DNA of 64,000 bases, taken from Muricea muricata. Its lineage: Eukaryota > Cnidaria > Anthozoa > Malacalcyonacea > Plexauridae. Where the stretch lies: assembly GCA_963855995.1 (NCBI GenBank), contig OY979723.1, forward strand, positions 13,778,713 to 13,842,712. The letters run 5' to 3'. Both the position numbers and the translations under genes were made by a program. The notes beneath the pieces are model-generated. The model saw only the letters and a list, made by a program, of their open reading frames with translations, searched no databases and had not been told where the DNA came from. Positions 1-64,000 of this stretch are shown piece after piece (the first letter of the stretch is position 1; every line of letters begins with the position of its first letter).

Positions 1-2302
1 TATTGTTTCTTACACACTCTATGGTTAGATCCAAAGTTTTTCCTGCCAGTTTTGTATAGGGATTTGACTTCCACTAAAATATTCCAGTGTATATAAGAAC
101 TGAGAAAAAGTTTTGCACAAAAAGCCTGGAACATAAAGCATTCCGTGCCACTGTAACTGTCTTATTTCAAAAAAACTGCCCTCCTGTGGATAGGATTAGA
201 CCATGATTAGACATTAGAGATAGGAAAAGAGGTTTTGAAAAGACTGCATAATAAATAAGTAATATTGATCCTTTCTTCTCATAGTGGTGGTCTTCTGCAA
301 GAAAATTTTCATCGATTGTGGAAGTTTTGGCTTATACGTCATATGTTGATCACAAAATCTGAGTTAACGACTATGCTTGGGACATTTTGAAATATGTTTT
401 CGGTAGAAAATCATTGATCGTTGATTTACTTACCAAAAAGTAGATGCCATCTTCTCGATTCTGAACCATGAATGGTTCACTGTATGCAGAAAAGTTCTTG
501 TCCCATAAAAGTGAACAGTTTGACAGATTGTCGCTGCTCGTCGATGTAAATAGTTTCTTGGAACATCTGCCATTAGTGCACGAGGGTACCAAGTCAATCT
601 GAGATGTTTCCTTATTTTCATCACTCAAGTAAAAACTACCTAAACCAGTATAAGATTACAAGTTAATTTTTCTATGCACACAGATTATGTAGTGATTAGT
701 AAGCGAGCTCACACTCAAACTAAAATCATTTTGTATTATGGAAATATTCTGACTGCATGATTCAGTTTATTACCTTCTCTAGGCCTGGCGGAACAAACAC
801 TTTTGTTGTTTGTAGGAAAAACAGTCCATGTGTTGGCCTTGCTCACTTTTACTTTTACACTTCTTGCTTTGATAGCTTTCTCTGTGTCAGTCTTATAATA
901 TCTGGCTGCGTGAGTTATATTAGGCGAATCAAATGATACTCCCCAGAGTAACCTCCTCTCCTCACACCGCCATTTTTGCCGCAAACCTGATGAACTGCAT
1001 TGTGTTAAGCTCATGTCTAAATAAGGACCCTTCTTGTTGTTCGTTTGTATGCAGGTTGATGTTTCAGCATTCATAAGTAAGTTCCCAGGCGTCCACAGCC
1101 ACACATTACGAAGATCATTAAAGTTGCAATCTTCGGTATGTTGGACTCTACCAGTTGTAGATGCTCGAGCACACGGCACTGGTTTGTAGGTAGGATTGTG
1201 AATAAGAAATCTCTCACCAAATCCAGCTGTGAAAACAAAAAAAGTCAGCTACTGATTCTCGTGTACTTAAACCCTCTGGCGGAAACGCTTTTGCGTGCAT
1301 GTACTTGTGTGAAAAATCTCCTCCTGTCTTAATGAAATAGAAATGTAACTGATATAGAAATATGCTTGAATGTATTTCGTTTTTAAAACACATATATAGG
1401 AGGCAATATTCGATGCTGTTCAGGATATTCTATAAACGTGCATGTATAGCATCAAAATTAAATTTTCTGCATCGGCAAAGAAACCTTTACGTGATGTGAA
1501 CGTTGATGTTTCGTTAATGTGTTCCAAGACGTTTAAAATTCACATGCTGCCATTTGGAATTTAATGTATTTGTAAAATTTGGTACATTTAAACACGGAAT
1601 ACAATATATTGTTTTAGAGATAAACTTCACCTTATGGGTTTTTGGCTTCTCGAGTTAGAGGAGCTGACGTCATTTAAGCCATTTTTGAAGCACGAAACAA
1701 TGGAAAGCTCATTTGCATTAATTTAAATGACAACAGGTCCAGTAACTTGAAGAGCCAAAAAGACCATAAAGATGGCTTTTTTCTCTTGGAATAAAACTTA
1801 CATTTCCTGAAATGTCTTAAATATCACAAATATGTCAAACTCCCCAAAGGCCGCATGTGCACTTCAGGATGGTGCTTATTAATTGATAAACTTCATGAGT
1901 TGTAGACTATATACCTGGCCGTATATTGACGAAGAAGTGTAATACTTATAGCTTACCAGCATTAAAGAGATTATTTGGACTCATGCACAGCGCACCATAT
2001 CTTTTCTTGATATAAAATATTTTTGCTGAACCATTTAAACAGGAACAGTTTGTGCAGTTCTCAACTTCATCCTGCTGACATTCTCTGCCAAGATTCACAC
2101 ATTTACAATTCATGTCATCAGCAGCCATCTTGCGACAATCTTTCAACATGTACGACTTTTGGTCTCCTCGCTCTATTTCAAACATGGCAGCGTTAATCGG
2201 CTGTCCATCGCAAGACTTTGTTAAGAGCACGACGAACGTGGAAATATATAACACTAAAAGCTTTGCTTTAGTTTGACAGGAAACCGACGTCTGGTTCTCC
2301 AT
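1..2302 (-). CDS. Gene 1: R-type lectin membrane receptor, 3' part outside window
   Basis: Partial first member of the array. Exons read complement(join(<1..73, 434..639, 774..1226, 1957..2302)), with phases 1-1-0 as in the other eight genes. The start at 2302 (MENQTSV) is chosen because a hydrophobic signal segment follows; an in-frame ATG at 2485 would put about 60 charged residues in front. Exon 1 has a cysteine-rich module ending NCTNCSCLNGS. Exon 2 (residues about 116-266) is an R-type lectin domain with WLW, a CIQ/QKW pair and LLWGVSF, close in pattern to the N-terminal cysteine-rich domain of mannose-receptor proteins (from memory). Exon 3 begins GSFYLSD where relatives have GCYRF, so the usual cysteine is missing. 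Exon 4 starts at 73 and reads LAGKTLDLTIEC, matching the exon-4 module of its neighbours. Membrane helix and tail lie beyond the left edge. Confidence 0.8.
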
Positions 2303-4094
2303 TTTGCGCAACCGTCGAGATCTTTCGAAGTCAAATAAAAACCACTTTTGCAAAGGTTTTTTGCAGAATTTCGTGGCCAATCTGCTGTTTCTAGCGTCAG
2401 AACTAAAATCAGTGGTGTCTCGTAAGTCCTTCAGTCGTAAATGTTTGTTAGGGAAATTCTTTCGAAAATTATAGAAAAGTTCCAAACTATATATATTCGA
2501 ATTCTTATTGTGAATAGTCCTTGTCTTCTTTTTCTTTCAGTTTAAAATCCAAAACAATGTGCTGGTAAAAATCGTGTTCGCCTTTTTTGTCCTCTGGTCC
2601 TCAGCCGTCGATCACACAAACTGACCGAAATTGAACACTTTTTAAAGACTAGGTGACATGCATGTCATGCGGAATTGGTCCAATCTTTTTTGACGTGTGC
2701 TCTCACACACTTTCCGTTCTTGGATATACAAAATATTGACTCGAAAGTTACACGAAACTGAGATGAAACGTGATTTTTCCTTGAAGCGTGCACGTGCCCA
2801 TGCAGTTCATGCATCTTATTGTGTAATTAGTTTGTTTTGTTTCAGTTGCGTGGAAATAATATCCAAAAATTCTTGGTCATAGACCATCGAAACAATTATT
2901 AAAAGAAATGTAGTGTGCAGGACATGAATATTGAATATGTGCTCCCCACTAGTACCCAATCAAAACTTCTTCCAGATCATTCAAACAACTAGAACTTTCC
3001 TCGAGGTTCTTGTCCTCGCCAACAAGACTCGCATTAACGTATGCGATCTCTTTACATCAGTACTACAAACCGAAGCAATGGTGGTGAGGAAAATAACCTT
3101 ACAGAAAACCATCATTAGTGCTATCAAAAATCTACTGGTGTAAATAATACTCAAGACCGTATCAAGTATCACAAGTATACGTACTACTCTAGCGAATGTA
3201 GTTATATCTTCAATGATATATTGTACAAAAGCAAATGAACTATACATTACCCAACATCAATGCATTATTAGCGCGGATGAGGATCCGAGATTACGAAATG
3301 AAAAACTTTGAGATCATAAACTTACGTGTTGTTCCCACAAAATTACACTTTGACCGCAACTGATTTTACCATAGATACTATGCTCTATCAATAATACTGT
3401 CTACATACTTTTGTTTCAAATTCGATCGAATGTTCGCTGACATATTATACGCATTACCTCTACGAAATCGGATATTTAGTTTACTATGTCACCTTATCCC
3501 TAAGGATTGTTAATCTTATAAAAGGCATGAAATAATACCCTATAATGTGTCAGTCAATTTAGTGTGAAGTATATATAGTATTTAAAAGATTAATGTTAAT
3601 ATTAAGAAAAAAAATAAAATAATAGCTGCAACCGATATGCAACTATACTCGAAGGATTTTCATGGATCTGTCTTTCTGGAATTTTCGATCACATCAATGT
3701 GAGCATGATCGCTGAAATTCGTTGCTTCATCTGTCACCTATAAACAAATCATCAATATCACATCACTTAGTCGACAATACTACATGTTCCGCATAAGATA
3801 TAAACATGGGGGTTGGTACATTAAGTGTCTATTGTATATCTGCAATGTCTACTTCGTACCCAGGCCATTTACTCTACTCAGACTTGGTGCGAGGTTAATT
3901 TTTAGGTCTAATCCTTTCTGTGTATGAGTATAAAATTCTAGAGTAATAATCAACAGATCACAGGTAGTTAAATTGACCGAAACATTGATCCTCTGAATAA
4001 TCTCAGTTTCGAAACAAGCAAGAAAAGAGTCGTTATCAAGCATTTTGATTTCAGCTCGTCACGACCTAGCAACATGTTTCACAATAGAAGAAGT
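2303..4094. other. Intergenic region between genes 1 and 2
   Basis: No gene was found. The part from about 3570 to 4094 closely matches 11262-11833 downstream of gene 3, so the 3' flanks of genes 2 and 3 were duplicated with the genes. The part next to 2302 should hold the gene 1 promoter, but no clear core element was recognised. Confidence 0.6.
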
Positions 4095-7000
4095 TTATTC
4101 TAAGTTCTGTGGAGACGGGGAGTAGTTTACAGTGTAATATATTCTCACCTGCTCTTCCGAGTTATCCACTTGTGGTTCTTCTAGAGTTGAATAAACTGGG
4201 GCTTGGGGTGGATTCAATTCTTCTGGTGTAAGATATAATTCATTGTCAGCTGGTTGCTCTAATGTATGGTACAGGGCATTGTTGGCAGGACTTTTAGCTG
4301 GTGTCTTTTGGTTGATATTAATTCTCGGTAAATCTGTATCTTTTGCGTAGGTATACTCCAGTTCAGATGGTGGTGGCTTTGTGATACTGGTGTTATCAAG
4401 GTAGCTATAGGTACCATCGTCAGCTGGTTGCTCTGGTTGCTCTAATGTATGGTACAAGGCATTGTTGGCAGGACTTTTAGCTGGTGTGTTTTGGTTGATA
4501 TTATTAATTCTCGGTAAATCTGTATCTTTTGCATATGTATACTCCAGTTCAGATGCTGGTGGCTTTGTGATACTGGTGTTATCAAGATAGCTATAGGTAC
4601 CATCGTCAGCTGGTTGCTCTGGTTGCTCTAATGTATGGTACACTGGTTTATTGGCAGAATTCTGGGCTGCTTTGTCGACAATGACTCTCGGTAAATCTGT
4701 ATCTTTCGCATAGGTATGCTCCAGTTCAGATGTTAATGGCTTTGTGATTCTAGTGTTATCAAGATAGCTATAGGCACCATCGTCAGCTAATTGCTCTAAT
4801 GTATGGTACAAGGCATTGTTGGCAGGACTTTTAGCGGGTGTGTTTTGGTTGATATTATTAATTCTCGGGGAATCTGTATCTTTTGCGTAGGTATACTCCA
4901 GTTCAGATGGTGGTGGCTTTGTGATACTGGTGTTATCAAGGTAGCTATAGGTACCATCGTCAGCTGGTTGCTCTGGTTGCTCTAATGTATGGTACAAGGC
5001 ATTGTTGGCAGGACTTTTAGCTGGTGTGTTTTGGTTGATATTATTAATTCTCGGTAAATCTGTATCTTTTGCATATGTATACTCCAGTTCAGATGCTGGT
5101 GGCTTTGTGATACTGGTGTTATCAAGATAGCTATAGGTACCATCGTCAGCTGGTTGCTCTGGTTGCTCTAATGTATGGTACACTGGTTTATTGGCAGAAT
5201 TCTGGGCTGCTTTGTCGACAATGACTCTCGGTAAATCTGTATCTTTTGCATAGGTATGCTCCAGTTCAGATGTTAATGGCTTTGTGATTCTAGTGTTATC
5301 AAGATAGCTATAGGCACCATCGTCAGCTAATTGCTCTAATGTATGGTACAAGGCATTGTTGGCAGGACTTTTAGCGGGTGTGTTTTGGTTGATATTATTA
5401 ATTCTCGGGGAATCTGTATCTTTTGCGTAGGTATACTCCAGTTCAGATGCTGGTGGCTTTGTGATACTGGTGTTATCAGGGTAGCTGTAGGTACCATCGT
5501 CAGTTGGTTGGTCTGGCTGCTCCAGTGTATGGTACACTGCTTTGTTGACAGAATCTTTGGCTGCTTTATCGACTTTGACTCTCGGTAAATCTGTATCTTT
5601 GGCATAGGTATACTCCAGTTCAGATGCTGGTGGCTTGGTGATACTGGTGTTATCAAGATAGCTATAGGTACCATCGTCAGGTTGTTGTTCTGGCTGCTCG
5701 AGTGTTTGGTAGACTACTTTATTGGCAGAATTCTGGGCCGCTTTGTTGACAATTACTCTCGGAGAATCTGTATCTTTTGCATAAGTATACTCCAGTTCGG
5801 ACGATGGTGGCTTTGTGATACTGGTGTTATCAGGGTAGCTATAAGAGCCATCGTCAGTTGGTTGGTCTGGCTGCTCCAATGTATGGTACACTGCGTTATT
5901 TGTACCTGTGCGAGATCCGGAAACATTTGTGTCTTGAGAACAGGTGCACTCCTGCTCGGTTGATGCTGGATTAGATATAGTATTGTATAGGTGATTATTG
6001 ATGTCATGGGATGGTTTTGTGTCGTTGTGCAATACGCCATTGCCAGTTTCTGCTAGTGTTTCGTAGGTTCGATCAGGGTCTTCATTGATGTCTGTGGAAT
6101 AGTTGACAACCCCTACGTCTGAAAAATATGAACATGGAGACAAGATAACTTTGTTTTCACGAGAAAATTGCCTCGTTACATCTTTTTTTATAAGTAGTGC
6201 ATGTTAAGTCGTTTATGCGCCGTTCTGCAATGTGCTGCATAGTTATGTTACACATCGTTTCTGGTCACATAAGAAGAAGATTTTCAGGTAACTCTCTTTT
6301 TTTAGTATTCAGGTATTTCCAGTTTCTTATTGGGCACCGACATACTGATTATTTTAGATAAAGGGAACTAATAGAACTCAATAAAGTTTGGTTTATTTTT
6401 TGTATTATATTTTTATTTTGTGTCGTAAATAAATAATAAGGTGTTTCATTTTAATCCTACCATTATTGATCTGCTGCATTTGTGACCTAAAAAAGATAAA
6501 CGAAGGCAATTCAGAAGTAAAATTTGTTAGCGTTTTCCAGATTTTTGCAACATTACCTTTTTCGTTTTTTGTAGTACACAAAAAATCCTATTGCTAGTAC
6601 CAGTGCTACTAAAAGAAGTACAACAGGCACAGCGATAGCTGCGGAGTTGTTACTATTAGATTCTGATGTTTCGTCACTGATCCCTTCGTGTGCCTTGTCT
6701 GTGCTCGACGTTTTTCTTTTTGGCGGGAGATTGGTCAAGGAGTTCGTTGACTCCTTTTGCTGTAAAAAATAACCGATGAATAATGATTCGTGAATTTTAA
6801 AGGAAATGGCAACGAAAAATTTTATCGTCTCATTTGCTAGAGACTCCAAAACAATATATAGAAGTCTATTGCAAAATTTTCATATCTGCCTTATTTCATG
6901 CAAAATTTTAATTTGAATTTTTAAATTGTCTGCCATCTTGGATACTTGTGGATGTGCATGATTCGTTACAACTGGGATCACGCGATTTTTTTTCTTACAA

Positions 7001-10000
7001 CACAATGATTAATATGCTCCCATAAACGCACGTACGGTAAGTGTTTCAGATATCAGCACCGACTTAAAAGGTTTCAAACAATATTTAATCGTTTTTAGGT
7101 ATTTAGGAATAGCTTCGAATGGCTTATCCCTGTTGTGACGTCACCAAAACTTTGTTAATGAGGTTAAAAATTAATCCAAGATGGCGGACAGTTCGTTGAT
7201 TAAGGTTTTTTTAGAGTCTGTTTGAAGCGAGATCGAAAATTTTGTGTTGCTATTTCCCTTTAAAGCTAATTGTATGTATTTTAGTTTGTTACACACATAG
7301 CCTTTCATATTCATTACTATATTTGTGTACAAAGAATAACAGACGTGCGTACTCCAGAATATGCAGGTGAAGACGCCAGTTTCAACAGGACACAATGGGT
7401 TTCGTCGCTCCACGATGACCAACCACCAGGACACTTAACAAACAGTTTTATCAATGAACCGTTCCATGCTTTGAAGGTCTTTGTCCAATGAAACTAAATT
7501 TTTTTGAAAAATAAAAGATAATCAATAAAGCACGTAAAAGTTCGACACAAGTTCGCCATCATTCGCTTTATTGTGTATAGATATTTTTGTTTCGGAAAAC
7601 GTTGTGCACAAGCCCGATAGATTAATCTTACCTGCAAGTGTTATGGTAACAACAAAATATTAGAATGCGAACAAGGGGGATGAAAATAACTGCAGAATAT
7701 TTAGCTAGATCTTGGGATCAGGAAACAAGGGTTTGCCAGATGTTAGGGTTATCAGGTACGAAAAGAATTGTGAGATACACAGAACGTATATCCAAAGTAA
7801 AACATACGTTAGTAGACCACTTAAAGCGTGAAGAATGTGAGTATGCGCCTAGTTTAAAACCGGGTCAAATCCACAAACGTTTTCAAGCAAAATATTTAAG
7901 GAAAATCATTTTTGAGTTGGTTGTATATTATGAAGTTTCGTACGACAATTTCAAAGGAACTATAATTTCATTCCACATAGAAAACGTTATTTACCTTTAA
8001 TTCCCCGGTTTCACTGATATAGTCGTATTCGAGAGAAAAAATGTTGTTGCCCCCTTTGCTGGGAATCCATCTATGCCCCTCCTTAGTGTATTGAAAAGTG
8101 CTTTGTATTTCGCAATTTTCAACATTAGTTTGAAATATCGGAGCCTTAATATGATCCATTTCGCTGTAATCAAGGTACTTCATAAGAGAGCCATCTGAGA
8201 AACGATAACACCCTATGAAAAAAATATGATAAGCATGATTTTGCTTGCTTTTCATTCATACAATGATACGATTAATGTTTGGGTTGTTTTTATTCAGTAT
8301 TTAAAATGTGCTATGCAGAAATAATAGCTCGACAGAATCAAATCAATTTTTTAAGAATCTGAGCCCATTGTTGTGACATTCAGCGGAAGCTATTGTCAGA
8401 ACAATTTGATTTCAAACAAATTATTTCACTTTTTTACCTGTGTAAGTTATTTTAGAAGTACAAAGTTGTTCTTCGTTACTCGCCCACGTTTGGTCGCTTT
8501 TCGTTATGCATCTAGTGTTATAGGTGTTGTTGAGATGCAAAAATTTCCTACCAATCTTCAACCCACTTTGTTCAGTACATGACACTTCCTGCGAAGTGTC
8601 AGATTCGGAATATGTCTTACATGTGTCCGTGGTGACACGATCTCCACGACTAGAACATTCCATACATTCACGTGTTTTAAGATTCATGAGCTGTCCGGTG
8701 TCCGTCCATATCCAATACATATCAAGACCATACAATTTACAATCTGCCCCTATGACATTTCTATTTTGTGTAGCCTTTAAGCACTTATTCTTTTTCAAAT
8801 TCTTCAGCCAAAATCTTTGAGTTGGTACTGAAGAAAGAAATATTGATTTGACATATTTATATAGCTTTACTATATTTGCAAACCATGCACGACTAGAGTT
8901 TAGACATCTAGTATAGGAATGTAGTCGAAAGAACAAACCGTTTTGTTGGGGGTTTTTATGAAAATACTCACGGTGATTCGAGAAGAACAATGTAGCATTT
9001 TAATATCATGTGCCGAGTATTATATTTAACAAATATCAAATATTTTCCGTGTTGACGTACAGTTGTATCAAAACGAGTGGAAATTTGGAAAAGGAGAAAT
9101 TGTGTGGAAACACGACGCCCACCGGGCAGACTGCATGTTTTTCACACAATTTCGAGTTTTTTCAATCTTCACGAGTGCTGATCAAAATAGTATAGAGTTG
9201 TACAGTCACACAGGTGGTATAAAATACTTGTAGTGGAATCGAAGAAATTTAGTGTGTACAAAGAACGTTCATGTCCGATAAATTTTGATAGTTTTTATAT
9301 TACATTTTCATTTCTCTTTCTTACAAGAGCTCGATTTTTGTCTAACTGAGAGTAAGTAGCCGATAACATAACAAGTATAAGAGAATTTAGCTGAACGTAT
9401 ACGTTCTATATAATTTTTAGATGCAGTTGATGCAAGCTTATTAGTATTTAACAGCCGCTACGACAAGACGCATATGTTATTCTTACTGTGGTGTAGTAAA
9501 CACGAACAAAAATTTCGCCTTTTAGTGATTGTTAGTCAGTTGTGGTTTGAAGACCTGTTTCCTTGTATACACCAGGATGACAATTAACTAATATAAAACA
9601 TTTTCTGTGTTGATATACAGTTATATCAACACAAGTGGAATTGGGGAAACGAGAAATTGTATCGAAACACGACGCCCGAAGGGCGGTGAAGGCTATTTCA
9701 GATACCTTGAAGCAGATCGGTCCCAGTACTTTCGTTAATTTCACACGGCCAAACAAAGGTCTTATAATATTGCCGCCTTTTGCCCCCGACGACTTTCAGG
9801 CTTTGGCTAAGCGTACTGTTTTGCTATATTAAAACTATTCTCACTCACTGGGACTGTATCTACTTCACCAAATTTGGCTAAAGAGGGAGCGCGTAGCGCG
9901 ACAATCATTACTCGCCCTTCGGGCTCGCGCTTTAGCTAAATTTGGTGAAGTAGATGCAGTCCCAGTGAGTGAGAATAGTTTTAATATAGCAAAACAGTAC

Positions 10001-10758
10001 GCTTAGTTAAAGCTTGAAAGTCGTCGGGGGCAAAAGGCGGCAATATTATATAAGACCTTTGTTTGGCCGTGTGAAATTAACGAAAGTACTGGGACCGATC
10101 TGCTTCAAGGTATCTGAAATAGCCTTAACCCCGAAAGGGCGGAGTGTTTTCATACAATTTCGAATTTTCCCGACTTCCACGAGTGTTGATATAACTGTAT
10201 GTTAATACGGAAAAAATGTTTTATATTTGTTTTATAATATAGCAATGTCAAATGCCCAAAAGATACGAAAAATTTCTGTGTTTACAAGTGGTGGGAAATT
10301 TTCCGTGTTTACATTGAGTCATGTAAACACGGCTCTTAACCAATCAGCGTTCAGGATTCACAAATGCTATATTATAATCGCATATACGACAATCGTATCA
10401 TGTATATTAAGCTATGACTTTGTAACATGTGTAAGTTGTCACAAGTTGGCAAGTTAGTTATATAAAGTCTACCTGCTTGTTTTACTATATCTTCATCAGG
10501 TCTGCACTTTCCTTTCATTAATGTGTTATTGTCTTTCAAACAGCGACAGTATTCACAATTATTCTCACCGACACACTTAGCACCATACGATTCACATTGA
10601 ATTGACATACACTTGCTTTTATCTTGGCTAGTAAATATATCTTGTTTATCCCGAAATATTTTGAAACCTTCGCCATTACTTCCGCATAGCCGTAAACATA
10701 GAGCCAGAACGAATACAACATAACACTTTGACATTCTTTTTCTACCAGTAAAACCCAT
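4095..10758 (-). CDS. Gene 2: lectin receptor with very long repetitive tyrosine tail
   Basis: Exons complement(join(4095..6118, 6461..6486, 6557..6759, 7353..7493, 7995..8212, 8438..8827, 10473..10758)) give 1095 residues in one frame. Residues 1-95 hold a signal peptide and cysteine-rich module; 96-225 an R-type lectin domain (YWIWTDTGQLMNLKT); 226-345 the GCYRF...APIF and WNG...HCVLLK modules; 346-413 a stalk and helix (VVLLLVALVLAIGFF) followed by KKRKR. A 26-nt microexon leads into a 674-residue cytoplasmic tail encoded by one exon. The tail has ten Y[HQ]TLEQ motifs, nine of them followed by YSY[LP]DN and ELE[YH]TYAKDTD, then YLTPEE, VYSTLEEP and IYYTV. YxxL-type motifs of this kind can bind SH2 proteins once phosphorylated; that role is inferred. 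The start at 10758 fits the signal peptide better than the in-frame ATG at 10878. An AATAAA overlaps the stop codon. Confidence 0.85.
4331..5440 (-). repeat. 540-bp higher-order tandem repeat in gene 2 tail exon
   Basis: The block at about 4331-4900 recurs at 4871-5440 with a 540-bp period and only a few mismatches. Whole 60-base rows match exactly, for example 4441 and 4981, 4501 and 5041, 4801 and 5341. Each 540 bp encodes three tail units (180 residues), so the frame is kept. The near-identity means a very recent duplication or strong homogenisation. Confidence 0.9.
9047..9200. repeat. Short inverted-repeat element related to the 9590 foldback
   Basis: Two arms of about 60 bp face each other: GTACAGTTGTATCA...AAATTGTGTGG on the left and the complement of CACACAATTTCGAG...GTTGTAC on the right. 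The outer sequence resembles the ends of the larger element at 9590-10227, so this looks like an internally deleted copy in the same intron of gene 2. Confidence 0.6.
9590..10227. mobile_element. 638-bp foldback (long inverted-repeat) element
   Basis: The left arm (about 9590-9887) and right arm (about 9930-10227) are near-perfect reverse complements, separated by a spacer of about 45 bp with small GC-rich hairpins. Landmarks are ACAGTTATATCAACAC near the left end, answered by GTGTTGATATAACTGT near the right end, and TTCACCAAATTT answered by AAATTTGGTGAA at the centre. It sits in intron 1 of gene 2. No transposase is encoded, so it is a non-autonomous foldback element or large MITE. Confidence 0.85.
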
Positions 10759-11833
10759 TGCTTTGCTGTTGTAGATATTTTGAACTGAATAAGTGGAAAC
10801 TATAGACGTAAATTTGCTATGCAAAGTAAAGCATATAGCATTGGACAATAACCAGTCGACTGCCCAAACGCACTTCAAATATGAATGTATTTAAAGTATT
10901 CTCTAACAATCTCCACCCTGCGAAGTTTTTGTACATACATAATGCAAAATAGTTGTGTGGAAATTTTAATGATATAGTTACGCGAAAATATTTGCATTAT
11001 TAAAGAGAAAATGAGATTTCATATTTTTTTTCGGGAATAAGTGTTTTGAAATGTTAATGGCATGGTTACGGAAAATATTTGCTTAATTTGTACAGAAATT
11101 AATGTTTAGTTCCGTGGGTGTCTGAATGGTAATTGAGTTTTTCAACAGTAGCGACGTCATCTTGAATTTGAGCATATCGCGATGCATTGTGGTCTATCCA
11201 GGGTAATTTAACTGTTTTAAACCGCCATAAATAAAATATATGGGAGAGAACCGTCATTTTTATATAGTATTTAAAAGATTAATGTTAATATTAAGAAAAA
11301 AATAAAATGATAGCTACAACCGATATGCAACTATACTCGAAGGATTTTCATGGATCTGCCTTTCTGGAATCTTCGATCACATCAATGCAAGCATGATCGC
11401 TGAAATTCGGTACTTCATCTTTTACCTGTAAACAAAGCGTCAATATCACATCACGTAGTCGACCAAATGTTCCGCATATGATATAAACATGGTGGTTGGT
11501 ACATCCGTCTGTATTTTCTCCTATTGTATTTCTGTATTATGAACTTCGTACCCAGGCCATTTACTCTACTCAGACTTGGTGCGAGGGTAATTTTTAATTC
11601 TGATCCTTTCTGTGTATGAGTACAAAGCTCAATTGTTCTCTTCTGTAAATCGAAATTGTTTCTAGAGTAATAATCAACAGGTCACAGGTAGTTAAACAGA
11701 GCGAAACATTACAAATAGAAGAATTTTGACCTCTGAATAATCTCAGTTTCGACACAAGCAGGAAAGAGTCGTTATCAAGCATTTTGATTTCAGCTCGTCT
11801 CGACCTAGCAACATGTTTCAGAATAGAAGAGGT
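10759..11833. other. Intergenic region between genes 2 and 3
   Basis: No gene was found. The stretch just upstream of gene 2 (10760-11100) matches the stretch upstream of gene 3 (16760-17110), including CACTTCAAATATGAATG. The stretch downstream of gene 3 (11262-11833) matches that downstream of gene 2. The duplication unit therefore included flanking DNA. Confidence 0.6.
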
Positions 11834-14800
11834 TTATTCTAAGTTCTGTGGAGACGGAGAGTAGTTTACAGTGTAATATATTCTCACCTGCTCTTCCGAG
11901 TTATTTACTTGTGGTTCTTCTAGAGTTGAATAAACTGGTGCTTGGGGTGGATTCAATTCTTCTGGTGTAAGATATAATTCATTGTCAGCTGGTTGCTCTA
12001 ATGTATGGTACAGGGCATTGTTGGCAGGACTTTTAGCTGGTGTGTTTTGGTTGATATTATTAATTCTCGGTAAATCTGTATCTTTTGCGTAGGTATACTC
12101 CAGTTCAGATGCTGGTGGCTTTGTGATACTGGTGTTATCAAGATAGCTATACGTGCCATCGTCAGGTTGTTGTTCTGGCTGCTCGAGAGTGTGATACACT
12201 GCTTTATTAGCAGCATCCTTAGTTGCTTTGTTGACCATGAATCTTGGTACATCTGTATCTTTTGCATAGGTGTACTCCAGTTCGGATGATGGTGGGTTTG
12301 CAATGGCTGTGTTATCAAGGTCATTATAAATGCCATCGTCAGCTGGTCGCTGTGGTTGCTCCAATGTATGATACACTGCGTTATTTGTACCTGCGTCGCC
12401 AGATGGAGAAAAATTTGTGTCTTGCCGGGCATAGGTGTACTCCTGTTCGGTTGATGCTGGATTGGAGATAGTATTGTATTGGTGGTCATGGGATGGTTCT
12501 GCCTTGTTATGTGATACGCCATTGCCAGTTTCTGTTAGTGTTACGTAGGTTCGACCAGGGTCTTCATAGATGTCTTTGGAATTGTTGACGGCGCCCATTT
12601 CTGAAAAATATGGAACGCGATAACTCTCTTTTAATAAAACAAATCTTTCCGCAATTTTGTTTTGAAAGAATGACAGATTGGTATAATGAAACGTTATGCA
12701 GTATCGAGTTTTTAATTATATTATCGTTCCCAGTCATGTGAAAAGAGTAACCCCAGTTTCATAGCCATATATTCTAGTTTCCACCAGTGCCACTGAAGCA
12801 CTGACATACCGATCTTTTGCCAATATATGGATTGGGAAGATTAAAAACGAATATAGACATTCTCAATAAAGTGAGATTTCTTTGTATTTGATATTTTTAA
12901 CTGTATTTTCCATATATTAAAATGATTGACAGCATCAATTTCAGTATCATGATAATTTAGTTTAGCTAAATAACAAGGCTCTAAAATAATGAATAATAAG
13001 GTATTTTATTCGTACCATTATAGTTATTCTGCTCCATTTGCGTCCTAAAAATAAATAAATATTTTTTGACGTGTATTCCGGCATATCAGTCATTCTATTG
13101 CATCCACCGAGAAAAGGAAAATCGCTTAAAAAGGTTTTGTTAGAACTAGCTACAACAAGAACGTTCAGCTAGACTTTTCAGTTGTTAATTCAGACCTCTA
13201 AAGGCTGGTTCAAATGGACGATTTTTGCCGTACAGTAAAAATATAAGCGGCGAATCCTTGATGATTGACGCCTGTGCAAAGAACCAAAGATCTGTAACAA
13301 ATCCAATCATTCACATTCTTCAAAAGAGAAAATCGCAGCAAAAACTGGTCGTGTAAAAACACAATGGAAAAGTGTTCATCATTTTTAATTTGCTTGTGCA
13401 TTATCAAATATATTTTTTAGGTTTCACGTGACGTCATATTTTTCAGTGGGGATTCAATGGGGAAGTTTAAATCCAGACACAGTCATATATCAGATTAAAT
13501 AAAATGTTTATGGTATGTGTTGGCCTTGTGTTTGGTAGAAAGACGTACAATTTCATATCATTTGCTCATTATAGCACAGCATAAGCATCATTACAAACTG
13601 TATAGTGAAAGCCAAGAGTACGGAAATGATTTAGTATTTCTTAACTGTTGGCAGTTATTCTTATCTTTTGAAGTTTTACCTTTTTCGCCTCCTGTAGTAC
13701 ACAAAAAATCCAACTGCCAGTACCAGCGCTGCTAGAAGGAAAGCAACAGGTACAGCGATAGCGGCGGAGTTGCTACCGCCAGATTCTGATGTTTCATCAC
13801 TGACGCCTTTATACGCGTTGTCGTCGGTCGTTGTTTCTGGACTTATTTCGCTGAATGTCGTAGGTGTGAATGTACTGCTTCTTACGTTGTCCGTCGTGGT
13901 TGTTTCAGCAGTGAGTTGACGTGTAGACGAAGGTTGAGTGGCGCGGGCCTGTTCCTGTCGTCGATAAATCTATGTCGTAGAAATTAATTCAAACAAGATT
14001 GTTTTTACTGTACATGTAGGAACAAAAAAGACCTTATGAACTTTATTTAATCGAAATGTGAACGACTACATCAGAACTGAGTGGTGTATGATCACCGACG
14101 GAAAGATCAAGTTATCGGCGATGAATTACAAAATATGACAACTGACGCCTTGGTATTTTGATTACCATTTACCAATTGAGCGGCCTTATTATATACAACA
14201 CTGTGAATCTCTCCAATTCCTTAGATCTATTATTAGCAAAGTAATTTTTAAAATACATGTTATAAAATCAAATGCAAATCAGGGGAAATCTATATCACAT
14301 ATATCTCCTTTACGTTCATGATTTATTTTGTGTCCTCATGAATTATTAATTTCACAACCTTATATTGCACACTCCAGTAATTATATCATTATTAATATAC
14401 ATACTTCATAGGTGTGTAAAGATTTCAGTTTTAACAAGACGCAATGTTCTTCATGTTTGCACACAATGGTAATATTTAATAGTGTACCATTCCAATAATT
14501 GAAGTGATCAGAGGTGGCAAACTAAATAATTTTTAAAAAATAATTGTTGGATAAAGAGATAAATGTCCATGTACAGTACATATGTGCTGAGATAGCCTAA
14601 AAAATAACTAATAAGGAAACTTTCATCATTGTTCTGGGTGGGGTGGGCAAGGGGGATTATAAATGTTTTTCATAGATTTTGGATAGATTTGCCTAAATTG
14701 TCGCAAGTTTCAGTTGTCAAACTAGTGTCATCCGCGCGTGGAATTCATATCCCTTACCTCCAATTTTATTTTTTTCTTATTTTCACTTTCGCTTAAAAAA

Positions 14801-16753
14801 ACGTTGGTCGTATTGCTCTTCTCTGACTGACCATTTCGAAAAAATGTAAATTCGTTCTTTATTCGGCAGTTTCCTGCATTTTCTTTGAAAATTGGGGCAG
14901 AAATGTGCAGCGTTGGGTTCTTTGCGTTGTAATCCAGGTATTTAATGAAAGAGCCATCAGAAAAACGGTAACACCCTATGCAAAATTATTAATAAATTAA
15001 TATTTGTGGTTGACAGAATTAATGATGCATATCCATTTGGATTCCATTAAAAAGATAAAACTGAAAATACATATTCTGTTTACCTTTGTACGCTGTGCTC
15101 GTTTCACAAGAGGTTTTTTCACTTCTCCACAACGGATGTGGCCAACGTAACGTAGAATATACGTATGGTGACTTTAAATCCAAAAATAGATTATATTTCC
15201 ATTTAATTTCCATTTTACCATTGTTAGATTTAGTGCATTCAATTTTTTGTGAATCAGAGGTCTTTTTACATTGCTTCATTTCAACTTTCTTCCATCTACC
15301 TCGATTTTGCATGCATTTAAGAGTTTTAACATTCAAGAGTAGTTGTTTATTTTCGGTAGTTGTCCATATCCAACGCATTTCAAGAGTCGGAGATTCGGGA
15401 CAAGGTGTTCCAATAACAAAATTACTTGAACTGCTTTCCAACATCAAACATTGTCCAGAATGCTTCAATAAAAACGACTCCTCAGGTGCCACTGCAATGA
15501 ACGAAAATCGTCGAAGTACTTTTATTTAGTTAAAACTTTAAAGCGTCATAAATCGAATTACTAAGTACCAGCGTCAAATTTCTCTTGTAGTTGTGTTATA
15601 TATTGGTTGAAAATAGATTATGTCAAATACGAGGAATTTAACTTCAATTTGTGGTTCCTCTCGCCAAAAACGTAGTTTAGCAGGCACATGCAACATGATG
15701 TTGCGGGGAGTTGTGGGGTACTACGTTAATTATCGTGCTGTGCTGGGATTCAGAACACACACCAATGCAATATAGCTATAGTACGATTAGTGTGCGACGT
15801 ATGCGTCCAACAAATGTTCCAACTTAAAGTTAAAATTGAAAGAAAAAGTAATTGAAGATTAGGTGAAATAATAGGTAGATAATTCTTTGGGTTATTCGCA
15901 TTATACCTATACGGATAAAAAGTACAAGGAGCTTGTACATTTTACTACATATATCAGCTTGTATAATTTACAATCTGCATAGTGATATTACTGATTGGTC
16001 ATATTTACGATCAGGTTCAAGGCAAAGCATTGATATTATAGTAACCGATACAATATTAACAAGCTATATGGCGATACTGTACACTCCATAACGGATTGAG
16101 AATGGTAGTTAACTCCTCTTAAAAGTAAACGCATCGGGAACATGTCGATTTATTAACTGGTAATATATGTATATGTACATGTGATTACCGTGTCTAAATA
16201 TTGTTAAATTTTAAGATTTGTGTAAAATTTGAGATCACCATTTGTAATATTACAATTTTTATTTTGGCATAATATAAAAACCATTTTTATTAACCGTGAA
16301 GTCGGATAATGGGAATGTTGTATCACGTGACATATATACTGTATACAAGTTGTCAACAAGATAGTACTGATTTAAAACTTTTCTCGGCTATAAATGAACT
16401 GAATATGAACTATCTTTTATATATTGCCGCTTACTTGACTCCTCGACAATATCTTCATCACGTTTGCATTTTTCTTCTTTATCGTTTATTATGAATGTAT
16501 TATTGTCTTTCAAACAGCGACAGTATTCACAATTATGCTCACCGACACACTCAGCACCATACGATTCACATTGAACTGGTGAACACTCGATTTTATCTTG
16601 ACCAGAACATTTCATATTAGTAAATATATCTTGTTCACCTCGAAATATTTTGAAATCAGTGTCTTTGCCATTACTTCCGCATAGCCGTAAACATACATTC
16701 AGAAAGAATACAACATAACACTTTGTCATTCTTTTTCTACCAGCAAAACCCAT
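11834..16753 (-). CDS. Gene 3: lectin receptor, short-tailed sister of gene 2
   Basis: Exons complement(join(11834..12600, 13016..13044, 13680..13969, 14405..14521, 14758..14975, 15084..15491, 16435..16753)) give 715 residues. Residues 1-106 are a signal peptide and an eight-cysteine module (CESYGAECVGEHNCEYCRC); 107-242 an R-type lectin domain (MRWIWTTTENKQLLLNVKT); 243-354 the GCYRFSDGSF...APIF and WNGTLLNITIVC...HCVLLK modules; 355-450 a Thr/Ser-rich stalk longer than in gene 2, then helix and RRRKR. The tail (460-715) has two full YHTLEQ/YSYLDN/ELEYTYAKDTD units plus the same end as gene 2 (YLTPEE, VYSTLEEP, IYYTV, PSPQNLE). It keeps IYEDP where gene 2 has INEDP, so a tyrosine differs. 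Signalling through SH2 proteins is inferred from the motifs. Confidence 0.85.
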
Positions 16754-17268
16754 TTGCTCTGCTGCTGTAGATGTTTTGAACTGAATAAGTGGATACTATA
16801 GAGGTGAGTTTGCTATGCAAAGTAAAGCAGATAGCATTGGACAATAACCAGTCGACTGTCCAAACGCACTTCAAATATGAATGTATTTAAAGTATTCTCT
16901 AACAATTTCCACCCTGCGGAGTTTTTGTATATACATAATAATGCAAACTAGTTGTGTGGAAATTTTAATTATATAGTTACGCGGAAAATATTTTCATTAT
17001 TGAAGAGAAAATGAAATTCCATGGGGTTTTTTTCGGGAATAAGTGTTTTGAAATGTTAATGGCATGGTTACGGAAAATATTTGCTTAATTTGTACAGAAA
17101 TTAAGTGTTTAGTTCCGTGGGCGTCTGAATGATAATTATGTGTCTGAAAAATGCTAGTTGTTGTACTGATGCACTGTCGCCGTACAACGTATAGATTGCT
17201 GATTGAGCAACTTGTGAACAAGTCGTGAGATTTCTACCACTCTAACGTATGCAATGCTTCACACTAAG

Positions 17269-17430
17269 CAACTGCAGGCAGTGACGAAGCCATCCTGACA
17301 TTTGGTCGTGCAAATGCAAATTTTTCTGTGTTTATAAACCGTATAAGGAATCAATTTCTAAAAAAATAAAGATTTAAATTTGCATAACATGACCAAATTG
17401 TCGGGCTTGCTTCACTACTGGCTGCAGGTT
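17269..17430. mobile_element. MITE-like inverted repeat with CTGCAG ends
   Basis: The left arm CTGCAGGCAGTGACGAAGCC...TTTGGTC...TGCAAATTT is answered by AAATTTGCA...GACCAAA...GGCTTGCTTCACTACTGGCTGCAG. The arms are about 55 bp with some mismatches, and no protein is encoded. It lies between genes 3 and 4. Confidence 0.7.
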
Positions 17431-18574
17431 AAGTCAGCTTGTTCCTGATTGTCCAGATTCTTTACAGTATAAGTATTAGGGATTTTGACACTTGATGAAA
17501 TATTGAAGTGCACGTACACAACTGTCGGAGAGATTCACCGACAGACCGGAACGGAAGCGAAAGGGAAATTGATATCATGCTGTTAGACATGGTGACATCT
17601 GTTCCTGTTTGAAGTTACGAATGCCAATTAAACTTCCTCAAAAGTTTTCATTTTGAACTTCAACAAGAACTGTCGCCATTACTCGCTCACTCGTTTGCAG
17701 TGCAGGATCGAGCCTTAGAGATTTAAGAAGCACTGATCTGTGTTCTTTGCACGGGTATATTCTTGTCCAGACAAGGCTGATCTCTCTTATTGTAGAGTAT
17801 AGTAAAGATGGTATAAGTACTTCATTTCGAGCAGTTGTGGGTCGTGACCGCACCCTTTTTTAGAACGAGGCAACACACATAGTACTCCTACGCCTTACGT
17901 TTACGCCTTTTGAGTTTGGCTTGCCCAGTTCCCAACGCCTATTTGTAGCCTAAAACTTACTTTATGACTTGTGCAAACGTCGTTGGTATTGATGAGATTT
18001 CGGTAAATCGAAATGTGACTGACGTTTTAAGTCTTTCATATGTTAGAGCGTGAGTGAATAGACATTAAATCTGTGAAATTTCCGGAAGATTTTTGAAGAG
18101 GAGTCCCTACCAGATCCTGCATCGAGCGTTTTAATCCAGACCAGATTAATTGTTGAAGAGAATATAAAGACACCGCAAATTATTATTATATCAATTTATT
18201 TCACTTATTCAAGATCTAAATGTGAGCTGCATGTTCATTTCTCTAATACAACTATCTATGTGTGAACAAAGACAAGATCAAATACGCGAAGACGTTATTG
18301 TTTATTGCCTGGACCCCTTGTGACAAACGGTCAACTCTCTTCTCGTACGGGCTCATATTGTCAGAGGGTGAACAAACGGTCAATAATATATAGCATAGTC
18401 TATAAAACGGAAAGGTTTCAAATTCAATCACACGTTTGCAGGAATGGTATTGGGAGAAAATTAGCACTACATGATAGGTTGATATCTGGGCGTTTTCCCA
18501 AACTTCATTTTATTAGCTGTGTCTTTTTTTGGGTGACTGGCTTTAATTTGGGTGGACTGATCAGATTTTGGGTC

Positions 18575-18743
18575 CAGTGGCGTAGCCAGGGTCATTGTTT
18601 TGGGGGGGGGGCAAGTAGCGAGCAGCGAAGGCATTCAAGGGGGTCCGCCCCCCAACTTCTACACGGATTTAGACTTTGGGAATGGTCTTGAACACAATTG
18701 GGGGGGCGGTCGCCCCCCTTCGCCCCCCTTAACTACGCCACTG
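18575..18743. mobile_element. Non-autonomous hAT-type element (169 bp) with 8-bp target duplication
   Basis: Terminal inverted repeats CAGTGGCGTAG and CTACGCCACTG bound a G-rich and then C-rich centre. The element is flanked by a perfect 8-bp direct repeat TTTGGGTC at 567-574 and 744-751 (add 18000). An 8-bp target duplication with CAGTGGCG ends is typical of hAT transposons. No transposase is present. Confidence 0.85.
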
Positions 18744-18854
18744 TTTGGGTCTATTTGTAGTATCACGGAAAAAAGCTATTGATTATTGAACTAGATTGCG
18801 TGTACACTGTCAGGCTTTCAGTCAATGACGTCGACCGTCGAGGAAAACGTAATC

Positions 18855-21800
18855 TTAAGTAAATGTTTTACTAAATGCCATCGTACGTTTGTCGACGTTT
18901 TCACAGTGGCGTTCAATAGGTTCTTCATAACGTGTACATTGCCTTTCCGTTGATTCGTTACTGGCCAAAGCCAAAGGTTTAAGTGGCGATGCCTCGAAGG
19001 TGGGATTTTGATCTATAGATTCAAATGAATTTTTTAGTCTCAAAACATGTGTGTTTTGATTGTTTCATGCTGACTGTATTCTTCTGAAAACAGGGTCGTA
19101 TGCTACTCTCCTCCACAGTTTTTATCTTGTTCAATAGTCGGCGATAATGTGTGTTACATAAAGTCTTCATTGTGGGGGTTAGGATTTCTGAGGGTTGTTT
19201 GGTATACAGCAGGCGCAGAGGTATTGTAAAATGGGTGCGCCAACTACTAAACATGAGAAGCCTCTGCGGAGAATGTCATTATGCGATAGTCGTGATATAA
19301 ATTCCTTACCTATATACTGCAAAATATTTTATGTACTTAAATGAGCTTTCATTTTGATATCCGAGCTGCGGACATAAATACCATCGACATCCTATTATCT
19401 GGATGACCCAGTATGGAAATATCATATTGTCTTTCTAATCAACATATTTCTGCTTTATGATATTAGAATATTAAATTTTATTATCTTATATGCTTTAAAT
19501 ACTTAGCTATAACAGTTATACCTTTGGCTCCTTTGCCATTCTTCCTTGACCCAGCATCTCCTCGCCTGTAAAGAAAGACACTCTAAATTTGATAATATTA
19601 TTTTTGGTAACCGAGTCAAAATGTGAAAGACATTAAGTGAGTGTAATGGGATTGATGGAGTTAGCGATGTTTTGTATATTTCATCATGGTGATAAAAAGT
19701 GCTTTGGACCATCACAAATGTTATTTTATAACAGCAACAGCAAGTTCATTTCGCCCCAAAAAATTGCTTTACGTTGCTAGTACATAAGCATCTACAGAGA
19801 ATTAGTTGGAATCGAGCGTCAGAAGTTGTAATCAGTTTGCACGGTTAAGCCGTGCAGAAAATAACTGATATATAGCACGACCCAATCCAAATGTGTCAAT
19901 TTTTTAGTATCTATCATGCATAGATATGCACATGTCTATTTTCGTCATTACCTCGTGCGTCTTTTGTAGTAAAGATATCCTAGTACCAGTAAAATAATGA
20001 GTAACGTAAGAAGAGTGACAGTTGTGAGTATAATAGTGAAACTTATTCCATCAGAGATTGATTTTTCTGTTGAATCTTCTTTGGCTTTTGCAGTAGATTT
20101 TGCAACGGATCTTGTGGTAGATGGTATGGTTGTTGTTGATTGACGCCATGGATCCTGAAATAATATGGACATGAAGACATTTTAATGTGGTCGGTCAATA
20201 CCAAACTAATGTATATGCATGTTGACGATAAGAAACACGATACTTTATCTCAGAGCAGTAACTGGAATCTGTGAGATATATGATACTTACCAACGTCCTT
20301 GCAGACTCCCTCGTTGCAATCTTTAGAATCGTGCAGTGTTCTTCAGTTCCACATTTTACACGTAACTTTACAAGTGTTCCTTCCCATTGGTCAAATAATG
20401 TGTCAGTGTTATTTGTCTGCAAAATTTATCTTTGTAAATTATTCTCTACTTTGATGAAGTACAGTATATGTAGTGTGGTATGATTTTATTGATCAGTAAT
20501 AATGCTAATGATGATTTTATCGAGTAATGATAATGATGTTTACAATGACGATTACATAAGATTCTTACCTTTAACCTAATCGTCTCGTGGTTGACTCGAT
20601 TCAATACAAACAGTCCTTGATCTCTTGAAGAAAATGAGTTCCACGTCTGACCAAATGAAGAATAAGTCGATTTTTCCCAGAGGACCTGGCATGTGGCTCC
20701 TTCTCGGTATGTAATCGGTGCATTGACGTTTATTGCGATTTCACATTCTCTCTGAGGTTTGTCTTCACACTCGGACGAGCTTTTTATCACGCCTGTCATT
20801 TTGTCTCCAGAAATACGAAAACAACCTACAATGGAAAATTAAAAGGCAACATTTTTAATAAGCAATATATATAATTATTAAAAACAGATAATACAGAAAT
20901 ACATATAATTATTAAAATACAGAAAAATTAAAATACAGAATTGAAAATACAGATTCTTCAATTTGTGTTTCATGCACCATTATAAAAAGTTCATTTCTTA
21001 TTATATTTTTAAGATCTTTTAATAAAAACTGATATATGTACCTTTATAACGTGTTCTCCTCTATAGTCGTAACAGAGCTTAGAAAAGACTTTAAAAAGAA
21101 AAACCTTTACCTTTATAACTTCTTGATCCTCTTTTCGTAAACAAAGAAGATTGAAGAGGCTTCATTGTGTCAAGAGTTTTATCATTCAGGATAATTTTCC
21201 TGTACTCTTTGGGATCCCCTGTCCATTGCTGTATAGCTTTATCCGTTCTGCATTGTGCTGTCGTAAATTCTTTTAAGGCATCGTTCCACTCCAAACACTT
21301 GAGGGTCTTTAAGTTTAGTATGTTTAAGAATCCAAACCACATCCATTGGAAAGAGAAATCATTGGTGCAACTTGCGTTAAAAATTTTCTGGTTTCTCACT
21401 CCTAAACATTTCCCGTCGTTGGTTTTAAGGTAGTGGCCATCTGAAAGCATATGACACCAACTAATGAATGAATCAGTCTGTCAATGAATAATCATCAGAT
21501 CAATATTTCAATGAGCTAATTTAAAATTTTGTCTGAAAGCATGTTGGAAATACTTCTCGGGCTAACTCTCGATAACTTTGCCACTTTTAACAGTGCAATC
21601 AAAAGCACGCAAAAATATAGGCTATGATACTAAAACGATGTAGCATAAAAACGATATACTAATGAAATTCATTAATTCTGTTATGTGTAAATTCAGAGAG
21701 GTTATACTGTGTTGATTTGCTGATTTATTAAATAGAACAAGATATAGCACGAACAATACATTAGGTATTTACCATCTACATTCATGTCCATAGCTTCATC

Positions 21801-22076
21801 TTCATCCTTTACACATTTAATAAAGCTGGTGTTTCTGTTATAAATAACTGTATTGTAACCATCCCTCCAGTTACACTGGCAACTTTGACTACCATCGCAG
21901 TTCATGGTGAGATTATCTGTGAGTTTGACCATATTTCCATGATCGTCTTCGCAATACAAGACCTTGTCAATATCACCACGGATAATTTTGAACGATGATA
22001 CTCTCCGCTGAGTTTGAACTAGAAGCCACAGGATTATAAAATAGATTCCATTTTTGAAAACGTTATTTAACTTCAT
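18855..22076 (-). CDS. Gene 4: lectin receptor with truncated tail
   Basis: Exons complement(join(18855..19012, 19522..19565, 19952..20154, 20291..20416, 20569..20825, 21111..21440, 21773..22076)) give 473 residues. Residues 1-101 are a signal peptide and cysteine-rich module (FKIIRGDIDKVLYCEDD); 102-211 a short R-type lectin domain with GKCLGV, FQWMWF, LKCLEW and IQQWTG; 212-339 the GCFR module, without APIF but with NAPITY, and WEGTL...EEHCTILK; 340-406 a Ser/Thr stalk and helix (LLTLLIILLVLGYLYY) with KRRTR. A 44-nt exon (RGDAGSRKNGKGAK) leads to a last exon of only 53 residues. Aligned with gene 5, YEYVDK has become CENVDK and an early TAA removes the rest. The single remaining tail tyrosine is in YEEP. 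It may be a non-signalling receptor or a gene on the way to being lost; the extracellular part is intact. Confidence 0.83.
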
Positions 22077-23151
22077 TCTGATCGATGATGCTTCTAGAAA
22101 TATATGTAATGTATAAATATATATGGTGATTTTAGGCTTGTAAAGAATAATAATTATAATTTGATTACAATTCCTATAACAATGACCACACGTGACTTAC
22201 CAAAAAGTATCTTATACTGAGTTCAAATGATTCGAGTGATCAAATCCTATATTTATCTAAAAAACTGACTCCCATAACGATTTTGAAGGATGGTTTGAAA
22301 TCTGTAGTCCGTCAGCGCGCGTCTTTGTAGCATCTGAATTACTGAGACCATTTGTTTATGCATGACCATATTTGTTCATGGTATTGTTTCAATATCGATA
22401 TTTTTCATACTTCACTATTGATATTAGTCCACCCAAGTTGTAAAAAACGTGTTTTACTAAGAATTTGTTTGTATTTAAATGAACCTGTAGGGAATTGCGT
22501 GACTGCATGTAGGGCATCAATTCCGCTCTATAGTTTGAAGCGCTCTCAACATCCACTTCTTGTGACCGGCTGTCGCGAAGGATGCGTGTGTTGTCGCTTG
22601 TTCACGCTCTCTTGTTATTATAACGATCTTAACGATGGTGCGCTACAATATAATACAATACGATACAATAAACTTTATTTTAATTCGAGTTTTTGATAGC
22701 TACAATAGCTAATATCTAATGAACTAATAATGTCAACAGACAAATTTTCTATTTAGACGACAAAAAGAAAATGTGGGAAGGAAAAATAATGAAATTAGTA
22801 AAATTTAAATTTGATGGCGAAGTGCCAACTGAAAAACGTGAAAAATATAGCCTTGCAAAGTTGGCAGATTTTATATATGGCTGTATTACAGGCGGAAATG
22901 AGCCGAGATTGCTGTGCTAAATGGTCAGTTTTCTCCTACTTGCATATGCGGGTTCATATTCTCAGCGAATATCGTAAAAAGTATATCCATTGGTCTGGGA
23001 AGTGCAAAGTTTTAATTTTTTCACCACAATTTGAGTCCGCCGGAAATTTGAGTCCATTGTACTAGCGGGAAATTGACAGAAAGCTTACTATGTATGAGTT
23101 TTTCCAACTTTCTTTTGGCTGTAATTTTTAAGCCGCTTGATTCACATCTTC
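22077..23151. other. Intergenic region between genes 4 and 5
   Basis: No gene was found. A short run of ATACAATA-type repeats lies at about 22640-22672. The rest is AT-rich and without recognisable features. Confidence 0.5.
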
Positions 23152-26100
23152 TCACCCAATCACTGTAATATACGGCTTCTCGTATGTGGCGGAATTATCA
23201 TGTGTTTCCACTTCTTTTACTTCTGGTTTCGGTTCAATCGTCGAGATGTTGGATATTTCCTGTGTACTATATTTGGTCACACAATCGTCCTCTCCAATTC
23301 TGTCCAGTTCAACACTCGTCTTCTTGCTCGGCGGTGGTCCATCGGGGAAAGCGTGATCATAAGGAAAAGTCTTCGAGAGAGCCATCTGTATTTTATCCAC
23401 GTATTCATAGTGGTGTTCACAAGGTACTTCATATTGTGTATATTGTCTTTCCGTTGATTCGTTACTGGGCAAGGGTGGAAGTTCGAGATTCAAACGTGGT
23501 GGCGATGCCTCGAAGGTGGGAGGTTGATTTCGATCTATGGATTAAAAATGAAGTTTTTAGTTTGAAAACTTCTCTTTACTTGAAGCCGGTGTGAATTAGC
23601 CTTCCCTTTAAAGCTAAATGAAATCCTGATTTTATAATTCAGTATTTTTCTGTTTTAAAATGCTAACGTCCATTATTACATTCTACATTTTGCTTGACTT
23701 TTTGCAGTAACAGTTATACCTTGGTTTCCTTTGTCATCCTTCCTTGACACAGCATATCGATGTCTATAAGCGAAAATTTTCTTTGGTTTGGTAATCTTAT
23801 CTTTGATGGGAAATTACGATCCTTAAACTAATCAAACGCTTTGTTTATTCATTTGAACTGCTATATTTGTAAAATATGATTTGATAACTGGCTATCTGAC
23901 ACTGTTCTGGTTTGTTTTGCTCGTAAATAAAGTAAACCAGTGTTTTGATTCAAAATGATTTCGAAAGATGCGAAATGTTTACTTCTGTGAGTTCCTGTGT
24001 TATAAGCAGAACCGATGCGCAGAAAGGACTGTAACCCATCTGTATTAAATGGTTTAGCACATGGTGATGTCACAGAATAGTAAGTAGCCAGAAGGGTTAG
24101 TCAGGAGGGCAACATATTCGCCTATTCCTGTGCAGTTTACTGTGTTTACAAATATACCCTACCTCCTTTTATGGTAAAGATAAGTTGATAGCAGCACAAT
24201 AGAGACAAAGGAAAATAGGAGAAGAGTGACAATTGTGACAAAAACAGTGAAATTTATCCCACCAAGCTTGGATTCTGATTGATACTCTTCTGCGGTGGCT
24301 TGTTTGGATTCTGTTTGATCTTCTTTTCTGGTGGTTTTTGCAGTAAGGTTTCTAACGGATTCTGTAATGGTTTTTGTAGTTGATTGTGTGGATGTTGTTG
24401 ATTCGTTACACCAGGACTATATGCAATTAAAGCATTAATAGAATATTATTGAACCGCCCACAATGGCATGACTACCTGGGGTTGTGATCAGGCGAGTCTT
24501 GTCGTAGGTTGTAAATCAATAAGAAATAGTCATGCATACAGTATCTATAGTTCGCTAAGCAATTTGTAAAATCTCACTTTAAGGTTTTTGACATATTAGA
24601 AACTCGTCTGTTTTGTCAATTATTTGTAGTTTTCTTCTAGCTTACAATGCAGCAATACAAACGTATCGTTTACTTAGTCTGTGTATGATTCAGGGTAATA
24701 GAATGTATTTGGTGAACGCTTCACATGTACATGCATGTACATGTAGGTGAAAGACTTTCACACTTATGTCATGAATTATTCCAGTTTATTATACAAAGTG
24801 CAGTGCTTTATATAGGAATTTCGGGCACTGATAAAACTGATAATCTCGCATGCGAGAATTATCGCTTTTCAAACAATCATAGCTTCTGGATATTTTGTAT
24901 TGCTAGAAAAGACTGTAGTTTAAACTGAAAAATACATGCATGGGTGCTTGGAAATACCAGATTTATTTCTCGTGTTGAACATGATATTTCTAAATGAATT
25001 TGGTATTTCCAAGCACCCATGTATTATTCTCCATATAACTTAAGATTATCACCTTAAACTTTTAGCTAAAAAGACTTCGCAAAGACCTAAAAGTCAAGGG
25101 CTTTACGGACAGAAAATCGACCAATAAAAGTCTGGGATTCTTCAGAAAATTCTACTAATAAAGTACCAGAAAACTGGAATAATTCGTACATGAAGATCCT
25201 TTAATGTGGCAGGTTAGTATACTACACATTTTACATTCTAATCGCCATGTTCCTTTATTCAAACCAGTAAACAAAATATACTTAACAAAACTATAGCTGC
25301 GGTATAATACTCACCGACGTCCTTGCAGACTCCATCGTTGCAATCTTAAGAATCGCGCAATGTCGTTCATTTCCACCGCATTGAATATCTAACTTTATCA
25401 GTTTTCCTCCCCATAGCTCAAAAAATGCATCAGTGCTATTTGTCTAGGGAAGGAATTAAATTTATTTTTGTTAATATCATTTTCGTTGGGGTAATAAATT
25501 TTTAGCATACTCAGGTGTAATGCGTACATTGTGACATTTTTCATGTTTGAGGATAGTAACCAGGATAATTCTGTTTATGTAATAATGGTGATAATAACGT
25601 AATAATTATGATAATAACGTAATGATGATGATAATAACGTAATAATGACGTAATGATGATGATAATAACATCGAGGGCGATGATCAGATTGTTACCGTTA
25701 ACATCATCGTCTTGTGGTTGATACGAACAAACTCGAACGGCGATGGATGCATTTGAGGAAATGAGTACCACATGTCACCAAATGAAGAATAACTCGATGA
25801 TTTCCATAAGAGTTTGCAAATTGCGGTCCTTTTATACATAAACGGTGCATTGATGTATACTTCGATTTTACATTCTCTCTGATGTTTGTCTTCACACCTT
25901 GTCGACTTTTTTATCACGCCTATCATTTTGCCTCTAGCAAAGCGATAACAACCTATCAGAAATTAGCAAGCAACATATTAGTGTTTCACTTCATGTAAAA
26001 ACTGTATTTTATATGGTGAATGTTCAAGTATATAAAAATTAAAATGATGAAGAATGCAATAAAACATCGAAAATTAGATATGATTTAGGTCGATGTTTTC

Positions 26101-27519
26101 TAGCTTGTACTAAAGCAAGTAAAATACGTATGATTTTTTTAAACTTGTGTTTTATGCATTGACATTAAGTGTAATTCAAAACACGAGTAGAAATGCTTTA
26201 TTGGTTACAACACGCGAGGAGCAGCCGGGCATTTTGTATATCTGATAAAGCACGAATTGCTAGTATTCTAAATAGCTTCAAAAACGAGGATACTCTTTAT
26301 CCCCGTCTTGTAAGTTTGTTTACGAAAGGATTTTCAATATACAAGTTGTATAAGTCGAGAAAATCGTGGCAAAAAGTTTTTAATTTGGAAATTTATGTTA
26401 ATCTTTCATCCTCGAAAAGGTTGAACGAAACAGAAACACTTACCATAATATTTGCTTGTTTTTCTCTTCGTAGACAAAGTAGAGTAAAGAGGCTTAATGG
26501 TGCCATAATTTTTGTGTTGTAAAAGTATTTTCCCATTGTCCCCGCTTGACCATTTCTGCTTCCATTGGCTAAGCTTGCATTGCGCTGCCGTAAATTCTTT
26601 TAAGGCATCGCTCCACTGTAAACACATCACTGACTTTAAGTTAAGTATGTGCGTGTTTCTAATCAATATCCACCGAAGAGAGAGATCGTCGGTGCAGTGA
26701 CTTGTGTGATACATATTCTCGTTTTTCACCCCCAGACATTCTCCATTGCTGTTGTTGAGGTGATGCACATCTAAAGGTTTTTGAAACCAACTGATTAATG
26801 AATATTTCATCCAATAAATTGTTCCATCAACAAGTCAATATTTTGGGAAACTAATTAATTTACAATCTGTTAAGTAATAATTAAATTAAATGCATGTCTC
26901 ACAAATAGATTGTCATAATTAGATGTCTCACAAAGATTCGTTAAAGGCTATAATTAACATATTCAATGTATTGAAACTAAAGATTCAAAAGAGCACACTC
27001 TACATTCCAAACTTTGTATATAGTTCAGTGGACCTGAAAGTGGCATTTATTACCACGGAAAATCTTCTTTTCCTCGACGTGAGCTATTTCTACTCAATTT
27101 GTGAATACAATTTCTATATACATGCTGTATAGTTTATTCTTATGCTCCAACATTATGGGACTTGTACGCTGGGAAATGAGATTAGCGAAAATTTTGGTTG
27201 GAAAAATGAACACCATTTACTTACCATCTGGATTTGTCTTTACAGTTTTCTCTTCGTCCTTTGAACATTTCAAAAAGTTCGTCTCTCTGTTATAAATAAC
27301 TGTATTATAACCATCCCTCCAGTTACACTGGCAACTTTGTCTAACATTACAGGTCATAGTGCCATTATCTGTAAGTCTGAACATTTCATGATCGTCTTCA
27401 CAGTACAATACCTTGTCAATATCACCACGTATAATTTTGAACGATGATACTCTCCACTGAGTTGGAACTAGAAGCGACGTAATTAGAAAATAAATTCCAG
27501 TTATCAGTACAAGCTTCAT
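23152..27519 (-). CDS. Gene 5: lectin receptor, close relative of gene 4 with longer tail
   Basis: Exons complement(join(23152..23534, 23720..23763, 24163..24416, 25315..25443, 25696..25952, 26444..26770, 27225..27519)) give 562 residues. Residues 1-98 hold a signal peptide and a cysteine-rich module nearly the same as gene 4 (SFKIIRGDIDKVLYCEDD); 99-207 an R-type lectin domain (GECLGV, LRWILI, VMCLQW, KQKWSS); 208-336 the GCYRF module and WGGKLIKLDIQC...RHCAILK; 337-420 a long Thr/Glu/Lys stalk and a helix (VTIVTLLLFSFVSIVLL). The tail includes the 44-nt exon (RYAVSRKDDKGNQ), then YTQYEVP, YEYVDK, FPYDH, ISTIEPKPEVKEVETHD and YEKPYITVIG. This matches the front and the PYITVIG-like end of gene 7 and 8 tails. 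A TTAA-type element, a palindrome and a tandem repeat lie in its introns. Confidence 0.83.
23826..24045. mobile_element. MITE copy, reverse orientation of the 55777 element
   Basis: The reverse complement (GGGTTACAGTCC...CTGCGCATCGGTTCTGCT...TGGTTTAC...AAACAAAGCGTTTG) matches the element at 55777-56021 along most of its length. It lies in intron 5 of gene 5. The end at 23826 is less well defined. Confidence 0.7.
24931..25025. mobile_element. Palindromic element (GGTATTTCCAAGCACCCATGT family)
   Basis: The left arm AATACATGCATGGGTGCTTG is answered by CAAGCACCCATGTATT, with AATACCA/TGGTATT just inside. It lies in intron 4 of gene 5. A second copy lies just upstream of the same gene at 27571-27673, and the sequence flanking the two copies (GATAATCTCGCATGCGAG type) is also shared, in inverse order. 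A larger element may therefore be involved. Confidence 0.7.
25580..25670. repeat. Imperfect GATAATAACGTAAT tandem repeat
   Basis: Degenerate copies of GATAATAACGTAATGATGAT run up to within about 30 bp of exon 3 of gene 5, inside intron 3. A weaker ATGATGATTTT-type run lies at the matching place in gene 4 (about 20500-20540). Confidence 0.7.
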
Positions 27520-27570
27520 TTTGATTGACGATGGAGGTTCTAAAAAATATATAAAGATATCAAGTTATTA

Positions 27571-27673
27571 TTGAAATACCAACTTTATTTCGAGTGTTGA
27601 ACATGATATCTCACGAGTGAGAAATGTTCAACACGAGGAATAAGTCTGGTATTTCCAAGCAACCATGTATTTT
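27571..27673. mobile_element. Second copy of the palindromic element at 24931
   Basis: TTGAAATACCAACTTTATTTCG and GTGTTGAACAT on the left face ATGTTCAACAC, GGAATAAG and GGTATTTCCAA on the right, followed by ACCATGTAT as in the 24931 copy. It lies about 50 bp upstream of the gene 5 start codon and so may overlap its promoter. Confidence 0.65.
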
Positions 27674-28157
27674 TTTCTATTATAACTAGAACTACAGTGT
27701 TTTCTGGCGATATAGAATTCCATAATCATGTTGTTTAGTGAAAAGCGATAATTTTCATATGTGAAATTATCACAAATAAGCTCGCATGTGAGATTATCAG
27801 CTGAGACTCAGCAACAATCTCATTTCATAATCTATCAATGGGCCATTCCCTACGTGTGAGATAGTCAGAAACAACAGATGTTTGTTAATTGTATATTTTT
27901 GTTCTAATATCAGTATTACTGCTTATGCCCTACGTAGATCTGACAATTGATGCATCTGTGCAGCTATAAAGACAAATTCAATGTAAACAATTTGATTCTT
28001 GGTGTAAGACTTTCTCCTCCGTTCCTAATATTGATTTTGAGTAGGTATTACTTCTTAGCACTTGATAAATTATGTAAACTCCACACTGCACATGCCGATG
28101 GAAGAAATGCTCTCAAGTGAATATGCGTGTCAACCGGCAAGTTAAAAATACATTAAC

Positions 28158-28220
28158 TGCGGTGAGAATCGAACTCACGACCTTCACTTTGCTAGCCTCA
28201 CTCATATGGCTGTTTATTGA
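28158..28220 (-). repeat. tRNA-derived relic (T-arm with B-box)
   Basis: On the minus strand a perfect 5-bp stem GTGAG/CTCAC encloses the 7-base loop TTCGATT, followed by CGCA. This looks like a tRNA T-arm and polymerase III B-box. A possible GCC...GGC D-arm precedes it, but no proper anticodon arm or acceptor pairing can be formed. It is best read as a decayed tRNA gene or tRNA-derived SINE fragment. Confidence 0.35.
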
Positions 28221-30688
28221 CTGCGTAATAAATCCTGGATTTAGCTTTATAAATGTTTTACACCCGTAGTTAAGCTGAAGTATTTTGAAGAGAACCGCCA
28301 AAATGCTTATGCGTATAGCTTATTGAAAACGAATAAGCGTCTGTTTTCTTGCTTTTTGCTGTTGTGAACAGTTAATTTTCATTTGGACCTAAATTTAAGC
28401 AATGCATGGCAAAGCATCGGAGTTTTGTCCAGTAGGTTTAGCTTTAATTAAATCATGGTGAAAACTAGTGTTCCGATGTTAATAATTAAATAAAAAATTG
28501 GTGCCAGTAGATATATGCATGGTGTTGATGCTCTAATGCTTCTCCATGCACAGTTGAACACATAAATACGATATAAAAAATACACACGAAAGTTTTAATT
28601 ACATACATCTCCGAAGTTCCGAGCCTGTATTGCATACGCGTAGATGTTTACTAATACTAGACAAGATAAACGTACATTATGTTGATAAAGTGTTATTGAA
28701 GTTAATTACTAACCTGGCCTTGTGATTGATCTTGAGTATACATCACTGTTCTTTTTGCCTTCAAAATACCAAACCTTTTTATATAGCTACGAGTGCTTTT
28801 TTTCTTCTGCTAAATCCCAATTTTGAACTTTGCGCATGCTGTTTTTCATCTTATTTGTAAGTACGTCGAGTAGATAGGTCACGTTCAGTGACTTTGTGAA
28901 CGTCATTGCTTGCGTGATATGGCGTGGATTACATGCACTGACTCGAACGTTTGTGATAGAATTTTCGGGAAGTTAAGGCCGGGTTAAACAAAGATGAGTG
29001 TTGGTATGCAGATATTGTCACAGCTAGGAAACATTTTAAGTTTCTCACTGAAAAATAAAAGAATGAGTTCTTTCCTTTCAGTAAAATACAGGATTCAGTG
29101 CATGTGTTGGCAAAAACAGCAGCTAACCATACGGTAACAATATATGATAAGATAGCGTCAAGTCACGCGACTGCCAAGTTTAATCAACTCTCATATCAAT
29201 TGTAATCCTTGTTTGACTAATTTTTAAAGTCCAGGTACAATATTTCGTCCGCTTATACAACTGTAATCACTTCAAGATAAGGTTTCCGTGCAAAAACACT
29301 TGGACAAGCAAATAGTTTATGTCAGATGTAACATTGCCTCGTTCTTGAAGAATTCGATTGTTTTCATACCGAAGTTATAAACAATATGTTTTACAACATT
29401 TTGAGGTTTAAATAGCACGAGACAATGACGTCAATAATAATGACATAATATTATAAGTAATGTGTCACATCCAGGCCTTTCACGCGAAACCTCGTGTATA
29501 TTATGTGACGATTAGCCATTCTGTTTTAGGCAAGTGAGTACATGCAACGTGCTATCGATTGACGTGTGGGTTATCACAGATTAAGAATATTGATACCAAT
29601 AATATATTTTAATCTTTGGCGTTGTTCCAAAATGTCGCTTACTTACGTCATTAATTGATGAAGCGTGAAAACTTTCAAGAAAAGATAGTAAATATAACCA
29701 GACCTCAGCAATGCAACATATCCACCTATTTTAAAGAACTCATTCATTTTATATGTCACCTTTCACAATTGGTGACTACCTACCATGAACTCTCATCGTT
29801 ATTTAATCCGGCCTTAGCTTCGCGAAAAACCTGGTACAAATGTTTGAGTCAGTGTATGTATTTATCTTGTTTCCAAATTCCCAGTAGACTATATTTCCTT
29901 TACTATATAAACATTACAACTATGTTCCAACAAGTTTTATTAAAGAAAATAAAATAGATAAGTGAATGAAAACACTAAAATGGATTTCTATCCAGCGAAG
30001 CAGTCAATTCTTCACTGGCATTATGACTTCAGAATGTGTCGTTGGGCGCCATCTTGGTTGATAATACGAGCTTTAATTTTGCTTTCACAAGGAAGAACTC
30101 GGTTGATTCATCTTTTCTTGCTTTATCATATAACTGCTTTCCATCCTCTTCTTAGTGTTAATACTGCATGGGTTAAATTTAGCAACGATGGAAAGAAGTA
30201 TTTTAATTTGAACTTGTTTGAGAAATCACCCAAGATGACGGCGATTGGAAACTACCTATCTCGCTAAATCGCACTGGAAAAAAATTGATCATACATAGTG
30301 TGGAGATGTTTTTCATACTTTTGATTTGCCGAATATGCGTGACATTTTCTATACTAAGCAAATATACAGTTATTATGGAAAATCGAATTCCATTCAACTC
30401 CATCAAAGGTCCACACAATTGTAGTATTATATGGATTATCAATTTTTTCCCAGTGTCAATGGAAACTATATTTTTTACAAATTGCCGTATGGTAACTGTG
30501 ACTCACTATACACAAACTATGTGTTAGTAAAGTGACTGTTTTTGTTACGATCAAATTTCAGTTCTGTTGTAGTTAACCGACATTTGCTACCTCTAGACGT
30601 ATTCGTTTCCTATTTACAGTATAACGTTTTTATGAACAAGGTTGGTCCAAATTATTCTCGTCTTTGGGAGGAAGATTTGTTGTCCGGG

Positions 30689-33600
30689 CTACGTGTCATT
30701 TGGACCTTCCAGCACGGTGTACACAGGTCCACCTGAATGTGGCGTATTCTTGGCTACCTTTGAAAATACAAATACGTAGTGTTAACCTCAATCTTAAAGA
30801 TACTTGGAAACAAAAAAAACCCCTGAAAGTTATGATTATAATGCAGTGGTGTTTTTATCACATATGAAGACTCCTTCACAACTATAATGTCCTTTGTGTT
30901 TTGCTCATGAGTTATTAATGTATTTTGAAGTATTTTTCAATTGATTAATTTTACTTACCAGTGGCTTGGTTTCATCTTCTGGTTCTTCCAAAGTTAAATA
31001 ATGAGGAGGTGGATGTGGTTCTTCAAGGGTATGGTACGTTGGATTCGTAGAAGGATTTATACCATCACTCTCGGACTTTATTCTATCACCATTCTCCTCG
31101 TTCTTCGCTTTAAATTCTGGTGCTTCCAAAGTTGAATAATGAGGTGTTTGATTCGGTTCTTCAGGAGTATGATTCGTTGGATTCGTTGAAGGATCTACAC
31201 CATCACCCTCGGACTTCGGCTGCAGGTTGTTTAAATTTATCCTCGGTATGTCAGTGTTTGTCGCGTAATCATATTTTAGTTCAGGTTCTCTCTCATTCTT
31301 CGTCAGATTGTTTAAATTTATCCTCGGTATCTCAGTGTTAGCTGCATAGTCGTATTTCAGCTCAGGCTGGCCAGAATCTCCTCCACTCTTCGGAAATTGG
31401 TTTAAATTTATCGTTTTACCATTTTCAGTTTTCGCCAACGTATTTAAGTCTATTCTTGGCATTTCGGTGTTCTTCGCGTAATCGTACTTGAGCTCCGGTT
31501 CGCCGGGATCATCCTGGGACTTTGGTAGAGTGTTCAAATTCATCCTTGGTATTTCGGTGTTGGCTGCATAATCGTAGTTCAGTTCAGGTTTTCCAGCCTG
31601 ACCGTTCCCCTTTGGCGGAGAGTTTATATTTACTCTTGGTATTTTAGTGTTACTGGCATAGTCGTATTTCAGGTCAGGTTGAGGTTCTTTTGGTTTGCCG
31701 ATGGCTTGATTGTCAATGTACTCATATGCAACGGGCTTTGCTAGAGGTAAATAGTAATCCAAACAGAATCGTTGATGAATAACGGAAATTTTAACAGAGA
31801 GGTCGTTCGGGAAGAAAATACATATGTGACAAGGCTACAAGATGGCCTGACAGAAGATCAGAGCTATCTTGTATGTAGAGATAACAGAAAGCATATTGTC
31901 TTTAAAAACTGTTGTAAAGAATTTTCAACTAGTGGTTTTAATGCAGTCTTGTATAGTAGCTATAGCTAAAAACGACGAGTTCTTTTGGATTCAAAAAGGG
32001 GCTGCCATAAGTCTTTCTAAGGAAATGTCAACGATTGCCACTAAATTGTTTAACACATCCTTATTGGAAATGTAGCTACTTCTTTGTTACCTTCTTGGTT
32101 GCCTGGGGACGCCGGTGTGTCGTACATCTGATTTGGATCTGCATAAACTGGTTTGGATGAATATCTGGGACTGTTCAAATTTGCTGCAAAAATCCGTGTC
32201 ATACACAGTTTAAATTTAAAAGACATGTTGTGTACACTTATTTCTTCAGTGCCATATATGTAGCGAAGTAGAATGTGGTAGAATTACAATTTTATGTGCA
32301 CTATTGACAACATGAGCGGTCGTGTTGTATAAGAATATACGAACTCGAGGCGAAGTCGAGAATTTGTATATCTGATACAAAACGGACGCGAAGGTTCAAT
32401 GTAAATGGCTTTTGAAACTTTTCAATTTTATAGATCTGTTTTTAAGGAAATTTTGACAATACATCTTATATAAGGCGAGAAAATCAAAGTTGAATTTAGT
32501 GGAAATAAAGCTCCTTCAGGCTCGTGATTTTTTTAATGTTTTCTTAATGTATTATTGATGAGTTTCACAAGCATTGTTAGTTACCTGAGTCTTCTGGTAA
32601 TTGCTTCGCTCTGAAAAATAAAGATTCGTTTAACATTTCACGGTTACCTGAAATTACTGGATGTAATTTAACTATATTTACTGTGTTTTCGACATATCTC
32701 TCAACAGTAAAAATGGCGTGACACTATGACTAAACAGATCACAAAAGAATGAAAGATAGATCAATACATTGTTTAGAATTCCTGCGACAGTTACGACTAA
32801 ATCGAAATCAAGCATCAGCGTAACGTTTTTGTGAATAACAACAGATTGAGCCGGGCTGCATAAGTTTGACCGTTAAAATTGCCGTTGTTTCTATTCGCCA
32901 AGAACTGAGATAGTTATCTCAAAGCTGTGTAAAAAATTTTCTGCACCCTAAGAATGAAAGTTAGTGTTTGTTTGATCTCACGGTTAGTGCAATATTAAAT
33001 TAGTAGCAATGTATACATTACCTTTTCTGTCTACGACTACGGTAGCATATGAAGTAAAACAAAGCAAGGACAAGAATGACAACGAAGATAGACACTGGTA
33101 CCACAATAGCGACCGTCTTTGTCGAACTTTCTCCCAACTTTCCCTTTGCCGTTGTTTCTGATGGCATTTTTCTTTGTGTTTTTAAGCTTGGTTTTGGTGG
33201 TAGTGGTGTTTGAGTGGTCGTTGTTTTGAGGACGCAATCTCTCTAGATAAGTGATGGATTTTTCTTTTATAATTTCATATGTAGTTTGCCACTAAGTAAA
33301 TTTCACGGAAAGCAGGCGGGGGGGGGGGTATAGAGCGAGAATGCAAGTGTCAACTAACACTCACCTTTCTGTTATTTTCAATTGATTTAAACTTAAGAAG
33401 CAGACAGTGTTTTTCGTTTCCACATGAGACGATCAACTTTAATAATAAACCATTAAAAGTCTTTAAGGCTTCTTGATGTACCTGTAGAATGTTCAGCGAA
33501 AAAAGAAAAAAAAATGCTTTCTGTAGACAGTTTGTAAGTTTATTCAGTTTTTTATTAAAACAAAAAAATGCCCCAGTAGTAGAAATACTTGCCAAAGCTG

Positions 33601-36600
33601 TGAAGCCATCCAATTAAATATTAGGGTTGACGGGAAAGGCATGCAAAGCTCACCACTGCATGATAAACAAATGATTTTTTTTTTAAATATATAATTACCA
33701 GAATTTAGTATGGATAAGGCCGAATCTAGAGACTTGCGACATGGAGTCCGAAGTGTGTATGGGGGTGGGGTGGGTTCGAACCCGAAATTTTAAGCTGGAA
33801 TGATTGTGTGTCCATACAGTTAGTACCATTAAACTTTGTATTCATATGTAGTTAAAGTTTCTTTCGTAGAAAGGCGAATGTTTTAACATTTTACAGGATT
33901 AGTTGCAGGGAAATACGTTAAGGTTAAATTTGAAATAATTGGAAACCTCACCTTCAACGTTTGAGTATCGTTCGAATGTCTTTCTATCCTAAATTTTGCG
34001 TCAATTTCTTCATTAACTATTTTCAACCCCTCACGCTTTCCTAAGATTTTAGATTCCGAAGATTCGATTTTACACATTCCTGTCTTGTGAAGGAAGATAG
34101 GAGCAGAAAAGTTGTAAGAGAAAGAATCTTCACGACACGTGTTATTATTCAGATAAAGCAAGAACGTTTCATTTTGAAAACGATAGCAACCTGTAAACAA
34201 AAGAGGTTGAAATATTTGAAGTAGTATTTAGGTCGGCAGTAAATCCCGTGTTTGGCGAGAATAGTTTAATGGTTTTTGCCACGAGGGATACTGCGGAAGG
34301 CCGCTGCATGGTGACACATACAAGACGTAAGACATAAACTATAGAGTTTTGACTGGCAGTCACGCCATCTTCGTGCTTTCCCAACACAATCATGCATTTC
34401 ACTGAAGTGAAAACATAGTACCCTCTGACCCGACCTGAAGGTGGGGAAACTTTAATCAATCTCACTTACTTAACGCTTTACCGCGCAACAAAAAAATACA
34501 TTATAGTACAAAACCGATAAGTACGTTGACGTTAATTGGTGGGGGGGGGGGGGGGGGGGTATACATATATGTGTGTTCTTCTCGACTACTGTCTTTTGAT
34601 TTCAAAAGAAATACGTCGGGCAGAACACGAATATGTGAATGTACAACCCATCCCAATTGACGCTCTCGTCTTTGTCCAGGTGATAAGGGATTTGAATAAT
34701 CGGTGAATTACATTTAGTGATGAAATTTACAATTTTATATATCTATTAGGAAAACTTATTAGAATAAAGTTACTATTATCATTTGATGTTTGCGCCAATC
34801 ACACATTGTTCCATGAAAAGCATTGAATATATTAATAGCAGTATTTTCAGCGTCATGGTATTTTTTATCATAGACGCGACGGTGTGCATGAATATGATAT
34901 GTGCGAGTAAAGCTCAAACTGATCCATTTAATAGGATAAAATATTTCAATGAATTTGCGCGGTTTATCGGACGAGCTCTACTGACCTGTGTGCATGTAGC
35001 TGTTTCTGTTGATCTTGAGCCTGAGGCGAAGTGAATATTGGCTTGTAATCTCTGAGCCTGAGGCGACTAATTGTTTTAGTATAAATTTCCAGGTGTTTAC
35101 AAATAATAATCAACTTAACTTTATAAAAATTCACTTCAAATATGCTACTGTATAAAAAACCCCAGCAAAATGCAAAAAGACAGCGAATCTTAAACAATCA
35201 GAATGCTGGAAAATAAATAGTCACCTGGAAATTCATATTAATTGTTATTGGTTAACATAAAACTTAAAATCGTATGAGAAGTCTTTTGCTAACAATTGTA
35301 CCTCGCATTGTGATATGTGATAAACATCCGCTTAAATATAGTTTTGTGTTTTAATTGGCAAAAACTTTTTTTCTCAGTCTTGATATTTTGCGCTTTTTCT
35401 TCCATGATACTTGCACCTGTTTTACCTTACTAACCTTTGTAAGTACTGTTCCTCCGATGCAGCATGTTTCCTTCATTTTCCCAATACCTAGTGTTGATTC
35501 CTCTTATGCTTTGTGCCTGGTACGCTGGGTGCCGTCTTCTTAGTGCTAAATAGTAGCGTCTTCCACCTACGCACAGTTCACTGTGTATAGAAGTGCTTCC
35601 TTTTGTTACAACAGTGAACTGTCCATTCGTTTTCTTGCATTGCTTCATAGCTACTTCACCAGTATAATTCGTAACAGTCGTTGTGCACACATCTTTTGTA
35701 AGAAATTCGAGACATTGAAGAGTCATAACGTTCATAAGATGAACATTTCCTTTCCTCTTCACCCATATCCAACGCATATTGAGAGATGAGGAGGCAGTAG
35801 AGCAATTTCTTCCAACACTTTCATTTTTTTTATTTTGTTCTACAGTAAGACATCGCTGGAGATTTCTATTCTTTAGTATAAAGCTTTCCATTGGCACTAT
35901 AGAAGATCATTAAATTTTAGTTGTGCAATGTTAGATTTTGTTATATATAGATCAGTGATAATTTATGCTATTTGCATTATGTATATTTTGCAAATATATA
36001 TTTGGATATAAAATTTGCGAACTAGTAGCATACAATTATAAGCACTTTCTCTTCGCCCTGCGTCTACGTAACGTTACTACTACATACTCGGGAATGCTTG
36101 CGCGATAAAATACATCTAGATGCCGCTAAATTAAGTGACATTCTGAATAGAGTTTTACAGAACTTCTTGTGGATGAAGATTGACGTTGACCGAGAATATC
36201 ACATCCAATTACAAACGTTGTTTTCACTACCTTGAGTTCAGATACCGTCCTTTTGTATTAGAATTTGTGGAAGCTTTGAATACAAATATGATGTTTACTG
36301 AAGTGGTGTGATGAAACATGGAAGAGATCGTAGAGGGTGGTAAAGGGTATTTTCGTGAGCCGTGATTGTTTGGTATCTGTTCGTGTGAAATGCTTAATTT
36401 TGGTGCCGTGAAATGTGATTTGTTCTAAGTGTGTGAGGCGTGATTCTCAATAAAATTGCTCTGTGAAATAAGAATATTTCACTCGAATGTTTAAGAAAGA
36501 CTAAAATATCTTTGGAGGTCTTTCAGAGGTCGTTACATGTTGGAGGATTATACATGTTGTAAGAAATACGATCTCTAATTAAACAAACTGTAATTAGATG

Positions 36601-37711
36601 AAACGTGGTCTGCACCCCCCCCCCCCTTCTCACCCTCTTGATACGTGCAACAAAATACATCGTGAAAGACAGAGTTTATTCATTTCTAGGAGCTGTTACA
36701 TTTAAAGTTTTGAACGAAGTCAAACAAGTGTTAACGTTTAGACTTTGATTTAGCAGAGTTGTCAAATTCCGTCTGGATGAAACAGACTGAAGTAGTATTT
36801 TTTGAGGTATTTTGCACGATTATACATTTTGCTCTGTCTATATGTCGTTGAGCACTCTTGCATTTCGCAAACCAAAATCTGCATATTGGCAACATTTCAA
36901 AACACATCACGTCTGACTCAAGAGGATTTGCAATTTTAAGGCCTTTTGCAATTTAAAGATTCTTTGTCTTTTAAGCTGGACTGTGTATCAAAAGTAATAT
37001 TAGATTTCCAAATTTACGGTAACTAGTTTTTGGCGCGAATTTGTGTTGACCGTATGATGTATCAAAATGTTGGTATAGCATTAATTTTGGGCTTGAAGAA
37101 AAGATCGCTTTAATTGTGCCGTGCCTGAATATTTTGAATTATAGTAATGATTATCAGAAATTTTATTGACCAATGGGTCTAGGTTGGATTTGTTGCATTC
37201 AATGTTATAAAATGTAGGTGATATAGCCGTCTGAATTATATAGATCTATATACACTATGTCAACGAGGAAATAATCAATCATAAAAGTATTCTTTGTATA
37301 ACCTTCTGACTCCAATGTATTTTAGGTAGATAGCAGTGTTGATGTTAAAGATAGAAACTACGGCATGTACATAACCTGTGTATGTGTGATGACTGTTTTT
37401 TATTCCATACCTGACTCAGGGACAACCATTTCATCCGCTGTACAATTGCCCGTGCCATCTGTATTTGCCAGAAATGTTTTCCTGCCATATTTACACCGAC
37501 AACGTTCGCATTTATAATCTGCACAGTCAGCTCCGTACTTCTCACATTGCTCGTTCATACAGTTTGTTTGGTTTTGACATTCTAAGTTTTTAAAACTGTC
37601 GCGTTTTCCTCGCAAGATGTCAAATGACGACGTTTCTTGATCTCCTCTGACATAAACAACTAGATTAGCTAGACAGTACCAAGTGAAGGCGACTTTTAAA
37701 GTGAAACCCAT
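30689..37711 (-). CDS. Gene 6: lectin receptor with KYDYA-repeat tail
   Basis: Exons complement(join(30689..30757, 30959..31740, 32091..32183, 32585..32610, 33022..33242, 33365..33481, 33952..34190, 35435..35896, 37411..37711)) give 769 residues. Residues 1-100: signal peptide (MGFTLKVAFTWYCLANLVVY) and eight-cysteine module (CEKYGADC...CERCRC). Residues 101-254: R-type lectin domain (LNMRWIWVKRKGNVHLMNV). Residues 255-373: GCYRF...APIF and FNGLLLKLIVSC...HCLLLK. Residues 374-446: stalk and helix. The tail then runs through a 26-nt exon, a 93-nt exon (VYADPNQMYDTP), a 782-nt exon with five [KN]YDYAxNT units followed by YSTLEAPE, YHTLEEP and YLTLEEPE, and a 69-nt terminal exon ending GPVYTVLEGPNDT. 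GTAAGT at 30958 and the matching last exon of gene 9 support the terminal exon. An in-frame ATG at 37879 is a less likely start. Confidence 0.83.
34541..34559. repeat. Poly-G run (19 G) in gene 6 intron 2
   Basis: A 19-base G run sits in intron 2 at a place collinear with the 12-G run at 41722-41733 in gene 7, so the same tract differs in length between the paralogues. Other runs in this family: 33318-33328, 40887-40898, 50815-50831 (broken by one A), 52397-52414, and a 12-C run at 36615-36626. Confidence 0.9.
35897..37410. other. Gene 6 intron 1, collinear with gene 7 intron 1
   Basis: No gene lies inside. The sequence matches 45526-47056 (gene 7 intron 1) nearly throughout; for example GGAGGTCTTTCAGAGGTCG and CAAAATGTTGGTATAGCATT have near copies there. 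This shows that the 5' halves of genes 6 and 7 come from a recent duplication. A 12-C run at 36615 is shorter and broken in gene 7. Confidence 0.75.
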
Positions 37712-38873
37712 ATGTGTGTGTATCAACACCATATATGACTCGCGAATGAGTTTGTTCAGAGTAAAAACGATAGTTCTAAGGTTATATGTGCTTTCAGTGT
37801 TGATATTTGTGTATTCTGTCTCAGCCCTTGGTGGAAGTGTCAAATGACGAGGAAGTCTTGTAAGCTTATACTCTGACATCCAGTCGTAATTTACATAAAT
37901 ATATACGCTTACGTGCTAAGTTCCGCATCCGCAGCGACGAACAATACTGGGCGTAAATGATTTTAATAGTTATTAATTTTGTAAGTCTCACAGCCATATT
38001 GTCTAAAAGATACGAATAATTAATGTAGGCAGTTGTATTGCAGCTCCTTATACCAAAATATAATTTGATAATTAATCTTTGTACAGTTGTACCTAGTTAT
38101 AGTTCAAATTTTGTCCATTACATATCAATCATATGTACAAACACATTAAGTACTTGTACAAATATTTGAAGTGCTTTTCTTATCGGTGAAGTACTGTTTG
38201 CAAACATAGACTAGTCACCAATAAAGGCTTTTTTCAGCGAAACTTTAAAGAGAAGTGTTCGACTAAATATAATTGAAAGTAAACTGATAAAAATACTAAT
38301 GTGGCTAGGACCTTCTATGTACCTTCTATATCATCTATATTCTGGGAGGTCATTAGTCCAAGATGTTTTGTAATATTTTGTTATGGGTTTTAAGCCTTCG
38401 ATCACAGATTGAACAATGTAATGTTGCTATGGTTTCTTAGGTATTCTTCAGTCCGACTACCGTTATTAACCGTCGACTGGCACGTCACACATTGTGTGTA
38501 TCTGCCTTTTGATATTGGTGTAGAATCAATCGCACTGATATAAATAACCCTGGATCATGAATCTCAGCAATCTCATTAATCAAATTTTGAAGCTCGTCGC
38601 TCCCGTCTTGGTACTTTAGGTCCAGTGTTCTTTTCGAGTGTTTAAGCATGAGTGGTGTTAATTCCGTGTTCTCAGTATGGCGAATATAAATCTTAATCTA
38701 AACCCCAACCGTAACCCTGACCAACGTTTTATTTTTCATGTTTTAGCTTTGATGGATTGAAGATTTAAAAATTTGATTAGATTTAGGGCTTGGATTAAAA
38801 TTTAATTTCGCTTACTGAGAGAACACGGAATTATTACCCCAATCTGTTTCCTGATCCAGATGGTTTATTCATA
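37712..38873. other. Intergenic region between genes 6 and 7
   Basis: The part next to gene 6 (37712-38340) is nearly the same as 47358-47990 upstream of gene 7 and probably contains the promoter of gene 6. A small open frame overlapping a decayed tail repeat lies at 38485-38649. Confidence 0.6.
38485..38649 (-). other. 54-codon small open frame overlapping a decayed tail repeat
   Basis: The frame starts MLKHSKRTLDLKYQDG and ends QKADTHNV. A copy downstream of gene 8 (48001-48171) keeps start, stop and frame with one in-frame 6-base difference. The last 50 bases also align, in another frame, with the DESYVTVIDSTPESKADTHDD tail repeat of gene 7, so part of it is repeat debris from the tail exon. 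Whether it is translated is unknown. Confidence 0.35.
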
Positions 38874-41800
38874 TCAGTGGTCGATCACTGTCATGTACGA
38901 CTCATCACGTACTACATAATCATCATGTGTATCCGCTTTTGATTCTGGTGTAGAGTCGATCACTGTCACGTATGACTCGTCACGTACTACATAGTCATCA
39001 TGGGTATTTTCTTCTTTTGCTTCATATTTTGGCTCCAATACTGTGACATACGACGTATCAGGTATGACGTAATCATCATGTGTCTCCTCTTTTTTCTGTC
39101 CGATTCTGTCTGGTTCTGAGCCTGCCTCGTTTTTATGCACCGGTAGTCCATCGAAGGTAGCGTAATCATAGGTTAAAGTTTTATCGACGTATTCGTATTG
39201 GAGTTCAGTAGGTACTTCATATGAGGGTAGTGTAAATTGTGTTCTCGTTGATCGATTGCTTGTCGAGGATTGGAGCTCATTTGAACGGACCGTTGCTTCT
39301 TCATATGTGGTCGTTTTTGATCTAATGTGTGAATTAAAAAAAAACTTTGATCATGTGTGTTTTCCCCGGCTATATGCCGCAGAAATTTATCTAAGAATGT
39401 TTAAGAGGGTGATCAAACGAGTATGTAATAGTAGAATGTCAAACCTTTGTTGTTCGCGGGAAAACAAGGCAATTATTTCAGACCTGTGTGCATTTAAACT
39501 TGATGCACTTCAAGAATAGATGAAAATTAATGTTTGTTTGATCTCACAGTTAGTGCTATATTGAATTAGTAGCTATATATACATTACCTTTTTTGTCTAC
39601 GATAACATATGAAGTAAAGCAAAGCAAGGACAAGAATGACAACGAAGATAGACACTGGTACCACAATAGCGATCGTCTTTGTCGAACTTTCTCCCAACTT
39701 GCTCTTTGCTGTTGTTTCCACTTCTGATAGTGTTGTTCCTCCAACTTTTGCTGGTATTGTTGTTCCTCCAACTTTTGCTGGTATTGTTGTTCCTCCAACT
39801 TTTGCTGGTATTGTTATTTGTGTTTTTAAGCTTGTTTTTGTTGGTGGTGCTGTTTCGAGGAGTTTCTTCTATAATTTCATATGTAGTTTGCCACTTAGTA
39901 AATTTCACGGAAAGCAAGGGGGGATAGAGAAGTGGAAAATGTGTCAAATTATCTTATGGGTGATTATATTCCTAACAATAAACATAAAAAAACATAAACT
40001 ATTAATACATATATCTTGTTTTCAAGATGTTTTGTCTTTTCGGATTATGTTTTTTACTGTATGATTTTTATTCCATATTTTTAGCGCAGACGTTCGATTT
40101 AACAGGTTCCAGACGTCATACATGTATTTATTTTATCGTTTAGGTTCAGTTTATTGCTCTTATGCGAGAAATCAAGTGTTCCAACTAACACTCACCTTTA
40201 TGTTATTTTTAATTGATTTAAACTTAAGAAGCAGGCAGTGCTTTTCGTTTCCACAGGAGACGGTCAACTGTAATAATGAACCATTAAAAGTCTTTAAGGC
40301 TTGTTGATGTACCTGTAGAATGTTCAGCGAAAAAAGAAAAAAAAATTACTTTCTGAAGACAGTTTGTAAGTTTGTTCAGTTTTCTATTAAAACAAAAAAA
40401 GATGCTCCAGTAGTAGAAATACTTGCCAAAGTTGTGAAGCCATCCAATTAAATATTAGGGTTGACGGGAAAAGCATGCAAAGCCCACCACTGCATGATAA
40501 ACAAATGAATTTTTTTATTTTTTTTTTAAATATATAATTACCAAAATTTAGTATGGATAAGGCTGAATCGAGAGACTTGCGTAAAAAAGCTGCGACCTGC
40601 AAGTTCTAAGAAACAATTGACAAACATTTCTGACTGTTACTAAATTATTTTATATAATAAGTGCAGTAAAACACGCAATTTGATTGGTCAATACCGGTGC
40701 AGAATGAGGCAATCCTGCATGGGAAAAGTTGACATCGCTTCGCATTGACGAGAGTGTGACTGGTTTATAAAGTTGCCGACAAAACTATTTCACTTGGGCG
40801 TGCATGAATCACGCTAGTCTGCGGTAATCCTGTATTTACCTGCCGTCCGAAGAGGGGTGCGACATCGAGTCCGAAGTGTGTACGGAGGGGGGGGGGGGTT
40901 GAACCCAAAATTTTAAGCTGGAATGATTGCGTATCCAGTTAGTACCATTTAACTTTGTATTCGTATGTACTTAAAGGTGTTAAAGTTTCTTTCGTAGAAA
41001 GGCGAATGTTTTAACATTTTACAGGATTAATTCCAGGGAAATGCGTTAAGTTTAAATTTTAGATAATTGCAAAAGTTACCTTCAACGTTTGAGTATCGTT
41101 CGAATGTCTTTCGATCTCAAATTTTGCGTCAATTTCTTCGTTAAGTTTTCGCCACCTCTCACACTTTCGTACGATTTTAGATTTCGACCATTCGATTTTA
41201 CATATTTCCGTTTTGTGAAAGAAGATAGGAGCAGAAAAGTTGTAAGAGCAAGGATTTTCACGACACGTGTTTTTGTCCAGATAAAGCAAGAACTTGTCAT
41301 TTTGAAAACGATAGCAGCCTGTAAACAAAGGAGGTTGAAATATATGAATAAATATGTAGGTCGACAGTAAATCCCGTGTTTGGCAAGAATAGTTTAATGG
41401 TTTTTGCCAGGAGGGATACTGCGGAAGGCCGCTGCATGGTGATACATAAACTATAAGACATAAACTATAGAGTTGACTGGCAGTCACGCCATCTTGGTTA
41501 ACTGCTGTACTTGATGCTTTCCCAACACAATCATGCATTTCACTGAAGTAAAAACATAGTGTCCTCTGCGACAATTCGTGAATGTCAACTCTCACCCTAG
41601 TTTGACCCGACCTGAAGGTGGAAGAAACTTTAATCAATCTTACTTTACACTTTACAGCGCAACAAAAAAGGCATTGTATTACAAAACCGACAAGTACGTT
41701 GAGGTAACTAGAGCGTTGATTGGGGGGGGGGGGTATACGTACATGTGTGTTCTGCTCGACTAATGTCTTTTGATTTCAAAGGAAATGAGTCGGGCAGAAC

Positions 41801-44800
41801 ACGAACTTGGGAATATACAACCCATCCCAATTAACGCTCTAGTTTTGTCTTTGTCCACGTGATAAAGTTTTCATTATTATCATTTGATATTTGCGCCAAT
41901 CACACATTGTTTCATGAAAAGCATCGAATGTATTAATTGCAGTATTTTCAGCGTCATGGTATTTTTTATCATAGATGTGACGGTGTGCATGAATATGATA
42001 TGTGCGAGTAAAGCTCAAACTGTTCCATTTAATAGGATAAACTAGAAGTTACTATCGCAAGGAAAGTGCTGCCTTACGACCTATGCCTTCATTATACTAA
42101 TCTTTTAACATAATTTTACCACAGCATAGTTAATAGAAACACAGTCACACTGTATGAATGAATTTAATTTGTTTAAAATAGTTGACAGTTAAAACGTGCC
42201 ATATAGTGCACTGTGAATTACATTACTTTGTGTAATGTCATGTGATTCTTGGTGCCGATAATAATTCTAAATTGCCATTAAACGTGAATAGAAGTCATGC
42301 TATTATTTCAGTCTTCAAGACGTCATGAAGGAAATATGTCCTTCAAGGTGTTAAATAAGTTCTTTCTTGGAATATTATTTCTAGGTAGTTTATGATAGTC
42401 CATTGTGTGATTTTTTCTGCAACATGTAGATGTTCCAAATTTATTTAACATGTAGTCTCCATTGATGGCCATCATTATTGTCTAATAACTTGTTAGGGTA
42501 ACTTGTTAGGGTAAGCTTGGCATACAATGCTCCCGAATTTGAACTCATTTTTCCAATTTCCACTCATGTTGTCACAATAATTTTTTCTCAACATGGAAAA
42601 TGGTTTATTTTTTGTAAATAGAAAGTTAATGCTACTTTAAAAAGTATTTGAAAAGTGAGATTAGTCAATACTTTTATTCATTAAATGTTTGCAAAGTTGA
42701 GTAAATTATGTACTTGTTGCAACAAGTGTGATTTTGGGCAACTGTCATGGGAAAAATGTTTATATTTCATACATAAAAAGTCATTATAAAGTATTTCAAA
42801 AGTGGAATCAATTAATATTTTTATGTAAGGCATTTCCAATTTACATGTATGCTGAGGGGCTCTACTGACATCAGGTTGATTTTATTGACATCAGGTTGAT
42901 TTTATAAAAGAAATTAATTGGGCAGAACACATGAATATATGAATGGTTCTATAGCTGACGTGTTTGTTAATATCTGTCGTCACCATACTTACCCATGGGG
43001 ATGGTTAGGTGCAGATGCAGTCAGTTAAAGTCTGGCATTTGTGTTACTTGGATTCAGGTCCGAGTCATGTGAATCTGTACAGCGAGGGCCTGACCACCGA
43101 AACGTTTGCACTTTATCACATCGAATTGAGTTCGATGTAAGTTAATGCACAAAGTTAGGCTATATGTCAGTCAAAACAAAAAATTTTTTTCTTACTCTAT
43201 TTCCCACAAATTATATATACCCAGCTCAGCAGGAGGGTCACTCAGACCCAGATCACACGCTGGTTCCTTACATATTAACCTTGGTTACTACGTAACCTCA
43301 TTAATGTTTTTTACTTTGGGGACTACAGCTGACATTTAAAAAAAAATTAATTTGGCAGAACATGATTATATGGATGGTCCTATAGCTGATGTGTTTGTAA
43401 TACTTTTACTTTGGGGTCTACAGCTGACATTTTTTAAAAGAAATTAATTGCACAAAACTTGAATATTTAATCCCTACCCGAACAACTTTGAGTCCTCCAG
43501 ATGGTGCTTTAATAGTTAATCCCACAACTAAAATTGTAGCTGTACAGTTTCCGAATAATGCATTGCACTGCAAAATCTTAATTTAAGAAAGCAAATAGAT
43601 GTCTTTTATAGTTTATTCTGCTAAAATTTCTCATCTTTAGGTGATATTGTGTCATCTTTATTCAGTAATTTTCAATTGCATTGCCAATATATCCTAGTTC
43701 TAGTAAAATGTGCATGTGGACATACACATTTGTCACCATTTGAAGTCAGACTTTAGGGTCTAAAGCTTTAAAGGTGACACGTTTGTAATATTGCTTACTT
43801 TGCAGTCTGTACAGCTAACATTTTACAAAAGAATTAATTGGGCAGAATAACATGAGCATATCAGTATACACACAAACACTCGTTGGGTCTATAGTTGACA
43901 CGTTAGTAATATTGCTTACTTTAGGGTCTATAGCTAACATTTTATAAAATTAAAGAATTAATTGAGCAGAACAACATGAGTATATGAATATACACACTAA
44001 CACTCGTTGCGATTTGAAGTCGGACTTTATCAATTTGAAGTAGGACGCACAAACACTCGTTGCCATTTGAAGTCGGACTTTGTGGTCTATAGCTGAGGCG
44101 TTCTAATCTTTCTTGACCTCGTTCTTGACCTTTCAGTGTTTATCGACATTTAATCAACTTGAAGTCGGACGCACAAACACCGTCAAACACTCGTTGCCAT
44201 TCAAAGCCGAACTTTGAGGCTATAGCTGACACGTTTGTAATATTTCTTGTCAATCTTGAGCTTACAATTTGAATCCAGATTTGATTTCCGACACACACCA
44301 GGCATATTAAGAAAATTTGTTGCCAACCCCCTCATCTTAAACACCAGCCTGAATACTTAATTTTCTGGGCCAACCCCCTCATTTTAAAAACCAACGTGAA
44401 TACTTAATTTTCCCCCGGAATTGCTGACATCTCCACCGCACAAATCGAGATTTCGACTAAATATAACTCGGCCGGGGAACTGGACACGAAAAAGCAAGAA
44501 CTTCGTGTAACGTCAAGAATAGTGTGCTGCCTCGCTGGCGCTCGGCAGCAAATATTTCAATGAATTTGCGCGGTTTATCGGACGACCTCTACTGGCCTGT
44601 GTGCATGTAGCTGTTTCTGTTGATCTTGAGCCGGAGGCGAAGTGAATATAGACTTGTAATCACCGAGCCCAAGGCGACTAATTGTCTTAGTATAAATTTC
44701 TAGATGTTTGCAAATAATAATCAACTAAACTTTATAAAAATTCACTTCAAATATGTTACTGTATAAAAAAACCCAGCAAAATGCAAAAAGACAGCGAATC

Positions 44801-47357
44801 TTGACCAAGCAGAAAGCAGGAAAATCAGTAGTCACCTGGGAATTTATATTAATTATTGGTACACATAAAACTTAAAATCGTATCAGAAGTTTTTTGCCAA
44901 CAATTGTACCTCTCAAGGTCATGAGACAAAGATGTATTGTGATATGTGCTAAACATCCACTTAAATATAATTTTAAACATCGTGTTTTGGCAAAAACTGT
45001 TTCTCTCAGTCTTGATATTTTGCGCTTTTTCTTCCATGATGCCTGTTTTACTTTACTAACCTTTGTAAGTACTGTTCCTCCGATGCAGCCTGTCTCCTTC
45101 ATTTTCCCATAACCAAGTGTTATCTGTTCTTATGCTTTGTGCCTGGTACGCAGGTTTTCTTCTTAGTGCTAAATAGTAGTATCTTACACTTTTGGCGCAC
45201 AGTTTACTTTGTATAGCCTTGCTTCCATCTGGTACACCAGTGAACTGTCCATCCGTTTTCTCGCATTGTTTCATAGCTACTTCACCAATATAATTCGTAG
45301 CAGTCGTTGTACACACACCTCCTTTTGTAAGAAATTCGAGGCATTGAAGAGTCATAACGTTCATAAGATGAACATTTCCTGTCCTGTTGACCCATATCCA
45401 ACGCATATTGAGAGACGAGGAGGCAGAAGAGCAATTTCTTCCAACAGTTTCATTTTTTTGATTTTCTTGTACAGTAAGACATCGCTTGAGATCTCTCTGC
45501 TTTAGTGTAAAGCTTTCCATTGGCACTATAGAAGATCATCATATTTTAGTCGTACGATGTTAGATTTTGTTTATAGATCAGTGATAATTGATACTATATG
45601 CATTATGTATATTTTGCAAATATAGTATTTCTATATAAAATTTACCAACTATAGTAGCATACAATTATCAGCACTTTCCCTAAGCCCTGCGTCTGCGTAA
45701 CATTACTACTACATACTCGGGAATGCTTGGGCGATCAAGTAGATCCAGATGCCGCTAAATTTAGTGACGTTCTGAATAGAATTTTACAGAACTTCTTGCA
45801 TGGATGAAGGTTGACGTTGGTCGAGAATATTACATCCAATCACAAACGTTGTTTTCACTACCTTGAGTTCCGATATCGTCCTTTTGTATTAGAATTGTAG
45901 AAGCTTTGAATACAAATAATGATGTTTACTGAAGTGGTGTGATGAAACATAGAAGAGTTCATAGGGGGTGGTAAAGGGTATTTTCGTGAGCCGTGATTGG
46001 TTGATATCTGTTCGTGTGAAATGCTTCATTTTGATGCCGTGAAATGGAATTTGTTTTAAATCTGTAAGACATGATTCTCAATAAAATTGCTCGGTGAAAT
46101 GAGAATATTTCACTCGAATGTTTAAAAAAGACTAAAATATTTTTGGAGGCCTTTCAGAGGTCGGTACATATTGAAGGATTATACATATCGTAATAAATAC
46201 GATCTCTAATTAAACAAACTGTAATGTAGATGAAACGTGGTCTGCACTTCCCTTTCTCACCCTCTTGATACGTGCAACAAGATACATCGTGCAAGGCAGA
46301 ATTTCTTAATTTATCAGAGCTGTTACATTTATAAAGTTTTGAACGAAGTCAAACACGTGTTAACGTTCAGACTTTGATTTAGCCGAGTTGTCAAATTCTG
46401 TCTGGATGAAACAGACTGGAGTGGTATGTTTTGAGGTATTTTGCACGATTATACATTTTGCTCTGTCTATATGTCGTTGAGCACTCTTTTGCATTTCGCA
46501 AACCAAAATCTCCATATTGGCAACATTTCAAAACACATCACGTCTGACTCAAGAGGATTTGCAATTTTAAGGCCTTTTGCAATTTAAAGATTCTTTGTCT
46601 TTTAAGCTGGACTGTATATCAAAAGTAATATTGATTTTCAAATTTACGGTAACTAGTTTTTGGCGCGAATTTGTCTGTTGACCGTATGATGTATCAAAAT
46701 GTTGGTATAGCATTAATTTTGGGCTTGAAGAAAAGATCGCTTTGATTGTGCCGTGCCTGAATATTTTGAATTATAGTAGTGACCATCAGAAATCTTATAC
46801 ATTGGTCATATGGCGCTTTAGGATGGATTTGTTGCATTCAGTGTTATAAAATATACTTATATGTAGGTGATATAGCTGTCTGAATTATACAGTATACACT
46901 ATGTCTACGAGGAAATAATCAATCATAAAAGTACTTTTTGTATAACCTGTCTGACCCCAATGTATTTTAAGTAGATAGCAGTGTTGATGTTAAAGATAGA
47001 AACTACGGCATATACATAACCTGTGTATGCGTGATGGCTGTTTTTTAATTCCATACCTGACTCTGGCACAACCATTTCGTCCGCTGTACAATTGCCCGTA
47101 TCATCTGTATTTGCCAGAAATGTGTTCCTGCCACATTTACACTGACAACGTTTGCATTTATCATCTGCACATTCAGCTCCGTACTTCTCACATTGCTCTT
47201 TTGTACACTTTGTTTGGTTTCGACATTCTAAGTTTTGAAAACTGTCGAGTTCACCTCGCAAGACGTCAAATGACGACGTTTCTTGATCTCCTCTGGCATA
47301 AACAACTAGATTAGCTAGACAGAACCAAGTGAAGGCGACTTTTAAAGTGAAACCCAT
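38874..47357 (-). CDS. Gene 7: chimeric lectin receptor (gene 6-like front, gene 8-like back)
   Basis: Exons complement(join(38874..39321, 39588..39868, 40196..40312, 41080..41318, 45061..45525, 47057..47357)) give 616 residues. Residues 1-100: signal peptide and eight-cysteine module very like gene 6. Residues 101-255: R-type lectin domain (LNMRWIWVNRTGNVHLMNV). Residues 256-374: GCYRF...APIF and FNGSLLQLTVSC...HCLLLK. Residues 375-467: stalk with three PAKVGGTTI copies, helix (VAIVVPVSIFAVILVLALF) and RRQKR. The tail is a single 448-nt exon: TYEEATV, YEYVDK, YDYATFDG, DDYVIPDTSYVTVLEP, then two DDYVVRDESY[VM]TVID units. YVTV and YVTVI fit loose YxxV/YxxI docking motifs; function is inferred. 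Intron 2 is swollen by an insertion at 42047-44550. The in-frame ATG at 47525 adds 56 residues before the signal peptide and is probably not used. Confidence 0.85.
39732..39812 (-). repeat. 27-bp minisatellite x3 in gene 7 stalk
   Basis: Three exact 27-bp copies encode PAKVGGTTI three times in the extracellular stalk just outside the membrane. The same array is in gene 8 (49165-49245) but not in gene 6, whose stalk has another Pro/Thr sequence. Confidence 0.9.
42047..44550. repeat. 2.5-kb insertion with degenerate tandem repeats in gene 7 intron 2
   Basis: Gene 6 intron 2 reads GGATAAAATATTTCAATG across the point (about 34936-34953). In gene 7 the same flanks are split: GGATAAAC at about 42040, and AAATATTTCAATG from about 44551. 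The inserted DNA has no convincing coding region. From about 42890 to 44240 it contains imperfect repeats of an approximately 100-bp unit with AATTAATTGGGCAGAAC, CTATAGCTGAC and CACGTTTGTAATAT. A GGGCAGAACACGAAT motif also occurs nearby outside the insert (34617, 41793). Confidence 0.7.
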
Positions 47358-48313
47358 ATGTGTGGGTATCAACACCGTATATGACTCGCGAATGAGTTTG
47401 TTCAGAGTAAAAACGATAGTTCTAAGGTTATATGTGCTTTCAATGTTGATATTTGTGTATTCTTTCTCAGCCCTTGGTGGGAGTGTCAAATGACGAGGAA
47501 ATCTTGTAAGCTTATACTCTGACATCCTCTCGTAATTTACATAAATATATACGCTTACATGCTAAGTTCCGCATCCGCAGTGACGAACAATACTGGGCGT
47601 AAATGATTTTAATAGTCTGAATTTTGTTAGTCTTACAACCACATTGTCTAAAAAATACGAATAATTAATGTAGGTAGTTGTATTGCAGCTGTTTATACCA
47701 AAATATAATTTGATAATTAATCTTTGTACAGTTGTACCTACATATGAGTTCAATTTTGTCCATTACATATCAATCATTATACGTACAAACACATTAAGTA
47801 CTTGTACAAATATTTGAAGTGCTTTTCTTTTCTTATCTGTGAAGTACTGTTTGCAAACATAGATTCATCACTAAAAAAGGCCTTTTTCAGGGAAACTTTA
47901 GAGGAATGTTCCACTAAATATAACTGAAAGTAAGCTGATAAAAATACTAATCTGGCTAGGACCTTCTATATACCTTCTATATCATCGTCGACTCGTCACG
48001 TCACACATTGTGTGCGTCTGCCTTTTGATATTGGTGTAGGATCAATCGCACTGATATAAATAACTCTGGATCATGAATCTCAGCAATGCCAATCTCATTA
48101 ATCAAATTTTGAAGCTCATCGCTCCCGTCTTGGTACTTTAGGTCCAGTGTTCTTTGCGGGTGTTTACGCATGGGTTTTCACACAGCGTAAATTTCCCTAA
48201 AAAGTTTATTTATGTATTGGAAATGTTGATTGATTGTCCGCCATTTTAGTATTTGAAATTCGTCATTTCCGAAGGACTTCAATCTGCTTCCTGATCCAAA
48301 TCGTTTATTCATA
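47358..48313. other. Intergenic region between genes 7 and 8
   Basis: The part next to gene 7 matches 37712-38340 upstream of gene 6. A second copy of the small open frame lies at 48001-48171. Nothing else was recognised. Confidence 0.6.
48001..48171 (-). other. 56-codon copy of the small open frame at 38485
   Basis: It starts MRKHPQRTLDLKYQDG and ends QKADAHNV, with two extra residues (GI in NEIGIAEI) relative to the other copy. It lies 143 bp beyond the stop codon of gene 8, and the copy near gene 7 lies 225 bp beyond that stop. It could be 3' UTR, a lost terminal exon or a short peptide gene. Confidence 0.35.
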
Positions 48314-51300
48314 TCAGTGGTTGATCACTGTCGCGTACGACTCATCACGTACAACATAATCATCATGTGTATCCTCTTTTGATTCTGGTATATGGTCGAT
48401 CACTGTCACGTATGACTCGTCACGCACTACATAGTCATCATGGGTATCCTCTTCTCTGGCTTTATATTTTGGCTCCAATACTGTGACATACGACGTATCA
48501 GGTATGACGTAATCATCATGTGTCTCCACTTTTTTCTGTCCGATTCTGTCTGGTTCTGAACCTGCCTCGTTTTTATGCAGCTGTAGTCCATCGAAGGTAG
48601 CGTAATCATAGGTTAAAGTTTTATCGACGTATTCGTATTGGCGTTCACAAGGTACTTCATGTGAGGGTAGTGTAAATTGTGTTCTCGTTGATCGATTGCT
48701 TGTCGAGGATTGGAGTTCATGTAAACGGACCGTTGCTTCTTCATATGTGGTCGTTTTTGATCTAATGTGTGAATTTGAAAAAAAAACTTTGATCATGTGT
48801 GTTTTCCCCGGCTATATGCCGCAGAAATTTATCTAAGAATGTGTAGGAGGGTGATCAAACGAGTATGTAATAGTAGAATGTCAAACATTTGTTGTTCGCG
48901 GGAAAGCAAGGCAATTATTTCAGACCTGTGTGCATTTAAACTTGATGCACTTTAAGAATAGATGAAAATTAATGTTTGTTTGCTAGTGCTATTTTGAATT
49001 AGTAGCTATATATACATTACCTTTTTTGTCTACGATAACATATGAAGTAAAACAAAGCAAGGACAAGAATGACAGCGAAGATAGACACTGGTACCACAAT
49101 AGCGACCGTCTTTGTCGAACTTTCTCCCAACTTTCCCTTTGCCGTTGTTTCCACTTCTGATAGTGTTGTTCCTCCAACTTTTGCTGGTATTGTTGTTCCT
49201 CCAACTTTTGCTGGTATTGTTGTTCCTCCAACTTTTGCTGGTATTGTTATTTGTGTTTTTAAGCTTGTTTTTGTTGGTGGTGCTGTTTCGAGGAGTTTCT
49301 TCTATAATTTCATATGTAGTTTGCCACTTATAGTAAATTTCACGGAAAGCAAGGGGGGGATAGAGAAGTGGAAAATGTGTCAAATTATCTAATGGGTGAT
49401 TATATTCCTAACAATAAACATAAAAAACATAATCCCAAAAAAGAAAACATCTTGAAAACCATAAACTATTAATACATATCTTGTTTTCAAGATGTTTTGT
49501 CTTTTCGGATTATGTTTTTTACTGTATGATTTTTATTCCATATTTTTAGCGCAGACGTTCGATTTAACAGGTTCCAGACGTCATGCATGTATTCATTTTA
49601 TCGTTTAGGTTCAGTTTATTGCTCTTATGCGAGAAATCAAGTGTGCCAACTAACACTCACCTTTATGTTATTTTTAATTGATTTAAACTTAAGAAGCAGG
49701 CAGTGCTTTTCGATTCCACAGGAGACGGTCAACTTTAATAATGAACCATTAAAAGTCTTTAAGGCTTGTTGATGTACCTGTAGAATGTTCAGCGAAAAAA
49801 GAAAAAAATTTGCTTTCTGCAGACAGTTTGTAAGTTTTTTCAGTTTTCTATTAAAACCAAAAAAAATGCCCGAGTAGTAGAAATACATGCCAAAAACATT
49901 AAGCCATCAAATTAAATATTAGGTTTGACGGGAAAGGCATGCAAAGCTCACAACTGCATGATGAACAAGGGAATGTTTTTTTTTTAATTTTTTTTTTCAA
50001 ATATGTAATTACTAGAATTTAGTCTGGGTAAGGCCAATCGAAAAGTTGGATCTATAAAGACTTGTTGTAAAAAAGCTGCGGTATGCAAGTTCTAAGAAAC
50101 TATTGACAAAGATTTCTGGGTGTTACTAAATCATTTTATATAATAAGTGCAGTGAAACACACAATTTGATTGGTCAATACCGGTGCAGGATGAGACATTG
50201 CTGAAGTTGACATCGCTTCGCATTTACGAGATTGTGACTGGTTTATAATGTTGTATGTATCCTGTTTATTCAGACTATATCTACGCGAGGTAGGGAATCT
50301 TTATACCGGTATTAATTCTACAGTTCAATAGTCGTCGTCTTCTTCTGAGTTTGTTGGTCTGTCTTGTCTGTTTCTGGCGTAAGCATAAGAAAGCGGAACC
50401 TTTGATGTGACATAAGAAATATCAAAGCGTTGCGTTCTTTACCCTTACGCTTATGTCACATTAAAGTTCCGCTTGCTTATGCTTACGTTTACGTCGTAAT
50501 GAAAACCAGGCTTTACTTATACTGTGACGCTAACGGAAGAAATAACTGACATGTTTGTGCAAGATACCAATTTTATTTCCTTTATGTACTTGCAAAAACA
50601 AACATGCCCATCATCTTTCATGCTGACGTATGTATTGTTTATCTTGCCTAGGGGAACTAAACTTGAGTATTTTACTACATTAATTTACTGCTTGGTAACA
50701 ATAAAGTTGCCGAGGCTATCCTGCGGTAATCCTTTATTTACAGCACTAACCACATGGAGTACCTGCCGTCCGTAGTGGAGTGCGACATGGAGTCCGAAGT
50801 GTGTGTGTGTATGTGGGGGGAGGGGGGGGGGTCGAACCCAAAATTTTAAGCTGGAATGATTGTGTGTCCGATTCAAGTACCATTTAACTTTGTATTCGTA
50901 TGTACTTAAAGGGGTTAAAGCTTCTTTCGTAGGAAGGCGAATGTTTTAACATTTTACAGGATTAATTTCAGAGAAGTGCGTTAAGGTTAAGTTTGAGATG
51001 ATTGGAAAACTTACCTTCAACGTTTGAATATCGTTTGATTGTCTTTCGACCTGAAATTTTGCGTCAATTTCTTGGTTAAGTTTTTCCCACCCGTCACACT
51101 TTCGTAAGATTTTAGATTTCGACCATTCGATTTCACATATTCTCGGTTTGTGAAGGAAAATAGGAGCAGAAAAGTTGTGAAAGCAAGAATCTTCACGACA
51201 CGTGTTATTATCCAGATAAAGTAAGAACTTTTCATTTTGAAAACGATAGCAACCTGTTATACCTAATATTAACAAAAGATATTAAAATATTTAAATATAT

Positions 51301-52986
51301 ATTGTTAGCACAAAAAAAAACTTAAAATCGTATGAGAATATTTTTTGCCAACAATTGTACCTCGCAAGGCATGAGACAGAGATGTGTTGTGATATGTGCA
51401 TGATAAACATCCGCTTAAATATAGTTTTAAACATCGTGTTTTGGCAAAAACTGTTTCTCTCAGTCTTGATATTTCGCGCTTCCAAGATACTTGTACCTGT
51501 CTTACTTTACTAACCTTTGTAACTACTGTTCCTCCGATGCAGCTTGGCTCCTTCATTTTTCCATAACCAAGTGTTACCGTTTCTTTCGCTTTGTGCCTGG
51601 TACGCAGATTGCCGTGTTCTTAATGCTAAATAGTAGTTTCTTACACCTTTGCCGCACAGTTCACTGTATATTGAATTGCCTCCTTCTATTACAGTAGTGA
51701 ACTGTCCATTCGTTTTCTTGCATTGTTTCATAGCTACTTCACCATTATGCTTCGTGGCATTCGTACACACACCTCCTTTTGTAAGAAACTCAAGACATTG
51801 AAGAGTCATAACGTTCATAAGATGAACTCTTGCTTTCCTCTTAAACCATATCCAACGCATATTGAGAGATGTGGAGGCAGAGGAGCAATTTCTTCCAACA
51901 ATTTCATTTTTTTTATTTTCTTGTACAGCAAGACATTGCTGGAATTTTGTATTCTCTAGTGTAAAGCTTTCCATTGGCACTATAGAAGATCGTTAAATTT
52001 TAGTTGTACGCATGATCCTAATATTTATTATTTAGTTTATAAAATTTATATGATAATGTTATTTGCATTAATAAGGTTTATGCAAATATGATACTTGGAT
52101 ACATAAAGTTAGCAATTATATTTTCAGGCCAAATGATAAACATTCAGTTCTCTATACCATGCGTATATGTTGCACTACTGTAAGATAGCACGGAATTACT
52201 TCCGCGACTGCAATGTGTACAAATATATATGTGTAGATTAAGTGACAATAATTGTGTTCCACAGGACAGATCAGTGAGATCGCTCTGTTAGAAATATCAT
52301 AGCAATATAGTTAGAGAGATCTCTTCCAGAATATTGCAGTGTGGTATGTCTATATTTGGTTCGAATAGATCATGTAGCTAAATTATAAATCCATGCGGGG
52401 GGGGGGGGGGGGGGCGCACCGTACCTGAGGTGGAGGCTGCTGATATATTTATTTAATGGCTATTTCGTTGAAGCCACTTCACGGTATTGATGCAATACTG
52501 TGAATTAGCATTCAATATGCTTTGTGTACATCATATTGGCTTGCATATTTTAATGTTCAAATTTTAGTATTGTAGACAATGGATATAACCCATTAGATAG
52601 TCCGCTACATATAGATAGTAGCAATTAGAATTCTGCTAGAAATATGAACATAACATTGGCTTTTGCGTACCTGACTCCGCAACAACCATTTCGTCCGCTG
52701 TACAATTGCCATCGGCTGTATGCGCCAGAAATGTGTTCTTGCCATCTTCACATTGACAGCGTTTGCATTCAACATCTTCACAGTTAGCTCCGTACTTTTC
52801 ACATTGTTCTTTGCTACATAGGTCATGTTCTTGGCATTCTCTGTTCCGAAATGTATCGTGTTCTCCTCGTAAGATATCAAAAGGCTCTGTTGCTTTATTA
52901 CCGCTAACATAAACAACCAGACTAGCTGTTAAACAATAGCAAACTAACACAGTTTTTATTGTGAAGAGCATTTTCATGTGTGCCAA
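48314..52986 (-). CDS. Gene 8: lectin receptor with DDYV/SYVTV tail
   Basis: Exons complement(join(48314..48761, 49021..49301, 49661..49777, 51015..51253, 51515..51979, 52671..52986)) give 621 residues. Residues 1-105: signal peptide and eight-cysteine module (CEKYGANCEDVECKRCQC). Residues 106-260: R-type lectin domain (LNMRWIWFKRKARVHLMNV). Residues 261-379: GCYRF...APIF and FNGSLLKLTVSC...HCLLLK. Residues 380-472: stalk with three PAKVGGTTI copies, one helix and RRQKR. The tail in one 448-nt exon has TYEEATV, YEYVDK, YDYATFDG, DDYVIPDTSYVTVLEP, DDYVVRDESYVTVID and DDYVVRDESYATVINH. From exon 4 to the stop it is almost the same as gene 7, while its exon 1 differs clearly. Both genes lack the 26- or 44-nt microexon of the others; the phase-2 junction enters the tail exon directly. 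Confidence 0.85.
49165..49245 (-). repeat. 27-bp minisatellite x3 in gene 8 stalk
   Basis: Three exact 27-bp copies encode PAKVGGTTI in the extracellular stalk, the same number and sequence as in gene 7. The threonines and prolines suit an O-glycosylated spacer. Confidence 0.9.
49422..49521. repeat. Hairpin with 38-bp arms in gene 8 intron 4
   Basis: AAAAAACATAATCC...AAAACATCTTGAAAAC faces GTTTTCAAGATGTTTT...GGATTATGTTTTTT. Gene 7 keeps only the right arm at the same place (about 40008-40060), so the left arm was either gained in gene 8 or lost in gene 7. Confidence 0.7.
50378..50487. mobile_element. 110-bp inverted repeat inside a gene 8-specific insertion
   Basis: CGTAAGCATAAGAAAGCGGAAC...GATGTGACATAAG faces CTTATGTCACAT...GTTCCGCTTGCTTATGCTTACG, with arms of about 38 bp. 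It sits in about 430 bp (50255-50700) of intron 3 that gene 7 lacks at the matching place (about 40772-40776). It is a small MITE or part of a larger inserted element. Confidence 0.7.
52397..52414. repeat. Poly-G run (18 G) in gene 8 intron 1
   Basis: An uninterrupted run of 18 G lies about 270 bp downstream, on the plus strand, of nothing else notable. It is one of several G runs in introns of genes 6 to 8. Confidence 0.9.
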
Positions 52987-54160
52987 AATTGATTATCCCA
53001 CCTTTCAGTAACGACAGTTCAGAGCTACTTTGATATATTGATATGTTTACTTTTACAATCTCAAACCAAGGTCATGTATAAGGCTCTTTCATGCCACCAT
53101 ACGTACCAGGAAACTCATGCATTTATGTCCGCTAAGCCTCCGGCACTGAATTATAATATCCAATATCAGGCGTGAACGTGGATGTTAATTACAATGTCAC
53201 AGGTGTGATAGTTCAGGTGTCCTAAGTATTTATTTGTATTTGTAAGTATTTTAATTATTTGCAAAACTATTTCGGATGGCTATAGTACAAGCTGTACATC
53301 GTCACGGTTATAAAAATCTAATTTCAGAACCATCCTCAGAGATATGAAAAACTAGATTCATATTAGTCTGACACTGCAGAGAGCAACGAAAAATTCGTTG
53401 CCTCGAGCGGGATTCGGTCGACTGGCTGGGATTTCATATACGAATGCGACATGCGCCGACAATTAAACCTCAAAGTGACCCTGCTATCCATCGCAAGCTG
53501 GATAACACATCTATTGTTGGGTTTTGAAGCCGGAAGTACGTCAGATTTTTAGACTTGCGGCCATGTTGCATGGCCCCACTTGAGCACGGAACGCTGTAAA
53601 TTTCTACTACAGGACGAAAAGCTTACGTTTTGAAACTAAAGTTTTACGTTTTAAGCCAAAAGCCTCCTAAAAATCAGTTTTCTAACAGAAACTACGTTGA
53701 TTTATTCCTTGAGTGGGGCCATTCAACATGGCTGCCGACCAAAAAATATGACGTGTTTCCGGCTTCAATTTTATTTGGGTTTTGTATAACGATGCACTAT
53801 CCATTAATCGTTGTACTATGACCAGAGACCGTTTGTTTTCTGGAGGACACAAATCATTGGATAAAAACGTGTAAAACTAAAGTTATTTGTGTCATGTAAG
53901 GTAGATGATGATGATCTATTAATGTGCAGCTCGAAAGTTTAATCGGGTATTTGCAAATTTCAAGCATTGTTTTCGGTTAAATATATACTAAATCAATTCA
54001 ATATTAGACCACGGTAATTTAAAATTTACCATGAAGAAATTAAACTAATGGAATTCAGTTGATATGACACAATTATAAGGATATCTCCTAACAACGTAGC
54101 AGCTCACTGTAACAGTAGGCATAGGATTTGTGTTCAAAAAACATTGTTGTAGCTGTAGTT
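52987..54160. other. Intergenic region between genes 8 and 9
   Basis: It holds the inverted-repeat element 53524-53768. Near 53395-53430 a GGGATTCGGTC-type sequence resembles a weak polymerase III B-box; it is too poor to call. Otherwise empty. Confidence 0.5.
53524..53768. mobile_element. 245-bp MITE with about 60-bp terminal inverted repeats
   Basis: TTGAAGCCGGAAGTACGTCA...GGCCATGTTGCATGGCCCCACT faces AGTGGGGCCATTCAACATGGC...TGACGTGTTTCCGGCTTCAA. It encodes no protein beyond a chance frame. It lies between genes 8 and 9. Confidence 0.8.
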
Positions 54161-57100
54161 TCATTGTTCAAGAACGTAGTAAACAGGTCCGGCTGAGTCT
54201 GGTCTGTCACAAGCTACCTATAAAATGAAAAGATGACGTTTTTAAAACATGTAGTAACTTTTGGACATGAAGGAAAAAGGTTGAAGAAGAATGGTTTATA
54301 ATCAGTCTCATCCTGCTTTTATTATCATAGTATGATGTGTGCTTTTATGGTAACATAGTAACTTGATCCAGGCTAAATTAGATCATAAAACAGCGTCTTA
54401 TTTCACGTACCTTGCATTGATCTGCTTTCTTTTCTGCATTTGGTTCTTCAAGACCATGAAACATAGCGTGACTAAGAGGTTTCGCAGGAGAACTATTGGA
54501 CTTCGGATGAACATTTTTACGTATCTTAGATTTCTCAGTGTCTTTTGCCCAGTCGTCCTTCAGTTCAGTCTGTCCATTCTGAGTACAGCTCGGCCTAAAA
54601 TCTGGTGCAGACGTCCTAGCTCTATCTCTGCTTGCAGCATGACAGTTCTTGAGAACAGCCTGAACACAGTCATCACTGGGTTTCCGGTTTTTTGTGTCCG
54701 TGTAGTCGTATTTTCCTTCAGATTGGGGCTGACTCGCTTTAAGAATATCCTCGGTGTCAATGTACTCATATCTGGCTGGTATTGCTACATATAATAGAGA
54801 CTCGTAATTATTCTCAGTTCGCAAAAGTAGGATGTATTTGTGGATTTTATATTCTTTTCTCTATAATGCAGGCTGCAATCTGATGCTTTACGAATTCTTC
54901 TACTTCAGGACTCAGGCAAAAAAGTTTATTCTGAAATATCAAAATCTTGTGTCACTGTTAAATCTATTTTAGAGGGATTTTACAAATCAAGCCTTGCTAG
55001 GAAATGGATGTGGGCGATTCTTTTAGTTAAACTATAAAGAAAGTCACGGTTTCTTGAAACTAGATTATGTTGAGATAATTTTGTAGTTGAAGACGACATT
55101 CGTGCTGTTCACACAAGAATTGTGTATTCCAGCACTATGAAAATAACGCAGTATATAAATAAAGATGAACTGTGATCTCTGTGGCATTATGCCACTGAAT
55201 TAATTTGCATTTCGTCCCGGCTTGTCCAAACCTGGTCACGCTTGTAGTCGCCTATGTGTTTGGTCCGTACCGTTCTGGTTTCCTGATGCTGTTGACGTCT
55301 GAGTTGGATCCTCATAAACTGGTTTGCAATTGTTTGAGTCTGCCGAATTTTCTGAAAAGTATTAAAATTTCCAAATGTTAGCTTACGTTAGGCTTGGTCA
55401 ATTCAATAATCAAGCGGTATTTGGTAGAACAAAGGAATAAAAAATCCCATATACTATTGGGGAACTACTGGCAGATTGCAAGTAAGCACAAGAGGCTGAA
55501 CAGGAAGATAGCCTTCTATAGTATTAGTTTCTTATGGAAACCTGTTTCCTATTGATGAAAAATCGACTCTTGAAAATACGTCTAGTAAAAATCCGGAGCA
55601 CGCAAAAAAGGAATAATCCCCTCCCGCAATACATTACAGGCATAACGTCTACACCACCTATTAACTGATATAAGACACATAAAATATAGCTATATAGCAA
55701 AGTAAATTAGATCTGTAGTAGTCTTAATTCTGCATGACCTATTAGGCCAGCCCCTACTTGAAACACTGATATTTAAAGAGGGGTTACAGTCCGTTCTGCG
55801 CATCGGTTCTGCTCATAACAAAGGTGGCCAGCAAATATAAACATTGTCCAAATTTCACATTTTTCGAACTCTTTTTGAATTGAAACTCTGGTTTACATTC
55901 ATGTATAAGCATAGCAAACCAGAAAAGTGTCAGATATTCATTTAGTAAGTCATATTTTACGAATATAGAATTTCAAAATGTAAACAAAGCGTTTGTTTAC
56001 ATTACGGACTGTAACCCCTCTTTAATGTCTATTTAATGTAAATTTGTAGTCATATAATCACCTTGGTATTTCGATGATATTGTCGCTCTGTAAAAAAAGA
56101 AGAATATTCTTCAGTCATTCTCGAAGTAGAACGTTAATATACTTTTGGATATACTCGGTACAGTTTTTACTGCAGAACGTTTTTGTACTGATTGCACGTC
56201 ACTAATTTATACTTTTATCTTAAAAACCAGAACGTTGACGCGATAACGGAAACACAGAAACGATTTCCTAATGTGCATCACACATCTTGCAGGTTATAGC
56301 TACAATGAGAAACTTATGTAGCATTTCATGGTGGGATCTCAAGGACTTCAATCAATATAATTTTCAAATATATATGGTATCACAATTACTGTTGATGCAA
56401 AATCACAATATATTATACCTTTTCAGTTTTCGGCGCCACGCAATGTACACCAAAGTTACGATAATGATGGTCAGGAGTGCGAGTGACGCGATCACTACTG
56501 TTACTGTTGCTGTTGACGAGGTCGTTTTTGATGCAATTGCAATTTTCTATGGTGACATTGATAGAAATTGCACTAAATGCCGGTTCAAAATTGGTCAGCA
56601 ATGTTTGGATGATGTTGGTCGGAAGATTATTATGCTAATACACATGTAGGATAAAAATGCAATAATCTCTCAGCATGAGCATTGAATGAGGAGGTGGGAC
56701 GAGTTGTGAACATCACGGACGTAAAAGATTAAACGTCTTGGCAAAGAATGGAGAATATGTACTTGATTTAATTTTCATTCAGACCATATCAAGAGAGTCG
56801 ACAACGACGACCTTTAGGCCCAATCAGTTAATGTTTCTTGTATATGCATAGATATTAGAAAGGGGAATGGATTGGCAACGCTATTCAGTATTATACACGA
56901 TCTTCGGTTCAGTTATTTTGAATAAACCGGAAACAAACATTGCACAACTCACTATGGTAATTATGCGCATAAACGAAATTGAGTTCACGAGCATAATTAC
57001 CATACAAGTTGGGCAATGTTCGCTTCCGGTGTGCTCAACTGAAGATAAAATATAGATAACAAAAGAGTTGCCAATCCATCCCTTTTTCTAATATCTATGG

Positions 57101-60100
57101 TATATGCGATATTGCGATGCTAAACATCCTTCACATTTTTGTACATCTTATCCATTAACTCACCTCTGTTTTGAACTTCAAAAGCAGGCAGTGATTTTCT
57201 ATTTGCATATCTATGTTGTTACTGCAGGTAATGGCCAGCCTCAGAAGTGAACCATTGAAGATCTTCAGTGCTTTTTGTTGGACCTCGAGAATTTTAAAAG
57301 CAGTCAATCAAGTTTCATTGTAACGTGAGTGTGAGTTTTTTGTCATTTATTATAAACTTATTTGATAAAAACATTTTTGATGAATTTGATTCTTGTATAC
57401 ACAGATTATAAATCTGTATGCAATGAATTATTAAAATGTTTTCACTCTTGTAACAGGTACATTTTGTTGGTTTCAGTGCCAGTATTAATATACAAATCGC
57501 CTGCAATATGAAAGCTCGCCTTATAAATGTTTGCGTCTTACCTTCAACGTTTTGATATCATGTGACTTATACTCAATGGCAAGCAATTGCTGACTAATAT
57601 TACTCGAGACCATTTTCCACTTCGTAGCACCATACAAAATAGTTGACTCGGACCATTTAATGCGACATTTAGTGTTGTCAGAGAAAATTGGAGCAAAAAA
57701 ATGATGAGAACAATTGTTTTTACGATACGTAACTTCATCCAGATAAAGCATAAAGGTTTTGTTTTCAAAACGATAGCAACCTAGGTAAAGAATATGTAGA
57801 TTATCTGAGTATGTTGTCATGACCATAAAGACACGCTCATATTAAGGATATATTGATGACACAAAAGACGACCCGGGTCAAACAAACATAACTGGGCGGT
57901 TAATTGCATTATGTATACAGTATATGACATAAATTACCAGGACAACCTATCGAGATATCTATCGGACTCGTTCATTTTTAACGACGCTTTACAACAAGAA
58001 TCTATTGACTTTTATCGAATCTATCGAAGATTTAATGTCTAGATTCATCGAGATTTCTTCACAAGTTTCCTCAACAACATGCGCTATTAGAGTAAAGTTC
58101 AATTAATGACTTTGGTAAGTCATAGAAAATCGACACAAAACAATCTACAGGTTCCAAGTTCACCGTTGGTAAATGACTTCAATACTGACCTCTATAACTG
58201 CTGATTCTTCGATGCAAGTGCATTTCATTTTCATTTATCCATTCATGCTTGCTCTCTCGTCGTTGGCTTTCCGCCCGATACCGCGGTACCTGACTTGTTT
58301 GCTTTTTTAGACGCAGCAAATAAGGCCTTGTATTCCTGCATAAACGACTGTAGATGGTTTTGCTTTGATGTTGTATTATATACTGTCCAACAGTTTCATT
58401 GCATTGTTTCATGGCTACCTGACCAGTTTCATAGTGATCAGGTGATGTGCACACCGGTTCCCTTTCAAGAAATTCGAGACATTGAAGGGTCCTAACGTTC
58501 ATAAGATGGACATTTCCTGTCCTGTTCACCCATATCCAACGCATATTGAGAGATGAGGAGCAATTTCTTCCAACAAGAGTGTTATTTTGTCTTCTTAAAA
58601 TAGCTAGGCACCTTCTGTGTATCCTATTCTCCAACTGAAAACTTTCGTTTGGTACTAAAGAAAGTGGAACATGAACTCAGCTTCTGATTAAACTTTAATT
58701 CTGCTAGGAAAGCAGCAATGCGAGAGTCTACAAATGCTTTCGATATGCCAGGCTATTTGCCTTAAAGCTGATGTCTATTATAAGATTCCAAGTGATAAAT
58801 ATCCGTAATGCTTTGCACGTTTAATGTTTGAATTGAATGTCATCTTTCAAAGCCTTTCATGGAGAGAAACGGTATTAACCCGTTGGCGCTTTAGTAATGT
58901 TTTTAAGTTAAACTTTTTTGGAAATAAATGACATTTGTATAAATGATTTAGTTTTGAACACAACAATGTCAACACAGTCGTAGGGCGTTAATGCATAGAT
59001 TACAAATATGAGGTTGATAAACATATTATTTAAGATGCAGGCGGTAGAAACTTCCGAAAGTAATAACGATATCAGATTAAAATTTCGATTTTTTTCGAAC
59101 TACTTGAGAGAGTTTCCCGGCGCCTCCCTGCCCACATTAACAGTCTTAATGAGAACGCACATGGTTTCATGCGATATTCCAAAAGAATTTTTATGTGATC
59201 TCCTTGAATACTTGCCAAAGACAGATATTGGATGCATGAAATGTAATATATAGTCTCAACTGTCTTCAAATGCAGTAATTTAAATGGTGCATGGTAAATC
59301 TGTCACCTTTGGCTGAGTCATTTAGTTGTGTAGATTATCTAGCTAGGACTGCATGGTCCTGCGGATTATTTTCTAGTTAGTTCTTTTAATGCACATTCTT
59401 GGTCGCTGGGGAACTGTAGATACATGCAAGTAGTTCTTGCTGTGCCCCTCAAGATAATAGGAAATGTCTTTCTCCAGACTATCAAGAGCTCAAGAACATT
59501 TTTCCTATGATTTCGAAACCTCAACAGCCATTCAACCCACACGTGTGAAAGCTGTACAGTGCTCGGCTATAATTTTGCTTGGTACAAATTCTTATCAGTA
59601 TATTGTACTTTTCACCTCTGTTGTACATTTTTTGACTCCTTATATCGAAAAGATCTGGAGTAATACAGTTTTGATACACCTTTCTCTTTCAAACTCTCCA
59701 AATATGCATGATATTGTTCCAGTATATTAGTATTTTAAATACAAGTATTTAATATACTGTACAAGAACGTTGATTGGTCAGGCTTTTTCCTCTTTGTAAG
59801 CACCCACACATGATTGGCCAGACATTAAACACGGGAGTAAGTCTTTTCCGCTTCCAAGATAGCTTAATGGTCTGCTATATTAAATGATTTAATATGTTAG
59901 GTCGTGTGGTACTCTAAGACTATATATTAACTGATATTCTGTATATCTTGAGGTTCTCCTTGTTAACTGGTATAGTTTTAAATTCATCCCCATATTTATT
60001 ATTATTATTATTATTATTAACTATATTTATCCAGGATACCCACGTCACCGAAGTGATTTTCATTGGGGTCCTGCACATCTATCTTACATATAATTCAGAT

Positions 60101-60667
60101 TTTATGCATGTATTATTTATATCATTAATTTTAACAATAATTATCTAAACATGAGTTCAGAGAATGCACATATGTTATACTTTACAATACATTGAATACA
60201 ACATAATACAATACAACACAATAGAACACGGTACAAGACAAAATAAAGGTGTCCTGCTAGTTAATGCGACTAACCCTGGAACCGCAAAGTGTTACTGTGT
60301 TATTGGCTACAGGTGATCATATGTGGTTCTACCTTAAAATGTGTAATATCAGATTTTGGATCTTACCTGACTCTGGAATTACCATTTTATCTTCGGTACA
60401 ATTACCTGGGTGCACTAAAAACGTGTTCTTCTCATTTTCACACTGACAACGTTCGCACTTATCATCAGCACAATTAGCCCCGTACTTCTCACATTGTTCC
60501 TTTGAACAATTCTTTGATTTTTGGCATTCTAGGTTCCTAAATGTGTCGTGTTTATCTCGTATGATTTCAAAAGTCTTGACGACTTTATGCCCGCTGAGAC
60601 AACAGACCACACTACATAGACAGTAAAAAAGGAGACCAATTTTTGCTGTGAATAACGCCATTCTCAT
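54161..60667 (-). CDS. Gene 9: lectin receptor, array end, tail with lost tyrosines
   Basis: Exons complement(join(54161..54217, 54411..54784, 55271..55351, 56062..56087, 56419..56546, 57164..57283, 57542..57780, 58190..58654, 60367..60667)) give 596 residues. Residues 1-100: signal peptide and eight-cysteine module (CEKYGANCADDKCERCQC). Residues 101-255: R-type lectin domain (LNMRWIWVNRTGNVHLMNV). Residues 256-375: GCYRF...APIF and FNGSLLRLAITC...HCLLLK. Residues 376-417: very short stalk, helix (ASLALLTIIIVTLVYIAW) and RRKLKR. The tail has the nine-exon layout of gene 6: VYEDPTQ, YEYID, GKYDYTDTK, then ELKDDWAKDTEKSKI and MFHGLEEP, and a 57-nt last exon ending GPVYYVLEQ. Against gene 6, ELKYDYAKNTE has become ELKDDWAKDTE and YHTLEEP has become FHGLEEP, so three tyrosines are gone. 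It is the gene nearest Maf and is transcribed away from it. Confidence 0.85.
55777..56021. mobile_element. TTAA-flanked MITE (245 bp)
   Basis: Terminal inverted repeats AGAGGGGTTACAGTCCGT and ACGGACTGTAACCCCTCT are each bordered by TTAA (55773-55776 and 56022-56025). TTAA duplications are typical of piggyBac-type transposons, though TA-inserting elements can look similar. It lies in intron 6 of gene 9, and a diverged copy in reverse orientation lies at 23826-24045. Confidence 0.75.
56847..57099. mobile_element. 253-bp MITE with nested palindromes
   Basis: CATAGATATTAGAAAGGGG...TGGATTGGCAAC faces GTTGCCAATCCA...TTTCTAATATCTATG. Inside, ACCGGAAACAAACATTGC...ATGGTAATTATGC faces GCATAATTACCAT...GCAATGTTCGCTTCCGGT. 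It occupies much of intron 4 of gene 9. Confidence 0.8.
58655..60366. other. Gene 9 intron 1
   Basis: This 1.7-kb intron holds no convincing gene. An ATT trinucleotide run lies at about 59996-60018, and ATACAATACAAC-type repeats at about 60186-60235. Open frames of 60-90 codons here show no family resemblance. Confidence 0.6.
59996..60018. repeat. (ATT)n microsatellite
   Basis: About seven ATT repeats lie in intron 1 of gene 9. Confidence 0.9.
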
Positions 60668-61932
60668 GTATACGATCCAAAACCTTGTCTGATTCTGGAC
60701 CGATTTTTTCTTCCTGTTAAAATCTTGCTCCTGCAGTGTTGGTCATACGGCTTTCTTTCCTCTAAGAATGATCAAGAGCTTTTCTTTCAGAAAAAAACTT
60801 GCATAATTACGTCACTGAGGAATCTCTTTATAAAATTATCATACCCCATAAAGTCATATATAATCGATATTTTTGTTTCTATTCCAAGAGCGTTACGTCA
60901 TTCTTGAAACTGAAGAGTAATTTTACAAAAATAAATCAATTAGGCAGACTGGTTTTATTGTTTCATGAAATTTTTTTCTTCGTGACAAGGGACGATGTTG
61001 GCATGAGTTAAGATATAGCTAAGCCTCGGTAGGCAATAGCCACCATGCACTATTAATATCAAATGAGCTCATAATTTTCATGGTAACAGTTGGGCAGCTG
61101 ACCAAGTAATCATAAGCGTTTATTTTTATGTCTACTCGGTAAAGTCTACTGCATATAATTATATGGATACAAAATTAAAGCAAATTTAAGCACTTCGACT
61201 TCCAATTCATGCTGTGCTCATGTGGAATGAATTCAAATGCATATATTTAATTCATTTGAAAATGTAAATAGAATTGAACCGGTTGTTAGTTTTAGCTCCG
61301 TCGCTAAGGAAACACAAGATCTATTAAAATACAGATCACTTCATTCCTCTTCAATGTTTACACGACCAGTTAACCAAAAATAATAGACACCGTCATGTGT
61401 TTATACTCTGGTACGTGCGCTGTGTTGGATTGCGTCATTCATATACATGCATCCAAAAGAGTATATCAATTTGCCATTGATGCTTATCATTCGGTTTCCG
61501 CACAAGCGCATAGACATAGTTTGGATTACACAGCACTAATACTAGTAATAGTATTTTCATATTATTTTGGACCTTCTTAACTCCCACTCTTTTATGTCCA
61601 CCCTATATTTTTACTGGTATGTTATATATAAGGTTTCCAATGCGGTACAAGCTATCATATTTCATACTACCTGTCACAATAAATGATGACAAAATAAAAA
61701 GATAAATTAGTCCGCGCAAGAAATTTACTCATTTGTGCTTCCACTGCAAAATTCATCAAGAGTACATTCATGTACAATTATGTGAAAATTATATCATTCA
61801 CTTACGACGTGATTTCGCTAGTGCGCTAGCATACTTTATAAGGAAGAAAAATTAACATCATTATATAATGCCACATTTAATTCTAGGTACATAATACCGC
61901 AGGATATTAATCGGGGAAGTTTTTTCCCAATC

Positions 61933-61942
61933 GGGAATTCCC
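61933..61942. promoter_or_regulatory. Candidate NF-kB/Rel site GGGAATTCCC (distal)
   Basis: A perfect palindromic match to the Rel-family consensus GGGRNNYYCC, 929 bp upstream of the Maf start codon. The neighbourhood (TCGGGGAAG, TTTTTTCCC) is itself hairpin-rich, so it could also be part of a repeat. Confidence 0.35.
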
Positions 61943-62175
61943 CTTTTACTGCTCGGAGTTTCCCTTTCTTCTGAATCACGTTTCTTCTAAGAAGGCGGAA
62001 TATTTATGGCTCTTAGATCATCTTTTGGACAGAACCGTACCTATCATGAATGTAAAAGTGTTTATAAGTAATAACTTTTTCATTTATGACCAATTTATTT
62101 CCAGTAAAATGTTAAATTGTACCATTTTTTACGTATTGTAATTTTATCCGTAAGCGGAGAAGGCGTTTCTCATCG

Positions 62176-62185
62176 GGGAATTCCC
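62176..62185. promoter_or_regulatory. Candidate NF-kB/Rel site GGGAATTCCC (proximal)
   Basis: A second perfect copy, 686 bp upstream of the Maf start, preceded by ATCGG as at the first site (ATCGGGAATT and ATCGGGGAATT). Two copies within 250 bp are unlikely by chance, but they may be the ends of a small element. Confidence 0.35.
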
Positions 62186-62638
62186 TCTGGAATAGACAAT
62201 GAATAATTTAGTCACATCTATTAATTTTCGTTTGATTCCCACAACTCGTTTTAACACACTAGCCGTGTGTTCGTCCTTTGGCGCGTTGCAGCGGTTCCAT
62301 AGAGGATTGTGTTGTTTTAGAAATCCTAATAAAACACCGCCGTCGTACGGCGAGAGAGCAGTCGTAGTTCAATATAATGTAACCTGTTAAGTGTCAGACA
62401 TTAATAGATATAACAACATAACAACAAACTGGCTTGAACCTCAGAATTGTCTGATGTTATAAAGCTCGTGAGTTTATTCAATGTGTCAACGCTGATGTGC
62501 TTTAGAAGAAAAGAAATGATATATTTCTATACGCAATAAGTATAATTATTAAGTACTGGCCAAAATAAGAATAGTTGTTGATTGAATAAATTATATATTT
62601 CACCATATTGAAGCAATAAATTTACTATTGGTGTTCAT

Positions 62639-62668
62639 CACGTGCTACATTCCCGATCACTGATTGGT
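62639..62668. promoter_or_regulatory. E-box and inverted CCAAT box upstream of Maf
   Basis: CACGTG at 62639-62644 and ATTGGT at 62663-62668 lie 200-230 bp upstream of the ATG, where proximal promoter elements are usual. Called by motif only; no TATA box was seen. Confidence 0.3.
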
Positions 62669-62870
62669 TATAGCGGTATTGCACCTGATAATCACATGAC
62701 TGCGAAGATGTAATGTATGATCCAAAAGGGAAAAACAGCATTCCCTTCAAACACGTCGTCGAAACGACATCACTGAATCAAGCTACATTTCAAAAGTCTT
62801 TTAAACCTCAAATATTGTCGTTGTGACAGACGTTGTTCTGTTAAACGATCGATAATCTTTCACAGAAACG

Positions 62871-64000
62871 ATGGAACAGTCACAGAGTCTAAATTATAGC
62901 GATATCGAGGACGATTTCGAACTAGACTTCGCTGTACAACAGCTAGATGCCACTTTTCATCCGGACAAGTCCGATTATTCTACCATGTTCGAAGTCGATG
63001 CGAACCACAATGGCATTGAGAACGCGAAATCTCATCTTCCAGACATTATGACGTCTTCATTGAATGGTTTTGGTCTAGCTGGAAACGATGAAGGACTTGA
63101 ACACGTCGATGATAAACCAATGTTTACAAGCCCAAGGCTTGAAGACAAACTCCACATGAAGAATGGTCTTGATGTTTCATATTTGAGCAACTGGCTCGTT
63201 AAATCGCTTGATATGACCAGTGTTGACCAGATGGATACCCCAGTACAAGATACGTTGAAAAACCGCCGCCATATTACGCGTGAGGACTTACTCCTGTCAC
63301 AAAACCTTGACCTCGCACGAGAATTTGAATTAGGCGCTGAAAAACGAAAATTAACAACGAACGACTTGATGAATGGTTTACACGGCGAAGCATTTCATGC
63401 GTTAGATCAAAATATGCTCCAAACGCGAGCGGAATCAACAAACGTCGAAGCGACGAATTCGACTAGCTCAGTCAACAACAACGGAAAAGAAAATGTGCAA
63501 ACGGATGCAAGTCGTAAAAGGAAAAAAACGAGCGAGACAACCGATGCTGAAGTATTCAGTATCACGAACTTGAATTCCAAGGTTTCCAGCAAAGAAATGA
63601 CGCCACCAGCTGCACGAGAGAGAAGTCGGCGGAAAGCGAGAACAAGAAGTCGTCGTAGCGAAACAGAATATTTTCCCGAGTTTGACGAACTCAGTCCAGC
63701 GCCAAGCCCCGAAGCTGAAGTGCCTAACGTGCCCTCAAACCTCACAAAGATATATGTCGATGATGATGAACTGGTAACTCTTGATACGAAGGCACTTAAT
63801 AAGCGTGTTAAGCTTTTACCAAAAACAGTCGTCGATGAGATCAAACACAGAAGAAGAACTTTGAAGAACCGCGGATACGCCCGGTCTTGTCGCGAAAAGA
63901 AGATGACTGAGACTGAAAGCTTACAACGAAGTAAAACTGACTTAGAAAAAGAACTGGCCTGTAAAAGAGTTGAATTACAACTGGCGTTGTTGCAACGCGA
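62871..64000 (+). CDS. Maf-family bZIP transcription factor, 3' end outside window
   Basis: An open frame from ATG at 62871 runs 376 codons to the edge without a stop or needed intron. The first 290 residues are acidic and Ser/Asn-rich (SDIEDDFELDF near the start), with a basic stretch ERSRRKARTRSRR at about 250-265. Residues about 297-325 fit the Maf extended homology region (DELVTLDTKALNKRV...TVVDEIK). Residues 326-345 are the basic region HRRRTLKNRGYARSCREKKM with the RTLKNRGYAxSCR signature and the Maf-specific tyrosine in NRGYA. A leucine zipper has begun (LEKELACKRVELQLALL). It should act in the nucleus as a dimer on MARE-type sites. A long N-terminal region before the bZIP fits large Mafs, but a resemblance to a known activation domain was not seen. 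No introns break the visible part, as is common for large Maf genes. Confidence 0.88.
   Translation, partial: MEQSQSLNYSDIEDDFELDFAVQQLDATFHPDKSDYSTMFEVDANHNGIENAKSHLPDIMTSSLNGFGLAGNDEGLEHVDDKPMFTSPRLEDKLHMKNGLDVSYLSNWLVKSLDMTSVDQMDTPVQDTLKNRRHITREDLLLSQNLDLAREFELGAEKRKLTTNDLMNGLHGEAFHALDQNMLQTRAESTNVEATNSTSSVNNNGKENVQTDASRKRKKTSETTDAEVFSITNLNSKVSSKEMTPPAARERSRRKARTRSRRSETEYFPEFDELSPAPSPEAEVPNVPSNLTKIYVDDDELVTLDTKALNKRVKLLPKTVVDEIKHRRRTLKNRGYARSCREKKMTETESLQRSKTDLEKELACKRVELQLALLQR

Follow-up and report, generated by a model that had tools for sequence, protein, structure and literature searches.

Organization of the locus

The window, the whole stretch of 64,000 nucleotides that we analysed, contains nine gene units on the minus strand, as defined by an exon-1 search and splice models. 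Eight of these gave spliced models with open frames and GT-AG sites, and the unit at the window start (I1) is partial. The units are as follows.

A9 (minus strand, 54378..60667): exons 60667-60367, 58654-58190, 57780-57542, 57283-57164 and 56546-56419 (transmembrane, TM), tail 54771-54378; class alpha ectodomain, tail type T2 as judged by tail relatedness; clean frame, 548 aa.
B8 (minus strand, 48314..52977): exons 52977-52671, 51979-51515, 51253-51015, 49777-49661, 49301-49021 (stalk and TM) and 48761-48314 (tail); class alpha, tail T1; clean frame, 618 aa; a search retrieved protein P0001.
C7 (minus strand, 38874..47357): exons 47357-47057, 45525-45061, 41318-41080, 40312-40196, 39868-39588 and 39321-38874; class alpha, tail T1; clean frame, 616 aa.
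D6 (minus strand, 30905..37711): exons 37711-37411, 35896-35435, 34190-33952, 33481-33365, 33242-33022, 32164-32091 (mini-exon) and 31740-30905 (tail); class alpha as in C7, but tail T2; clean frame, 749 aa.
E5 (minus strand, 23152..27519): exons 27519-27225, 26770-26444, 25952-25696, 25443-25315, 24416-24163, 23763-23720 and 23534-23152; class beta, tail T1; clean frame, 562 aa.
F4 (minus strand, 18858..22076): exons 22076-21773, 21440-21111, 20825-20569, 20416-20291 and 20154-19952; class beta, with a T1 remnant (tail-like, 19064-18858) in place of an intact tail.
G3 (minus strand, 11834..16753): exons 16753-16435, 15491-15084, 14975-14758, 14521-14405, 13969-13680, 13044-13016 and 12600-11834; class gamma, tail T2; clean frame, 715 aa.
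H2 (minus strand, 4095..10758): exons 10758-10473, 8827-8438, 8212-7995, 7493-7341, 6759-6557, 6486-6461 and 6118-4095; class gamma, tail T2; clean frame, 1099 aa.
I1 (minus strand, 1..2302, partial because the window start cuts it, its remainder lying to the left): an exon 1 that ends at 1957 and a lectin exon at 1226-774, both found by HMM with splice sites located, and an exon-3 candidate from about 639 downward seen by eye only.

A sequence-only reading had described nine genes on one strand, sharing an exon plan with fixed phases. All nine do lie on the minus strand, and the introns after exons 1-5 have phases 1, 1, 0, 0 and 2 in each of the eight gene models. However, four of the eight (D6, E5, G3 and H2) require one more short exon in the tail, going from phase 2 to phase 1, and of the eight genes that splice cleanly one (F4) has no intact tail. 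A small exon was also sought for the A9 tail and none was resolved, and the start of this tail is uncertain. The F4 remnant stops early and, compared with E5, has two tyrosines changed to cysteine and one to asparagine, so that F4 is possibly a decayed gene; the other seven spliced genes have a tail. The H2 tail contains a 177-bp tandem repeat in 9.1 copies (4250-5890). A coronavirus SUD-C match in this tail lies within the repeats, where no single stretch passes alone, and was set aside as an artefact. At Rfam's gathering threshold, the window gave no match.

The same reading took nine to be the size of the array, a number that fits the window and not the locus. Across 334 kb we found exon 1 on the minus strand in 23 units spanning ~176 kb (~13.740-13.916 Mb of contig C8), nine of them inside the window. 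Because the array continues on both sides, we rejected a set of nine isolated genes. Two further units have later exons only, and one exon 1 lies on the plus strand. Genome-wide searches found the T1 tail and, with one query sequence, alpha exon 3 confined to this locus. The phase pattern is also not universal, since the delta-class units R1, R2, R3, R6 and R7, outside the window, have the donor after exon 4 in phase 1 rather than 0; in these five we looked for a full set of splice junctions linking exon 4 to the tail and resolved none. The ectodomain strings of the R genes were assembled from HMM matches, that of R4 without exon 3. ORFs resembling mobile elements are present within the array. 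Among openly licensed PMC papers we found none on this array, in line with its having been called undescribed.

Protein architecture and lectin identity

The eight spliced window genes encode, in order, a signal peptide, a Cys-rich module, an R-type lectin, a module made by two exons (3 and 4), and a membrane helix. The same order occurs in the one-chain predicted proteins P0003 of Dendronephthya and P0005 and P0006 of Paramuricea. In PDB profile searches, residues 91-226 of profile A7 matched 1dqg residues 5-133 over the full domain (E 3.4e-9), and the lectin profile also matched MRC2 (E 1.6e-6) and PLA2R (E 3.7e-4). Judged by these profile matches, the array lectin is an R-type lectin of the mannose-receptor CysR type, which bears out the lectin assignment first made from the letters.

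Pfam scans covered ten pieces of the window and four flanking ones, the proteins P0001-P0003 and P0005-P0009, a tail of H2 and a stretch of non-coding DNA. CysR_MRC2_N scored above cut-off in two flanking lectin exons and was below it or absent in the five scanned window lectin exons. These five also stay under the cut-off for plain Ricin_B (PF00652), a family that we rejected; its 20 genome places include one in the array, outside the window. Pfam found FNII and C-type lectin (CTLD) domains in none of the ten window pieces, the four flanking exons or the proteins P0001-P0003 and P0005-P0009. As had been proposed, no Ig fold is apparent, the Ig family being without a match in the Pfam scans and PDB profile searches.

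Tail types and tyrosine motifs

The tails are 84-673 residues long, with up to 52 tyrosines, and fall into four types. T3 tails have acidic YxxL (hemITAM-like) repeats, T4 and T1 tails have YxYVD...YDYA blocks and terminate in YHVLE or YVTVI, and T2 tails have YxTLE. The types are partly related: the best match of a T4 tail to T1 has E 7e-10 (R3/L2) and the best to T2 has E 3e-7 (R7/H2), and the T3 tail of P0005 matches the T4 tails of P0006, P0008 and P0009 at 42-46 bits. The window tails had been described as rich in YxxL/YxxV. We find YxxPhi motifs above shuffles in two of the seven, G3 (10 vs 3.0 in shuffles) and H2 (21 vs 7.7), but not in the other five; the A9 tail has four tyrosines and one such motif.

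The labels hemITAM, ITSM and ITIM are patterns from vertebrate immunology, and the hemITAM of CLEC-2 and Dectin-1 has acidic residues ahead of a single YxxL. In T3 tails the acidic YxxL can recur within a tail, with four distinct tyrosines in R1, three in R2, two in P0005 and one in R6. It is above shuffles in R1, R2 and P0005 and not enriched in R6 (P 0.13); the count is zero in the T3 tail of P0003 and in all eight T4 tails. The strict ITIM, [SIVL]xYxx[LIV], occurs at most once per tail and is above shuffles in none of 22 tails, and a looser pattern allowing one more letter gives no more than two per window tail. On this ground we rejected strict ITIMs as a reading of these tails.

Tail exchange between near-identical ectodomains

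We compared ectodomains over joined exons 1, 2 and 4, and tails by BLAST. To the right of the window, R2 and R3 have ectodomains 92% alike over 238 aa and tails that do not match at E<=10. Additional pairs are R1/R3 (83%, no tail match), R6/R7 (73%, tail E=2), L2/L3 (66% over exons 1 and 2, no tail match), R10/E5 (60%, tail E=6) and C7/D6 (77%), whose tails are of different type (T1 vs T2) with a weak match (E=0.001). B8 and L2 show the reverse, with tails 38% alike over 182 aa (E 2e-29) and ectodomains 26% alike. At the DNA level, R2/R3 share four blocks at 88-95% and similarity ends ~140 bases beyond exon 4. Similarity of R10 and F4 surrounds exons 1-4 and stops just beyond exon 4, and that of C7/D6 and R6/R7 extends beyond the TM exon and stops before the tail. 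Tails have thus been exchanged repeatedly, and the breakpoints fall within intron 4 or intron 5.

Of the proteins retrieved, those of two octocorals, Dendronephthya gigantea and Paramuricea clavata, are closest to the array, and the named relatives among the nine proteins found are all octocoral. These relatives and the introns argue against a prokaryotic or phage origin. In D. gigantea, P0003 combines an alpha ectodomain with a T3 tail, whereas the alpha genes of this array have T1 or T2. We built ectodomain and tail trees of 12 proteins. In the ectodomain tree, differently tailed members pair within one species three times: P0005 (T3) with P0006 (T4) of P. clavata (100/98), R6 with R7 (100/99), and R1 and R2 with R3 (96/96), with R5-R7 forming a separate branch. 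In the tail tree, T3 and T4 split by type, across species (100/99). Tail type changes four times on the ectodomain tree, three of these forced by starred branches, and T3 as a single ectodomain clade was rejected at moderate strength (AU test, p=0.0212). Identities agree: P0005 and P0006 ectodomains are 67% alike, vs 52-56% for P0005 with R1 and R2, and R3 is 55% identical to P0006 against 91% to R2. Between species, R1-R3 ectodomains are 49-59% identical. Species grouping is incomplete, as P0009 has no supported placement beside the other P. clavata proteins and R5-R7 branch apart.

For six pairs, dN/dS gave no firm positive selection (Z <=0.64 in lectin and exon 3, <=1.41 anywhere). Among 12 overlapping tests of pN over non-coding divergence, the ratio was 1.5x for C7/D6 exons 1+2 (P 0.0018) and raised in C7/D6 exon 2 (P 0.02) and R1/R2 exon 1 (P 0.045); R2/R3 appear constrained. 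These signals are weak and inconsistent, and we rejected positive selection as a reading.

Interpretation

Tail exchange combined with the T3/T4 motif split is a signature of paired receptors. We consider it somewhat probable that the array is a multigene complex of octocorals whose one-pass R-type-lectin receptors work in the manner of paired receptors. The ectodomain (Cys-rich module, CysR lectin and two-exon Cys module) would bind a putative ligand that is probably a glycan or a glycoprotein carried by microbes, by symbionts or by other cells, and the same or a near-identical ectodomain would be joined to one of several tails. Binding might lead to phosphorylation of tail tyrosines and recruitment of different SH2 proteins, so that one recognition event could be read as different outputs, perhaps of opposite sign. 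An immune or self/non-self role would be compatible with this. More tentatively, the array may be a non-self recognition complex of lectin-based paired receptors with an origin separate from that of Ig-based systems. Recombination in introns 4/5 would then keep re-joining shared surfaces to a few old tails and give each specificity an activating-type (acidic YxxL) tail and alternative tails. To our knowledge, no paired-receptor system has been shown in any non-bilaterian animal, and our search among openly licensed PMC papers brought up none.

Fusion and rejection have long been known in anthozoans, and the array could be a polymorphic octocoral counterpart of the Hydractinia complex, with lectin instead of Ig, that decides colony fusion or rejection. 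A clustered, diversified array with tyrosine tails, and the likeness of differently tailed ectodomains within species, would suit such determinants. In the passages on cnidarian immunity and allorecognition that we consulted, no allorecognition gene of an anthozoan is named. The array of Alr genes is comparable (PMC11999971, PMC13119343), and passages of PMC12065747 report tyrosine motifs for allorecognition candidates of cnidarians and of Botryllus. However, we regard this role as unlikely: ectodomains homogenised within one genome differ from allelic diversity, and the Podocoryna paper mentions preliminary evidence, in preparation, for Alr homology across cnidarians (PMC13119343). If octocorals use Alr genes, the array is not needed for allorecognition.

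Birth-and-death evolution, with unequal crossing-over and gene conversion, could also yield chance chimeras without paired function. Divergence is mosaic along genes (B8/C7 dS is 0.63 in exon 1 and 0-0.06 from exon 4 through the tail), the F4 tail is decayed, mobile-element-like ORFs occur in the array, and several tail types are weakly similar, all of which speaks for such turnover. However, the T3/T4 pair recurs on ectodomains that are nearly identical, both in P. clavata and in two delta branches of this array that stand apart from each other, and chance is unlikely to keep both; we regard this reading as unlikely.

A rather improbable role is that of endocytic or scavenger receptors resembling the mannose receptor, with the tyrosine motifs serving AP-2 sorting, by which glycoproteins, bacteria or algal symbionts would be taken up. 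The CysR-type lectin and the YxxPhi motifs fit, but the length of the tails, their many tyrosines and repeated blocks, and tail families shared across species exceed what sorting needs, and no CTLD or FNII module was found in the scanned pieces. Receptors for adhesion in development or in tissues, belonging to a structure specific to octocorals, would agree with the exclusively octocoral named relatives and are very improbable, since structural adhesion genes are unlike the array in copy number, in tandem turnover and in how weakly it is conserved (49-59% for R1-R3).

If the paired-receptor reading is true, the principle of coupling a single recognition surface to two signalling outputs arose in a cnidarian with a lectin of mannose-receptor type, independently of Ig and C-type lectin folds. 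The array offers a defined locus together with gene models and a logic that can be tested.

Comparison with known systems

The tandem array of diversified one-pass receptors with tyrosine tails and no Ig match, described at first reading beside allorecognition and immune loci, is borne out and goes further than first described: it is larger, has relatives in other octocorals and shows repeated tail exchange. Like the array, the Hydractinia Alr genes are cnidarian, clustered and diversified one-pass receptors, with reported tyrosine motifs (passages of PMC12065747, PMC11999971). The Alr array is given as 41 members (PMC11999971) and the Podocoryna complex as 22 Alr genes (PMC13119343). Alr ectodomains are Ig-like, whereas those of the array have no Ig match at the level of sequence. 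The fester co-receptors (FcoR) of Botryllus are likewise single-pass and differ in their tyrosine motifs, which may be ITIM, hemITAM or the core Yxx[ILV]; according to passages of PMC12065747, the oligomorphic loci among them are able to swap motifs via alternative splicing. FcoR ectodomains are Ig and sushi; the array instead puts different tails on separate tandem genes.

The N-terminal CysR R-type lectin domain is common to the array proteins and the mannose receptor family (MRC1, MRC2, PLA2R). In that family it is followed by an FNII domain and 8-10 C-type lectin domains, whereas array proteins have a single lectin with no FNII or CTLD found, long tyrosine tails and tandem genes.

Vertebrate paired receptors (KIR, SIRP, PILR and Siglec pairs) use Ig or C-type lectin folds, and the activating member is usually adaptor-linked via a charged TM residue; unlike these, the TM helices of the eight window genes show no charged residue by eye. 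Vertebrate pairs carry near-identical ectodomains on different signalling halves, and the ectodomains are homogenised within species as the tails keep their type. The array and its P. clavata relatives have the same pattern: near-identical ectodomains bear different tails (R2/R3, R1/R3, R6/R7, C7/D6 and P0005/P0006), and differently tailed ectodomains are closer within species than same-tailed ones across species.

Gene models and extent of the array

Splice models were predicted from GT-AG sites and reading frame in a genome of 453 Mb in 74 contigs. Eight genes of the window yield uninterrupted predicted proteins of 406 to 1099 aa. The shared exon plan proposed by the sequence-only reading was borne out, with phases of 1, 1, 0, 0 and 2 after exons 1 to 5 in all eight. 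Exon 1 encodes a small Cys-rich module with a start that by eye resembles a signal peptide (that of gene A9 weakly matches the Shavenoid N-terminus, at E 0.0019 and under the Pfam cut-off), and exon 2 encodes the lectin. Exons 3 and 4 encode a Cys module with GCYRF at its beginning in most genes, and we infer that together they form one domain. Exon 5 is a stalk plus membrane helix, and an extra mini-exon stands ahead of the tail exon in D6, E5, G3 and H2. The claimed module order was also found in predicted one-chain models of related proteins, P0003, P0005, P0006 and P0008 (NCBI) and P0007 (ENA source), and this agreement supports our splice models. Side observations concern two tails in the window:

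window 4250-5890: about nine tandem 177-bp copies in the H2 tail, with motifs YHTLE, YSYLDN and YTYAKD
window 18858-19064: remnant of a type T1 tail in F4, with tyrosines of E5 replaced by cysteine or asparagine and a frame that stops early

The length of the H2 tail may differ between alleles, and F4 is possibly a decayed or decoy-like receptor.

HMMs trained on the eight window genes found the same exon series left (L units) and right (R units) of the window on the same strand. After iteration we count 23 minus-strand copies of exon 1 from 13.740 to 13.916 Mb of contig OY979723.1 (C8), in a scan of 334 kb that leaves the ends of the family uncertain. Nine of these lie in the window, in keeping with the nine genes first proposed; however, the array as a whole is larger than nine, I1 is truncated at the window start and F4 has no intact tail. 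Two additional units, R8 and R9, have no detected exon 1, R0 is a T3 tail at 13918199 with no detected ectodomain, and two weak exon 4 matches left of the array (E 0.011 and 0.014) were excluded from the counts. The T1 tail has no match outside the array at E<=1 (five matches in all, four at E<1e-10 and one at 0.26). Other features of the array and its surroundings are:

C8:13753130-13753534: WSC-domain exon of unit L4 (57.2 bits, cut-off 27.8), after exon 1 at the lectin's usual place
C8:13770069-13770482: long (TA)n-like run behind exon 3 of L2
C8:13854877-13858638: mobile-element-like ORFs in unit R10, right of the window, RT/RNase-H-like and recombinase-like by eye
C8:13914469-13915334: long (TA)n-like run behind exon 2 of R1
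C8:13965236-13965512, plus strand: I1/L3-class exon 1, some 50 kb beyond the right end of the array

The WSC exon stands in the position of the lectin, and the module behind exon 1 is therefore replaceable. The R10 ORFs lie between a T2-like tail and a stray tail exon bearing YxTLE (13852979-13853311), and the (TA)n-like runs are possible recombination hot spots. The plus-strand exon 1 rose from E 0.005 before iteration to 9e-19 after it, and a second gene group may exist nearby.

Exchange of tails within the array

By ectodomain, the units belong to class alpha (A9, B8, C7, D6), beta (E5, F4, R10), gamma (G3, H2), delta (R1-R7) or others. The tails are of type T1 (B8, C7, E5, L2 and the F4 remnant), T2 (A9, D6, G3, H2), T3 (R0, R1, R2, R6) or T4 (R3, R4, R5, R7), with some outside these four. 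When 17 units were compared, with exons 1, 2 and 4 as the ectodomain string, the two groupings disagreed. R2 and R3 agree at 92% of 238 ectodomain residues, yet their tails have no match at E<=10. The same pattern is seen in R1/R3 (83%, tails without a match), C7/D6 (77%, tail E=0.001), R6/R7 (73%, tail E=2), L2/L3 (66%, tails without a match) and R10/E5 (60%, tail E=6). Conversely, the tails of B8/L2 and C7/L2 match at 38-39% over 181-182 residues, with ectodomains about 25% alike. Concordant pairs also occur, namely R1/R2 (ectodomain 83%, tail 79%), R3/R4, B8/C7 and G3/H2. T4, T1 and T2 are mutually distant relatives (E down to 7e-10 and 3e-7), and T3 has no match to other types in this genome at E<1e-4.

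At the DNA level, R2 and R3 share four similar blocks (88-95%) that end about 140 bases beyond exon 4, and the similarity of R10 and F4 ends just beyond that exon. Similarity in C7/D6 and R6/R7 extends beyond the membrane-helix exon and ends ahead of the tail. Exchange thus took place at two sites, one in intron 4 and the other in intron 5. In delta units, whose exon chains to the tail were traced in part, the donor behind exon 4 is in phase 1. Divergence is also mosaic along genes: for B8/C7, dS is 0.63 in exon 1 and 0.12 in exon 2, and it lies between 0 and 0.06 over the stretch from exon 4 to the tail.

Tail types common to several octocorals

The closest proteins in protein searches are octocoral. 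The spliced B8 protein gave one match, P0001 of Dendronephthya gigantea (E 1.1e-69), an eight-row alignment of array proteins gave at least four matches, all D. gigantea, among the 8000 candidates with most words in common to which scoring was confined, and a composite delta-class protein gave five (three Paramuricea clavata, one D. gigantea, one other). A contig of 955,555 bases is given for each of P0001, P0003 and P0008, and D. gigantea therefore probably has a cluster too. P0003 and P0005 carry T3 tails and P0006-P0008 carry T4 tails; P0003, from D. gigantea, combines T3 with an alpha ectodomain. The P. clavata models are predictions.

We built trees from 12 delta proteins, seven from the array, three from P. 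clavata, one from D. gigantea and one other, with the R ectodomains assembled from HMM hits (without exon 3 for R4). The ectodomain tree pairs P0005 (T3) with P0006 (T4) at support 100/98 and R6 (T3) with R7 (T4) at 100/99, and groups R1 and R2 (T3) with R3 (T4) at 96/96. The tail tree separates T3 from T4 at 100/99 with species intermixed. As caveats, the R6 tail is a long branch, the R4 tail covers 42% of columns and the P0005 tail scores 42-46 bits against three T4 tails. Four tail-type changes map onto the ectodomain tree, at least three of them required by its starred branches. T3 as a single ectodomain clade was rejected (p 0.0212). Species grouping of the ectodomains is partial, because P. 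clavata P0009 has no supported grouping with P0005/P0006 and R5-R7 form their own branch. On the simplest reading, the tails would be old and retained, and the ectodomains would have been copied repeatedly among neighbours within species.

Lectin identity, tail motifs and selection

All five scanned window lectin exons fall under Pfam cut-offs, and the flanking lectin exons of R9 and L2 exceed that of CysR_MRC2_N (35.3 and 32.4 bits vs 27). Against PDB, one array profile (A3) reached E 2.1e-6 with CEL-III and E 0.0016 with the CysR of the mannose receptor, and the nine-protein profile matched CysR at full length (E 3.4e-9) as well as MRC2 and PLA2R. By these profiles the predicted array lectin is an R-type lectin of the mannose-receptor family. 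Genome-wide, the three top Ricin_B_lectin matches are away from this array, at C10:4016052, C10:4239366 and C1:79552575.

Tails rich in YxxL/V had been proposed throughout, which holds for part of the array: of 22 tails, nine (R0, R1, R2, G3, H2, R8, R9, R10 and a stray tail exon) have more YxxPhi than their shuffles at P<0.05, and the other 13 show no such excess. The screen comprised 154 tests, so isolated small P values carry little weight; the values for R0-R2 and H2 reach or approach the lowest P that 500 shuffles allow. Four T3 tails have distinct tyrosines in [DE][DE]x0-2 Yxx[LI] (four in R1, three in R2, one in R6, two in P0005; expected 0.07-0.15), eight T4 tails have none, and a YHVL or YHNL motif stands at the end of six of these eight. 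In both B8 and C7 the T1 tail contains a single ITSM-like pattern, DTSYVTVL, which is not beyond chance.

No significant dN>dS was found by Nei-Gojobori Z tests in six gene pairs. Measured against non-coding DNA nearby, the nonsynonymous divergence of C7/D6 is raised 1.5-fold in exons 1 and 2 (P 0.0018), and that of B8/C7 stands at 0.59-fold from exon 4 to the tail; three of 12 overlapping comparisons of this kind have P<0.05, and R2/R3 is constrained. Selection on some ectodomains may accordingly be diversifying or relaxed, which these data allow without proving.

Possible function and known systems

The predicted genes thus show a receptor-like architecture, an array, tail exchange and tail types common to several species. 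The lectin would bind a glycan or glycoprotein, the tails would be phosphorylated, and different SH2 partners would give different outputs from one recognition event. We give slightly better than even odds to such a logic of paired receptors, serving immune or self/non-self sensing; the likelihoods of this and the following readings overlap in part. Allorecognition in particular would be one form of such sensing, and we regard it as unlikely. Joining of ectodomains and tails into chimeras that have no function appears just as doubtful. A role as endocytic lectins is slightly less probable still.

The array receptors differ from the mannose receptor in having its R-type lectin without its remaining parts. 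No octocoral lectin-receptor array was recognized among the literature matches listed, all openly licensed PMC papers, in agreement with the description of these genes as undescribed. That literature includes a PRR survey (PMC8260672) and a paper on anthozoan immunity (PMC7563517). Known arrays include the 41-gene Hydractinia Alr array (PMC11999971) and the 22-gene Podocoryna Alr complex, where preliminary homology across cnidarians is mentioned (PMC13119343). PMC12065747 describes tyrosine motifs on Hydractinia allorecognition candidates and on Botryllus FcoR, in which ITIM and hemITAM are exchangeable through splicing.
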